A stretch of DNA of 64,000 bases from Lineus longissimus (taxonomy: Eukaryota > Nemertea > Pilidiophora > Heteronemertea > Lineidae): contig NC_088317.1 of NCBI RefSeq assembly GCF_910592395.1, forward strand, positions 13,886,001 through 13,950,000, written 5' to 3'. Position 1 is the first letter of the stretch, and every line of letters starts with the position of its first letter. Below, piece after piece: positions 1 through 64,000 of this stretch. A model generated the notes under the pieces. It worked only from the letters and a program-made list of their open reading frames with translations, was not told where the DNA came from and made no database searches. The position numbers were made by a program, and so were the translations under genes.

Positions 1-405
1 TTGGTGTCTGTGGATGATCCGAATCGACGGATTCTAATTCGGATCACGACAGATATCAGTGTTTGGTGATCCCATTCGACACTCGGGAACGTGTTCGCTT
101 GTTTTCGGTCCGTTCTCGACCGCTGGAGAACGGGGAGTCTAATACACACCTACAGTCCATTTCTTGAGAAAATGTCGCTCAGATTTTTGATGATTCACGC
201 AGAAAACGAAGCATTGATCTAAAATTTAAAAAAGTCAGTCAGGCAAAATCAGGCTCCTCAAAGAACAGACCATTTTTAGGCGAAATCTACTCACATTTTG
301 ACCAAGTCATTTAAAAACAAAATTCTTCATGCAGCCGTTTTCTCGCTTGTGTCCTAGTATGTTCGGTCCTATTGACCGTCATGATGATGGTGAATACATT
401 GTACA
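1..405. other. Left-edge non-coding stretch
   Basis: No coding signal, repeat or RNA gene that I can support is visible here. Stops occur in every frame and there is no long inverted repeat. The stretch ends at the 6-bp target-site duplication of the foldback element that follows. Confidence 0.5.
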
Positions 406-411
406 TGTAGG

Positions 412-1395
412 TATGGCAAGCCAAAGCGGAATTTATTCAAGACTTTAGAATTACCATTCAAGAAGTTAAATATAAGTTCAAGAAGGAAATATATGTTCAA
501 AACTAAAATATGTTCAACCTTGAATCAATGTTTTCAACCTTGAATAAAATATGTTCAACCTTGAATAAAATATGTTCAACCTTGAATAAAATATGTCCAA
601 CCTTGAACAAAATATATTCAACCTTGAACAAAATATATTCAAGACTCACGTGACCATATTCAAGACGCACGTGACCACAAAATTGATGACGTTGTTGCTC
701 ATGTTTTGATGCTTTACGGACTTTTCCGAACCCGCGTCCGGACTTTCCCGAACCCATGGTACTTGTGTTGCGTTTCGGAGCTCGAATTGTTCGCACGAGG
801 TTTTGACACATGGTTGTACACGTACCTAGCCGCCTACACCTGACATGTACTGTAATCCTACACATCATGACATGGATGCCGAGTGAATGTCAGAGTCGAT
901 ACATGTTTCACAGACATATCAGGCAAATTATAGGTTCAAAATGCGCAATGCCTCTCACCTTTCATTCTTAAGGCCGACACCACTGTATCGGATTCTCGTT
1001 GTCTTTTGACATGTTTGAGTGTTTAGGCTATACAGGCAATCAATCATGTCGTGAAACAGAACGCATCAGAAGTACCACAGATTCTACGCTCTACGTCATC
1101 AATTTTGTGGTCACGTGCGTCTTGAATATGGTCACGTAAGTCTTGAATATATTTTGTTCAAGGTTGAATATATTTTGTTCAAGGTTGGACATATTTTATT
1201 CAAGGTTGAACATATTTTATTCAAGGTTGAACACATTTTATTCAAGGTTGAACATATTTTATTCAAGGTTGAAAACATTTGATTCAAGGTTGAACATATT
1301 TTAGTCTTGAACATATATTTCCTTCTTGAACTTATATTTAACTTCTTGAATGGTAATTCTAAAGTCTTGAATAAATTCCGCTTTGGCTTGCCATA
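412..1395. mobile_element. Foldback element FB-1 (TATGG...CCATA ends, 6-bp TSD)
   Basis: The two ends are inverted copies of each other for about 290 bases, starting TATGGCAAGCCAAAGCGG on the left and ending CCGCTTTGGCTTGCCATA on the right, around a spacer of roughly 400 bases. The 6-bp sequence TGTAGG flanks both sides (406-411 and 1396-1401) as a target-site duplication. Each arm contains about seven tandem copies of a 21-base unit (TTCAACCTTGAATAAAATATG and variants). There is no transposase, so the element is non-autonomous. Open frames on the minus strand across the arms are repeat translations, not genes. Its ends match those of the element at 19810-20379. Confidence 0.85.
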
Positions 1396-1401
1396 TGTAG
1401 G

Positions 1402-1951
1402 CCTACGTGTCATGGGCGTAGGAGCGTTTTACCAGAACTGACCATATGTGGGGCTGACCGACTTGTTGGTGGGGGTCTGGTGGACCTGCATCAAATAAAG
1501 ATTTTTTGACGATTTATATCATTCTAGTCATGCAGCTAGAGAACAATTTAGAACACTGTAAAAAAGTGTAAAAGAGTTTTTTTCCAATTACATATAGATT
1601 AGTAGCCGTTATAAAGGAGTTGTAGTTGTTGATCAGGAATTGTTAATAAAATGTCAATAATACGCCATTGTTCTATTCAGGGTGCAAGTTACTGGTCTGC
1701 TAACGAAATACCAGTGTTAGAATATTACATTCGTGCATTAACTTCTGTATAAATGTTGTTAAAATTTGTATATAACAACGTATATTATAGGTCACGCTCA
1801 ACAGTTTTCCCGAAAGTGCGTGACGTCAGGATGGGCTCTCAATTGCAAATGTCGCCCATTACAAAAATGTTATGTTTTGAAGGCACTTTTTAAATAATGA
1901 CCAATTGGCACTGGAGACCATTGGAAAGAACGTGATCTCCGCATTCTTCAC
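1402..1951. other. Non-coding, AT-rich stretch
   Basis: No coding region is visible; stops are dense on both strands and I see no internal repeat beyond short AT-rich runs. Confidence 0.4.
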
Positions 1952-2218
1952 GAACTCATCTCATTCATTTAACGAATACAGGTCAGTAATTAGCGCAGGA
2001 TTGGCTCAGAGCACTTGAGGCCACCACAAACTAAATATTTCAACCCAGACCCCCATATCACTTAAAACCGCGATTTCATGAACTCATCTCATTCATTTAA
2101 CGAATACAGGTCAGTAATTAGCGCAGGATTGGCTCAGAGCACTTGAGGCCACCACAAACTAAATATTTCAACCCAGACCCCCATATCACTTAAAACCAGA
2201 CCCCCATATCACTTAAAA
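1952..2218. repeat. Tandem duplication, 128-base period
   Basis: A segment of about 118 bases beginning GAACTCATCTCATTCATTTA at 1952 recurs almost perfectly at 2080, a period of 128 bases. A third, partial copy of its last 20 bases (AGACCCCCATATCACTTAAA) follows at 2199. The near identity indicates a recent local duplication. Confidence 0.85.
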
Positions 2219-3210
2219 TTAAAGCACCATAGCCGTTGCGCCAGAAAAATGTATTTTGACAGCTCATTTTCGTATTATTGATGTTTGTCCAAAACAGGAA
2301 AAACACACAAAACTGTAGAGTGCAACAGCTGATCACCCGCTGACACGAACTCCGAGACAAGACCACAATTGATTTGTTAAGCCTTTTAGCAGTTAAATTG
2401 TCAATGTTTGACCGCGACGCATCAAATACTGCGTGGGGTTGTGAATCTGAAATTGTGATATGATATTCCGAACAGTCGGGCAAGTAAATGGTGAAAAATA
2501 AACTGACAGTTGACGACGGAAATTTTTTGATAATCGACAAATTAGGCAGACATTGATATTTCCACTCTTTTCAGCCAACTGGCAGAAAAATCTCAAAACA
2601 CGCCCCCTATTACCTAATTAGCAAAATTCCAAATTAATTTTTTCATCAAACAATTTCTTTATATCTGTAGACTTGCCACAACAAATATTTTTTCAATACC
2701 TCTCCAAATATGTATCTGAGAGTTAAAACCATGCACTCGTCTAATTGATAGGCCTCGACCAATCCAGTGAACGCCTACGCCGCCATCATTACGATTATGT
2801 TTTCATTGTTATTCCAATCTATTGAACAGTGCACCCCATATCAGAATAGTGTAGTTGCTCAATGTCACGTAGTTTGAGACGTGGCGAAATTAGAGTACAT
2901 CTAATATTCATCCCATTATCATTGTCTCCCGAAATTTTATGAGGTATGGTGTTTTCAAATGATAATTATTCATTCACTTTATGTTCTCCTTTCACTCTTG
3001 CAAACTTGCACAAAGGATCGATTTCTATTCATGTGACATAAATATACATGTATATTGCTTATAGATAAATTGATTATTAATAAGGTTCCAAATCTGTTGG
3101 TATTTAAATTATATTGTTTTCAACGGACGGATCATGTGATAACCAACAGCTGTCAAGAATAATATTGTTTATTCACCGAAGCACGACTATGGGCCGTGAA
3201 AACCGCAAAA
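2219..3210. other. Non-coding stretch
   Basis: Two overlapping minus-strand open frames (2190-2540 and 2393-2596) lie partly here, but their residue composition is unremarkable, they resemble no family, and no convincing splice sites flank them. I leave the stretch unannotated. Confidence 0.35.
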
Positions 3211-3214
3211 AATC

Positions 3215-3580
3215 TGTACACGTTTTTGTAAGCGGTCGTCGCTCGCGCAAACTTGTCTTGCATGTTTTTGTGAAAGAGAACGTCGAAGAACGCGGTCGTA
3301 TATCAAAACAGACAATGGGTGGCGCTCGCGCAAACTTCCCTCACATGTTTTTGTGAAAGAGGACGTCGAAGAACGCGGTCGTATAAAAAAACAGACGTTG
3401 GGTGGCGCTCGCGCAAACTTCCCTCACATGTTTTTGTGAAAGAGGACGTCGAAGAACGCGGTCGTAAAAAAAACAGACGTTGGGTGGCGCTCGCGCAAAC
3501 TTCCCTCACATGATTTTGTGAAAGAGGACGTCGAAGAACGCGGTCGTATAAAAAAACAGACGTTGGGTGGCCTCGAGACG
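3215..3580. repeat. 83-base tandem repeat array
   Basis: About four and a half copies of an 83-base unit (82 in one case) containing GGTGGCGCTCGCGCAAACTT and GAACGCGGTCGTA. The anchor GCTCGCGCAA sits at 3241, 3324, 3407 and 3489. The unit is CpG-rich compared with its AT-rich surroundings. Open frames on both strands arise because the unit has few stops; they are not genes. Confidence 0.9.
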
Positions 3581-3715
3581 GGTCATCCTATTTAGCGTCC
3601 AGTGGCGACCAGTGGCGTCCAACGCGAAATAATAGGGTGTATATGGTTAAAAATGTTTTCAAGCTCCTAAAACACTTTCAATAAACAAGATTTAGAAGTT
3701 TGGTGGAGTTTGCAA

Positions 3716-3895
3716 ACCTAGTTTTTGAATAATTATCACCAGAAAACGATATTAGTATGCGTCCAGCTGAAGTACTGGACGCCATGTTTGTTTCAGCTGC
3801 CGTTCCTTGGGTTTATAGAAAAAGCGGAATCGGGATCTGGCATCAGGTTGGCATACTAAGATCGTTTTCTGGTGATGATTATTCAAAAACTAGGT
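3716..3895. mobile_element. Short hairpin element (MITE-like)
   Basis: The arm at 3716-3760, containing AATTATCACCAGAAAACGAT, is repeated inverted at 3851-3895 with few mismatches around a 90-base loop. No target-site duplication is obvious, so the class of element is unknown. Confidence 0.65.
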
Positions 3896-5260
3896 TCATT
3901 ATGTAACAGTTTACATTTGAATGGTAAAATTTTCAGGGAGAATTTGTTTCAAAGTTTCAAAGCGTGTTCCATAAAGAGTACTTTTGGGATGTAGTAAAAC
4001 AAGAAGAAGCATAACAATTGCACCCAATTTCAAGATGAGTCGAATTGTTGGCATTTCGTCATTAATTACATGTAAGAAATCCAATGGGATAGTTGTCCTG
4101 TTACGTTTCATAATCAGAAATTGGCCTGTATGCATTCGAATACGTTTCGGTGAAGTCCTGTAACTTGCTTATGAGCATGTCGTTGAATTTGAGGATCAAT
4201 TCGTGTGTTTGCGATTGTTTTGGGGTAGGCCTATGTGCGACAGTTGCCGTTATATTGTATATGTACTAAAGCTGTCCGTTTCGGAGTTGTAGTAACCACT
4301 TGGCGTATGTATTGGTGTTGGTCGCGGCTGGGAATCTAAAATACATTAGTTTATCAAACTAACAACAGGCGGCACGCGCGTGTCATGTCGACCTGGCTTT
4401 GTCGTTTTTTTAGTCTTAAAAATAAAATGTATCAGGTTTTATCGGCATTTATGCACATTAAACGTGGACGAATACCATCCTCAAATTCAATGTAACAGTA
4501 CGTATAAAGTAAAAAAATCTGCGCGATCAGAACAGCCATATTTTGCAAGTTTTTGCTTCTTACGAGAAGTGCGATTCACTAATATATGTATACATTTATA
4601 TTCACTTAAAAATGATAAGAATCACGGAAAAAATAAGGGAAAACAAGCCCGTTGGCTTCGAGGGTCGCCGCTAGTGAGACCGATGATGGCTGAGGAATGG
4701 TTACCTTGATAGCTTGGGTAAGAATGCTGTTGTAATCTTTGCCTGCTGTGCTGGCATTACCATAATGATATCATTGCCAAAATGACACTTCTGATCGCCA
4801 ACTGATAATTGCCGGCATGATCATAGTGCCCTCTTTTATCAAAAAAGAAGCAATTCGAAAAACCCTGTCCTACAAAATAGTGATCGAAGCCCACTGACGA
4901 TCGAACACTAATCCGATCGGGGGCATAAAATATGAAGTTTTATGGGTTGTAGGAGATGGTAAAGTGTGGTTAAACGGAATCTAAAAGCAAGGACGTTTTG
5001 ACTATGATTAACCGTGGACGTTTCGAACCCCTCTAAATGACAACATCGTACTTGTACATACATACCGACATTGTCCTGTTGCAGCTGTGATGAGCCTTCC
5101 GCAGCGTCCAATGGTATTCATTCAAATGAACGAGAATAGTATTATGCATACATTTTACCTTGGCAAATTACTGATCAACAGGCCTGCCAGGACCAGTTTA
5201 GCATGTGAACTCAGTTGCTTCTTTGCTTAATTGGCCAGGCTTGCAACAGCTGGTAGTAGT
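3896..5260. other. Non-coding stretch
   Basis: Several open frames of 60-110 codons occur (for example 4380-4709 plus), but none has recognisable motifs, splice context or protein-like composition. I see no repeat, tRNA or regulatory element that I can defend. Confidence 0.35.
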
Positions 5261-5261
5261 A

Positions 5262-5580
5262 GGTGGGCAAGAATAGGAAGACCTTGACCTACTTTCTGAG
5301 GTGACGGTTGAGCTAGACTTATGGTAAAGTAGGTCAATAGACGGTTGACCTAGATTTATGGTAAAGAAGATCAACTGTCAGTTGATCTAGATATTTGAAA
5401 ATTTGAAATTTGAATTTTGTTGATTAGCTGAGTTTGAAAACAAAGCAGGCTAACCGTTGGCCTAGATATTTGAAAAATATACATGTCTAGATAACCGTCA
5501 TCATCTCAGAAGCAACAAAAATGGTGAAAAAGAGCCATTTTTTGTTTGGGATAGGTCAAAGCTTCCTATTCTTGCCCACC
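5262..5580. mobile_element. MITE-like element with 19-bp TIRs
   Basis: GGTGGGCAAGAATAGGAAG at the left end is matched by its reverse complement CTTCCTATTCTTGCCCACC at the right end. Inside are imperfect repeats around TTTATGGTAAAG and AGGTCAA. There is no coding capacity and no clear target duplication. Confidence 0.7.
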
Positions 5581-5860
5581 GACTGCTGTTTTATTGAAGA
5601 CTGTTAAAAATGTACAAGAAAAGATAGTTTTTTATACATAAGTGTGCATGCACTATATATCCAAGAGTATAAAGTGAATATATGTGTGGTATATCGGTAC
5701 ACAGAATGAATTTGTTTGCAGAATGAAATGTTCTATTGATAATAGTCCACTGATGAAGAAAATATTATAGTCCACTAAATAATAAAATTATCGTAGTTCA
5801 CAACACCTAGAGAATACATATTGTGCGTATTGAATGCATGCAGTATACAGAGTTTCAAAG

Positions 5861-6358
5861 TTATTTGGTATTTTCCTGTTGTTCTTTCATCACAATGTCC
5901 TTAATGTACACCATCAGCATGTCTGACCACTCGTTGAGCGCCCTGTTCAGAAGATATCTGGGTGCCCTGGTTATTTCCACACTGAGAGTTGCACCTCTTT
6001 GAGCAAGGAGCAGGGTAAACTCGTAAATATCCACTCTACGTATTCCAATGTCGACAAATGATTGAAATTTTTTCTCTTTTTTCTTGTTGAAATCCTCATT
6101 CATGCAGCATTCATGATCAGTTTGACTGGACCAACCTTTTTCACAGCCCTCACAAGACACATCCTCGAATGGATTAGAAGCACGTCTGACGATATATTCA
6201 GCAAGCACATCCACCACCATTTTGCCTAGACTGCTTTTTCTCAAGGTGTCATCACACTTATGGGTTTCAAAGTCACTCTTGAAATCTTCCCAAGGTGGGA
6301 TATCGAGAAATACACCAATTCTAGTTGGCACAATCGTCTCCTTCTCTGTACCCATCAT
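5861..6358 (-). CDS. Unknown small protein of the Polinton-like block, Cys/His-rich
   Basis: A 165-codon minus-strand frame, the last gene of the capsid-protease block. Around residue 69 it carries a compact Cys/His cluster (CEGCEKGW, then HECCM about nine residues on) that could bind zinc; this C-x2-C-x(n)-H-x-C-C arrangement is the only motif I can see. The rest is charged and helix-prone. Its ATG at 6358 lies inside the end of the neighbouring gene, a 38-base overlap in another frame. That may be a true overlap, or the two may be one gene split by a frameshift. No function is assigned. Confidence 0.6.
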   Translation of the reverse strand: MMGTEKETIVPTRIGVFLDIPPWEDFKSDFETHKCDDTLRKSSLGKMVVDVLAEYIVRRASNPFEDVSCEGCEKGWSSQTDHECCMNEDFNKKKEKKFQSFVDIGIRRVDIYEFTLLLAQRGATLSVEITRAPRYLLNRALNEWSDMLMVYIKDIVMKEQQENTK

Positions 6359-6869
6359 CAGACCAAATCACCATTCGTTTTCTAATGTCAACGTTCATTC
6401 TATTGCAAAAGAAAGTGGTACTCACGTAAATACTGTTGTCATTGTCAATAATCCATGAATGATCCTCCTTTCTTTTCACGGCTTCATCGATTGGGGCGAC
6501 AAGAGCCTTCAGAGCGTCGAAGCAAACCTTTGTAGGACGTATCCACTTTTCACCATAGCTAATAGTAACACCTCTTTCGTCTGACCTTACTCGAAAAAGC
6601 TTTTCCTGGGCAGAATCACTCAAAGAGAGTCGTTTTGGGATAGATGATGGTTCTTGATTTTCCTTTTCCATTACCCTTAAGCTGGTACGAGTCGTCTTTT
6701 TCTTCTTTGGTGCATTCGTTCCAACAGGTGACTTGGTTCTCCTCCTCCCTAACTTGGGTGTTTCAGGAAAGGAAACTTCAGAAGTTGGTTTGTTGGTTGG
6801 TTCCATAGGGGCAGCACACATCATCGTTGCACGTAGAGAGTTGCAGAGAGGTGCGTTCACGTTGAGCAT
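6321..6869 (-). CDS. Unknown basic protein of the Polinton-like block
   Basis: A 182-codon frame from ATG at 6869. Residues 35-70 are strongly basic (GRRRTKS, KKKKTTR), like a nuclear-localisation or DNA-binding tail. The following section, around VRSDERGVTISYG and KWIRPTK, has alternating hydrophobic residues and a conserved-looking tryptophan; it faintly recalls small single-stranded-DNA-binding folds such as PC4, but this is a guess from pattern only. It lies downstream of the protease gene on the same strand, with 144 bases to the next upstream gene, and overlaps the following gene. No introns are needed. Confidence 0.6.
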   Translation of the reverse strand: MLNVNAPLCNSLRATMMCAAPMEPTNKPTSEVSFPETPKLGRRRTKSPVGTNAPKKKKTTRTSLRVMEKENQEPSSIPKRLSLSDSAQEKLFRVRSDERGVTISYGEKWIRPTKVCFDALKALVAPIDEAVKRKEDHSWIIDNDNSIYVSTTFFCNRMNVDIRKRMVIWSDDGYREGDDCAN

Positions 6870-7012
6870 GTGAAGCGAAGTGTGAAATTTTACCGGTTCA
6901 ACTTCTGTAGAAAATATTCTTATTGGCTGGCATAAATGGATGGCATTCTATTGGGTGATATTGGAATGCGTCATCTCTGATTGGCTGTAAGATGTATCCC
7001 TAACCTGATTGG

Positions 7013-7276
7013 TCAAGAGCGTTTGTTGATAATCCCATCATCTGATTGGCTGGTGTTTGAATTTTGAATACTGTTTTGGTATTGGTTGTTCAGAATTCCG
7101 GACTGACCTTCAACAAAACTTAACAGCATAGTTATTGATTCCGCAAAAGTGTAGATTGTCCGCCACAGTTTTGAATTGATGTTGATTTTTTTGGCACCAT
7201 CCTGAATGACAACGAGGGCACTCTCTTTATCCTCCTTCACTGAGACCGTTATGTCGGGGGTCAAATGTATGGTCAT
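7013..7276 (-). CDS. Unknown 87-residue protein of the Polinton-like block
   Basis: A short minus-strand frame starting with ATG at 7276, between the protease gene and the basic-protein gene. Residues 8-45 form a beta-like pattern (ITVSVKEDKESALVVI) followed by KKININ and a W-containing helix; the C-terminal half is rich in Asn, Gln and Ser. The beta-then-helix layout is loosely similar to that of the neighbouring gene product, possibly a distant duplication. Small size and lack of a recognisable family keep confidence low. Confidence 0.45.
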   Translation of the reverse strand: MTIHLTPDITVSVKEDKESALVVIQDGAKKININSKLWRTIYTFAESITMLLSFVEGQSGILNNQYQNSIQNSNTSQSDDGIINKRS

Positions 7277-7513
7277 GTTTGTCGACTTCTTGGTTGATCT
7301 CTTGGTGAATCATTATTTGTCCTCCGCCTTTTCACATTTTTCGATGTATGGGAGGCATCTCTTGATGCAGTTGCATGCAATTGTTCCCTCTGTGCCACAA
7401 TCTGTGCCTCTGCCATTGTGTTGGTGTACATATGCATGCTTTTGCGAATCACACTATCCTTTATAGGTATTTTGTCTGTTTGTCATTGGTGATTGGCCGA
7501 TTTGAATTTGATT

Positions 7514-7987
7514 TCAGCCAATAGTCATCTTACTATTACATGATAACAAGCGTTTCATGAAAAGTTTGATTTTCTGATCATTTTTATGTAGGTCATGTTT
7601 AAAGCTCGCTATAATTGACTTGAAAGGGTGTCCACTGCATTTTTGAACAAGGAAATATATACAATATCCACCACAGAGAAAAGAAAATGGACTCTGTAAG
7701 AATTTTGTTGAATATAGCCACTGGTTTGAATTCGAATCCAAAAAACGTTGTATCTGTTTCTTAGGTTTTAAACCAAATGAGTCAAAATAGTAGGCTAATA
7801 GGGGATGTTCGAAATAAACAGCCACCCAGTGTTCACCTGGTTTGGAACTTCTATGTGTGTTAAAAATGAATGCTGCAGGAAATCGGTCAACCCTTTTTGG
7901 GATCATGTCCAAGGGAAATACCCCCTGAAAATGTTTTTTTAGACATCGATTGCATTTTGCAACAGATTCAAGTTGTATGGTGTTCAT
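7514..7987 (-). CDS. Adenovirus-type maturation cysteine protease (Polinton PRO)
   Basis: A 157-codon frame encoding a protein of the adenain/C5 peptidase type that Polinton/Maverick elements and adintoviruses use to mature their capsids. The visible catalytic pattern is His53 in GEHW, Asp69 in YYFDSFG, a QSP motif near residue 98 and Cys109 in CGGYC, the same order and spacing logic as adenain. The ATG at 7987 overlaps the stop of the capsid gene by four bases (ATGA), typical of compact viral gene blocks. No frameshift or stop interrupts it, so the copy is young or maintained. Confidence 0.88.
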   Translation of the reverse strand: MNTIQLESVAKCNRCLKKHFQGVFPLDMIPKRVDRFPAAFIFNTHRSSKPGEHWVAVYFEHPLLAYYFDSFGLKPKKQIQRFLDSNSNQWLYSTKFLQSPFSFLCGGYCIYFLVQKCSGHPFKSIIASFKHDLHKNDQKIKLFMKRLLSCNSKMTIG

Positions 7988-9216
7988 TTGAAATCTTTTA
8001 TGATATTTCTGGCCCTGTCAATCTCTAAAACATTGTCAAATTCACCATAAACAAGGACAGAAATATTTACATCTAGGGCCTCAGAAAATGTCATGTCAAG
8101 TCTGAGGTTTCCCTCCTTGACGAGATTTAAATGGGCTCCCTCTTCCTGGTCAGGTGTCAAATCAAATGCCCAAAGGGCATAGCCCTTTTTATATGCCTCT
8201 CTTGTTATATCATTCTCAGAATCATCAAAGAATTTCCCAACTTCAGAGAAGAGGGTAAGGTATGCTCGAACATAATTGGTCTGATTGTTTGCAAAGCTTG
8301 TTTTTAGGGGCTGGGCAGGAAATGACTGTCCATTTGCCTCCAATGAGATAGAACTCATATTTTTGTGTTCGAAATAGAACGGATTTTTCTTTCCTGCACC
8401 CACAAAGGCCTCATTATCGACTAGAGCGATTATGACTCTACGTGGCAGCTGTCCAAGAAAAACATTATCTCTTTGAACATTTCGACCTCCATCTAAAATT
8501 GTGAACGTTTTCAGCTCTGTTCTGCGTATAGGATATTTGGCAGTTTGAGAGTTGAAAGCTTTGGCATGTGCATTGAACACAGCAGGATTAAGCTTTACCT
8601 TTCTCACCAACAGCAGCAGCTTTGTGATTTTAAGAAGTTGAGTGCCATCATCAGACATGAGAGAAAATGATTTTTTTGCCCTATTGAATCTGAAATTCAT
8701 GTCCACACCATTAGGGAGATATCTGTTCTGATGACAGAGGTCAAGATGTGGTCTACCTATCATGTCAAATACCTTACTCTCGGCTGCAAATGCCGATCTT
8801 CTTTTGAACCCATTATTTACTTGAGCCTGACCTGGATCAACGTGGTCGAATTTACCTGCCTCATCAGCATACCAGAGGGATGATTGAAGGTGGGACTTCT
8901 TAGCCCCTTCGTCAAAAGAAAGAAGGGCCTGGATGTAACTAAGAAAAGGATAAGTACTGTTTGATGATGTAACCAGTTCCCCATTTAATGATAGGTCAAC
9001 CTGGCTGAATTGACTGTGAAGCAGATAATTGATTGGCCCAACTTTGGTACCTGCATCAAGATCAGAGCCATCAGCTTTGGTGATTTTTTGTTCAGTATAA
9101 AGTAGCAATTTGCTTAAATCAATGTAGTTCTCATCACCTGGAACAACAAATTCCAGGGGGTTGTCATCGGAAAGGGCGCCTAATGGTAAATACTCAACTA
9201 CCTGACTTTTTTCCAT
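7984..9216 (-). CDS. Polinton/adintovirus-type capsid protein (F54H12.2-like)
   Basis: An intact frame of about 410 codons. I start it at the ATG at 9216, since the twelve codons upstream begin with TTG and have no ATG. The product belongs to the F54H12.2-like family known from Polinton/Maverick elements, which I take to be the jelly-roll capsid (hexon-like) protein. Recognisable segments are EYLPLGAL near the start, DLSKLLLYTEQKI, GPINYLLHSQFSQVDLSLNG, SSLWYADEAG, a DMIGRPHLDL motif around residue 160 and LVYGEFDNVLEID at the end. It is the first gene of the minus-strand block and overlaps the protease start. No polymerase, integrase or ATPase gene lies nearby, so the element is partial. Confidence 0.82.
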   Translation of the reverse strand: MEKSQVVEYLPLGALSDDNPLEFVVPGDENYIDLSKLLLYTEQKITKADGSDLDAGTKVGPINYLLHSQFSQVDLSLNGELVTSSNSTYPFLSYIQALLSFDEGAKKSHLQSSLWYADEAGKFDHVDPGQAQVNNGFKRRSAFAAESKVFDMIGRPHLDLCHQNRYLPNGVDMNFRFNRAKKSFSLMSDDGTQLLKITKLLLLVRKVKLNPAVFNAHAKAFNSQTAKYPIRRTELKTFTILDGGRNVQRDNVFLGQLPRRVIIALVDNEAFVGAGKKNPFYFEHKNMSSISLEANGQSFPAQPLKTSFANNQTNYVRAYLTLFSEVGKFFDDSENDITREAYKKGYALWAFDLTPDQEEGAHLNLVKEGNLRLDMTFSEALDVNISVLVYGEFDNVLEIDRARNIIKDFK

Positions 9217-9312
9217 GCTTGTTAAAGTGGGTGGTAATGAGAATAACTCCAACTCACTTTTGGTGCACTCAGATCACATGAGCCTATGTGTATCATTTTG
9301 TACGCTTAATCA

Positions 9313-9389
9313 AATACAAGCATGGTAACAAGCATGGTACGTTGAATTAGGTACTTCTTAGGTTCCCGTCTGTCCCTAACGTTCTATTA
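9313..9389. mobile_element. Fragment of a Harbinger-type 3' terminus
   Basis: These 77 bases match the 3' ends of the elements at 12471-12541 and 14749-14820 in the plus orientation, stopping a few bases short of the true terminus. They abut the inverted element that starts at 9390, so 9313-9470 forms a near-perfect palindrome, which may form a strong hairpin. Confidence 0.75.
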
Positions 9390-10789
9390 GGTCTGTCTCA
9401 TTATAGAACGTTAGGGACAGACGGGAACCGAAGAAGTACCTAATTCAACGTACCATGCTTGTTAACTTTGATGCTATTGGTTACACGAGCATTACGACCA
9501 GGGCTGCGCTGCTGTGATGAATACATATGTAAGGTCCTTCTTCTGATTGGTGGTCACCAAAGCACATTAGGAACGCCCACCTATACATACAATAGCTTTT
9601 TGACAACGTGCGTTGGTTAACTGTCAAGGAAGGGAAATCGATGTTACCGATGTTACCGAATAGGCCTTGTTATAGACAAGCGGTCAATTATTGACAAAAG
9701 CCTGGTTGGCTCGTATTAACCAAATTGAGTGTCTTTTTTTATATAAGTATTTACTATGGAAAAGAAAGCGGTTCATTGTTGGACTGTGGCTGAGTAACAG
9801 TAACAAGTTATGACTATGATAAGGTGGGGATCCTCAGTCTTTGGGATCTCGATTGCGTGTACCGTTCCATCTATCGCCCCAACAGCATCTGGAATAGTAT
9901 CCCAGTTGCCCCGCAGTTGTTCCCACTCTTCATCGGTCGGCCATGTTATACCGTCTTGAAAATAAGTCCACAAAACATCTGTCATAAAATAAAGTTCCCT
10001 GCAAACAGATTGCTTGCTGATATCAAACATTGCACTCATCGCAACAATGTCCGGATATTTCTTGATCCAATAGAAAAAAAGTAGTAAACGGTTCTCCACC
10101 GACAGCAAATGATCTCGGTACCGTCCTGGCCTGTTTTCCAGAACGGGCGTAATGTCCTCTACGAGGTGCTGGAAAGAGGCCACTGTCTCACCTGATACCA
10201 AAAGTCCATCTGGTGGTTTCTAATCCTGGTAAAGACGTCGTTACCACCGTATGGACCATTTGGTTGATTGGTGAGAACTTCATCAAGTCTTGGAGGCAAC
10301 GGAGGCGGACGCACTTCTAAATTATGAAATGCTGGTGTAAGCAAAACTGGTGGCGGTGGTATGGGCGGCGGAGCAGCGAACAAAAACATCCTAATTCTCT
10401 CCATGGTGAAAGTAGCGTGAGGCCAAGCGACTGCTGGCCAACACAAACCATGGCAATAAAATGTTATCAATAATCAATTCAATTTCGGACAAAGGAATGA
10501 TATTTTATTGACCATTTTCAAAGCGTGTCTAATCATGTCACCACAGGGATAAGGCTAGACGCATAATAAAGGAAAATTACATGAACCTTCCCATATGGGC
10601 GGTCTATTGCCATTGAATGCAATTATTCAGTGCAAAGATCATTGTTATATGGCCGGCCTCCATTCAGAACTTGGAACGCAAACGTACTCCACGTGACATG
10701 TGAAGGCCTATTAGATTAATCTTACTACGCGTCCATGGACGTTGATTTTGGTTCCCGTCCGTCCCTGACGTTCTGTTATGAGACAGACC
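9390..10789 (-). mobile_element. PIF/Harbinger-type element, copy A (inverted)
   Basis: A 1,400-base element with about 40-base terminal inverted repeats (GGTCTGTCTCATTATAGAAC on the left, its counterpart at the right) and a 3-bp TTA target duplication at 9387-9389 and 10790-10792, as expected for PIF/Harbinger. It is the reverse complement of copies B and C but lacks about 440 bases that they carry between the transposase fragment and the 3' terminal region. Confidence 0.85.
9773..10470 (-). pseudogene. Harbinger-type transposase, truncated and frameshifted (copy A)
   Basis: Two overlapping minus-strand frames (10470-10159 and 10201-9773) are parts of one transposase broken by a small deletion near 10196, as shown by comparison with copies B and C. 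The N-terminal part is proline-rich (PPPIPPPP). A helix-turn-helix follows around DIVAMSAMFDISKQSVCREL, then the first catalytic Asp in VGAIDGTVHAI, which is the DDE_4 signature of PIF/Harbinger. The rest of the catalytic domain is missing. Confidence 0.85.
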
Positions 10790-11016
10790 TTATAGGTTTA
10801 TACGTTTGCGTTCCAAGTTCTGAATGGAGGCCGGCCATGTAACAATGATCTTTGCACTGGATAATTGCATTCAATGGCAATAGACCGCCCATATGGGAAG
10901 GTTCATGTAATTTTCCTTTATTATGCGTCGAGCCTTATCCCTGTGGTGACATGATTAGACACGCATTGAAAATGGTCAATAAAATATCATTCCTTTGTCC
11001 GAAATTGAATTGATTA

Positions 11017-11690
11017 TTGATAACATTTAATTGCCATGGTTTGTGTTGGCCAGCAGTCGCTTGGCCTCACGCTACTTTCACCATGGAGAGAATTAGGATG
11101 TTTTTGTTCGCTGCTCCGCCGCCCATACCACCGCCACCAGTTTTGCTAACACCAGCATTTCAGAATTTAGAAGTGCGTCCGCCTCCGTTGCCTCCAAGAC
11201 TTGATGAAGTTCTCACCAATCAACCAAATGGTCCATACGGTGGTAACGACGTCTTTACCAGGATTAGAAACCACCAGATGGACTTTTGGTATCTATCAGG
11301 TGAGACAGTGGCCTCTTCCAACACCTCGTAGTGGACATTACGCCCCTTCTGGAAAACGGGCCAGGACGGTACCGAGATCATTTGCTGTCGGTGGAGAACC
11401 GTTTACTTTTTTTTTTCTATTGGATCAAGAAATATCCGGACATTGTTGCGATGAGTGCAATGTTTGATATCAGCAAGCAATCTGTTTGCAGGGAACTTTA
11501 TTTTATGACAGATGTTTTGTGGACTTATTTTCAAGACGGTATAACATGGCCGACTGATGAAGAGTGGGAACAACTGCGGGGGAACTGGGATACTATTCCC
11601 GATGCTGTTGGGGCGATAGATGGAACGGTACACGCAATCGAGATCCCAGAAACTGAGGATCCCCACCTGTTCTACAGTGGCCATGTCCAC
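11017..11690 (+). pseudogene. Harbinger-type transposase fragment (copy B)
   Basis: The proline-rich N-terminus and the HTH plus first-Asp region (VGAIDGTVHAI) are present but lie in two frames (11017-11331 and 11331 onward) because of a one-base loss near 11310 relative to copies A and C. Reading past the FYSGHVHKY motif, homology to a transposase ends and the sequence runs into the antisense frame described next. The second Asp and the Glu of the DDE triad are absent, so it cannot be active. Confidence 0.85.
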
Positions 11691-11707
11691 AAATATTGTA
11701 TCAGCAC

Positions 11708-12115
11708 TCAGGTCATTATCGACAATTGTGGAATGAGTTGTGCTCCCCTTGAAAAATCGGTATATGGAAGTGGCCCCTTTGTTACTGTGCTACTGTTGTG
11801 TGGGGTGCGGGTGCGTTTGTGGAGGGGGGTATACGATACATGTACTAACTCAGCAATTTCTCTTGCAATAACTTCTCTTATCCTTTGTCGGGGTTGTTTT
11901 GCGGTTCGCCTAGCGTATAATGCCATTGTGCGTTTCGGCAAACGGTTGACATTTTGCCGGATGTGGCCTAGAATGCGAACATAATTATTTCTATGTCGCT
12001 GGTACCCTTCCCGGAGAAGGGCCATCTCCTCCATGCCAACAAGCACTCTATCACACATGACTGTTCGTTCACTTCGACAACACTGTACTAAAAACCGCGC
12101 TAAAACTAGACCCAT
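11708..12115 (-). CDS. Antisense 135-codon frame in copy B (possible second Harbinger gene remnant)
   Basis: An ATG-started minus-strand frame that points towards the transposase fragment. The same 135-codon frame is kept in copy C (13575-13982) with about a dozen changes and no stops. Its product is basic and helical, with a segment EGYQRHRNNYVRIL. PIF/Harbinger elements usually carry a second, DNA-binding protein gene, so this may be its 5' part left after an internal deletion. I recognise no Myb/SANT motif, and conservation between two close copies is weak evidence on its own. Confidence 0.35.
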   Translation of the reverse strand: MGLVLARFLVQCCRSERTVMCDRVLVGMEEMALLREGYQRHRNNYVRILGHIRQNVNRLPKRTMALYARRTAKQPRQRIREVIAREIAELVHVSYTPLHKRTRTPHNSSTVTKGPLPYTDFSRGAQLIPQLSIMT

Positions 12116-12881
12116 ATCATAGTCATAACTTGTTACTCAGCCACAGTCCAACAATGGACCGGTTTCTTTTGCATAGTAACTGCTTAGATAATAAAAAGAC
12201 ACTCAATTTGGTTAATACGAGCCAACCAGGCTTTTATCAATAATTGACCGCTTGTCTATAACAAGGCCTATTCGGTAACATCGGTAACATCGATTTCCCT
12301 TCATTGACAGTTAACCAACGCACGTTGTCAAAAAGCTATTGTATGTATAGGTGGGCGTTCCTAATGTGCTTTGGTGACCACCAATCAGAAGAAGGACCTT
12401 ACATATGTATTCATCACAGCAGCGCAGCCCTGGTGGTAATGCTCTTGTAACCAATAGCATCAAAGTTAACAAGCATGGTACGTTGAATTAGGTACTTCTT
12501 AGGTTCCCGTCTGTCCCTCACGTTCTATCATGAGACAGACCTATAATGAGACAGACCTACTAGGTCTGTCTCATAACAGAACGTTAGGGACGGACGGGAA
12601 CCAAAATCAACGTCCATGGACGCGTAGCAGGATTAATCTAATAGGCCTTCACATGTCACGTGGAGTACGTTTGCGTTCCAAGTTCTGAATGGAGGCCGGC
12701 CATGTAACAATGATCTTTGCACTGGATAATTGCATTCAATGGCAATAGACCGCCCATATGGGAAGGTTCATGTAATTTTCCTTTATTATGCGTCTAGGTT
12801 TATCCCTGTGGTGACATGATTAGACACGCATTGAAAATGGTCAATAAAATATCATTCCTTTGTCCGGAATTGAATTGATTA

Positions 12882-13623
12882 TTGATAACATTTAATTGCC
12901 ATGGTTTGTGTTGGCCAGCAGTCGCTTGGCCTCACGCTACTTTCACCATGGAGAGAATTAGGATGTTTTTGTTCGCTGCTCCGCCGCCCATACCACCGCC
13001 ACCAGTTTTGCTTACACCAGCATTTCATAATTTAGAAGTGCGTCCGCCTCCGTTGCCTCCAAGACTTGATGAAGTTCTCACCAATCAACCAAATGGTCCA
13101 TACGGTGGTAACGACGGTTTACCAGGATTAGAAACCACCAGATGGACTTTTGGTATCTATCAGGTGAGACAGTGGCCTCTTTCCAGCACCTCGTAGAGGA
13201 CATTACGCCCTTCTGGAAAACAGGCCAGGACGGTACCGAGATCATTTGCTGTCGGTGGAGAACCGTTTACTACTTTTTTTCTATTGGATCAAGAAATATC
13301 CGGACATTGTTGCGATGAGTGCAATGTTTGAAATCAGCAAGCAATCTGTTTGCAGGGAACTTTATTTTATGACAGATGTTTTGTGGACTTATTTTCAAGA
13401 CGGAATAACATGGCCGACCGATGAAGAGTGGGAACAACTGCGGGGCAACTGGGATACTATTCCAGATGCTGTTGGGGCGATAGATGGAACGGTACACGCA
13501 ATCGAGATCCCAGAGACTGAGGATCCCCCGCACCTGTTCTACAGTGGCCATGTCCACAAATATTGTATCAGCACTCAGGTCATTATCGACAATCGTGGAA
13601 TGAGTTGTGCTCCCCTTGAATAA
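12882..13623 (+). pseudogene. Harbinger-type transposase fragment (copy C)
   Basis: Same protein fragment as in copies A and B: proline-rich start, HTH (MFEISKQSVCREL) and GAIDGT first-Asp motif, followed by FYSGHVHKYCIST. A small deletion near 13117 shifts the frame of the N-terminal part, and the downstream frame restarts at 13246. The C-terminal catalytic residues are missing and a stop closes the frame at 13623. Confidence 0.85.
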
Positions 13624-13982
13624 TCGGTATATGGAAATGGCCCCTTTGTTACTGTGCTACTGTTGTGTGGGGTGTGGGTGCGTTTGTGGAGGGAGGTATA
13701 CGATACATGTACTAACTCAGCAATTTCTCTTGCAATAACTTCTCTTATCCTTCGTCTGAGTTGTTTTGCGGTTCGCCTAGCGGATAATGCCCTTGTGCGT
13801 TCCGGCAAACGGTTGACATTTTGCCGGATGTGGCCTAGAATGCGAACATAATTATTTCTATGTCGCTGGTACCCTTCCCGGAGAAGGGCCATCTCCTCCA
13901 TGCCAACAAGCACTCTATCACACATGACTGTTCGTTCAATTCGACAACACTGTACTAAAAACCGCGCTAAAACTAGACCCAT
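13575..13982 (-). CDS. Antisense 135-codon frame in copy C
   Basis: Homologous to the antisense frame at 11708-12115 and uninterrupted. Differences between the two include several amino-acid changes, so no strong purifying selection is evident by eye. Function unknown; see the copy B entry for the second-gene hypothesis. Confidence 0.3.
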   Translation of the reverse strand: MGLVLARFLVQCCRIERTVMCDRVLVGMEEMALLREGYQRHRNNYVRILGHIRQNVNRLPERTRALSARRTAKQLRRRIREVIAREIAELVHVSYTSLHKRTHTPHNSSTVTKGPFPYTDYSRGAQLIPRLSIMT

Positions 13983-14345
13983 ATCACAGTCATAACTTGT
14001 TACTGTTGCTCAGCCACAGTCCAACAATGGACCGGTTTCTTTTGCATAGTAACTGCTTAGATAATAAAAAGATACTCAATTTGGTTAATAAGAGCCAACC
14101 AGGCTTTTAGCAATAATTGACCGCTTGTCTATAACAAGGCCTATTCGGTAACGTCGGTAACATCGATTTCCCTTCATTGACAGTTAACCATGAATGCACG
14201 TTGTCAAAAAGCTATTGTATGTATAGGTGGGCGTTCCTAATGTGCTTTGGTGACCACCAATCAGAAGAAGGACCTTACGTATGTATTCATCACAGCAGCG
14301 CAGCCCTGGTGGTAATGCTCGTGTAACTAATAGCATCAAAGTTAA

Positions 14346-14744
14346 CTCTTTCAGTGCCCAGGATTTGGGCCTTTTTGGGCATTGTCACTACCCAAAATCT
14401 CACAAAAATAATTGAGATACACTCATCAAAATTCTTCAAAACCTTTGTCTTTACCTCCTGTTTCAATAAAACAGCAGTAATAAGTAGGGGCATACTAGGA
14501 TTATGTTCTAAATTTGTTTGAGGGAGTGGTATTTTTGGCCGATTTTCACCATTTTTCACCTAAAATGAGGGGTGGCAAACCCCACCCCACCCTCTCAGTC
14601 GAAAAAATTATTCAATTTGGACGCCCCAGGCCAGAGAAACCATATGAACCACATTTGAGTAGCTGGGGACATCTGGTGTCGTCTGGAGGAACTAAAATAC
14701 CTTAATATTTAGGACGTACATGTACGTCCTTGGCACTGAAAGAG
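14346..14744. mobile_element. piggyBac-type non-autonomous element nested in copy C
   Basis: A 399-base insertion flanked by TTAA on both sides (14342-14345 and 14745-14748), with 13-base inverted ends CTCTTTCAGTGCC / GGCACTGAAAGAG. Copy B has one TTAA and no insertion at the homologous position, which proves the boundaries. Next to the right end is a perfect 20-base palindrome, AGGACGTACATGTACGTCCT (14711-14730). No transposase is encoded. Confidence 0.92.
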
Positions 14745-14823
14745 TTAACAAGCATGGTACGTTGAATTAGGTACTTCTTAGGTTCCCGTCTGTCCCTTAC
14801 GTTCTATCATGAGACAGACCTAA

Positions 14824-14925
14824 TGGACCTTCGGACTTACGTACCTTCGGAATTGTGCACCTTCGGACTAGTGGACCTTCGGACTTGTGGACCTTCGGAC
14901 TTATGGACCTTTTGACTTATGGGCA
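14824..14925. repeat. 17-base tandem repeat
   Basis: Six diverged units of 17 bases based on TGGACCTTCGGACTTAC directly follow the end of Harbinger copy C. Confidence 0.85.
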
Positions 14926-15442
14926 GTGATCCATTTGATCTCTTGGGTATTGAATGCCATATGTATATGGCCTCTATGGAACCATGCATATACACCATAA
15001 TCTGTCAGAACACAATAGCACCGGATTGGCATTTTTTTCCTGGGAGACATTTTCTACTTCCACGGGCCTTTATGCGGGGCTTGAGCGGAGAGGAGGGGTG
15101 GCTCTTCACTGATCCTCGCTGTTCGCAATACCAATACCTTTTACATCACAGGCCAATGGATCATACGATCGTTCATACTGTCCTGGCTGTGAATGTCTTC
15201 TCCAATGTGCTTCTTTGGTACATAGAAACACATCTGATTCCTCTCTTTGGGAATAAGTGGGCTAAAATTGTGATTATTAACGGAATGACTTTATAAACCA
15301 ATAGTTGGCTCATGTTCGCTAGATTTGATGACATTTAATGTGGGAAACAACCCTGCCTTTTATTGTCCTTGCGCAATAAATCGCTGGATTTGCACCCACC
15401 CGACATTTCATGCGGCGGTCGTGTTGTGTTTGCGATTATGCC
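14926..15442. other. Unassigned stretch with a 126-codon open frame
   Basis: A plus-strand frame (14919-15296) contains phrases such as SEEGWLFTDP-like residues but matches no family I know and starts within the tandem repeat. It may be chance. No other feature is visible. Confidence 0.25.
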
Positions 15443-15445
15443 TAA

Positions 15446-15909
15446 AGCTAGGTGCACACAGAGCTTGTGACTGCGTGATCGCAGCTGCAAGCCGTATCCC
15501 CCAAAGTCATGCGACGACGCAATCCTCTAGACTGTTGCGATCATGTGTGACATCGACGACGCCAAATCATCACCAATGTTTCATCTTCAACCATGTTTGT
15601 GGGCGCTGCCACTCGAAATCATGTGGTGTAACAGCAATGATTTGATTGGTCGAGAGGTAATAGTTTGTCGGCAAATTCTATCAACGCGCAGGCGAGCGGT
15701 CCAAACTGCTTGCGCAGCCTTGCGTCCTATGGCTGCGGCGAATACGGCTCCGACAAATATCAAATCATTTGGATCCTTGCGATTTCGACTGCGTCCCGGG
15801 ACGCAAGAACTAAATGGCTGCGGTCTCCAGTGCACACAGATATTTGCGTCCTCGCAAAGAGCCTTGCGGCTGCGATCACGCAGGCACTAAGCTCTGTGTG
15901 CACCTAGCT
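15446..15909. mobile_element. MITE with 3-bp TAA TSD (Harbinger-type)
   Basis: Inverted termini AGCTAGGTGCACACAGAGCT and its complement enclose 464 bases, flanked by TAA at 15443-15445 and 15910-15912. The inverted match extends about 45 bases. Target length and sequence suggest a PIF/Harbinger-mobilised MITE. Several overlapping open frames inside it are chance. Confidence 0.85.
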
Positions 15910-15912
15910 TAA

Positions 15913-18620
15913 CCGTGCAATGTGCGTGACCTGTTCGTGAAGAGGATATTGAGTATGAAAATGAGGCGATTGTCGTCAGTGCCATGATCTTTTGGCTTGG
16001 TTTTGGTTAATTTCGGCAGTGAAACAATTTCCGACCAAAAAGGCACTGACTCTTTGTGAGAGATGAAACGTACAGGACCATCTTAGTGTAACAGAAACAA
16101 AATGAACATATGGGTGTGATATTGAACCATCTTTTGACCAATGGGTATCATCCCGAGATCTGGCTTGTTTTACTCCTTCGTCTTTGAAGTGAAACCCCTG
16201 GTTATGCCAGAATGAATGGGTATTGATAGTGAGACCAAACTGGACCAACCAGATACAGGTTGTTACAGAGACAACTAATCGTGGTTGTGACAGTGATACC
16301 CGTTATACCATATCTGCCAAGAAAATATATATTCTTGTGTCTTCCCTGCCGCCGTAGTTATGCGACGAGATGTGTTGTTTTTGAAGGACAACTGCGCGGA
16401 TTTGGTTTTAGTTTAAGCTGGGTTTGGTGCATGCAAGTCAAGAACATACTATTGTGTTTACAACCTGTATTTTACGTAAGAGTTGTTAGATATTTGGGGG
16501 CCGGCTATTCGGAAAATATGTGTACTCGTCAGTCGGCTTACCGTAACGATAAAAATCGTTGTTATTCTCTGAAGAAGGACCACAAAGCAGGCCTGAGTAT
16601 TCAGTATTGTGCATTTATTGCAAATCATATGAAATTATTTTGTAATTCCGGCACTTTTGAAATCAAGAAGTTTGATTTGTTTTCCTTGCTTTTGGGATTT
16701 AACTGTGATATTTGTAGAGGCCTCAGGATACGCCATCAAAGTGAAGAAGGCGCTTAAGACTGTAAAACCTTTACAAGTATTTAATACGTTTATTCCGAAA
16801 AACACGTCGTATGGATTATACAGTAATCCCTATGGAGTTATTCGAAACATTATAATAATAAACTTACATAAAGTTTATTTTTATTTTGTGCCAGTGTGTC
16901 TTCTTTCAATATTTTCATAAGGCCTGTAATTGTATGTTAATCATCACCACAAGTCGGCTGTATGTAATTTGCAGAATGATATGGATAACTACTGTACTTC
17001 TGGCACCGACGGAGGGGATCATGAGCTATCCAGCAAAAATGATCAACGGAGAGCATGCCATCATATCTTCATGTGACTGTTAATCTCAGATCTTCAAGGT
17101 AATCAATTGCTTGTCATCAAATTTCTTTGTTCGGATTTGTTACCGCCATTTTGTTCTATTACGGAATATAGTTGATGTGCTTTTCTGTCAAATTTGAGGG
17201 TGCATGGGATGACGAATCATTCGATTTGTAAAGGACGCCAGATTTCCTGCCGACTAATTTGACATGCATGAAGACTTAGAATCACCGTAAAGAGTAAACG
17301 GGACTGGCAATGTAACGAAACCAATTTAATTCGAGGATGGTTCATATGACCGTTTTCATCACCGATGTGCAGCTGATTTCAAAGCAAAAAGCATTTTCCG
17401 CGATGTACATCCGTTCTTCCTCATCCGTATCTGAAACATTCCAGCGAGTCTTGGGTTGAATTGCCGGAAACATGCATTTGTTACTGAATTCTTATGAAGT
17501 CGCAGACATGTGTATGAATTCTCGAGGAGTTTTATTCAGACATTATTGAGATACTTTTCAAGGATTTACCTGCCGACAGATATGTCAAACAGCTCAAAGC
17601 TGTGTTCAAATAGGATATTGAGGAATTAATATAAGATTTCTTTTGAGAGGTTATCCATAAAGGATAAAGCTTTGGCAATTGAAGTAAATGTGAGTCGACA
17701 ATTCTAAGGTACAGGCTACAGAGATAGGATTTCATCGGCATTTCCATAATAATAACCGGATCATAGATTAGATTTCTCAGAAAGGGATCACTCTTCTGAT
17801 ATATGCTATAGGCGTGTGCAGATAATAATAACAATAACAATAAATGGCGAACAGCCCGGGAAATTTATGTGTGCCGTGGATACATGGATGTGATAGGTCT
17901 CTGTCTGCATTATTCAAGAAGATCAATTCATATGGACGCATTCTAAGTTATTTTTATGTTGAATTAATTAAGGAGATCGAATAACACAACCGATATTCGC
18001 AATGACACCTTACCCAGTACAATTGTACAGTACCTAAGGATAAACCCGATCCAGGAAATGTTGTGAAGGAAATGTCGAATTGGTGAAGTTTGTCTGCTTA
18101 AACTTTGTCAACCATGAGGAGGTCCGTCGTATTCAGTAAGTGCTGCAGAGTTTGGGTCCTATTTACAAGCAGACTATATGCACAGTGTGCACACGTGTTG
18201 CTTATTTCAGAAGAATCATCGAGCAGCCTCTGATATCATTATTTTGTTTGAGCTGTAGATTGACGGAGACTCCGTATCCGTTTAAGATGGTACACAGTGA
18301 CGCTGCAACCAGATGCCGGGTTCGTTTAGTGTGACACGACACGAGCAGCTACATTGCAACGCATAGCTGGTAAAGTGTTTACATATGGGCGATTTTCCTA
18401 TCATTTCGTATTCCTACTGTTCCCCTCGGCATAATATGGTGAAAATACTATTAAAAGGCGAGTCAAGGATATAACAATACAAATACGAGCTTAATCTAAA
18501 CTCAGCAATCGATTTAGAGTTCAGAAAGTCTCTTTAACCAATGATGGGTGACTCACGGTCAACACCCACGCCGGTGCAATAGGAAGTCGCCTCATTTACG
18601 ACCTACCAACTCGGCGAGAG
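15913..18620. other. Intergenic stretch before the Kelch gene
   Basis: No supported gene. A 165-codon plus frame at 16260-16757 is Cys- and hydrophobic-rich with no motif and no splice context. The promoter of the Kelch gene probably lies in the right part, but I see no TATA box or CpG island that I could defend. Confidence 0.35.
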
Positions 18621-18732
18621 ATGGAGTGCTGGGAGAGTGGTTCAGAGTCCGAAGATGGCAACCAATTACCGCTAGATGTCGAGCATTACTCCAGAAAGGT
18701 ACGAATGTACCGTATAGAGCAATTGTTCAAAG
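18621..18732 (+). CDS. Kelch gene, exon 1 (predicted start)
   Basis: Starts at ATG in MECWESGSESEDG and ends in phase 1 at a GTAGGT donor after EQLFK. An in-frame stop at 18549 and no good acceptor between it and the ATG favour this as the initiator exon, though an upstream exon cannot be excluded. It is acidic, then basic. Confidence 0.55.
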
Positions 18733-21700
18733 GTAGGTTTCACAATATGGGCTCTAACTGTTGACAAGGACCGTGTTGAGAGATATTTCACTGTCGAGAA
18801 TACACAGTTTGGAAGAAGTCCATGTCTCAATCTTGCTTTCTTGCTTCGAATTATTGAGAACCAGCATCATGACGCTTTGTGTCACTGAAGAGACCGACAC
18901 TGCAACAGCCCTTTAAATCATTATTTTAGAAGTTTAAAACATGTAAAGCCTAGATACATGCATTATTCATATCCATGCATATCAATACGATCAACCATTC
19001 AACACGACACGTCGGAATCCCGTATGAATACACATGGCCTACGAACTGTATTTTATCATTATCTATAATTATGCTGACGAACGGTCCCTGTTTTACATAA
19101 CACAAGTATAGGTCCATCTAGTATCCTCGACATAATGATAAAGTTCTGTTGTGAAACAAAAACAATCAGCCGATATATACGTACTTCTGAATTGCAGAAA
19201 GTGTATGACCATTCTTTGAGAGCGACAGTATGGTGATTATGCTAGAATGATACGTCATCTCATGCATTCTCCCTTGCTTTTAAAGGAACAACTTGGGCAT
19301 GCATGAGATGCGTTGGTTTTCCTTACAAAAGCGAGTTCCAGCAGGACCGGACTTCTCAAACAGAGACATTGCAAAGTTATCAAACTGCAATGTACAATGC
19401 ACTCAAATGATGTGTAACCGTAGACCTGTCTGAAATTCATGAACCATTTCAAAAACTGCCTCGCAACACTGGCAAAAATCATTATCAGAGATCAGCAGTA
19501 GTGAGATACTGCAAGCAACGGCGTATGGTGGACACCAGGGATATCATCTTCCTGGCCTGGTGGATCCCACGCCCAAGTTGTCCCTTTAAAACTGCGGCGT
19601 TAGGCCCTAAATGTCATGTGTGAAAGGAAAATGATCATCTACCTCATGAAGTCATTTAGCATATCTATACTATAATGCGCGTTGTGGCCGCTAAATAGGA
19701 GGCGATTTTTGTTTCAAAATTGGGCCTCGGAAATGCCTCAAATTCTTGCAACCTTTGGCTTCGTAGGTCTGGATCATACGTAAGAGTGTCACTGAGGGTG
19801 TCATACGTCTATGGCAAGCCAGAGTGGACACAATTCGTATTTTATATCCTTATATATTGTTATTTTATGTGGATATATATTCATATTTTATGTCCATATA
19901 TATTCCGACCAATCAGAATGAATGGGAACCATCGTTTCATTGGCGCGCGCAACTGAAACGATGGTTCCCATTGGCCAAAAGTATTTTAATACGGAAGTGA
20001 CCGATTATAATACGGAAGTAGAAGTTTTCAATACGGAAGTGGAATATATAAGCACATATAAAGCGGCATTCTGATTGGCTGATTTTATGTCCATATAAAA
20101 TGGGAATTTATGTGGTGATAAATTCGTCCGGTCTAATTTATGTGTAGATATAATCTAATTTATATGGACATAAAATCGGATTTTATGTGGACATAAAATT
20201 GAATTTATGTGGACATAAAATGGAATTTATGTGTATATAAAATGAATTATTGTGCATATAAAGAAATTCATTCTGATTGGTCGGAATATATATGGACATA
20301 AAATATGAATATATATCCACATAAAATAACAATATATAAGGATATAAAATACGAATTGTGTCCACTCTGGCTTGCCATATACGTCTAGGTATAGATTTTG
20401 TTTCATCTTATTGCATATCGCTGTACAACTTTGTCTACATTTTCATTGTGTTTATATCTCCTAACGTACAAGTCCTAACGGTAAAAATCCCAAATTTTAG
20501 CATTTTTTAACAATTTGAAAAAAATATAACAAAAATGTATTTCTTAAAAAACTAATTTTTAAAATAATTTAACAACAATTCCATTCATTTTTTCCCCAAA
20601 AAAATTTGGTTGAAAATTAATTATAACACCATAAGATGAAAATTCCACAAGGCCAAGCTATAAATCATTCATGATTTTTTATCAAAGAAAATTTCAAAAA
20701 AAGTCGAACAAACACATTCCAAAATGGATAAAAAACATCAAAAATATTTCCAAAAATATCAAGATATTCCAAATATCTCAGAATATTTGAAAAAAAAGAT
20801 TCTGAAAAATTTATAAAAACTTCGGATTTTTACCTTCCTAAACATTTTTGGGATTTTCCCCTTCGGATTTTCACCGTTAGGATTTTTACATTTAGGATTT
20901 TTACCGTTAGGATATTTATCTTCGGATTTTTACCGTTAGGATTTTTACCTACATTCATGTGAACACCCCCATTGGAATTTGATAAGATAAGATAAAACGA
21001 ATTGAATTGTTTAGTTTAGTTGTTTGTTGGTTAGATATACATCTTAACGCATAAGACTGAGTCGAAGCAGAGCATTAGTGAATTGTTACGTGGGTACATT
21101 TTCCAATGAGCGCATATTTCGGCAGGGTATTTTCGGTGATGCAGACATTTTTCCAGGCTTCTGTCATGCAGGCACCACCAGTTGGTAGGTCGGTAGGCCG
21201 GTCACCTTGAATTCAGAAGATTCGTATAAATTATCGGCAAACCTGCTGGGAATCGATTCTCCAGGGTGAGGATGTAGTTATTCATCTTCTTTACGAAAAT
21301 TAATGTATCAGCTTCCCTATCTGAAAAGACATTGTGAAAACCTTTTTTTGCAGGTAAAGGTCTCAACATGGACAAGATGGCCGCCTCCGTTCCAACTACC
21401 CCAACGGCAGCTAAGACTAGCATCGCGACCCTTTACGGTCCGATGGATGGTTTGGCTCCCCGGCGGCATGGAGTCGATTCTAATCGGTTCATTCTGATAT
21501 TCAGTAGGAACTCGGGAGATATCCGAGTGACGTATCTCATGGTAGAAAAAGCCCACCTGACAGTATTGCCAAGAGTCTTGACAACAGACTGGGTGAAACT
21601 ACGTGGAGTTGTTGGTTACAGGGCATTAGCCTGCGATAACTCCGTGTACGTGGTAGGTGGTCGAAGACAGGATTCGGGTTACCTTATCAACAGAGTGATA

Positions 21701-24700
21701 AGGTACGACCCCATGACTCAGAGATGGAAGACCTGCAGTGGTATGAACTATGCCAGGGCGAACTTTGCAATCAGTGTGATGGGAAGAACAAAAATATTAG
21801 TGGCGGGTGAGTTCATCGGACGTGATTGCCACAATGTTTATGTCGAAAATAAAGGGGACTTTTTTGACAAGTTTAATTGGCAGAAAATCGATATGAATCT
21901 TTTAACGATAACCATGATTCCTTTGAAACTTGAGAATACTAGTACTATGCATTCGAATTTCTTAGCCGATGTATTTTTTGAGTTATGCAGAAAAACTGAC
22001 TGTTTACTACACTTTTTCTCGAATTCAACACGACGCGTCACCGGTTTATTGTTTAAATGTTTAGGTGGTGTCGTACCCAATGAAGAGGACAGGGCAGAGA
22101 CCCTTACGAACACGGCCGAAATTTATGATCCATACCTAGACAAATGGACACTTATGCCGGAAATGAAGCATTCTTTTAAAGACAGCGCGTGTGTCAGTCG
22201 GGACTTCGAAGTCTTCATTTGTGGAGGGACAAGAGACAAAGATACGCCTGGGACTAAAAGTTCGATGTAAGTTCATGCCGTGCATGAGTAATACCTCTGG
22301 GACGGTAAGGAAAGGATGCCTTCCATGAAAGAGAATGTCACGAGGTTTTCTTTTGTGTTTTTAATTCGTGTTTAATTTGAGTACAGATCGGGTGAATGAT
22401 ACTGCCGGCTATTTCAATGATATTTTCAGTGGATCCAAAATACATGTACCTCAGAACTGCAAGAGAGTAGATTATGCAGGTATATACGGTCAATTGAGTG
22501 GGCAATGTGATAAAGGGGACTCCGTGTGAAATTAGAAATTGGGAAATTGGGAAATCGTAGCCTATGAAGATGGGGAGAAAAAGGAGAAAAGTGAGAAAAA
22601 ACAGTTTTCTCAAACCTGAAAGAATAACAAAGAAAGTATGACGCTGTATCGATAAAAAGTCGTAGCTTCCTTTATGCTGTTTTAAAGCTTTTATATACAA
22701 ATAAAGTAATGTTATCGTTTGTGTTTTCTCATACTGACTAGATTTTCCTCAACGAAACAAAAAACCGAATGACGTGTGCTCTTCTGAAGTCTATCTCTCA
22801 ACATATTCTTGAGTGTTCAACATGTTTAATCGACCATATTAAAGGTCATTTTGTGTGCATAAAGCGAATTCAAATAACTTATCATCTGTACATGTATTTG
22901 ATCCCAAATGCTCACTCATGTATTATAATTTAGTACATGTATAGGAAAGAATGAACCAATTTGTCTGTTTTCGTTGACGACATACATTTAGTTTCCGACT
23001 GTGGAGTGATAGTTCTCAAGTCGCCACTGCAGACCCGTAGCCAGGTTTTTAAAAGAGTAGGGGGGGGGGGGGGGGGGGCAAAATGCTGAAAACATTGGTT
23101 ATTCTCTCCCTGCAGCTACGCCCCTGCAATGAGAATAGTCTAATCCATACTGCTAATAGTTCAGTTTTAATAGCACTTTCCAACGGCATTGCAGGGTTTT
23201 TCGTCGGCAAAAACTAGATGATAAAATAAACAGCGACCATCCGTTCCAGTGTAAGGATTTAACAGAAAGAGTGCCGCTACCAAAAATGCTAGCAAAACAT
23301 TCCATGACGCGGCTTGGGAATGCCATGTACCTCATCGGCGGTAAGTAAAACAAGAAATCTATCCGCCGCGTTTCTCGATATATATAGAAGAATACACTTT
23401 TTGATAAATTTCAAATTGTCTGGAACCATATCATTAAACAACCACGACTCACTAAGACCCGTATCCTAGTCTCACTTTTGTTTTCACGGCAGGCCTTCCA
23501 ACTTCTGAGCAGTTTGTTCTTCATGGTGCCTAGAGAAATGTACACAAGAAAAGCGGCCAAAATGTGCGCTCGATCCTCATTTGGTGAATTTCAGTTATAA
23601 GATAGCATGTGTCCATCATATTAAGATGTGATTTGTCCATGTTACATGTACCAGATGGACACAGTTTATAGTTTTGAAAATTTACCAATGATGAGCGCAC
23701 ATATTGGCCGGGGTTTTTTTCTCGGGCAGCCGTTCTCCCAGGCCTCAAGTAGCACTATCTCGGGCAGAGTGCTCGCGTAAGAAATTGGAATGCATAATAA
23801 GATTCTCGGCAGTCTGGGGAATGATTCTCCTGGGTGGAAAATAAACGATTATATCAGCAATTCATAAAACCGATCATCATAAAACATTTCGAAATAATAC
23901 ACTCTGATTCAGGTCTGGCGAGAGAGGGTCGGACGATACCCGAAGAACCGCCTACTGATCATGAGCCACCACTTGACGAGGTGGCGGAAAGGCTAGAGAC
24001 ATCACCAGGTACAGTGTCCTAAATGAACATGGCCTACTGAAAGAATGTTTTTGTTAACCTTTGTTAAAATCGACGCACGTGAAATTACTCTACCGTTATT
24101 GCATACATAGCTATCACTCCGCGTAAAATGTTCAGTTGGGTCACGGAGATCTTGAACACGGAACACGGATTAAGAGCTTTACGATACGCATTCTTCATTT
24201 AACCAATCAGGTCCTGTTTTAAAGGGACAGCTTGGGCGTGTGATTTACCTGGCCAGGAGGATAATGTACCAACTTGACACCATGCGCCGCCACATGTAGT
24301 ATTACACTGATGCCTTTCCCTGATAACGATTTTCACCCGTGTTGGAAGGCAGTTTTGGGCATGGCTTGCGAATTTCAGGGAGGCCTATTTAGGTTACATC
24401 CCGCTCTAGTGCAAAGAGTTTTCTTCAATACTGTGGAAAAGTTGCGGTCCTGCCGGAAGCCGTTTTTGTATAAAGAAACAACATATCGTATGCCAAAGTT
24501 GACCCTTTAAAGTATTTAAAGTATACATAATGTGGAATTTCACATTGTCATCACAAAAAGTCATACTTGACAAGAGGACATTTTTAACTGCTTGTCAACA
24601 AAAAAGGGACTGAATAAAATTGTCAACCATGCCGTGATGTCGTCAGCTTTAAATGTGGATATGTCGTTTAGGAAAGTTCTTTTTGCGGCCCGGCCCTTGC

Positions 24701-27700
24701 TTCGCCATATAGCAGTCTATTTACAGGATATTTTAGACAATAATATTGTAGGTCCCCTCTTTCTTGGGCTTCACCATCTGCAACTGAAAAAAGATAATAC
24801 AGTATGTGGGCACACCACTAATTGTGCCGAATCTTCAGTATATTTCCCCAGCCCTCATTTTACAAAATATGTGAAGTCACCATAAATTTGAGCTATACAG
24901 TATATTTTTACAATATGACACACTGCCTTGTAAGTGTACGCCCTGTAGCTCTTCGCAGCTCTGTGCGGAGCATGTACGGGTATTTGCTAGTGGCTAATAT
25001 ATGTATATACATTGTATATATATCAATTGGCATTTATGAAAGGCCCATCATGTATGTACGAAAGTGTACTTAATCGCATTAATATTTATATCAATTGGCA
25101 TATGAAAGGCCCAAATGCACCAAAGTTTCATTAACCGCAAAGGTTACCAACTGCTAAGTTATAATCATTTTCCCATCTGCGTAACTCTCTGGTTCTCATG
25201 AATTTGTATGTAAGCTTATAGTTGACAGATCGGAAAATGATGCATAATACATTTGTGTCAAATTCAAACGCATAATAGTTTAGTTTTATTCGAATTTGCA
25301 ACCTGCTCACTCAACCCAATTGTTACAAATCGACAGCTTGGGGGGTACGTTCAAGAGCCAACCCTTTGTTTACGAAAACGTAACTTCCCTAAAAAATTTA
25401 ACCATTTTTGGTTGTTTAATTGAGTTGGTGAACTGCTGGAGATAAAACTCCAACTGTCAATTGACAAACCTTGAAATCAACCTACCAACAAGATTTGTCT
25501 TTGTTAACGAGCTGAATTTGTTGACTAAGCAAATTAGATTTATTAATTAACCGACTTGGTAATTACTACTGTGGTTCGACCAACTTGACTACTCACCATT
25601 GACCAACTTGCCTAGTAAGTCTTGGAATTAAGACCTCACAATGGCCGAGTTCGTTTGGGACCCAAGGGTAGAGGAGGAGTGTCACGTGGGATTACATCAT
25701 GTTTAAAATGAACATCTCGTGTTAGGATTTACTAACCTCGACATCCGGGGACTACTTGATTTGCAATTCAAAATGGCGGCACCGTCGACCCTGGACACGC
25801 CCCTTCGTCACATGCCGTGTCACCTTCTGTTCTATGACCCATCTGGTAAGCCGAAGAAGGGAGGACCATTTTTTTGCTGCCATCTGAATTCAGGCAGCAC
25901 AACTATAATTCTAATAGGGTATTAACCCATTCTCCCACACGCACAACCAGTGGAAATGCGACAACTAGTGAAGGGGAGGTTGGTCATTCTGCTCAAAAGC
26001 TTTCATTGTAACATTTCCCAAAGTTGCAGGGTCAAAGAAAAGTCAGTATTCGACCGCGCCCAACTCAGACCTGTCGAAAAAGAGGGTCATTTTCAAGACT
26101 TCGCCAAAAACGAAAGGGTTGATATATTTTGTTCATTTTTGAAATACATGCGCTACCTTTTGTTTCTTCAGGTGTCTATTGTCACAGGTCAAGGAGTCGA
26201 TCGTCTGCCAGAACGAACATCCTGGCTTCTCGGGAAAACTGGCATACCTGTCCAGAAATGAAACAGCCTCGATGCGAGGCCGGACTTGTCGCTACAGGTA
26301 AAGGTGTGCCCTTCACAGACAAAAAACAATGAAAGCGCAAATTTCGGGTTTGACCACTGTTAGATTTAAAACAAGGGAAGTCCCTGCATGCAATTGTCGT
26401 CAGGAGTATTAAACCCTAAACGAGTAGTTGTTACTCAACCGGAATCGGAATACCATCTAAACCATGGGAGCAGTATAGGAATGAAGTGTACAGATATCAG
26501 CTACGCTATTATTTATACCAAAGAGGTATACGTCGAGCATTCTGATTCGGTGACAGAAAATGCCCTCACAGTTTCGTTACAGCAATGCTCATTGGCTAAT
26601 CGTCAAGTCCACGAATTCCCGCTATTTATGTGGCTAGGATAACGTGATGGGCTGCCCAGGGAGTCTTGATCAGAGTGGCTTGTAGACGAGTTTCCATACA
26701 GTCAGGATGTATGTAGGACGCATAAAAAATGACAGTGTCGGCAGCTTAACATCTTCAAAAATGTGCCACAAAAAATACGATTTTGTTGAAAGCCTCCCAG
26801 CCACAAACAAAATTTACAAAATTGGCATTCAGCCTAAAAAATCAGAACCCACTTTCTGTTTGATCGTTTTACGGCGGTTGTTGCTAAGTGATGGAACATG
26901 CCTGGCTCCCTTCAATATCATTCCATCAAAGCGGTCTGAACGGTCCGTGCATCCATTTATGTATAGACATCATACCCAGACTGGGACCCTTTTTGATTGC
27001 AAATAAAAAGTAAATAACAGACGATTCATCAATAGTAATTGACAGTAATTGCATCGGAAAAAAAACTCGCATGTATAAAAATCATTATTTCAAAATAGGA
27101 TATTTCGGGCCTTGAAAACAAGGTTTTCCGGCCAAGAGAAATATGCACACCGTATATAGTAGTCTGTTGGCAAAGTGAAAGAACCCAAATCAAGGTTTCC
27201 ACATCTTCGACGTGCATATTTATTAGTGTTGGTCAGAAAAACAAAAAAGGTTTTTCAAATTCTCAAAAATCTTCTTTTCTTTTAGAGTGCACCGTGAATT
27301 ACACATGATATATATATCATGCAAATCATCTGAACTAGACGGGTGCTGTTCCTGTATCAATATCTTGGATATGTGAGCTTTTCAACTTTAAAGACGAGAG
27401 ATGTGTTTTTTCCTGATTTGGCTAATAGGATTAGCGCGCTCGTCGTAATCATTGCGCTCTCCTCGATCTCTATATGTAGTGTTGGTTTCACCTAGATGTC
27501 CTCTCTTTCAGGAAATCGAATCTACGTCATCGGTGGTCATGATCACACTCATCCGGATAAATCGATCCTGGAGGTCGATTCTTACCATGTGATCAAGGAA
27601 AAATGGCAGACCGCGTTTACACTTGACGAGCGCTCCTACACGAGCGTTGATTGCTGTATGATTGATGTTCCTGTGACGAACACCGCTTTCAAGTGCGAGG

Positions 27701-27735
27701 CATTCACTGGAACATGTAAATGGGTGATGTGGTGA
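18621..27735 (+). CDS. Kelch-repeat protein gene (seven exons, whole span)
   Basis: A spliced gene: 18621-18732, 21354-21806, 22065-22266, 23234-23340, 23913-24008, 26172-26297 and 27512-27735, about 439 codons, with every GT/AG boundary and phase agreeing. The product is a Kelch beta-propeller protein. Double-glycine blade signatures are VYVVGG, VFICGG, MYLIGG and IYVIGG, plus VAG|G formed by splicing, each with a later tryptophan (RYDPMTQRW, YDPYLDKW, SRENWHTCPEM, KEKWQTAF). Five or six blades are visible. I find no BTB or BACK domain; residues 1-120 are unlike either. If BTB exons exist they would lie left of 18621. It may act as a substrate adaptor like other Kelch proteins, but without BTB that is unproven. 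It is convergent with the large minus-strand gene. Confidence 0.82.
19279..19591. mobile_element. MITE family M1, copy 1
   Basis: Ends TTTTAAAGGAACAACTTGGGC and its near complement GCCCAAGTTGTCCCTTTAAA. Two relatives lie at 24218-24511 (inverted) and 40925-41232; the shared interior includes CCAGCAGGACCG and CAAAAACTGCCTCGC. Confidence 0.8.
19810..20379. mobile_element. Foldback element FB-2 (TATGG...CCATA ends, 6-bp TSD)
   Basis: TATGGCAAGCCAGAGTGG at the left end is inverted at the right (CCACTCTGGCTTGCCATA), and TACGTC is duplicated at 19804-19809 and 20380-20385. Arms of about 120 bases consist of AT-rich TTTTATGTCCATATA-like units. The outer 18 bases nearly match those of FB-1 while the interiors are unrelated. 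Confidence 0.85.
20460..20952. repeat. GTAAAAATCC-ended inverted repeat, copy 1
   Basis: Left edge carries CCTAACGGTAAAAATCCC and the right edge tandem copies of GGATTTTTACCGTTA, in inverse orientation, around an A/T-rich core with AAATATTCCAAATATCTCAG. A second copy lies at 58696-59052. Confidence 0.75.
21354..21806 (+). CDS. Kelch gene, exon 2
   Basis: Acceptor TTTTTTTGCAG; enters and leaves in phase 1. Encodes a low-complexity start (SVPTTPTAAKT) and blade 1 (ALACDNSVYVVGG ... MTQRWKTCSGM), ending at ILVAG with donor GTGAGT. The reading frame stays open through the following intron. Confidence 0.85.
22065..22266 (+). CDS. Kelch gene, exon 3
   Basis: Acceptor TTAAATGTTTAG. Encodes GVVPNEEDRAETLTNTAEIY and DKWTLMPEM, completing blade 2 when joined to exon 2, then the VFICGG of blade 3. 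Ends in phase 2 at donor GTAAGT. Confidence 0.85.
23060..23078. repeat. Poly-G run
   Basis: Nineteen consecutive G bases in intron 3 of the Kelch gene; the true length is uncertain in sequencing and assembly. Confidence 0.9.
23234..23340 (+). CDS. Kelch gene, exon 4
   Basis: Acceptor AAATAAACAG, phase 2 in and 1 out. Encodes CKDLTERVPLPKM and RLGNAMYLIG, closing blade 3 and opening blade 4; the donor GTAAGT splits the second glycine of the double-Gly motif. Confidence 0.85.
23913..24008 (+). CDS. Kelch gene, exon 5
   Basis: Acceptor CTCTGATTCAG, donor GTACAG, phase 1-1. Supplies the second Gly of blade 4 and a proline- and glutamate-rich loop (TIPEEPPTDHEPPLDEVAE). It could be skipped without changing frame. 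Confidence 0.8.
24218..24511. mobile_element. MITE family M1, copy 2 (inverted)
   Basis: TTTTAAAGGGACAGCTTGGGC at left and GCCAAAGTTGACCCTTTAAA at right; reverse orientation to copy 1. Lies in intron 5 of the Kelch gene. Confidence 0.75.
25018..25150. repeat. Short tandem duplication
   Basis: ATATCAATTGGCATTTATGA followed by AAGGCCCA recurs about 70 bases downstream with drift. Intronic. Confidence 0.6.
26172..26297 (+). CDS. Kelch gene, exon 6
   Basis: Acceptor TTGTTTCTTCAG, donor GTAAAG, phase 1-1. Begins with an Arg/Ser-rich loop (HRSRSRSSARTN) and ends blade 4 and opens blade 5 with SRENWHTCPEMKQPRCEAG, a clear Kelch W-to-G segment. Confidence 0.85.
27512..27735 (+). CDS. Kelch gene, terminal exon
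   Basis: Acceptor CTCTCTTTCAG. Encodes NRIYVIGGHDHTHPDKSI and KEKWQTAFTLDERSYTSVD, the last clear blade, then a Cys-containing tail ending VMW at a TGA stop. Confidence 0.88.
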
Positions 27736-28853
27736 TCAACTGATCATGTCGATTGTATCGGGCGACCAAAATATACATGTATCCGTAGACTGATTTCACA
27801 TGTCTCTTGGACGAGTCCCTGAAATTCGTTGAAACTGAACTGGAGGTATTGGTTGTCTCACCAAAACCGCGAGGTTTGAGCTAAAATCTGGTCCAAAAGA
27901 GGCTGAACCGACATTTTTAGCTCCACCCGAGCGGGCTTGCATTTGAGAAAATGAACACCGACAGTGGGGTATCAATTTCTATTCCAGAAACATCTCAAAT
28001 TAAACAACGAAAACGTACTTTTAAATGCTTTTTGAATGCTTCATTATTTTGCGCCAACCCAAGCGGTGGTGGTTGCCAAACCAATGACCACTATATTCAA
28101 AATGAGGCTCCGTTCGCTCATGGTGCATTTATACTGTAAAGTGCAGTTCATTCAAGACCTAGGTGTTTTAGAATATATGACAAAATGCACCTCGTGTATA
28201 TCTTCACTTAGTGGGTAAGGGTAACGAGATGTAACTAGAAAATATTTGAAATAAATAGATAACCCGTAGCGTAAATGACAAAATTGTACCTCAATTTTAT
28301 TTCTAACCGCCTTGCCTCCACATACCGGTGATGCATATGATAACATTGGCTCGAACTAAAAATCGCTGTCTGTTGACAAGTTGCCCACAGACGATTCCTT
28401 AACCATGGTTATTTGTTAACAAATCCCGAGCTACTGAAACGCGTCCAAAGTATAGATTGACAAGGGATGCTGGGCGCGACATTGCACATTACATATCATC
28501 TAACCAGGAACTATAGTCTGATGATCTTGTTGGTGTGAAACATCTTCTGGGTTATTCGAATATCAACATGTTAAGCGATCTGCAATGTTTTAATGAAAGC
28601 CGTAGACTGAATGTGAGTGCTGGGAACAAAAGTCTGAAACTTCTCCGACAAGGTGTATGACTGCTAATTGAGAGCAGTGGTTGTTGATGTTAAGTGGTGA
28701 TATCGACCTGGTTGCAAGCGTGATTCCAGAACCGATACAAAGATGTGTGGTCTTGACCGTTACAGTAAACCTGTTCGTGAAAATTGGGCAGAAAATCAGA
28801 TGATGATGTAACCTTGTGAGCATCTAGTACACCTCCGTTGTAAAGCGCCCACA
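27736..28853. other. Convergent intergenic region
   Basis: Separates the stops of the Kelch gene (plus) and the large gene (minus). AATAAA-like hexamers occur for both strands (AATAAA near 28246 on plus; TTTATT near 28296, i.e. AATAAA on minus), so the two 3' ends may meet or overlap. A diverged repeat with GTCTCACCAAAACCGCGAGG lies at 27848-27945. Confidence 0.4.
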
Positions 28854-29029
28854 CTAGTATGATCCTTTCATCGTCGAATTATGGCTCGAACCATGGCTCG
28901 AATCAAGGCTGGAATCATGGCTGGAATCACGGCTCGAATCATTGCTCGAATCATGGCTCGAATCCTTTACTTTCAATTTTGCTGAGCCTTTTACTTTCTT
29001 TTGAACCTTTTTTATGACCCGGCTTATGG
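28854..29029 (-). CDS. Matrix gene, terminal exon: Asp-Ser-Ser repeats
   Basis: Acceptor CTCTATTTCAG, entered in phase 1. After a Lys-rich start (VIKKVQKKVKG) come seven four-residue units on the pattern DSSH (DSSHDSSNDSSRDSSHDSS, then LDSSHGSSHN), encoded by a 12-base tandem repeat, then TAG. DSS repeats are known from mineral-associated phosphoproteins such as dentin phosphophoryn; here the run is short. The other two frames of the exon hit stops. Confidence 0.75.
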
Positions 29030-32000
29030 CTGAAATAGAGAAGAAATACGTACACATTTTCTAAATACAAGAATATTGATGCTAAGATGATACATGATGT
29101 AAAAGTCGGTAAAATGAACGTTGCGAAGAACGAAATTATAGAAAGGTGTACAGGTGGAAAGGTTTGAAATGTCCTAAGGAGAGGGTGTCCAGGAAACAAA
29201 CGATTCTATAACCCGCTGTTAGGTATTGACAATCATGATCTCTATAAAACTATAGGCCTATTATATACAATAGGGACGGACCCTTTTCACGTGTTGGACA
29301 TTTTAGACTATTACACCGGTGTAAAAGAATTGGACATCCTGGGAATGCAGGACCCCATACAATTGCTGTGTATTGTCAACGAATGTGGTTAATGGTTTGG
29401 TTAGGGTCAGCTACATAATCTTCAACACAGGAACTCGGCGACTCTATTCACTTTAACAAAAGGACCGGACTTAGATTCCGGGGGGACTTGCATTTCTTTT
29501 ACACCGATATAAAAAATATATAATGTAAGCTCGCTTATATATTTTTGCCGGTATGAAATGAATACCTGACCGCAGTTTCGACCGCTGTTTGGAATGATGA
29601 AAATTATGCTCCAAATATGGCTGTCATCGTTCTCAAACAGTTGTTTTCTCGGTTGGTATATGCATTTCTTAATTTCGGAATGGATACTTCCTTCGAGCAT
29701 CAATCAGTAAGCCTACGACCTTGGTACAAAGGACCATTAGTGACGACGAGATCAATTGCCTAACTTTTAGTTGATGTCACTTAGACGTATACAGTTTCAG
29801 TTTTGCCCTTGGGAAATAAGTGGTGCGATTTTGTTTTCCACTCTCAGGCCCGTCGTTCGAAGTTTTTGGTTCGATGTAATTTTCACGACACCATAATAAC
29901 CCTTTGCAATAAAATAGGTGATTTTTCACGAATGGGTTTTATGATCGAAGTATGTCAGTTTTGGCCACCCGATATCTAGGAGCCGTCCGGTAGTTTTTCC
30001 AATGTCACTGCTGTGTACTAGGATGTCTTCTTGGAAGAATATAAATTACATACCTGCTTTTTTACTTTTAGAACTGTCTGTCACTGGAAGAGAAAGTAAT
30101 GAAATATTCAATAAATTCATCACCTTGGTGAGATTTATGTAGTGTTCAAAATGACACAAGTATGATCAGTGGTTGCTCTGCTCCGTGAGTGGTTTTTTTG
30201 GCAAATCGTTGATCTTCGATAGTTACTAGATTATTGATACATTATTTCGATAAATTTTAAAGACTGCTGGATCCACTCACCAATAAGATCCCAAGCCTGA
30301 CAATACCCGATTTGTACCACCGATGGGTAGAGTCTAAACAGCCGAACACAATAGTAGGCCTTTCGCAGCCATAAACGGGGTGGGATATCTATTCAAGAGT
30401 TAACAACGTAATCGTCATGAATAGTCATGACTCTACAGCGGAAGTTTTCATATTACAATTAATAATAGATATAAATTACGGGGAATTAGTTGATATTATA
30501 ATTTTCTTATGTACGTCCAATAGATATCCCACCTCGTTTATGGCAGTGCGAAAGGCCTACTATTATGCCCGGTTGTTTAGACTCTACCCATCGAGGCGGT
30601 AGTAGAAATCGGGTATTGTCGGGCTTGGGATCCTATTGGCGAGTATACCCATTATATTCAACAACGGCCGACTATTCCAAGTTGTCCGCAGACATTACGG
30701 TCCATTCATGCAACGTAGGCACCACAGGAGTAGGACATTGGACAGGTGGTATGAAAAGTTGAAACGACCTAAAATGAAACAAGCCAATCTAAACGAACCA
30801 AATAAACATTTCACTTTTTTGGGGGGAAAATCATGTTTAGAATATGATTGTAAGCGTTAAGTTGATATTTGCATTGAATAAAAATGCAACATTAATCCCA
30901 TTTTAATAATTTGACCCGTTTAAAGTTTAAAAAAGCGAAAATGAGAGAGTAAATGAACAGTTCGTTGTTGAACCATATAAGGCTTGAACTTGAATTATAT
31001 CATTTTTCATGCCATAACATACTTGACCGAATCCTGCAATGAATATTACATGTAAACTTGATCTTCGATTTCAGATTTAAAACGCTTATTTGGCTCATTT
31101 AGTTTGGCTTGTTTCATTTGGCTCGTTTCAATATTTGCATACTACCATGCTTAAGGGGGTAGCAGATAGGAGGCAGTTAAAGAGGTTGAATAGCGCCTCC
31201 AGAAGCAAGCAACAGCGCCACCCGTAGCAGAAATAAGAACTGCTTAGTGACGTCATGGTTTCCATATACGGCATCTCATTTGCATACTTTTACAACCTTA
31301 TTTACTACGAGTTATAAATATGCCAGTAGCACGTGTATCATGCCGGGCGGCGCTGTCAGGTGTTTCCACTATGGGTTACATAATCGGCTACAAAGAGGCC
31401 AGTGTTCTAGTAAATGAAGTTAGCAATGATAGCGAAAGAATGTTAGTGTATGTTACGCAGTCAATAGCGATAGTAGTGAGTTGGAGAGAGGAGAAAATGG
31501 AAAATGGAGAGAATAGTAGTGTGGATTTCGAGTCCCAAGAAGAAACTTTGCAAAGTTTTCATCAAACTGATAATCATATTCCTTCCTTCTCTGTCTCCAA
31601 CAATTAAAAGTTACTGCAGTCAACCTGATCCGTTTATCCGCGAGCGAATCGACGAGACGAAGCATTTTTCAAGCATCCGAATGGTACCTTACAGATCCGC
31701 AAGGGGCGCGTTACCGAAAATGTTGCAAAAATCAATAACGTGATCGTAAATATTGTCATATTTTTCAAAATGAGAGTATGTAAATGATACGCAGACGGTA
31801 AACCAATGAAAGGCCAGTATCTATTGAACCTTACAAGTGATTTGGGGGCCTTGAAACTCCTTATATTTATCAATGAAACCTTATTCCCGCCTAAGGTTTT
31901 GACCGGGCCGTCCAAAACTCCCCATTTTTTGGAGGGCCATTCCCTTTAACGACCAAATTGCTAGCTTACCCTTGCAACCTTTTTCTGTCTGGCTCGATCC

Positions 32001-35000
32001 CTTGGGACACTGACCATTCTTTAATGGTTTAGCGTAGTTTGTAACTGCAAACTTTTTAGATGCTGAAAACGTACTATGGTTTAGTGTCATGTCATAGTCT
32101 TTGATCAGCAAAGACAGTATGAATAAATCTAAAAGTACATTGTATGGTTACACATGTTAGTTTGTCCTACATGTCTAGTAAGCTACAGTGGAACCTCCCT
32201 TAGCGGACACATCTCTATTTAAAGGACACTAGAGTTGGTCCCAAATTGGTTGCTTCCATTCAGTTTGACCTCTCCAATCAGGATACCTCTCTATTAAGGA
32301 CAGCATTTGTCAGTACCGAGGGTGTCCTTAATAGAGAGGTTCTACTGCATGACAAACTGAAGCTGATAAGTATGATACAATCTAATCAACAGATTAAAGT
32401 TCATCTGTTGCATGGCTCTATCATACGTCCTTGATGAAGACTTTTCATAGGGTCGGTTTAAAACCTGGCACTGACATGCTGACTCTGACACTCGTACACA
32501 CCGATACCTCACTTGCTAGAAAACGCAACTACAATGAAAGATCTAGGCAGTACAAAAAAAACGTGGACTAACGATGGCCAGGTCCTGCAACTTTATTGGA
32601 TCTCTGATGCACCTTGTATGCATAATGAATATTTATATCCAAAAAAAGAAGAAAAAGAAACAAAGAATGTGGAAGCAACCTTAAGTTAACTAGGTGCCAA
32701 CTTCTTACATTATAGAGGCGATGGCTTCCATTTTCAATTTGGCCATTTTGATGTCTTTTTTTATAATATGTCATCCCATCACTGAATATTGTTTTCTCGT
32801 CATGTTCAAGGGGATTTTTAAAAATCAGACGTAATCGCGACTTCATTATATTTATTAGCGAGTTTCCGCAATCTCACGAATTACAAATCACGAATTACGA
32901 ATTGCTATATCCGAGAAAGAGACCCCAAGATCATTGGTTTCTAAGCTGATCAACGTCCGTTTCCCTTAGAAGGGTCACTCGCGATCCAAAATTCTTTCAG
33001 CAATCCTTGAATTTCTTAGACGCAGCGGGTTTTGAATTCGTGGTGACGAACTGGCTGAGCCGTTACGCGTTAGTCTACATTATCGCAGCGTCCGTTTTTC
33101 AATAAGACCGGAACTGAACGAAAGCATTAACTTCTAATACATAACACCAGATACAGCTGACTGCAAAAGGGAACGCGAGTTCCTTTGTAATTATAAGTTC
33201 GTAACTGGTAATTCATATTCGTGAGATTTGCGGAAACTCGGTATTACCTTTCCATGCCGAGTTTCCAACCCATGCTTTTCTTAGGGAGGCAGAGTCTGGA
33301 ATTGATGAAAAAGCAACTCTGACTTTCTTGGCCAAAACAAATCGGTATCAGGTCAAAACGTTCCAATTATTCTGAAAATAACTTCTGAGTTCTACTGCCG
33401 GCTTTCAAAATGTCCGGAGTTTGCCTCGAACCAAAAACTTATACTAAATCCACTCTCCAATAAGATCCCAATTTGCACCACTGATAACCACCGAATAACA
33501 TGAAATTAACTCGACCCTCACAGAAAAGCTACAGATTCATATACTTATTCATCATCGCGACGGATCGATATATTTACTGTATCTATATACTGACACTGCC
33601 ATCTTTGTTTTGTTTCACTATCTTTATAATTTAACAAGGCACTATACTTACAACTGAGACCAACCTTCGCCACTGTAAGATTAACATGAAAGCACATGTA
33701 AATTGTGAATTATTCTTGATATTAGAAGTAGGAGACTATCGTTCTTTTTAATAACGGTCACCGATTAAAGATATGTTTGTATTCGTACGTATTTCGTTCA
33801 TGCATAACTTATCGTAGTGCGTAGTGATTACTTTTGCAGTTGTTCAGGCAGGCATCAGGGGTAACAGCGTATTGTGTAATCAATCGTCATCCCCTTCATT
33901 TGCCAAATTAACGGTGACTACGAATACGGGAACCAAAATTAGTAATGCATGAGCGATATTTCGTACGAATGAAATAATTTTGTATTTAATTGGACACCGT
34001 GTTTTATCCGGCAAACAAACGACACGGATGAAATTATCTTCCTCGAACGTGAAGGTCCGTCTATCGTGTATGCCAATTTGTGAATTGATTTTATTCTCTA
34101 TTCCTTCTGTAGTCGCTACCCCTTTTTACCTCAAATCATAAATGGCGCATACTATATGTTAAACCATACACTCTGAATCATTCATCCCCGTAAGTGCAAT
34201 TGGGCAAGTAGAAAATTACTTACTCTGACTTTGCACTGTTTGTAAGTGAATGACTGAAAAGAAAAAAACACAAGACGATGATTTATCGAATTTGCGGTAT
34301 GCGATCGGACAGTATGTTTTTGCGGCTGTTTGTCCAGAAACGCGAATCGACCACATTACAAGGTTTCTCAAGACAATTGCATAACACTTTCACCACTTGA
34401 GACCCGAATGTTTTGCTCATACGAGTACGGTACGTGAATTCTTCAAACATCTCGCCTTGTGAGAGCGATTGACACATTCTATATCGCTTATGTATAATTT
34501 GGTGATATATATGTTTGTTCAGTTGGGGTATTCAATAGAGTATAAATCCATTTCAAGGTAAGGTCCAAGTCATTGCGAAACTGATATATCATATTAATGA
34601 TAATCGCAAATAGCTCGACTTGACAGACAAACAGAAGCATGAAACCAAGTCATATGTATGTTTGTGTTGTTGGGGCGTTCAAAAGAGTAACCGATTTCTA
34701 GGTCTGAGGTCAAGGTCATTGCAAAGCTGGCGAGATGTTTGAAATTATTGCCCCGCTCGACGTATAAACACGCTGGAGAGTAACACGTTTAATTGTGTGG
34801 AGTCAGCAGCTTCTATTAAATGTCTTATATTGAAATTAAACCCCGCATTACACCAGGATACCATTCTCTGATCGTGCGAAATGTATAATACGAGAAATCA
34901 AAGATGATGAAATATAGCCCGAACTAAAACTTGACAGCCATGCTTCTAGAATCACTAAACAATCAGTGTCAATGGCCGCCGGTTAAACTGATGCATGAAC

Positions 35001-38000
35001 AGGTCGATATGGCCGCCGGTTAAACTGATGCATGAACAGGTCGATATGGCCGCCGGTTAAACTGATGCATGAACAGGTCGATATGGCCGCCGGTTAAACT
35101 GATGCATGAACAGGTCGATATGGCCGCCGGTTAAACTGATGCATGAACAGGTCGATGGTGATCTATTGACGGACTTACTTCTGCATCTCGAGCCAGTAGT
35201 TTTCGTCCCTTTCAGACAACGGGAGCCGATCGGGTTCATCATGTTCCCCTTGAGGCCCGCACTCACTGCAGAAGAAAAGAGAACTCTCACATGCTTACAG
35301 AAAGAACAACTGAGCAATTATTAATATCAGGGCGCAGACAGGACGTTATGGCTGCAAGGATTGACGTGGCTGCGGACGTAAGAACAGTTTCTAAGCTGAA
35401 TGACGTCGGCGTAAAAACATCGTTAAATTTGCATGTTTAAAAATCGTAGGAGAAATCGTATAGTGAGATGATGATTACAAGTCCAAGGTGTTCTAAGTGC
35501 TGCTGTGCGTGAAACTGCATAATGCATGCATCTGTGAACCATACATTGCCATTTCGCCTCAAAATTACAGTTTTATCGAATATATTGCCAGTATTGCTAC
35601 ATTGCATTACGCAAAATCCAAATCTCAGTTGAACTGAACGGCAGGTGGCGGCTGAAACTATGAGAGCCACGAAAAAGAAACTCACGTGCTTTCTTATAGC
35701 GACCGTTCTTTGTCACCTCAAAACCATATTTCGCAACTGTAAGAAAACAAATAACAACTTATTTCAGATTGCGATGGAAGAAATGCCGGAAACGACAAAT
35801 GGTTAATTGCACATTTAGCGTGTTCGATTACTGGCGCGGCGCCTGCGCGTGTAAGCGCCAGTGCGTTCTTTTTGGTACTGGCGCCTCATCTCGCGCTAGG
35901 CCGAAGTGAGCGACCCTGGGAGCGAGCTACTTTGGCAAAAAATGGCCACCGCACGTGACCTTTGAGAAAAGATGGCAGACGATCCTGTAAATGCTGGCTT
36001 AGCGATATACACGAAGGTGGTTATTGCATAGACTGCAGCTTTTTTGGTAAAAATAGAATAGCTGTTGGAAGAAATTGATAAATTATAGTGTCGATGTAGT
36101 TTTTGTAAAATACGCACACCCGGTAGTGTGTCAGGTCATTCTTTTTACACCTACACAAAATGAGGCAAAGCATCCCTGAATTAAGCATACAAATATTGAA
36201 TAGCCTACCGTTTATGTTAACTTTGATCAAGTCGTTGACTGAAAATTAAAGTTAATGATCATTATTCAGCCCTTTCTTTAATGAAATGCCTCGCTTAACT
36301 AATACATATACTAAGTGACACAAAAAAGATCATACACTTCTGATTTTGAGCAGCCCCCGGAATATGAATATGAGCAAGAATTATGGTCATGACCTCGGCT
36401 CCGCTTCGGTTTTGGTCAACCTCGCAGATTTGGTGAGATAATCAATACCCCCAATTCGGTGACTTCCCCCATGTGCATTTACACGAAATATTATAGATTC
36501 CATTCAAAGCGCAATAATTGTTCGAACGATTTTGTTTTTTCAATGCTTTTCCAGTTTTTTTCTATATCTTAAACTCGAATGAGATTCGGACGAATTGAGG
36601 TCACTGCAATATTTCCACTAAAATTGCGTTCCTTACATGTAGCAAATATTATTTGCGTTAGTTCTTTAAGCAACGTGGCGGAAAATGTTCGAGAAAAAAA
36701 TACGGTTAATTTCAAACGCAGTAAACCACGTAAAACATAAAGTTGCATTTAAATCTATTCAAATAGGCGAATATGTCGTGTTACCTTTGCATAACTCTCC
36801 GTGGACTATGGCGGTACTCCCATCGGGACATTTGCCCTTCAGTAGAGAGGGAATCACCAGGATGGATTTCTTGGATCCTCGAATTTTGGTTTTTTTCTGG
36901 TCCCTGGCACCTTTAAAAGTAAAAATATAATGTGGATGTGACAATGAGATTCCAACCACAGAAAGAAATTTAAAACCGTAGAACTGCTACATGAGTTTAG
37001 ACATTTTCTGAATAAATGGTCACACCCTCAATGATAAGGCTCTTCAAACAGATGCTTTCTACTGAAGTATTATGTCTCGTCGACAAAGAATGTTTTATAT
37101 CGCGTTGAATTCAGGCGACCAGCAGTGCGGCAAGGTGGCTAATGCTCGCGCCTCATTTTTATCCATAGCACACGTCACGTAACGGGCGGACCTGCATGAA
37201 GCATCAGTATTAATTCAAGTTGAACACCATAACTTTAAATCAAGTTGATTTAAAGTCATGGTGTTCAATTTCATAGCAGCTCGAACACAAGTCAGAATTT
37301 GTTCTACTTACTGGAGACAGAGACTGAAATGGAGGAAAAGTGGAAAGTTAACGTGGCGGCATATACATGTCGGTCTTCAACATTGCCTTTTTAGGCATTT
37401 TGAAGAGTTCTAGCAAACTAGTTCACGCGTTCCTGCGAGACGTTGAAATCCCCGATGCCAAAATCTCAAGTAAAACCTGCTAAACTTGCATCACTAAAAA
37501 ATGACAAGCTGTATGTCACAATATGTTACCACCCTCAAGGTATGCAAGAGCCTAAAAGGTCAGTTTCTAATCTAGAAATACATATACATGTATTTCAATC
37601 AAGTACTGCATCTTGATGTGTACGTTTATGTGTTATGTCACATACGACGCCGGCCGTGTGAGGCGTCGCCGTCAATACAATTCTTTCCTAACCAGTGTTA
37701 GTCATTGTTAGCCGTACGTACTTCCTCGTGATGAACATGTTAGCCTGAAGTGTCGTCTGTGGACTGGAAGTAAAAACAATATTTCGCAATTCATACAACA
37801 GTAACTAGGTCTAACCAGTTCAACATCGTTGATTCTCCGACATGAAGAATGCATGGGCCTGATAGATGACGCTTGAATTCGGGACTCTTATAACAAATTA
37901 ATCTTTCATTTGTGCCAAAAAGATGTATCGTTCATCAGTATATCGAGAAGAGATAACGACTAATTGAGATTAGCAAGCAATAGGTTTCAACCCGAATGCT

Positions 38001-41000
38001 GTCGAGCTCTTCGTACCATTTTTAACAGTAGGTGACAAAATCAGCTCGTCCCATCGGTTGGTTTAACTAATTCTTTAGTGCTTGATATCATATTGATAGT
38101 ACATGGTATCTCCATGAGGCCCTGAAACCCCTTACGAGAGTACTCACAACGATACTGAATGTGCAATTTGAGGTACGTTACTATGATGGAATGCTCTGTA
38201 CTACAAGTTTCTCCTCATTGGTGAGATAGTGCGAAATATGGAATCAGTTTGTTAGTCGTACGGTTCTATCTTTACTATCTTTATTCTTGACTCCATGAAT
38301 ATGTAATGCAAGTTTCGACAGATAAACACAGCCGGGAAAAATCTTATGCATTCGCTGTAAGTAAATCATCCACTCTTGGTCGATGCCATTGGGTCGATGC
38401 ACTCCGAAAATACTGAGACGAAGAGATGAATAGGCAAAAGCAATGTGCAAAAGACATTCGAAATGATTGGGGCAGGAGAGAGCACTTACGTTCTTTTCTG
38501 GCTTCCTCCAGATTAACAACTGGAAAAGAACGAAAACAATGTTTTTCTCTCTAAGTCGGGATACCCCACTCACCCACATAAATTGTGCTAACAGTGAGTG
38601 TCTCTACCACATGCATGCAGCGATTGATCGGGAAATCGCTTTTGCGCCACCATTTCACAAACGGTGCTATCGGACTTTCAGCCTGGGGAGGACCTAGTAG
38701 ACGCGGATGCAGCTACCAATACAGAAACGCATGCTTCGTCTCTCTTTCAAGTGACCAGAGCTTCGAATCCTTGGATATGAATTCACAAAGTAACCAATTG
38801 ACAAATTTCCTTTTCGTATATAAATAGGGACTTGAATATTTCGAAAACATAAACTTTAACATTCATTGAATGTTGCCATTGAGTGGTAATGATTAAAATA
38901 CTTTCATAAAACCTAACTTTTGTCTTAGAGTTGATATAGGTGCGGGATGTCGGAACAAAGTGGCGCGACCAAATTGAATTCAGATAAATGCCAATCGTTC
39001 ATTTTTCAGCGCCGAACTGTCGTATGGTCCGTCAATAGTTTGACTAGGCCTATACGCTCCTTCTTTTTTCCTAACCTGGCACCCTTCAGCATGTTGAGTG
39101 TCCCTGAAGACATAATTTTGGTTATACATACCAGAACACCCTGTCTTCTGTGGTTGATATATTGTCCCTTGTGGACATTTCGCACCAATCTTGGGGATAT
39201 AGAACTTGAGCAGTTTTCCTTGGAAAAGAAATCAGTGAGTTTATACCCAATCTACGGCAAAAGGAATTAACTAACATTGTATCAAGCAGTGAGCGCGAAA
39301 CAATACTTCGTGGGCAAGCAAAAAAGCCGGGCATCGATATTTCTACCAGCCAGCGACCCAAAAACATTAGTACCAGTATGGAGGAGTTCTCAATAAGAAA
39401 AGTGTGACCAAGATTTCTCCATTTGGCCCGTAGCTATGGCTCCACAGCCAGTTTTGTGATGCGTATGTACATTGTATTTGGGAGTAATATTCTCGAAAGA
39501 AGAATTGCATTATTACGTAGGAACGACTACCAAATCACCTCCAACTTCGCTTCACGAATTGGCTCGGGAGAAGAAGCTACATTATATCATTCACAAAAAA
39601 AAACTTATGTAACTGCACATGCTCATGAATAATGCTAACAGAAGGGTCAGTGTTTCTTGAGTGAAGACCTATGCACCTCTCATTTGAGAAATGATTATGT
39701 TGCGGGTATGACTGAATTGTGACACACCTCGCTTTTATTTAACTCCTCGTACATGAGTATAATGTGACGTGCACGAATGTTTTGAATCCAAAATGGTGGT
39801 GTCATGTAATTACTTTGTCAGCCTCCTTTTGGAAGCAGAGAGGTCAGGCTGCAGTGCAGGACAGGAAAGCTTATCTTAGTGCAGTGGTTGGGAGTTGACC
39901 GAGCTCTTGTGGAAGACTGCTTTGGAAGAAAGCCTCCAGTTGGTCCTTTTTTCTCCCAACCCGCCCACCCACTACGAGCGGTCGTTAGTGCCAGTCGCGC
40001 GTTGGTCCGAGTTCTCCATTTCCCATATCCTGACTGACGTGTGACTGCACATGACACCCATCGGAAATATACCTACTTCTGCACAATCCTTTCACTAGAC
40101 TAAACTGGACGGAACACTTGCCCCCCTTGGCTGGATACACTAGATCTGGCCCTACTAGTTTATCTGCAAAAAAGCATCACCAGATCACAGTAATTGTAAC
40201 CTGCTCTGTCAAAAGGAGGCGGAAGTTGCATAAAGGGAAAAGGGAGAAAAAGGGAGAGAAAAATAACGTTTTTGAAAAATAATTTGATGCCTTTCCTGGG
40301 TCATTTAAACTATGTCTAGGGGTGTTTCGAGGCCACCAAAGCCAACAAAAATAGAGCAAATAAGTTGCTCCTTCTAAAGCTTATCCATAAATAACCCATT
40401 TTCGGACAGAGTTTTCTCAACTTTTTACTTCAGAGAGTGATATAATTATTCTGAAGTCCATATCTCAGCGCATCCTCAAGAGATCCCCATGGAGTGCTGA
40501 TCATCGAACTTCGCTTACTTTACGAAATAAAAAAGGCAACCACGACAGCAGGGGGAAGGAAACACACTTCGTAAATTCCAATCCATGCGACTCTGCAGCC
40601 GAAACCAATTTACTTGCCAAAATCTGAAAAGGTGATTCGCTGGATAATTTGAATAACTTACAGAAACAGTTCTTTCCTTGTTTGACCCATGTTGGTGGAC
40701 ATTTATTCCCAGGCATCTTGGCATAGCCTCCGCCAACTAGCAGATTTCCCGAGAAACGCTTCACATAGAAAGTTCCTGGAGTCAAAAAGAAGACATCACA
40801 CTGACTCTAAAACGAGTTAGCACAACTTACATGTATGAAAAAACAATTCAAAGTGGACATTATGCTCGCATTGGGGAACATCCCACTCTAGCCAGCTACA
40901 GAGGCAGAATTCGTTTATAAATTCTGACCGACAACATGGGCATGAGATATGTTGGTTTTTCATCCAAAAATAGCCTCCAGCAGGACCGCATATTCTCCAA

Positions 41001-44000
41001 ACAAGGTCGTTGAACTGCAATAAACATTGCACAAGAATGTTGTGTAACCTTTAAAATAGGGCTGTCTGGAATCCACAACCATGTCCAAAACTGCCTCGCT
41101 ACATACACTGTCAAAAATCATTATTGGGGAGCAGAATTTAGTGTAATACTAGCTACAGGTGGCTATGCATGGTGGCAAGCAGAGGTTTTATCCTCCTGGC
41201 CAGGTAAATGCCACGTCCAAGTTGTCCCTTTAATGGAAGGCGAAGGTCAGTTTATTTCGAACACGATATGATGATGATAACCCCCTATAGTGAATATGTG
41301 ATTCATGATTTACGATCCCTGCGAGGTGGAGATTTCTTGAGATGTGATCCAAAGAGGACTGGGACCTTAGCCTTCATAAAATGAATGACAGACCAATCCC
41401 CTGACAACCTTCATTATTTGGTAGACGTACCTTTGCATTCCTTGGATTTCTTCATCAGTTCGAATCCGGATGGGCATACCTTGGTCAGTGGCTTGAACGT
41501 CACAACGTTCTTGCCAACCCGAAGGCCCTCTGGAAATGAAGAGAAATCTCCATGATAACTGAAAAACAAACCTAGATATCTTTGTGTTACTTAATGTACT
41601 AATCATGATCATGATAATTCGTGTCAATCTTCGATAATAATGAGATTTCGCAAGCTAACGCTTTTCATTTATAATGATTACGTTTTCTAAGCGCCATTTT
41701 TACGCGTAAATATAAACGTAAGTGAATTTACGATTATTTTAGTCAAAGCCCAGCCTAATACCTTGTGATAAATAGATTCAATAATCGGAATTTTAAACAC
41801 TCTTATATTACCCTTACGGTCTTATAATTTCAAGAGGAGTGCTTGGCGCATATGTGTTTATACGCGTGTTTTAAACTTGAGTGATGGATCAACAGGATTT
41901 TCAGCTGTACGGGTAGCCTCACGTCAGTCGATGACGTCATTGCCTCAAGTCTTCTCTCGGCACCAAAATTTTGTGTCATGATGTCGTCAAATCGTAATCG
42001 TAAACGTAAAACGTAAACTGGCAAAATCTGCCTAATTTACTGTTCACCTTGCATGAGAAATAACAGCAAGTACGTATCCTCGATCTAACTTATTTACTTT
42101 TTTTTTCGCCCATCTTTTAGTTTTTTTCGCGTGAAGATTAATCCATACTTGATGACATGTATATTAAATATTATTCTCATCATGAACCAGAAATGTCGAA
42201 TTTTTACCAAGATATATTACGGCATTCAGGTGTCTTTGTTCTTCTAACAAGAGTGTACCCTGTACTTACTTCTGGCCAGGTTGCCATACTTGTGAAAGCC
42301 TTTTGGCACTTTCCCGTCAACCAGCGTGATCAGGATGGCGTCCGCTCTTTGGCCAACCGACATGGGGTCAGTGAATGGCACTGAAAGACAAAGAAAGTAC
42401 TTGAATGGAGCATCTTGCTATGGCTAATAAAAAGTACTCCATTTGTCCATTAGAATTAGACATTTTTCAAATATGATATCACATGTACTTCCTCAACGCC
42501 GTTTTAGGATCAACCTGGTCATTATATTCCAAGGTTGTTTGATTGAATTAGTTGCTTTTCTGTGATGGCAAATAGTATCGGTGTGAATTAGACTCTTTGG
42601 ACATACGGCCATGACGTGTTACTATGGGCGGTTATTTCCGCATTAAATGATGTCCTAAAACGCGTCTTTATAACTGGCGACTCGTGTGTGTGTGTGTGGA
42701 GCAACCCGTGCGTACAGAGCAAAACGCGCGTATCTAACTCGCGACCCCTACAAAGAACATAACGCGAATGTATAACTACTGTCGCATAAACGTGCCGTCG
42801 GATAACTAGTGTCGGATAACTAGTGTCGGATAAGTGCTGTCGGATAACTGCTGTCGCATATAAGGTTCCTCAGCCTCCCGCATCGCGGCGCTAGTTATTA
42901 TTACTTTTGTTCTAAGCGACGTAATCCCGAGTTTGAGACAGAAGAGAAAAATGGCTACTAATCAAGATCCACATGTGCTCCAGCGGGCAGCACGCATGCT
43001 GCAAGACGTTGTGAATTTGTTGGGCAGGCCTACCCAGGACCAGGTCCCTCTTGATAATCGGGTTGATAATATTGCAGCATCTGCTAAGTGCAAAAGCAAG
43101 GCCATTTGAAGTGCGCCTACTACATTACAGTTACCAATTGGTTAATCGTATGTCGCTTAGAGCAAAAACAATAATCATCAAGACACAAGAGCGCCGCGAT
43201 GCGGGAGGCTGAGGAACCTTATATGCGACAGCAGTTATCCGACAGCACTTATCCGACACTCGTTATCCGACGGCACGTTTATGCGACAGTAGTGATACAT
43301 TCGCGTTATGTTCTTTGTAGGGGTCGCGAGTTAGATACGCGCGTTTTGCTCTGTACGTACGGGTTGCTCTACACACACACACGAGTCGCCAGTTATAAAG
43401 ACGCGTTTTAGGACATCATTCAATGCGGAAATAACCGCCCATATGTTACCCCAGGGACCCCTCAGTGGCAATCTGCAGGTCTAATAGATGGATATATTTT
43501 TTACCGAATGAAGTCATTCTAACGTAATTGCCGTTGGCTGCGCGCGCATATACGTATCTCAACAGAGGGGATGGCGTGACGTAACAATATTAACGTCAAC
43601 GATCGATTTCACTTGGACACGAGGAGTTTTTCTCGCCTATTTCGTGACTTGCATGATATTTTAGAATAAAACTTGGATAAGATTTTGGCACAATAACCAC
43701 CGTACATCATCGGAGAAATCTCAACGATGGTTTGGACGATGGTTTGTCGCAACTTTTCTTCATGAAAACCATGTTGAAGAGATACGAGAGTGCGCGCGCA
43801 TGGTGTTTACAAATTAGCCGTGACGTCAGCAGATATCCATCTATAGCATATTAGATACGCGCATGAACGTTAATTTTCTTGCAATCGTGCCCAAGACCTG
43901 CGAAACAAGGGTGAATCCTTACCTTTGCAGTTACAAGTAGGACAACCAGTTTCCTTGCTGGTGGCGTATACCAGACATGTGCTGCTGCATTTAGGTATAG

Positions 44001-47000
44001 CACAGGGTGCTACTGAAACAACACAGTGGTTTGTAGTTGTGAGATTGGCAGCTCTTGATTGGCAGTGCTTTGGTGTGAATCTCTTCCGATTCAAGAATTG
44101 TTCTTTCCGAATTAGAGTCGGAAGGTTAAAGGGGATTTCGCTCGTCCGACGCTTAAGTCTACTTTCTACGTTTTCTCGAGCAGTGAAAATGCACATTCTC
44201 ATTTCCTGTTTATAGGTCAGACGCAGATCAATTATCCAGATTCGCCCTGATGAACATGTGAACGATAGGGCCCGCAATAAGCTTCCATTCAAAAACCGCA
44301 TTAAAATAGCATATCGCGCGGCGGCTTTGTGCAAGATGTGAAAACACTATGAACGATACAAATACTGCAGGCGTGAATTTTTAAATTGCCGACGGTCTCT
44401 AGTGTTTCTTTTACTTACGTTTCGTGTGTTCTTCGTCGATCTTTATCGTCTTCTCAATCGAGAGCAATCTCACTGAAATGGAATCATGATCACCACTGTA
44501 ACAGTTTCCCTGGGCCATCATCCGTATTCGTCGTCCATCTATGAGTTGCCATTTCCTGTCACCTTGCATTTCAACATAATAAATCACGCTCATCCACGTT
44601 CAACTTTCGACAAATAACGATATGTGGCCCACACAGGTGTCTCATACGATATTTTAAGGAGGACTATTCACGACATTTTCTCCAAATTCGGCAATTGTCT
44701 TTATATTATGATCTCTTCGATTTGTTGAAGCGAAATCCAATTTTCAGATTGGTCAGCAGCTTTTATATACATGTATATGCCACGAGCTAAATAAAAACAT
44801 CTCTCTTTTGTGACAAAATGTCGGGAGCAGGGTGAAAATACATCGGTGAAATAGGAGACCACGTCACATGATAAAAAAGTTCCGACAAAACTAATTGCAC
44901 CTTAAAGGGGTACACCGTTCGTAATAACTTGTGGTCCAGTTAAATAGAAAATCTTCTAATACACAATGCCGTAGTGCAGTTATTATGAGTACGAATTTGT
45001 TTAAACTTGGTATTCATAGTATTTGTATATCAGTCTACAAAACGGCATTGCTGAAATTTATATTTAGCATTTATTTACGCAATTGAGAATTTTCAAATTC
45101 AATTTCTTTAACGAGCGGCGCATGCCTTTAAGTGGATATATTACTGACCTGAATCACTAGAATATCACAAAGTATATACATGTACGTATAGATTAGAGAA
45201 GATTGAACGACTCTAAATAAGCTATAAATATCTAGGAAGTTATATTTGGCAAGCCCGGTGTAATGTTTTTGAGTGTTTCTGTTTTTGAGTGTTTCCCCTC
45301 ATTGTTTGGGAACGCTCAAAAATAGATTGACGAGTATTTCTGTGTATCCCCCCTATTGAAAAGTCATGGTCTCTCTAGCTGCCTATTGTTTGGAAACACT
45401 GAAACATGGGGAACAACCACAGATGTTACACCGGCTTACCAAACAGCGACTTTTTCTTGTCCTGAATGGAGAGCCGAACTCATTAATATCAAAGTAAAAT
45501 CTCCAGCTCGCCAAACAGGGTAGATTTTTTACCTGTTTGGCAAGCCCGGCTGGCCGAACAGGGTGGCTTTTTAGTGCTGTTTGGCAAGCGGCTCTCCAAA
45601 CAGGACAAAAAAAGATGCCTGTTCGGCGAGCGGCTTCCCAAATAGACCCGGCCAAATATCTAATATTTTAGCTGTCCGTCTGACTCACAGACAGCCAAAT
45701 TTAACTAAATTCAGTTTTGCCACCAACGATACAAATTATAAACTAGATGGGTTTTTTTCAGTTACGCTCAGTTGACAGGATATTCTGGTCAGTGTATCTG
45801 TTTTAGGGGCAACTATATATTGGTGCGGGAACTTTTATGTACATGTAGTAGCAATCGAAAAATTTGCTCAGATCCTTGAGATGTCCCTGTAAATATCCAT
45901 AGCGCCGTATACAGCATTTTCCCTGTTACATGTACTCATGCTTTTAAGATTCTTGAATGTGCCATCCTTGCAAACGTCTGATCAGTTTTATCTCCAATGC
46001 CGTGATAATTAGGCTAGCTGGTCTACATTGTTTGGATAAATATTGGCGATGGCTGATATCACGGATGTGCTATTTTTTGCTGTTCAACACAGAGCAGAGG
46101 TGGAAGGGGCCTACTTACACTCAGACTCCAGCCGCTTTTCATCCACAACTGAAAAAAAGATCATCGCATATTATTAGCTTAAAATAATCTTTCGTCCTCT
46201 AGCGCAGATTTGTGCGGCTTTGAATCATACGTCTTACAAGCGCAATGCAACATCTCCCCTAGATAAAAATAAAACGATTTGATGTTAAAGTATTAATCTG
46301 TACTAAGTTTCTTTTCGCTATCGTTGTAAAATATGTTGCACTTCTACCAAATTAGCATTTAAAAGCTTGGTGTTTGCCGATGTTAGTGATGGCCACTTTA
46401 AAAACGCCCAACGACATCATGTAACTCTAACCAGATTGTCGAAAGATCAGAAAAAGGATCGATGTACACCGATTTCAGGTCACCTAACATGCCAGTCTGG
46501 ACAAAACATCGCATTTTCTGTTAACATTATCTCGGGCTTTTTTGGCCTCCCTCTAGAACATCCCGCAACCTTCAGGGCCACCCTGTACACTTCACTAAGC
46601 GGCGCTGTAATTGACGGAGCCGATCGAAGCGACAAAATTCTTCGTTTGCGGGCCGGGCGCTTTCAGTATGCTCTGTGCTTTTGTGTCTTGTCATGTCTAT
46701 CCGTCGTAAGACTAGGTGATGTACTGAAAGACTCACTCCTGCACCAGCCCCCATCACGGGTGTCATGTGTCCCTGCTAAGCAAGGCATCTCCTGGAACCG
46801 GCGGATCTTGTCTCCCTTCTGCTCAATTTTGTCTGGAAATCCAAAATCCAAATTTAAAAAAAATACATATTTTGGAAGTGTATATTAAGTGGACAAATTT
46901 CATAAGCAAGCATTTGATCACGGTGCATATGTATCGTTGGCACAGACCTCTGAATCATACTTCTGTTGCCTAAATTATGTTTTGAAATAATTATTGGAAG

Positions 47001-50000
47001 AAAATTATCCACTGAAGCAATAACGCCATGTTTATTTCCTTAACATGTCCCTCACTCCAACTCAAGTCAACACTGCTTACAGTAAAACCACGGTTTCTAA
47101 AATCAAATCAAACGCATCTTTCGTCGACATCTGTACTTACATCGATACACTACATCTCCTCGAGAATCAACTGAAATGAACACATGCCTAGTTAAGACTT
47201 CTCAGTCATACATGTGTGTTTTCATTTTAGGCAATGGTATCGTAAATTACGTCTGCATAACACCATAACATTTACTGCACAAGAAAACCGCCCGAAAAGC
47301 AGCGGGTGATCGGAGTCGGACATTATTTACGAGCTAAATCTAACACATCTTTATGACAGAAGTTTTGACAAAAAGGGTCAAATCATACTGGTAAGCAACA
47401 TTTATTTATTTCCGGAGCATAGTTTTCATTAGACACTGGGTCATAAAAGCCTATACGCAGTGGAATACGGACAGCCCAAAATATTTTTCCTGTTTTAGTT
47501 GTACAATGTACCTCTGTATCCAATTTTTCTCACTGAAAATGAATAAGAATCTTAGCTTAGTTTCAAATGGTAGCAAAACGAAGTCACAGTTAAAGGAGCT
47601 TTTGAAAGAAAATTACAACCCGATGACAGCCTTACTAGGATTCCGACATGTGTATCATCAAATAAAGGCACGGAATCGTTTTAAAACAAGAAGGAATTTT
47701 TGGAGTGAGAATCTTGCAATCAGTTATTCGTAAGGTGGTCTTTTCATAAAAGGTACGTGGGATCATTACGTTTACAGGCCACTTAGAATCAAATTCGAAC
47801 AATTCAGCTCCTCCCAAGATTGGGCCTATTGTTCTGTGAGCGTTATCCCTGAACAGATAGTCGAGCATTACAATGCGGTATCAGCTCTCCGAAAATGAGC
47901 GGGTTAAATCAAATGATGGACCAACACTGGTCAAACTAAATAATTATAAATTCGTTATTTTTCAGTCAATTTTAAATCTAAAAAAGCTATTTTTTAGAGA
48001 AAAATGTATTTGTAGGCGAACTGTCTAGTTTTACAAAAGCATCGCAGCAAAATTGTTTAGACCCTTTTTTTCTGTCGTGATTAGACGATCACACAACATA
48101 TTTGCTTATCTGAGGATTGTATCAAGACAAAATCTTGATAATTCGTACCGCTCAAAAAGGCGTTTTTTAGGCCTGTACGAATGGTTTTATCTTCAAGGGG
48201 TTGTAAACGTAATGATGGTTTTTATGGTTAATCAGAAGCGTAAACCGGTAGTGGGTGCCCTGCAGCTCCCCTATCATGCCTATGTCGAAAATAAGGCTTC
48301 AGAACTTCGCCTCAACTTACAAGCCACTCTGAAATCATGGCGCCAATGAACTGAAAAAAGAAGGGGGTAATAATTTAGGTTGATGCTGTGACTTGTGATA
48401 GGTTATCTGACGTGGTTAAAAGGAGTCACGGCCTTAAAAAACCTGAACTGTTGCATAATGAGGGGCCGTACCAGAGTGGATAGGTCCCCTCAAGGGTCAA
48501 CAAAAAGCATTGTCATGCAAAGACGATCTGCATTGCCTACTCTCACATCACATGGTTGCCGGTTTCTGAGAAGATGACTAGGTGCAGATCCTCTGCAAGC
48601 ATTCTGCAAACGAGAGAATCGGTTACCTTTGCATATCAATCCAGTTCCTCGTCCCTTTTTCTTCGTGCCTTTTGGACATTTTCCGTTCTCAAACGGCTGT
48701 ATATATGCGGGCCGACGATCCGCTGAATGCAGAAAATAGAATTGCCAAGCACTTTACTCGGTATCACAAAATCTCATGTCAATCAATAAAATAGTCCTGC
48801 CAAGAGTACATTTCGCTGCCCCGTTTCAAGCGTCTGGGGTCAAGTTTGGCGTCATAACGGATATCATTTCTGAGGCTTGCAAGTATACACTTAAAGTCAT
48901 GTTTTCCAATTGTTAATTTCATTGAAATGCACAACAGTATCTTGTTATTTTGTCTTTGCTTTTCTATTTTAATTGGGAAGTATAGTTATAATTGATTATT
49001 AAAATTCCCTTTGATTTTTGTACAATTTTAATCGCCCCTGACTAACGATTGTAGATTAATTATAGTGCAGTAAATGATTTTGTTGACAGACCTATATGTA
49101 CTATATGACTGGAAAACATTTCACCTTGCGGGATAGGGAGGAATAAGGCTCGTCAGTGAGGTACTCAAAGATCATTGCAGATATAAGCAATACACAAATT
49201 ACGGGTCAATCTTGCTTTCTGTTAAAGGGAAAATATAGGCAGCAGCTAGGCAGGCAAAGTCGCCAATAGGGGTCTCTCACATCCCACAGTACGTTGAAAT
49301 GATTCACGCTTGTACGAGGAATATATTTAGTGGTGAATCTAACATGACCCAGGGCCCTCACTGTGTATATTAGTCACCTGAAGATGGCCAAATTAGCCCC
49401 TCTGCTTTTGCCTATAGTCCCCCTATAAAACAGGCCTCTTTTCTTGGAGTCAACTAAGTTTTTGTACTTACAAATAATAATGGCTGAAAATAAAAAATCC
49501 AATCATGAAAGGCTTTATTATCTAACGTCATATTGTATATCACCAATTACTCTAGACTCACTGACGAATATGCAAGCCAAGCCCCCCATACATGTTGTAC
49601 CTTTCGTCGTGCGATGCCATTCAACACTGTTCTATCGAGATAGCCAATAGGGGGGCGACACCAAGTCGTCTAACATTTCTGATTGTCATGACATCATGTC
49701 CTGCTCTTGGCGTTTTTTGTGTCAATTTCTTCAAACTGCAAGGACAGATAGGCCCTGGGCCAATCAGGTATGAAGGGGTCTTGGCTGTTCAATGCGTATT
49801 GTGTTGGGGCCGGTCATGGCCCGAGATAATGAACCGGTGTAAGAACGGTGAGACTAGAGTATATACATCAGAGAAAATGGACAAACATACAATTGAAATT
49901 GATTCTGAATTTGTGATGACAGAAAAAAACCTTCCAGTTTGACGCCGTTATAGACAAGGTCACGTTTTGCCTTTTTACAAAAAGACCGCTCGCGTCTAGA

Positions 50001-53000
50001 TTAAGCTATTTTAAGACAACTAAGGACCGCCATATGAGCTCGGTCCTAATTCCTCAAACACTATAATTGTCAAAAAGGAACATGCGGGTACATATATAAC
50101 CTGCGAAGTGTGACCCGACGTTTCTTTTCAAAAGTGTCTTTTTCAGAGGTTGCAATGAGAATCGGGCATAAGAACTGATGATCTCGCAATTTAAAGACGC
50201 CGATTCGAATCATGCATCTCTCTGTCATGGTCCGCAATGTCCCGGTTCTCGTCACCTACATGTGCATGTAACCAAGGATCGGCACTGTTACTACATAAGA
50301 ATTGTAACAACCTACCTCCCCAGTGCTTAAGTGACACTGAAACGATACAAAATAAGTGAATTAGCGATGGGAAGAAGCGCGTGTAGCAGTTGATATGAGA
50401 AGCTGAAACTAAACCTCCGATGAGATTACTGGTATTGATTTCTGCAGACTGAATTACTCATTGTGGAGCGGTTGAGGTGAACTCTAAACCGGCCCATACC
50501 CACTGGTTGCGCGGTGAGAGGTTGACGCCGAATCGCCGGCGAGTCCTTGTGATCAAGGAAAGGTACCGTAACAATACCTTTTCACCGGCAACTTTCTTGC
50601 GACCCAAAGTCCAATGTGTAAATGCATCGTCAATTTGTCGAGTCCTTTGGTGTCGCGTTACTTTTGTTTTTGGATTTTAATTTCGAATTTCCGTCGAACC
50701 ATCAACGTCCAATAAGTGCATCGAAGTTCCATATAGTTTATGATTGTGTCAGTGAACTTGGAGAAAGGATGTGACTCCCATATTGAGATCTCCTGGTTTT
50801 GCCGATGAATGTCATGAAAGGAAGCAAGCTCAATGTTTAATGAAACTAAGAAGTCAAGCCCTTCGAATCTGAGGAAATCAAATGACTGACACACAAAATG
50901 CTGGCGGCAGTTCGATAGAGTACAATGGCGATTCTTTGTTATTGACTGACTTCTATGTATTTACTCACTTCTTAATCCGAGCTTTCGCACTGAAAGATAC
51001 AAGTAAGATTGATGAATATTTAGAGCAAATGCGAGATGATGACTGCTTAAAAGTAGTGTAAATTCAACTTTAAATGCAAGTAATAAACGGTATTCACGAT
51101 GTTGAATACCGGTAAAGACATCGAACCCGACCTTATACAGCGAGTCCCAGCTCGACAAGTATATAACAAGCGAAAGGATATAACAAGCGAAAAGATCGCC
51201 GCTAGAAACGTTTTTAATTTCCTGAATTGTGAAGCGGATACCTAAGATGCATTATCCAATCTGTTAAAACCATTAGGAGGTTTTCCCTTGCGATGCATTC
51301 GCACAGAGCTTTATAATGCACATGCGCTAGCTCACAACTATCACCAATGGTTCTATCTCAATGGTATTTTAGAATGTAGGTAAAAATCCCCCCGGGAAAT
51401 ATCCCCCCAGTAATATACCTCCTGGTAAATATCCCTCCAGGTAAAAATCCCCCAGGTAAATATCGTCACATAGTTAAAAAAGTACCGCGGTTTATTTTAA
51501 GCCTATAGCAAATCTGACGAACATGAAGTGCGAAGACGAAAATCGCCCTGGGGGCTATTTACCAGGAGGGATATTTATTTACTTGGGTGATATTTACTAG
51601 GGGGATTATAACCGGGGGCGGATGTTACCTGGTACCGGTATTTTAGTACCATACTAATAGGAGGGAGTATACTCGTACTTACGCTGTGATCGAACCTCAG
51701 TTGTGTCAGTGACCTTGCAGTGATGATCTAGATACGGTGCTGATCCCTTCACACACAGCCCGTTACATCGCGGAATAACCAACACCCTTAAATCGACTGT
51801 CAAGAGAGATATCAAATTTTAGTCAATTAATTTTCAAAAGGCCAATTTAAAAAAAAGGTTTCAAACCAACTCTTCTGTTTTTTCTGTGAGAAAAGCTTGT
51901 GTATGAGAAGGACACTATACGTATAGAAGTATCTGATGACTGTCACTATTACCAAGTATGGTGCAGCTGATAGAATGCTGGTGTAAAAGGAATGGACGTC
52001 CTAGGAATGCAGGACCCCATACACTAGCTGTGTATTGTCAACGAATGTGGTTAATGGTTTGGTTAGGGTTAGCTACATAATCTTCAACAAAGAAACTCGG
52101 CGACTCTATTCACTTTAACAAAAGGACCGGTGTGACAGCGGATATAGTCCCCCTGGAGTCATAGTCCGGTAGCATTGTATTTGATCAATTAAGCAGCATG
52201 ATCTATTGTACCGCTAACCCTAACCAAAACATTTAGCAATGCGGGCTATTGTTACACGGACTATCAGCCCTAGGACTGCTATCCCTTGCACACCGGACTT
52301 GGATTCCGGGGAACTTGCATTTCTTTTACACCGGTAACTCACGATCGTGACCCCTATATTCAGGAACGCTTGAATGTACTGTATTTTGCATTGCTGCACT
52401 TTGTAAAAAGCGTCATATTGCATTTTCTAAAGAAGACGATTATTCAGGCAAGTTCCCTTTTTTCAATTACCCGCAGGGGTCTTATTAGAATTCTAACCCG
52501 AACCTGCATGGTACCGATGTGTGATGGGTTTCTCACGAAACTAATACCCGTACTTGAATCGTGTGATTAATAGCCCCTGCCTTATATAACTCCAGACCCT
52601 TTCTTGTACACTCTCCTTATAGTCAACTTTGTCTATATCACCCATTGGCCAGCCCCGCCCCATGAACGCTGTTAAAACGAAGTGCCGGATCAGATCGGAC
52701 TAAAATGCGTTGCCCATATACACCTGAACTGGTCTAGAGATATACATGCACGCCGAATTTGAAGTCTACAGTCATCTTTTTGCGGTAAAAAACATGCCAG
52801 AGTTACAGCCAAATGGCCTGTTTATGCCATTTGACCTCTGTGACCTTGAACGATAGGCTAAATTCATAAGTATCATATAATGTACCTTGTTAAAAGTACT
52901 TATCGTAAAAATTTGGAGATGGTACATTTGCGTTTTCGGTTTATTTGTAAATAAAGGGCTGACTATTGCACTTACTGACACATTTTGCACCACTTCTTCT

Positions 53001-56000
53001 GAATCCGGATCGACATGTAGTCGTTTTGCGTGGGATCTCTATCCTCGTACCTGACATCTTCCCTGAAAACAAATAAGGATACCATAAAGCATGTGGCTAA
53101 GCAATCTTTTTCACCAACAATATCAGCCATTAATTAGCAGGCTACTCCAGATTGATCAGATTATGCATGATAATCCGCACTGGAGAGCTAAAATCTATAA
53201 ACTACATTTTATTCAGATCTCACATATATCCACTTATTCCGTGATAAAATAATTTTGGGTTCGTTCTACCTTGTCAGGATTCATTGGTCTGTTGATTCTG
53301 GTAACATCATCTTTGCAGTGCCAACACAGTAGGTGGCGAGGTCTCTCACTCCCAGGCCAGAGGTAGATTACCTAAGATTACTACAGCAGGGCTGCCGACT
53401 TCTATAGCTATCAAGGTAATCCCGATTAAACACAAAACTCAACACGAAGTACATCGGAGATAACTTTCATTTTGCTGAAAGTTTCTCCACACACATTTGC
53501 CGTAAAGGTATATTCATATTACGGGGGCGTAGCTGGCGTTTTGGTCGGGGGGAGGGGGTAAACGGCTCTCGGGGGGAATGAGGGAAAAGAACATTTTTTT
53601 GGAAATTTCTTCAGGTAAAATCACGGTCAAAACACCCCCCTCCGCTGGCTACACCCATGATATATTGGATGTGGTTTGCGGCATACGTCATAATATTCCT
53701 GTGTGAATCAGTAAGCGTGTAGCAAAGGTACATGCGGGTTAATCACAGACAGCGATAATGCACTTACTGAGACAAAGTCCATCCACTAATTTAAAGGTGG
53801 CGAGGCAATCCTTGCCTTTCTTTGGTCGCATCGTGACAAAACCACCCCCTGCCACCAGTCCATTGTTCGAGTTAACATTCACCTGAGCTGCAGATAAAAT
53901 AATTCGTAAAATAGTTTGTAAAATCTACTGTTTACTAGTAACTTTGTATTGTTCAGTTGTTCTTTTTTAGCAAATGTTGAATAAAGCAGTATTAAAAAGA
54001 ACAACTTTAATGCGATCATATTTTAACATCATCAAAGGCAGCCATTAGAATCAGTAAAATACGAAAGGAGTTACATATATATTTATAATAAACTGCAGTT
54101 TACAGTGTAAATGCATTATGCGCCTACGGAGCCTCGTTGTGAATTCATGATCAGCGGTTATGGTTAGGCAAAAAGGGGTTGTTGGTACAAAATATGGAAG
54201 CAGACAAAAAGCATTTAAAACCACATTTTGAGATGTTTTACAATAGATATTGATACCTGATCACTGTCAGTATTGATTGTCTCACCAAAATCGCTTGGTT
54301 GGAGCTAAATTGTTTGCCAAATCCTCCCCCACGCCTCGGTTTTGGTCTACATTTTAGATCTACCCTCGCGGTTTTGGTGAGACAACCGACACCTCGAGTT
54401 CGGTATCAATTAGTGTTAAATGAACTATCTTATGAAAATATCCGTATATTTGAACATGGGGAACTGTGCAACGATGCCAATATTTATATTTTTAAGACTA
54501 CGGCCAGCTTTGAACTATGAGCGGTTTCAGATTAATCCCTTTTCTTTCACGACATCAGTATAACTTATTTTCTCCCTAATATCACAATATAACGTTTTGA
54601 TAATCATTCAATGTCGCCTCTTCTGTTGGAAACAATTAATGCAATACAAGCACTGAACAAATAAATGCGCTACATCAGTTTATTCGCGACCCCATTTATT
54701 CTTCCTCTGTCATATCGAATACTTATCATTAAACTCTCTCTCTTCTTAGAAATAGAGCTTCGGAAAAACCATAAATAGTTTTTCGGCCAACACTACAGGT
54801 TTCATTGCACCCCTTAGAGTTCTTTTCATCGTAAAAGAAAAGCCCAACATGGTTTTTGAGATCGTGAAAATCTCTTCGCTGAAACTTCGCTGAAAATCCT
54901 CTACGGGTTGCATAACTGTGTTGGCCGAAAAACCATCAGATGTATTTTCAAATTCCAAGATATAGCATATGTACCAATGTAAATCATACGAAGACACGAT
55001 AATGTTCATAACTCAAAATTGAAAAGTCCCTGCCCTGCAGTGAATCGACAGCAGCATCTGATTGATAATATAGGAAGGCGAGTAGATTTTGACTCGAAAT
55101 GAGTCAAGTGTATCCTACCTTGACACAGGCCATCCATTCTGGCGAAACCCCCAGTGCAAGCTCTCTCACCGTCCCGGATACGTAGGCTGTATGACACTCG
55201 TTGAATCCCTATCTTCAATCTCTCTGTAAGAGCAGGCGAAAACAAGCTTTGTTGAACATGTGGAGTGGCGTCGAACTATACTGTGAATAATATCTTCACC
55301 TTTTTATGTAAAGTATTTTTTATTGACGAAAAACAAGATGGCCAAAATGCACTGGATGGATATTACAAATGCACTGGATGGATATTACAAATGCAATATA
55401 CGTATATGCAGGGATCTTTCAAAATACGCTGAGCAATTCACCTTTTCTTTTTAAATTCCTAATTTTTTCAAAAGCTCTTCCCCTATTTTGTTTTTAGCTT
55501 TTTAGGTAAAGTGTATTGTTCTTAAATTTTGCATTGACAAGTGATAATTGAGCTGCGCTTAATATTTAGCTTTGATTGGATATTTAAAACCGGTCTTAAA
55601 GCAGTGAATCTAAAGAGTATGCAGAACTCAACTATGCCGAAGGAATCAGACACTTACTCCTACAGCATTTTCCAATGTTTTTTAGGCCCTGTGGACACAG
55701 CCCTTTGATTATTGGAATCATTAGGTAGTCGCCGACCAAGCCCGGACAGCCAATTGGGCCGAGCAGTGGAACTGAAACAAGAGAAAAAACATGAGCGAGG
55801 AATGTGGCCATGAGATACAAAACATCAACAAGATGACATTGTAAATGTCTGATGGTTCCCGATGTGCTGAATGTTGAAATAAAGTTCTGTTGACACTAGT
55901 TTTAATTCGAATTGAATTTAAACCTTAATTCGTATTAAGTGTTCACACTGAAAACGGTGTGGCACGATGCGGAACCGTTTTATCGACATCAGTTTTTGAT

Positions 56001-59000
56001 TCGAATAGACCATATCAGGGTAACAGGTGGCACCACATGACGGCAGAAAAGACGTCTCCAAATTGTTTTCAACGTTATTCCTCTAATGACGTGGCATACT
56101 GATTTGACCTTGACCTTGACCTCTGACCTTCAAGGTCATTGCATAACCTGAATGGGCAACCTCAATAACCTGGGCATAGGTGAAGGTTCCATGACTCTAC
56201 TCCTCCCACAGACCGAGATAGTTCAAATTATCAAAATTGATATATGAAAATCTCATGATATCTTAATGATCCAAATGCCTGACACTGTACATTTTCATGT
56301 CATTTAACTCTTTGATAACTACACATTACCTAGACTTGGTTGCACATTGCTAACTTACTCAGATGTCAAGATATCTCAAAATATCAAATTCGATATATCA
56401 ATATCACCATGACCCTGATAACTGAGATTGAATTTGATGCACTCATTGAAATCAGGCACATCAATAACCTAGGGTAGACCTTGTTTCCAAACTTCTAACT
56501 TGAATAGGGACAGAGATATTCGCATCTGAAAAGTGTGACAGACAAAATCTCACATCTCAAAATGTCAATTTCACCATGATCCCCGTGTCGTAAGTTGACA
56601 ATGATGGGCTCATTAGATTGCTAGTGTCCACAAACCTAGGGGTAGGAACTGTTTCTAGACCTCTAACCCTCATTTTAACTGAGCTGTGACAGTCATAAGA
56701 CTGGACAGACACACACACACACAGACACACACACACACAGACACACACACACACAGACAGACACCATGACCAAACACAATATGGTTCCTGTTCTGAAAGA
56801 ACCAGGAACCATAACAATACCCTCTGCCATAAACTGGAAGAAGTGGCCACCGCCGCGGGAAAGCAAAAAGGCCTAGAGTTTACATGTGTACATGGTCAGG
56901 CGGCGACAGGACGAGGTCCACTTCAGTGATACCGCGGCGGTTCTTTATTCTAATTTCTACAGCAATACATCCACATGTAGGCACTTTATATACCCTTGTT
57001 TCTCACTCCTAACGTCAAGCCTGATTTTTTCATAGTGCACATATCTAGGCCCGTAATGGGGTAATTTTTAGGCCTTCTATATTGCCATGGACGCTGCTGG
57101 TCAATCAAGTATTGGCCTGAAGAAACTTACTCCCGTCGTGGGCCTTCCAAAATGTACACATACACTAGCTTACTACAGTGGACGTTGGGCGTGCGAAATA
57201 GCATTCCGCGACGTTATTATTTATAGGTCACAAGGTCATTTGAATAAGATATTGATGACGTTTTAGTCACGTGACAGTCGGACATCGACACTTATTTCTA
57301 CGCATTTGAGCTTATTTCAAAGTCAATTATATTTGACCCTGCATTGTTTTTAGCATGAATGATACCATAGAGTCAGAGAGAGAAATATTCAGAACAATTA
57401 TGTAGTATTTCCAACACTCGGACATGTGCCAGATTGAATCTAACTGCCCTAGTTATAAAGCCTGAATCCATTACGAAACCGCATGTTTGTCCGACATTGC
57501 TTGTAATTCAGCGATGGGGAAATAGAGGGCAGCAGCTGCAGTGACCTCATTATCGCGGAATGCTATTAGAGTAAATGGGAGGTCTGCTACGTTAAATTAC
57601 AACATTAGAGTGACACGTAGCTGGATGGCTCAGGTATGGGTTCATGATCGATGAGTATCTGCCTCATTGAAACTGTAAAATACCGTATCTGCTTTGACGT
57701 ACAGGGACTCGTCCTTAACATTGCAACTGCTTTTGACAGCATCTTATAGTTTATGCTATATCATTAGTACGTGTTTGGCCCTTTACATTGCAGTTAGAAG
57801 AAATCGGCCCTCCCGCATCTAGGCCCAATTCCCATTGTTCTACTGTCAAATCAAATCGTTATCAGGGCAAATCTTCATAAAATCGACCCCCTCGAAACAC
57901 CTTCCAACTGGGTCGAGAGGCAAAAAACGTATTGTGTATCGATGAGAGCTCACTTTTACATGCACAGAGCTGACATCCGTCGGTATCATGCTCGTATTCA
58001 CTGCACTTCTGGCGACATCGTGGCACACGGCATTCTGAAAATAAACGATTTGTTTACCAAGATACATTTTGTTCCTCAGAGTTTAATTTCACCGACTCCC
58101 AATGCCATGACACTCAGTGTACAAACAAAAGCGAGGCACTTCCCGGCAAGTAGCCTCGAGTACGCGTAACATCAGGATACGATTCAATCTCTGACCTCTT
58201 GCCGGTATCACCAAGGATCGCATCTACAACATGGTTGTTCAGAATTAATTGGATTTTAATGTTGCATCGTATTCATCCAAATCCGATATAAGTGTCAAAA
58301 ATAACTTTTACCTCAACCTCATCAACACACATACCTTTTTTACACGTTGGCACCATCTTACAGCGCTCTTCCTTACAACCCTTTGCTGCCACCAGGCGAC
58401 AAATCATTCCGATACTGCAAGTCTTTTTCTGAAAAATGTAGACGCCTAGAGCTGAAAACATGACATAAAATACAAGTTGTCGAGAGAAAATATACATTGT
58501 AATTTTTGAATAACTACAGCATTATTCATGATAAAAGTTGGTTGGAATATTAACGACCGATTTCCTTTCTGTCAGTGGCCTCAAAAAGTCATGACGTTTC
58601 TGGTCCACGACCGGGTTTACCAATAGATACAATCTTAAGCACATACTGGGTTTTGTGCAAAGCGCTCCACTGTTACAAGTTGCCTTTGGTTCGAGGTAAA
58701 AATTCTAACGGTATAAATCCTGAGGGAAAAATCCTAACGGGATGAATCCAAATAATGTTCAGGTAGGTAATTAACGATCCAAAAACTTATAAATGAATTT
58801 TTATCAAATATAATTTCAGACGAAAAAAGTTCAACAAATACATTCCAAAATTGATGAAAGATAGCAAAAATATTTCCAAAAATCTCAAAATATTCCAAAT
58901 ATCTCAGAATATTTGAAAAGAAAAAAATTCTGAAAAAATCATAAATTTTCGGATTTTTACCTCCGGGAAGATTTTTTGGAATTTTTCCCGTTAGGATTTT

Positions 59001-62000
59001 TCCCCTTAGGATTTTTACAGTTCGGAGTTTTCCCGTTAGGATTTTTACCTAAATTCCTTGCCTTTACGTTGAACGTTACAAAGAGATACAATTTGTTGTC
59101 TGACATTTAATTGGATTGTAGTGAAGCTGTTGACTGGTTTCCCGCTCTGTTGCTTGTCAAAACGAGCCCAATGATCATGATCACCAGTCCTATAACCTGC
59201 TGTATCTATTTTAGTACTCAGCCGTTTTCCGTCAAATTTTTCAAAGCGGTTTTTTCAGGGTTGTCACACATGTTTGTTGTCAACATGTTTATTGTCCTTA
59301 CGAATTTTCAACGCTATTGCGATGAACAATTCCTCGCAGGCCAATGAAATGAAAGTTCTTAAATGCACCTTTCGTTCAACCAAATGTTTACAATGACTTC
59401 GCATAGAGTTGACTTACCAGACATGGGTTCATTGTAACTGAAAAAAGAAACCAACGAACATCAAAATCATTTGAATAAACCTTCAAATATTCGAATAGCT
59501 GCTCCGACGCCCCGAGAGATGTTTAGATTTAATTCGGTAACTTTCCCCCAGCGGGCCATTTTCGAAGTCCTTTTTCAAACCTTGGCCCACTTTACGGTTT
59601 GAAATACCTTTTTCATATTCTCCCGATAGTTGGACAGTCATATTCAAAATGATCTAATATCAATAATTTACTTGAGTTTCAAATCTGGATATATGCGTCA
59701 AATCGTTTCTTAAAGAAGGCATTATCGAACCACTCTGAATACATATTATGTTTAAGTCGTTCTCGTAATCTATTTTAATCTCACTATCTGAAGTGTTGTC
59801 TTAGAATTGGTAGTCGATTTGGGCGAACTTACTTGCTTTGTCGTCACCGGCACATTTCTCGTCAGATTTCTTATCTTTTCCTTTGCTTCCTTTCCCCGCT
59901 GCCTTCTTATCCTTTCCTCCAGCCTTCTTATCTTTCCCTGCTCCCTTCTTATCCTTTCCTCCAGCCTTCTTATCCTTCCCTCCAGCCTTCTTATCCTTCC
60001 CTCCAGCCTTCTTATCCTTCCCTCCAGACTTCTTATCCTTCCCACCAGACTTCTTATCCTTCTCGCCGGCCTTCTTGGTCTTCGCACCCTTGACCTTCTT
60101 CCCAGTAGCTTTCTTGCCTTTAGTCGATTTCTTCTCTTTCTTTCCACCTTTCTTTGTTTTACTTCCGCCTTTTTTCCCCTTCTCAGACTTTTTCCCTTTT
60201 CCCTTTTTAGTAGTCTTTTTCTTCTCTTTACCAGCTTTCTTTTTACCGGATTTCTTGGTATCTTTCTTAGCCTTTCCCTTCTTCTTTTTCGCTTTATCCT
60301 TTTTCGAAGCTGCTCTTCTATACCTTAGCAAGATTGACCTTTTGGATCTCTTCAATCCTTTTTTCCCCTTGGTGCCTTTGGTTACTTTCTTACCACCCTT
60401 TTTCTTTGCTGACCCCTCACTACCTTTCTTTTTCGCTTTCCCTTTATCACCCTTTTCCCCAGCTTTCCCCTTATCACCCTTTTTTCCAGTTTTCCCCTTA
60501 CCACCCTTTTTTCCAGCTTTCCCCTTGTCACCCTTTTTTCCAGTTTCCCCTTTACCATCCTTTTTTCCAGCTTTCCCCTTATCACCCTTTTTTCCAGCTT
60601 TCCCCTTATCACCTTTTTTGGTAGCTTTCCCTTTGTCACCTTTTTTCGTACCTTTCGCCTTACTATCTTTCTTTCCCCCACCTTTTTTACTTGTCTTTCC
60701 TTTGTCTTTCTTCTCTCCTTTCCCACCCTTATTTCCTTTTTCACCCTTTTTTGCGGCTCCTTTCTTTGATTTTCCTTTTTTGGTGATAATACCATGTACT
60801 TTTTTCTCAGTGATTATGCCGTGTTTTTTGTCCTTGGATTTGGCTGAACGAACTAATTTGCACTTCTCACGCCGGCCCTCTGCGTTAATGCACATGTTGG
60901 CAGCATCTTTCAGATTCTTTCCTATCATGGGCTTTCCCTTGGATGTGACCCTTGGTGCTGGTGGACCTAAAATAGAGAACAAAATGTAAATGGCTCGTCA
61001 CGTACATCGTTCTGTTAAAGAGTAAGTAGAATGGGTCTGCACTACTGCTTATTATTGCTGTACCCACAGTGAATATTTATGCTGAGCGGATTTCAAATAG
61101 CATACAAATGCAGGTAGCCTACTCTGGGTCTATTCTTGTTTTACTTGCAACTCCTGCCAAATAAACACACACTGGAGGCCGTTGATTACATCGTGTGACC
61201 ATCAATCCTTGTTGCGGCGGTGTGACGGTGCTCCACCGTCGGCGACTCGATGACTTGATTTTCCACATGGTATGACACAGTTTTCGCCAACATATGGCCG
61301 ACGTCTTTTTGGCAAAAAGCAGAACTTTTACCCCTTGAACGGCCGATACAAGTGCTCAAGGTGACATATGGCAATATTTCGGCTAAGAAAATTGACCAGT
61401 TGTGATTTATCCCGATGTCAGACAGTTCAGATGTTTTTTACCCCGTATGCATCATCAATGTTTTTTATCATGCTCGTACGTGTAGAATTCCATGTGACAG
61501 GAACGAGAGAACTAGGATCCTATAGTTTCAAGGCAAATTTTACTTACGCCGCCCACACAACTGCCAAATTTTGCTCACAATGCCTTGACGAGACACATCA
61601 GAGACAACAGGTATATTGTTGCCTGCCCACTCTTCAGTCTTTTTCTTCTCACCGACCGTTGCGTAGAAGATGTTCATAGACTTTTTATCGCTGACTCGAT
61701 TCTTGATTGATCTGATAGCATTGAACGCATCCCTCTCACTCGTCCTGTCGGGGTAATCATAGCCACCCGTCATCCCAATCACCTGGCAAGGCTTGTTACT
61801 CGGTTGTTTGGACAAGTCGTCTAGTCTTTTAAACAGATTCTTTTCGTTAGACTCCGCCTTCTTGTAACTGCAAATATACAGTACGGGTGATTCGCAGGCG
61901 GTGGCTGTCGATTATGTGACAGTTCAAACTTCTGCACTGGCCCAAACTCTGGCTCCTACCACAACCAAGACATCATCGCTCTCATTTTTCATTTCAGATA

Positions 62001-63795
62001 TTTCCATTTCAGATATAGCACCAATGGTAATTTTATTGAATTTGGGGAACCTGGGGAACAAAGCCGATCTTCTGGATAACACAGAACTTGGGGAACATGG
62101 GGATGACCCCGTTTGAGTGACTGGACATAACTTGCATGTCCGATAATGTGTTATTGGGTCAACGATGTTGATTTAAATATCAGCAGTTAATTAGAATTAC
62201 CGATCCCGATGGCTCAGTGGTTAAAAGGCGTCCGCCTCCGTGAACGGGAAGGTCGAATGTTCGAGGCTCGCGGGTACCTCGTTCCGACGAGGCCGTTTTG
62301 TTAACCGCCGGCTATTTGAATGAAGGGTACAAACTGCCTTTTCGCCAGGCTACTGGCAATAGAAATAGTAGTTTGGAGGAAAGAGTGTCCTATGATTAAG
62401 CCAGCTGTGACAGTTTACTGAATCGAACAAAGTGTACATAATCATAAATAAGCAATAAACAACTACATGTTGCCTACCTCAACTGTTCCACCTGCCGAAT
62501 GTATTTCGGCAAGTCCTCCTTCGTGTCAAACTTGAACACTTTGACTGGTTGTTTTGATCCCAAGTGGGCGATAACGTAGAGAGACAACCCGCCGGGGCCG
62601 AGAGGGAAAGCACGAAGAAGTGTCTTGACGAGAGACTTGGTGAAGTCGAACCCCGTGGAACCAGTCTTGTCGGAGCTGTCCAGGGTCAAGTACACCGTGG
62701 CGGACAGGTGCTTAGTATCAGCTAGTTGAAGAAATGATAATTTGTAAAAAAGTTAATAAACTACATGTACATGCATCATGCAATATGGAACGACGTCATA
62801 ATGCTTTATTGATCGAGTAGTACTGAGGCAACTCTTGGTAAAGGTTTTCACAGAGGCATAGAGGCCCCAAACTAGACCGCCAAAAGGCAATTATATAAAA
62901 GGCAATACATGAAAAACCTTCGGAATTAGCCTTCCAGTTCTCCCTTACGAGAGAACTGATTGTTCTTCTAAGAATCAATGACAATCGAAAAAGAAAATTG
63001 CATTGAGAGTTTTTGTTAGAATCAACAGTCTATAAAAGGAACCATAATATAAAAATTGAATTCGTAATAGATTATAATACTTTCATTAAGTACATGTAGT
63101 CTTGGATTAATGAAATGAGGACATGATTGAGCAAAAATGATTGCTTGTCATTTGTAATACTGGATCCACTCGCAAATAAGATCCCAAGCCCGACAATACT
63201 CGATTTGTACCGCCTCGATGGGAAGAGTCTAGCCGAACGCAATAGTAGGCCTTTCGCAGCCATAAAAGGGGTGGGATATCTATTCAAGAGTTAACAACGT
63301 AATCTTCATGAATAGTCATGACTATACAGCGGAACATTTCATGTTACAATTAAAGACCAATTGGAAGAAACAAAGACAAGATATCCCGACCCCTTTTTTG
63401 GCTGCGAAAGGCCTACTATGCCCGGTTGTTTAGACTCCACCCATCGAGGCGGTAGTAGAAATAGGGTATTGTCGGGCTTGGAATCCTATTGGTGAGTGGA
63501 TCCAGTATCATCTCATGTAATTTCATAAATGCATAAACAGAGAAACACACTGAGAACCATAATAAACGGCCAGCAATCTATTTGGTCTTCAAAATAAATT
63601 GATCTTCGCGGGAGACTCTGCGATCAGTGCTGCGATATCGTGCTGTGGCAATAAAAAATAGCTTGTTTGCGGGAAGCTTTTGTGTTAACTACCATGTATT
63701 GCTAAACATTTACATTAGATATGCAGTGACATTCGCCGAATGAGACCCTTGTAAAAAAATTTACTCACCTTCGCTTATGGTTGGTAGAGTGCCAC
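28854..63795 (-). CDS. Large multi-exon secreted modular matrix-type protein gene (whole span, 5' end outside window)
   Basis: I chain 33 exons running leftward from 63795 to the stop at 28854, about 1,310 codons, with consistent phases and GT..AG sites throughout. Domain order: a short Pro/Thr segment, a von Willebrand factor A domain, a Lys/Gly-rich repeat exon, a follistatin-like six-Cys segment, an antistasin-like domain, then a long run of one-exon two-Cys modules interspersed with 12-54-nt linker exons and a second antistasin-like domain, ending in Asp-Ser-Ser repeats. The signal peptide and first exons should lie beyond the right edge. The combination of adhesive (VWA), protease-inhibitor-like, polycationic and DSS segments suggests an extracellular or mineral-matrix protein; that is inference. 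Splitting into two genes is possible but no internal start or stop demands it. Confidence 0.72.
29316..29506. mobile_element. MITE family M2, copy 1
   Basis: Ends CCGGTGTAAAAGAATTGGAC and GCATTTCTTTTACACCG are inverted repeats. The copy is closely related to 51978-52333, which carries a nested insertion absent here. Confidence 0.8.
30054..30083 (-). CDS. Matrix gene, 30-nt linker exon
   Basis: Acceptor TTTCTCTTCCAG and donor GTATGT bracket exactly 30 bases, phase 1-1, encoding TDSSKSKKA. It precedes the DSS terminal exon and shares its Ser/Lys character. Confidence 0.55.
30267..30649. mobile_element. Foldback MITE family M3, copy 1
   Basis: Starts CTGGATCCACTCACCAATAA; the right half is an inverted copy containing GGCCTACTATTATGCCCGG and ending imperfectly near CTATTGGCGAG. 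A better-preserved copy lies at 63160-63505. Confidence 0.8.
31970..32062 (-). CDS. Matrix gene, two-Cys module exon
   Basis: Acceptor ACGTTTTCAG, donor GTAAGC, phase 1-1. Encodes SKKFAVTNYAKPL then NGQCPKGSSQTEKGCKG, a clean example of the G-x-C-P-x-G...G-C-K module. Confidence 0.78.
32186..32347. mobile_element. Short MITE, mariner/pogo-like ends
   Basis: CAGTGGAACCTCCCTTAGCG at left and AATAGAGAGGTTCTACTG at right are inverted; a TA precedes the left end. Ends of the type CAGTRGAACCTC are common in pogo/Tigger-derived MITEs. Confidence 0.65.
32859..33242. mobile_element. MITE-like element with GAGTTTCCGCAA ends
   Basis: GAGTTTCCGCAATCTCACGA at 32861 is inverted as CGTGAGATTTGCGGAAACTC ending at 33241. 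About 380 bases, no coding region. Confidence 0.7.
33652..33672 (-). CDS. Matrix gene, 21-nt linker exon
   Basis: Acceptor TTAATCTTACAG and donor GTAAGT flank 21 bases in phase 1-1, encoding AKVGLS. The same size class and a similar pattern (RKLGLR) occur at 50969-50989. Confidence 0.5.
34972..35156. repeat. 37-base minisatellite, five perfect copies
   Basis: Five identical head-to-tail copies of a 37-base unit beginning ATGGCCGCCGGTTAAACTGA, at 34972, 35009, 35046, 35083 and 35120. The array ends 22 bases from the donor site of the adjoining exon, inside the intron. Confidence 0.95.
35179..35265 (-). CDS. Matrix gene, two-Cys module exon
   Basis: Acceptor TTTTCTTCTGCAG, donor GTAAGT, phase 1-1. 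Encodes SAGLKGNMMNPIGS then RCLKGTKTTGSRCR; the Pro of the module is replaced by Leu. Confidence 0.78.
35686..35736 (-). CDS. Matrix gene, 51-nt linker exon
   Basis: Acceptor GTTTTCTTACAG, donor GTGAGT, phase 1-1, encoding AKYGFEVTKNGRYKKA. It has no cysteine. A second AG lies only about 30 bases past the donor and is not used in this model. Confidence 0.55.
36785..36910 (-). CDS. Matrix gene, two-Cys module exon
   Basis: Acceptor TTACTTTTAAAG, donor GTAACA, phase 1-1. Encodes a basic stretch (DQKKTKIRGSKKSILVIP) then LKGKCPDGSTAIVHGELCKG, the clearest form of the module. Confidence 0.8.
37220..37268. repeat. Near-perfect hairpin
   Basis: TTGAACACCATAACTTTAAA is followed almost immediately by its inverted copy (TTTAAAGTCATGGTGTTCAA). 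With about 24-base arms and virtually no loop it could form a cruciform; it may be the tip of an old foldback element. Confidence 0.75.
37312..37323 (-). CDS. Matrix gene, possible 12-nt microexon
   Basis: CCATTTCAG and GTAAGT bracket TCTCTGTCTCCA, 12 bases in phase 1-1 (S-V-S). Both sites are good, but a 12-base exon cannot be proven from sequence alone. Confidence 0.3.
38490..38519 (-). CDS. Matrix gene, 30-nt linker exon
   Basis: TTCTTTTCCAG and GTAAGT flank 30 bases in phase 1-1 encoding VNLEEARKE, an acidic helical linker like those at 46119 and 47141. Confidence 0.55.
39132..39218 (-). CDS. Matrix gene, two-Cys module exon
   Basis: Acceptor TTCTTTTCCAAG, donor GTATGT, phase 1-1. Encodes KLLKFYIPKIGAKCPQGTIY then QPQKTGCSG; both cysteines and the C-P-x-G-T core are present. 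Confidence 0.78.
40662..40775 (-). CDS. Matrix gene, two-Cys module exon with glycine patch
   Basis: Phase 1-1 between a GACTCCAG acceptor and a GTAAGT donor. Encodes TFYVKRFSGNLLVGGGYAKM then GNKCPPTWVKQGKNCF. The GGG-Y/F patch recurs at 53768-53887, indicating related exons. Confidence 0.78.
40925..41232. mobile_element. MITE family M1, copy 3
   Basis: Same orientation and interior as copy 1 (CCAGCAGGACCG, AAAACTGCCTCGC, TCCTCCTGGCCAGG), right end CCAAGTTGTCCCTTTAA; the left end is eroded. Lies in an intron of the large gene. Confidence 0.75.
41431..41529 (-). CDS. Matrix gene, two-Cys module exon
   Basis: Acceptor CATTTCCAG, donor GTACGT, phase 1-1. Encodes GLRVGKNVVTFKPLTKV then CPSGFELMKKSKECK; the spacing between the two cysteines is 12 residues. 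Confidence 0.78.
42270..42380 (-). CDS. Matrix gene, module exon that has lost its cysteines
   Basis: Acceptor GTCTTTCAG, donor GTAAGT, phase 1-1. Encodes PFTDPMSVGQRADAILITLV then DGKVPKGFHKYGNLAR: the G-K-x-P-K-G core is kept but the first Cys is Val and the second is Leu or absent. Confidence 0.7.
42623..43443. mobile_element. Foldback element FB-3 (TATGG...CCATA ends, 6-bp TSD)
   Basis: An 821-base element with arms of about 300 bases. It begins TATGGGCGGTTATTTCCGC, ends GCGGAAATAACCGCCCATA, and TGTTAC is duplicated at 42617-42622 and 43444-43449. The arms contain tandem GTCGGATAACTAGT-like units. A central 230-base unique segment carries a small ORF. Intronic. Confidence 0.88.
42951..43109 (+). 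CDS. 52-codon ORF at the centre of FB-3
   Basis: ATG at 42951 to TGA at 43109, fully open, in the only non-inverted part of the element. The product starts MATNQDPHVLQRAARMLQ and continues with an amphipathic helix (MLQDVVNLLGRP). The ATG follows AGAGAAAA, a reasonable context. It may be the N-terminus of a transposon protein or a captured host exon; no family recognised. Confidence 0.4.
   Translation: MATNQDPHVLQRAARMLQDVVNLLGRPTQDQVPLDNRVDNIAASAKCKSKAI
43923..44012 (-). CDS. Matrix gene, second antistasin-like domain exon
   Basis: Acceptor GTTTCAG, donor GTAAGG, phase 1-1. Six cysteines with spacing C-x4-C-x3-C-x10-C-x2-C-x-C (CAIPKCSSTC ... GCPTCNC), the antistasin-like protease-inhibitor pattern, close to that of the exon at 57954. 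Confidence 0.82.
44419..44472 (-). CDS. Matrix gene, 54-nt linker exon
   Basis: CCATTTCAG acceptor, GTAAGT donor, phase 1-1. Encodes RLLSIEKTIKIDEEHTK, a charged helix without cysteine. Confidence 0.6.
45240..45660. repeat. Diverged repeats around TTTGGCAAGC / CCAAACAGG
   Basis: At least five direct and inverted occurrences of CTGTTTGGCAAGC and its complement within 420 bases, spaced about 60 bases. Probably a decayed satellite or nested foldback ends. No genes. Confidence 0.5.
46119..46148 (-). CDS. Matrix gene, 30-nt linker exon
   Basis: CTTTTTTTCAG and GTAAGT flank 30 bases in phase 1-1 encoding VDEKRLESE. Confidence 0.55.
46737..46832 (-). CDS. Matrix gene, two-Cys module exon
   Basis: TTTGGATTTCCAG acceptor, GTGAGT donor, phase 1-1. 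Encodes KIEQKGDKIRRFQEM then PCLAGTHDTRDGGWCR; the C-x-x-G-T core and closing G-x-C are kept. Confidence 0.78.
47141..47170 (-). CDS. Matrix gene, 30-nt linker exon
   Basis: CATTTCAG and GTAAGT flank 30 bases in phase 1-1 encoding DSRGDVVYR. It contains an Arg-Gly-Asp tripeptide, a possible integrin-binding sequence if the protein is extracellular. Confidence 0.55.
48627..48722 (-). CDS. Matrix gene, two-Cys module exon
   Basis: TTTTCTGCATTCAG acceptor, GTAACC donor, phase 1-1. Encodes DRRPAYIQPFENG then KCPKGTKKKGRGTGLICKG. Confidence 0.8.
50316..50336 (-). CDS. Matrix gene, 21-nt linker exon
   Basis: TCGTTTCAG and GTAGGT flank 21 bases in phase 1-1 encoding SLKHWG. Confidence 0.45.
50969..50989 (-). 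CDS. Matrix gene, 21-nt linker exon
   Basis: TTGTATCTTTCAG and GTGAGT flank 21 bases in phase 1-1 encoding RKLGLR. Confidence 0.5.
51379..51645. repeat. GGTAAAAATCCC-type inverted repeat
   Basis: Tandem GGTAAATATCCCTCCA-like units on the left face inverted units (CAGGAGGGATATTTA) on the right. Its outer motif AGGTAAAAATCC is also found at the edges of the repeats at 20460-20952 and 58696-59052. Confidence 0.75.
51683..51796 (-). CDS. Matrix gene, Cys module exon (three cysteines)
   Basis: CTCTCTTGACAG acceptor, GTAAGT donor, phase 1-1. Encodes DLRVLVIPRCNGLCVKGSAP then HHCKVTDTTEV. The extra cysteine and longer tail mark it as a diverged module. Confidence 0.75.
51978..52333. mobile_element. 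MITE family M2, copy 2, with nested insertion
   Basis: Matches 29316-29506 on both sides of an extra segment at 52131-52296. Ends GGTGTAAAAGGAATGGACG and TGCATTTCTTTTACACCGG. Confidence 0.85.
52131..52296. mobile_element. Nested 166-base insertion in M2 copy 2
   Basis: Absent from M2 copy 1, which reads continuously GGACCGGACTTAGATTCC at this point. The insert has short inverted ends (CCGGTGTGACAGCGGATA and ATCCCTTGCACACCGG) with CCGG at both junctions. Confidence 0.8.
52976..53062 (-). CDS. Matrix gene, two-Cys module exon
   Basis: TTTGTTTTCAG acceptor, GTAAGT donor, phase 1-1. Encodes KMSGTRIEIPRKTTT then CRSGFRRSGAKCV; the cysteines are nine residues apart. Confidence 0.78.
53768..53887 (-). 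CDS. Matrix gene, two-Cys module exon with glycine patch
   Basis: TTTTATCTGCAG acceptor, GTAAGT donor, phase 1-1. Encodes QVNVNSNNGLVAGGGFVTM then KKGKDCLATFKLVDGLCL. Related to the exon at 40662. Confidence 0.8.
54270..54405. repeat. Small inverted repeat, GTCTCACCAAAACCGC family
   Basis: GATTGTCTCACCAAAATCGC faces GCGGTTTTGGTGAGACAACC about 90 bases away. Diverged relatives occur near 27848-27945 and 36385-36465. Confidence 0.7.
55119..55223 (-). CDS. Matrix gene, two-Cys module exon
   Basis: CTGCTCTTACAG acceptor, GTAGGA donor, phase 1-1. Encodes RLKIGIQRVSYSLRIRDG then ERACTGGFARMDGLCQ. Confidence 0.78.
55658..55771 (-). CDS. Matrix gene, Cys module exon
   Basis: CTTGTTTCAG acceptor, GTAAGT donor, phase 1-1. 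Encodes PLLGPIGCPGLVGDYLMIP then IKGLCPQGLKNIGKCCR; four cysteines, with the standard module at the C-terminal end. Confidence 0.8.
56703..56763. repeat. (CA)n / (CAGACA) microsatellite
   Basis: ACACACACACACAGACACAC repeated over about 60 bases. Intronic. Confidence 0.92.
57200..57566. mobile_element. MITE-like element with ATAGCATTCCGCGA ends
   Basis: ATAGCATTCCGCGA at 57199 is inverted as TCGCGGAATGCTAT ending near 57568, enclosing about 370 bases. No target duplication is clear. Confidence 0.55.
57954..58034 (-). CDS. Matrix gene, first antistasin-like domain exon
   Basis: GTTTATTTTCAG acceptor, GTGAGC donor, phase 1-1. Cysteine spacing C-x4-C-x3-C-x9-C-x2-C-x-C (ECRVPRCRQKC ... DGCQLCAC) matches antistasin-like domains, known in leech protease inhibitors and in diverse extracellular proteins. 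One complete domain per exon. Confidence 0.85.
58335..58428 (-). CDS. Matrix gene, follistatin-like Cys exon
   Basis: CATTTTTCAG acceptor, GTATGT donor, phase 0 in and 1 out. With the preceding small exon it gives six cysteines: NPCLKKTCSIGMICRLV, then GCKEERCKMVPTC. The NPC..K.C..GM.C pattern resembles follistatin N-terminal-like modules, which commonly adjoin antistasin or Kazal domains. An upstream acceptor at about 58450 would create a stop in the chained phase and is rejected. Confidence 0.75.
58696..59052. repeat. GTAAAAATCC-ended inverted repeat, copy 2
   Basis: GGTAAAAATTCTAACGG at left, tandem GTTAGGATTTTTACC-like units at right, A/T-rich core shared with 20460-20952 (CCAAATATCTCAGAATATTT). 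Confidence 0.75.
59418..59437 (-). CDS. Matrix gene, 20-nt exon
   Basis: CTTTTTTCAG and GTAAGT flank 20 bases (phase 1 in, 0 out) encoding TMNPCL. It changes phase and supplies the first cysteine of the follistatin-like segment, which supports it despite its size. Confidence 0.6.
59833..60966 (-). CDS. Matrix gene, Lys/Gly-rich repeat exon
   Basis: Acceptor TCTCTATTTTAG, donor GTAAGT, 1,134 bases, phase 1-1. After a Cys pair (MCINAEGRREKC near residues 25-35) it encodes about 340 residues of Lys-rich repeats: KKGDKGKAG decamers in the first half and KDKKAGG heptamers in the second. Between them is a break, KRSKRSILLRYRR (residues 205-216), with a furin-like RSKR. Such polycationic repeats occur in mineral-matrix and adhesive proteins. 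The antisense frames here are long only because the repeat avoids stops. Confidence 0.88.
61548..61867 (-). CDS. Matrix gene, VWA domain second exon
   Basis: Acceptor GTATATTTGCAG, donor GTAAGT, phase 2 in and 1 out. Encodes CQVIGMTGGYDYP, a helix with AFNAIRSIKNRV, MNIFYATVGEKK and GIVSKIWQLC, the second half of a von Willebrand factor A fold. The usual T-D-G of the metal site reads T-G-G. Confidence 0.85.
62203..62400 (+). mobile_element. tRNA-derived SINE-like sequence
   Basis: An A-box-like TGGCTCAGTGGTTAAAAGGC (62210) and a B-box-like GTTCGAGGCTC (62259) sit at RNA polymerase III spacing, followed by a non-tRNA body. The cloverleaf is imperfect, so a SINE is more likely than a functional tRNA. 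No poly-A tail or target duplication seen. Confidence 0.55.
62478..62721 (-). CDS. Matrix gene, VWA domain first exon
   Basis: Acceptor TTTCTTCAACTAG, donor GTAGGC, phase 1 in and 2 out. Encodes HLSATVYLTLDSSDKTGST, the first strand and metal-site loop of a VWA domain, then FTKSLVKTLLRAF and LSLYVIAHLG. The MIDAS motif D-x-S-x-S is D-S-S-D-K, so metal binding may be lost. Confidence 0.85.
63160..63505. mobile_element. Foldback MITE family M3, copy 2 (TA TSD)
   Basis: CTGGATCCACTCGCAAATAA and its inverted counterpart TTGGTGAGTGGATCCAG bound 346 bases, flanked by TA on both sides (63158-63159, 63506-63507). About 75 percent of the element is arm. Related to 30267-30649, with a remnant near 33446. 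Confidence 0.85.
63769..63795 (-). CDS. Matrix gene, 27-nt exon (most 5' seen)
   Basis: TTTTCATCGTTAG and GTGAGT flank 27 bases in phase 1-1 encoding GTLPTISE. A short Pro/Thr linker ahead of the VWA exon; earlier exons should lie beyond the window. Confidence 0.5.
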
Positions 63796-64000
63796 CTAAC
63801 GATGAAAACAATGAGAAATGCTGTGCAGGAAGTTAATCATACAATGTAGATCAAACCTTTGCAAAATCCAATCAGCAGTGTTAAACTTATAATGTTAACC
63901 GCCAGACGCCTTGGCGTTCTATACAAATGAGGAGGAATATTCTTTATTGAATCAGTTCATTTGGAATTGTAGCCAGGACTTTTGCAAAGGTAACATAGTT

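What the first reader, a model, noticed from the sequence alone, without database searches (positions are those of the whole stretch)
28854..63795. A 33-exon modular secreted-type gene: VWA, Lys-rich, antistasin, two-Cys modules, DSS tail
Seen directly: exon-like segments with good splice sites chain in one frame over 35 kb on the minus strand. Known families: VWA and antistasin-like. The total architecture (VWA + polylysine repeats + antistasin + about 14 short two-Cys modules + DSS tail) matches no protein I can name. Inference: extracellular, adhesive or biomineral matrix protein.
Basis: partly seen in the sequence, partly recalled or inferred. Interest (0 to 1): 0.88.

Follow-up and report, generated by a model that had tools for sequence, protein, structure and literature searches.

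The report
Ribbon-worm secreted matrix gene, micro-exon array
This is most of one real gene of the bootlace worm that encodes a large, very lysine-rich secreted-type protein of unknown role, built from binding domains and a long array of small cysteine modules and tiny exons, and it may be a building protein of the worm's mucus or body matrix.

Summary
The chain is real. The window comes from the bootlace worm Lineus longissimus (Nemertea). Forty-one exons on the minus strand (63795 to 28854) splice into one frame. The 1,410-residue product equals residues 420-1829 of the NCBI protein "uncharacterized protein LOC135494363" exactly. The gene is therefore annotated, though unnamed; its first 419 residues lie off the right edge. 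Order: leader, Lys-rich, two PAN, VWA, Lys-rich/collagen-like, Cys array, DSS tail. Nineteen exons are 54 nt or shorter; 18 are phase-symmetric. The array looks like two ancient 16-exon blocks. Three protein searches found no relative. Best reading: a secreted polycationic matrix or mucus protein whose skippable micro-exons could vary it. A shell or cuticle role is unlikely. It fails published micro-exon-gene criteria (18 of 41 exons, longest run 3). Function and splice variants are untested.

The parts
63769..63795 (-). exon 1 of the visible part, 27 nt, phase 1-1 (GTLPTISE); gene start and N-terminal 419 aa lie beyond 64000
62478..62721 (-). exon 2, first half of VWA domain (DSSDK where the DxSxS metal motif is usual)
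61548..61867 (-). exon 3, second half of VWA (TGG where TDG is usual)
59833..60966 (-). exon 4, Lys-rich (377 aa, 40% Lys, net +121); contains furin-type motifs KRSKRS and RYRR
60407..60640 (-). proline-free collagen-like Gly-X-Y tract (P0001 725-802, 23 of 26 triplets with Gly), made by a 27-bp minisatellite (60435-60662) coding GDKGKAGKK
   Evidence: window coordinates derived from the residue numbers
59901..60076 (-). 21-bp minisatellite coding GGKDKKA, 7-residue repeat (no Collagen hit)
59418..59437 (-). exon 5, 20-nt micro-exon (the only non-symmetric one; phase 1 to 0)
   Evidence: required by P0001
58335..58428 (-). exon 6, Cys-rich (with exon 5: MNPCLKKTCSIGMICRLVAAKGCKEERCKMVPTC)
   Evidence: no Pfam family
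57954..58034 (-). exon 7, antistasin-like Cys pattern; opens block 1 (exons 7-22)
   Evidence: pattern only
51683..55771 (-). exons 8-12: five module exons (55771-55658, 55223-55119, 53887-53768, 53062-52976, 51796-51683)
49472..50989 (-). exons 13-15: micro-exons of 21, 21, 12 nt
48627..48722 (-). exon 16: two-Cys module
47141..48350 (-). exons 17-19: micro-exons of 30, 21, 30 nt; exon 19 (47170-47141, weak acceptor score) carries the protein's only RGD
46737..46832 (-). exon 20: two-Cys module
44419..46148 (-). exons 21-22: micro-exons of 30 and 54 nt
43923..44012 (-). exon 23: second antistasin-like exon; opens block 2 (exons 23-38)
   Evidence: pattern only
39132..42380 (-). exons 24-28: five module exons; exon 24 (42380-42270) has no Cys
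37312..38519 (-). exons 29-31: micro-exons of 30, 42, 12 nt
36785..36910 (-). exon 32: two-Cys module
35686..36238 (-). exons 33-34: micro-exons of 30 and 51 nt
35179..35265 (-). exon 35: two-Cys module
33248..34253 (-). exons 36-38: micro-exons of 30, 21, 48 nt (exon 37 with weak site scores)
31970..32062 (-). exon 39: two-Cys module (its best partner is exon 16)
30054..30083 (-). exon 40: 30-nt micro-exon
28854..29029 (-). exon 41: terminal exon, basic stretch then six DSS repeats, stop codon TAG

Best explanation
One gene of Lineus longissimus encodes a secreted-type protein of 1,829 aa (198 kDa, 20% Lys, pI about 10.2). Shown: gene structure, domain order, phase symmetry, relatedness of the modules and a two-block layout. 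Inferred, the mechanism: glands or epithelium secrete it into the mucus or subepithelial matrix. PAN and VWA domains hold it to glycans and proteins. The Lys-rich tracts, partly able to form a collagen-like Gly-X-Y helix, condense with polyanionic mucins or sulphated sugars, and the Ser/Asp tail may be phosphorylated and bind calcium. The antistasin-like and two-Cys modules form a compact rod, each module closed by its own disulphide. The array grew by tandem duplication of phase-1 exons (module plus about three micro-exons, then a 16-exon block). Because these exons can be dropped without a frame shift, splicing could vary the rod.
For: Exact identity to one annotated protein over 41 exons. 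PAN_1 in two copies, 8.6e-9; VWA 1.5e-5. Net charge +121 in exon 4 and +94 from exon 8 to exon 40. Collagen hit 1e-9 for the Gly-X-Y tract alone; 8 of 8 composition shuffles and the natural 7-mer tract gave none. Cys pair present in 14 of 15 modules and both absent in the other. Modules more alike than shuffled ones (mean pair score 20.0 against 12.4, sd 0.5, 200 shuffles). Collinear pairing of block 1 with block 2 is reached by 13 of 40,320 permutations, the observed order included. Micro-exon splice sites exceed controls. L. longissimus releases substantial mucus when provoked (PMC5864730, passages). Antistasin-like proteins are reported from nemertean mucus and proboscis proteomes (PMC11768458, passages). 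VWA-bearing matrilin-like proteins are named among adhesive constituents in a gastropod (PMC11178922, passages).
Against: No expression or proteome data were seen. The VWA metal motif looks incomplete (DSSDK; TGG for TDG, alignment), so metal-dependent binding is doubtful. The collagen hit vanishes when the whole exon or whole protein is scanned; the tract was cut out after I saw the pattern, has no proline and at most 13 consecutive Gly-X-Y triplets. Some module pairs favour a non-collinear partner (16 with 39; 10 with 27 over 26), and the mean score at a shift of eight modules (27.6) is as high as at the collinear shift of seven (27.4). No isoform was seen: skipping is inferred from symmetry only. 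The antistasin-like exons match no family model. Two furin-type motifs in exon 4 could mean that the protein is cut in two.
Confidence: 0.5

Rival explanations
1. Internal extracellular-matrix protein (matrilin or collagen VI/XII-like) of body wall, proboscis sheath or blood vessel, not a mucus component.
For: VWA plus a collagen-like tract is a combination known from matrix proteins (general knowledge); PAN and VWA found; one RGD, on its own 30-nt exon 19.
Against: Twenty percent Lys is unusual for such proteins (general knowledge); the collagen-like tract is short and proline-free; VWA metal motif incomplete.
Confidence: 0.25
2. Precursor cut at the furin-type sites in exon 4 into an N-terminal PAN-VWA part and a C-terminal basic Cys-module part acting in defence (antimicrobial or protease-inhibiting).
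For: R-x-K/R-R motifs at residues 822 and 830; antistasin-like Cys patterns; antistasin-like inhibitors reported in nemertean secretions (passages).
Against: Dibasic motifs are expected in so Lys-rich a sequence; antistasin membership not confirmed by any model; no related smaller protein (320-1,017 aa) found.
Confidence: 0.15
3. Biomineral or hard-tissue matrix protein.
For: VWA with charged low-complexity segments recalls shell-matrix proteins; antistasin-like domains occur in limpet shell proteins (PMC3374290, passages).
Against: Heteronemerteans have no shell, tube, chaetae or stylet (general knowledge); no chitin-binding domain found; net charge strongly basic, whereas Pif is described as acidic.
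Confidence: 0.05
4. Annotation artefact: two neighbouring genes or false micro-exons joined by the predictor.
For: The chain is long, and I could not see the transcript evidence behind the NCBI model.
Against: My chain was built before the protein was found, and 39 of its 41 exons stand unchanged; the NCBI model uses a 20-nt non-symmetric exon with a shifted acceptor, which suggests transcript support; related modules run through the array.
Confidence: 0.05

Closest known systems
Matrilin-like / VWA proteins of animal glues and matrices
   Same: secreted, VWA domain, probable role in a gel or matrix (gastropod glue example, PMC11178922 passages)
   Different: here no EGF or lectin domain was found; two PAN domains, Lys-rich and collagen-like tracts, and an unknown two-Cys array are present
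Micro-exon genes (MEGs) of flatworms
   Same: secreted-type product; many symmetric tiny exons between introns; exon skipping would keep frame
   Different: fails two of the three published numeric criteria (criteria; counts); large ordinary domains; different phylum; sequence relation not tested
Pif / BMSP shell matrix proteins
   Same: large secreted VWA proteins (PMC3374290 passages)
   Different: no chitin-binding domain found; strongly basic; animal without shell
Antistasin-family protease inhibitors
   Same: two exons with a Cys pattern ending Gly-Cys-x-x-Cys-x-Cys (family pattern recalled)
   Different: no family model or solved structure matched

Membership tests
Micro-exon gene (criteria of PMC7653826, passages) | at least seven exons | tested here: met
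   41 exons visible in the window
[quoted passage not shown]
   18 of 41 visible exons; exons beyond the right edge not counted
[quoted passage not shown]
   longest run three (exons 13-15, 17-19, 29-31, 36-38), in the visible part
Micro-exon gene | N-terminal signal peptide | tested here: inconclusive
   hydrophobic leader MRGWLLLLLVILTVLVMISHVDG in P0001, read by eye, no predictor run
VWA domain protein | VWA profile match | tested here: met
   25.7 bits, cut-off 23.8, in a 260-aa piece; below cut-off in longer queries (23.5 and 20.8 bits) and for the first exon alone (17.7 bits)
VWA domain protein | complete metal site (DxSxS and TDG) | tested here: not met
   DSSDK and TGG in the alignment to a solved VWA (itself a weak match, E 0.048); motif recalled
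PAN/apple domain protein | PAN profile match | tested here: met
   PAN_1 35.6 bits, cut-off 21.4, two stretches in a 494-aa piece; 20.1 bits, just below, in the whole protein
Collagen-like protein | Gly-X-Y repeat profile match | tested here: inconclusive
   38.4 bits, cut-off 27.2, for the 81-aa tract alone, 8 of 8 shuffles negative; no hit for the whole exon or protein
Antistasin family | Pfam antistasin match | tested here: not met
   no antistasin match at E<=10 for either exon, a 70-aa piece or the protein; PDB searches gave none either (their best hits, E 0.04-0.33, are unrelated Cys-rich or other proteins)
Pif/BMSP shell matrix | VWA plus chitin-binding domain | tested here: not met
   no chitin-binding domain in the Pfam scans of P0001 and its pieces

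The most novel reading that the evidence does not exclude
A free-living worm outside the flatworms has evolved, independently, a micro-exon-type splicing array inside a large matrix or mucus protein: repeated units of one two-Cys module and about three skippable micro-exons, letting each gland or individual secrete many length and ligand variants of one rod (for example with or without the RGD exon), in a protein whose module family has no known relative.
Probability: 0.2. Interest if true: 0.75.

Novelty: new variant of a known kind. Interest (0 to 1): 0.5.

Why it matters
The nemertean secretion papers that I saw deal mainly with toxins. This gene gives a concrete candidate for a lineage-restricted polycationic matrix or mucus protein with an undescribed two-Cys module. 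It also shows phase-symmetric micro-exons amplified together with a module in a phylum for which one search found no micro-exon paper ('microexon' + 'nemertea', 0 papers; the hyphenated spelling was not searched with Nemertea). If isoform variation is real, it would be a second origin of a strategy described in parasitic flatworms.

Tried and rejected
Biomineral reading: set aside because of the species and the missing chitin-binding domain. Candidate exon 46258-46238 (EMLHCA), in my first chain, is absent from the NCBI protein and from the non-model candidates listed at threshold 11; kept only as a possible alternative exon. Acceptor 58451 for exon 6 was wrong. Antistasin membership could not be confirmed. 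Direct-strand DNA self-comparison of the gene gave six pairs, all mobile-element-like or tandem copies and none that joins the two blocks collinearly, so the block duplication, if real, is old. A profile of the 15 modules found nothing convincing among solved structures (16 hits up to E 10, best 0.12). NCBIfam hits to bacterial collagen-like adhesins lie far below cut-off (best 25.4 against 400 bits) and are read as the Gly-X-Y register plus low complexity. Rfam and tRNA scans were empty.

Limits: the homolog search needs shared 5-residue words and similar length, so "no relative" means none at that sensitivity (in one search the length limit excluded P0001 itself). Transcript support for the NCBI model was not seen. 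The 30-nt test (6 of 7 first micro-exons after a module, P 0.004) was chosen after seeing the data and would drop to 5 of 7 if exon 46258-46238 were real. The block test used eight chosen exon pairs; exon 39 has no partner in it. The collagen control had eight shuffles only.

Full report
WHAT IS THERE. On the minus strand, exon-like segments between good acceptor and donor sites chain in one frame from 63795 to the stop codon ending at 28854. My first chain, picked by hand from splice-site candidates and from reading the sequence, had 41 exons, 4,259 nt and one stop, at its end. A search of 5.8 billion proteins with residues 575-1350 of its translation returned a single protein among 5,273 candidates: NCBI "uncharacterized protein LOC135494363 [Lineus longissimus]", 1,829 aa. 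After two changes dictated by that protein (a 20-nt exon at 59437-59418 with the next acceptor at 58428; one candidate 21-nt exon left out), the spliced window sequence equals residues 420-1829 exactly; 39 of my 41 exons stood unchanged. The contig length given with the hit, 19,406,143, fits chromosome 10 of the published assembly, 19.41 Mb, OU343001.1 (section 5 of PMC8593623).

ARCHITECTURE. From P0001: a hydrophobic leader; a 98-residue Lys-rich stretch (39% Lys); a short unassigned segment; two closely similar PAN domains (PAN_1 8.6e-9 for the region); a VWA domain (in the window); exon 4 with 377 residues, 40% Lys; a Cys-rich piece; two antistasin-like exons; 15 copies of a module, 14 with the Cys pair; 17 symmetric micro-exons within the array; and a tail with six DSS repeats. 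The whole is 198 kDa, pI about 10.2, with 361 Lys and 65 Cys. The VWA metal site seems incomplete: DSSDK instead of DxSxS and TGG instead of TDG (alignment; the motif is recalled).

THE LYSINE EXON IS PARTLY COLLAGEN-LIKE. Its 27-bp minisatellite codes GDKGKAGKK, three Gly-X-Y triplets. Over residues 725-802, 23 of 26 triplets start with Gly, with no proline. Scanned alone, the tract matches Pfam Collagen at 1e-9, 38.4 bits against a cut-off of 27.2. Eight of eight shuffles of the same residues and the neighbouring natural 7-residue repeat gave no hit. In the whole exon or protein no Collagen hit is reported, and I cut the tract out after seeing the pattern. I take this as suggestive, not established.

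MICRO-EXONS. Of 41 visible exons, 19 are 54 nt or shorter; 18 of these have lengths divisible by three and phase 1 on both sides, so each can be skipped without frame change. Using splice matrices trained on the larger exons only, 16 of the 18 are recovered at the strictest of five thresholds among 24 candidates, against 3 on the other strand of the same region and 2 and 0 on the two strands of the flank; at the laxest, 17 among 32, against 9, 12 and 6. Exons 19 and 37 have weak sites. Of the nine non-model candidates listed at threshold 11, seven lie inside model exons (six modules and exon 6) and two in introns.

THE ARRAY LOOKS DUPLICATED. With A = antistasin-like, M = module, m = micro-exon, exons 7-22 read A MMMMM mmm M mmm M mm and exons 23-38 read A MMMMM mmm M mm M mmm; exon 39 (M), 40 (m) and the tail follow. 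Aligning eight exons of the first block with their collinear partners scores 269; 13 of 40,320 permutations, the observed order included, do as well (modules only: 13 of 5,040). Against a simple picture: the best single module pair is 16 with 39, exon 10 scores higher with 27 than with 26, and a shift of eight modules scores on average as high (27.6) as the collinear shift of seven (27.4). No collinear DNA similarity remains between the blocks, so the event, if real, is old. Modules as a set are more similar than shuffled modules (20.0 against 12.4, sd 0.5). Six of seven micro-exons directly after a module are exactly 30 nt (post hoc). The Cys pair is present in 14 modules and both are absent from exon 24, a natural sign that they bond to each other (inference).

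RELATIVES. A search with the PAN-VWA region returned only P0001 among 7,235 candidates. A 581-aa query of the Cys array found none at E<=0.1 among 7,063 candidates, P0001 being outside its length range. The module profile found nothing convincing among solved structures (best E 0.12). The best solved-structure matches of the VWA are microneme protein 2 chains (E 0.048, not significant). The array is thus lineage-restricted at this sensitivity; few nemertean proteomes are public as far as I know, so orthologues in sister species may well exist.

HOW IT PROBABLY WORKS. A secreted basic protein with PAN and VWA domains, polycationic and collagen-like stretches and a Cys-module rod suits a gel or matrix that binds polyanions. 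The animal releases substantial mucus when provoked (PMC5864730, passages). I favour a mucus or epithelial matrix role at 0.5, body-wall matrix at 0.25, a processed defence precursor at 0.15. Nothing here measures expression, location or binding.

COMPARISON. By the operational micro-exon-gene rule (exons <70 nt and divisible by three; at least seven exons; at least half micro; run of four or more; PMC7653826 passages) this gene fails: 18 of 41 visible exons and longest run three. It resembles such genes in principle only; a review of schistosome micro-exon genes (PMC10526429, passages) describes secreted products and 3-81 bp exons. It is not a Pif/BMSP protein (no chitin-binding domain found). 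Antistasin membership is not confirmed. The gene name had no hit in the paper library, nor had 'microexon' with 'nemertea'.

VERDICT. Real, single, already annotated but uncharacterised; unusual in architecture and exon layout; ordinary in that its parts are familiar extracellular kinds. Interest 0.5.

Noticed in passing
window 63508-63160 and 30655-30267: Two copies (80% alike over 392 bp) of what looks, from reading it, like an inverted-repeat mobile element inside introns of this gene.
   Followed up: partly
window 52130-51980 and 29468-29318: Two 94% identical 151-bp pieces in introns, probably a recent non-autonomous transposon.
   Followed up: no
window 34972-35156: Five identical copies of a 37-bp unit in the intron just after exon 35.
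   Followed up: no
window 412-1395, 19805-20384, 42718-43350: Three elements with long inverted arms (longest pair in each 98, 99 and 95% complementary) that contain short tandem repeats in the arms; probable mobile elements.
   Followed up: partly
window 5861-9273, minus strand: ORFs that look like a Polinton/Maverick-type element: a weak adenovirus-protease match (Peptidase_C5, E 0.0024, 18 bits, below cut-off 21.3) beside a 429-aa ORF without Pfam match that resembles a capsid protein from memory; two further ORFs there had no match.
   Followed up: partly
window 9773-14009: Several copies, in both orientations, of ORFs resembling PIF/Harbinger-type transposases (from memory; the two scanned, 11304-11984 and 13575-14009, had no Pfam hit).
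   Followed up: partly
window 21338-22270, plus strand: ORF with kelch motifs (Kelch_1 1.6e-15), perhaps a gene fragment or exon of a kelch-like gene.
   Followed up: partly
window 47170-47141: The protein's only RGD motif sits on a 30-nt, phase-symmetric micro-exon (exon 19), so skipping it would remove a possible integrin site; one RGD can easily arise by chance.
   Followed up: no
window 46258-46238: A 21-nt segment with splice-like borders (EMLHCA) that keeps the frame but is not used in the NCBI protein; a possible alternative exon.
   Followed up: partly
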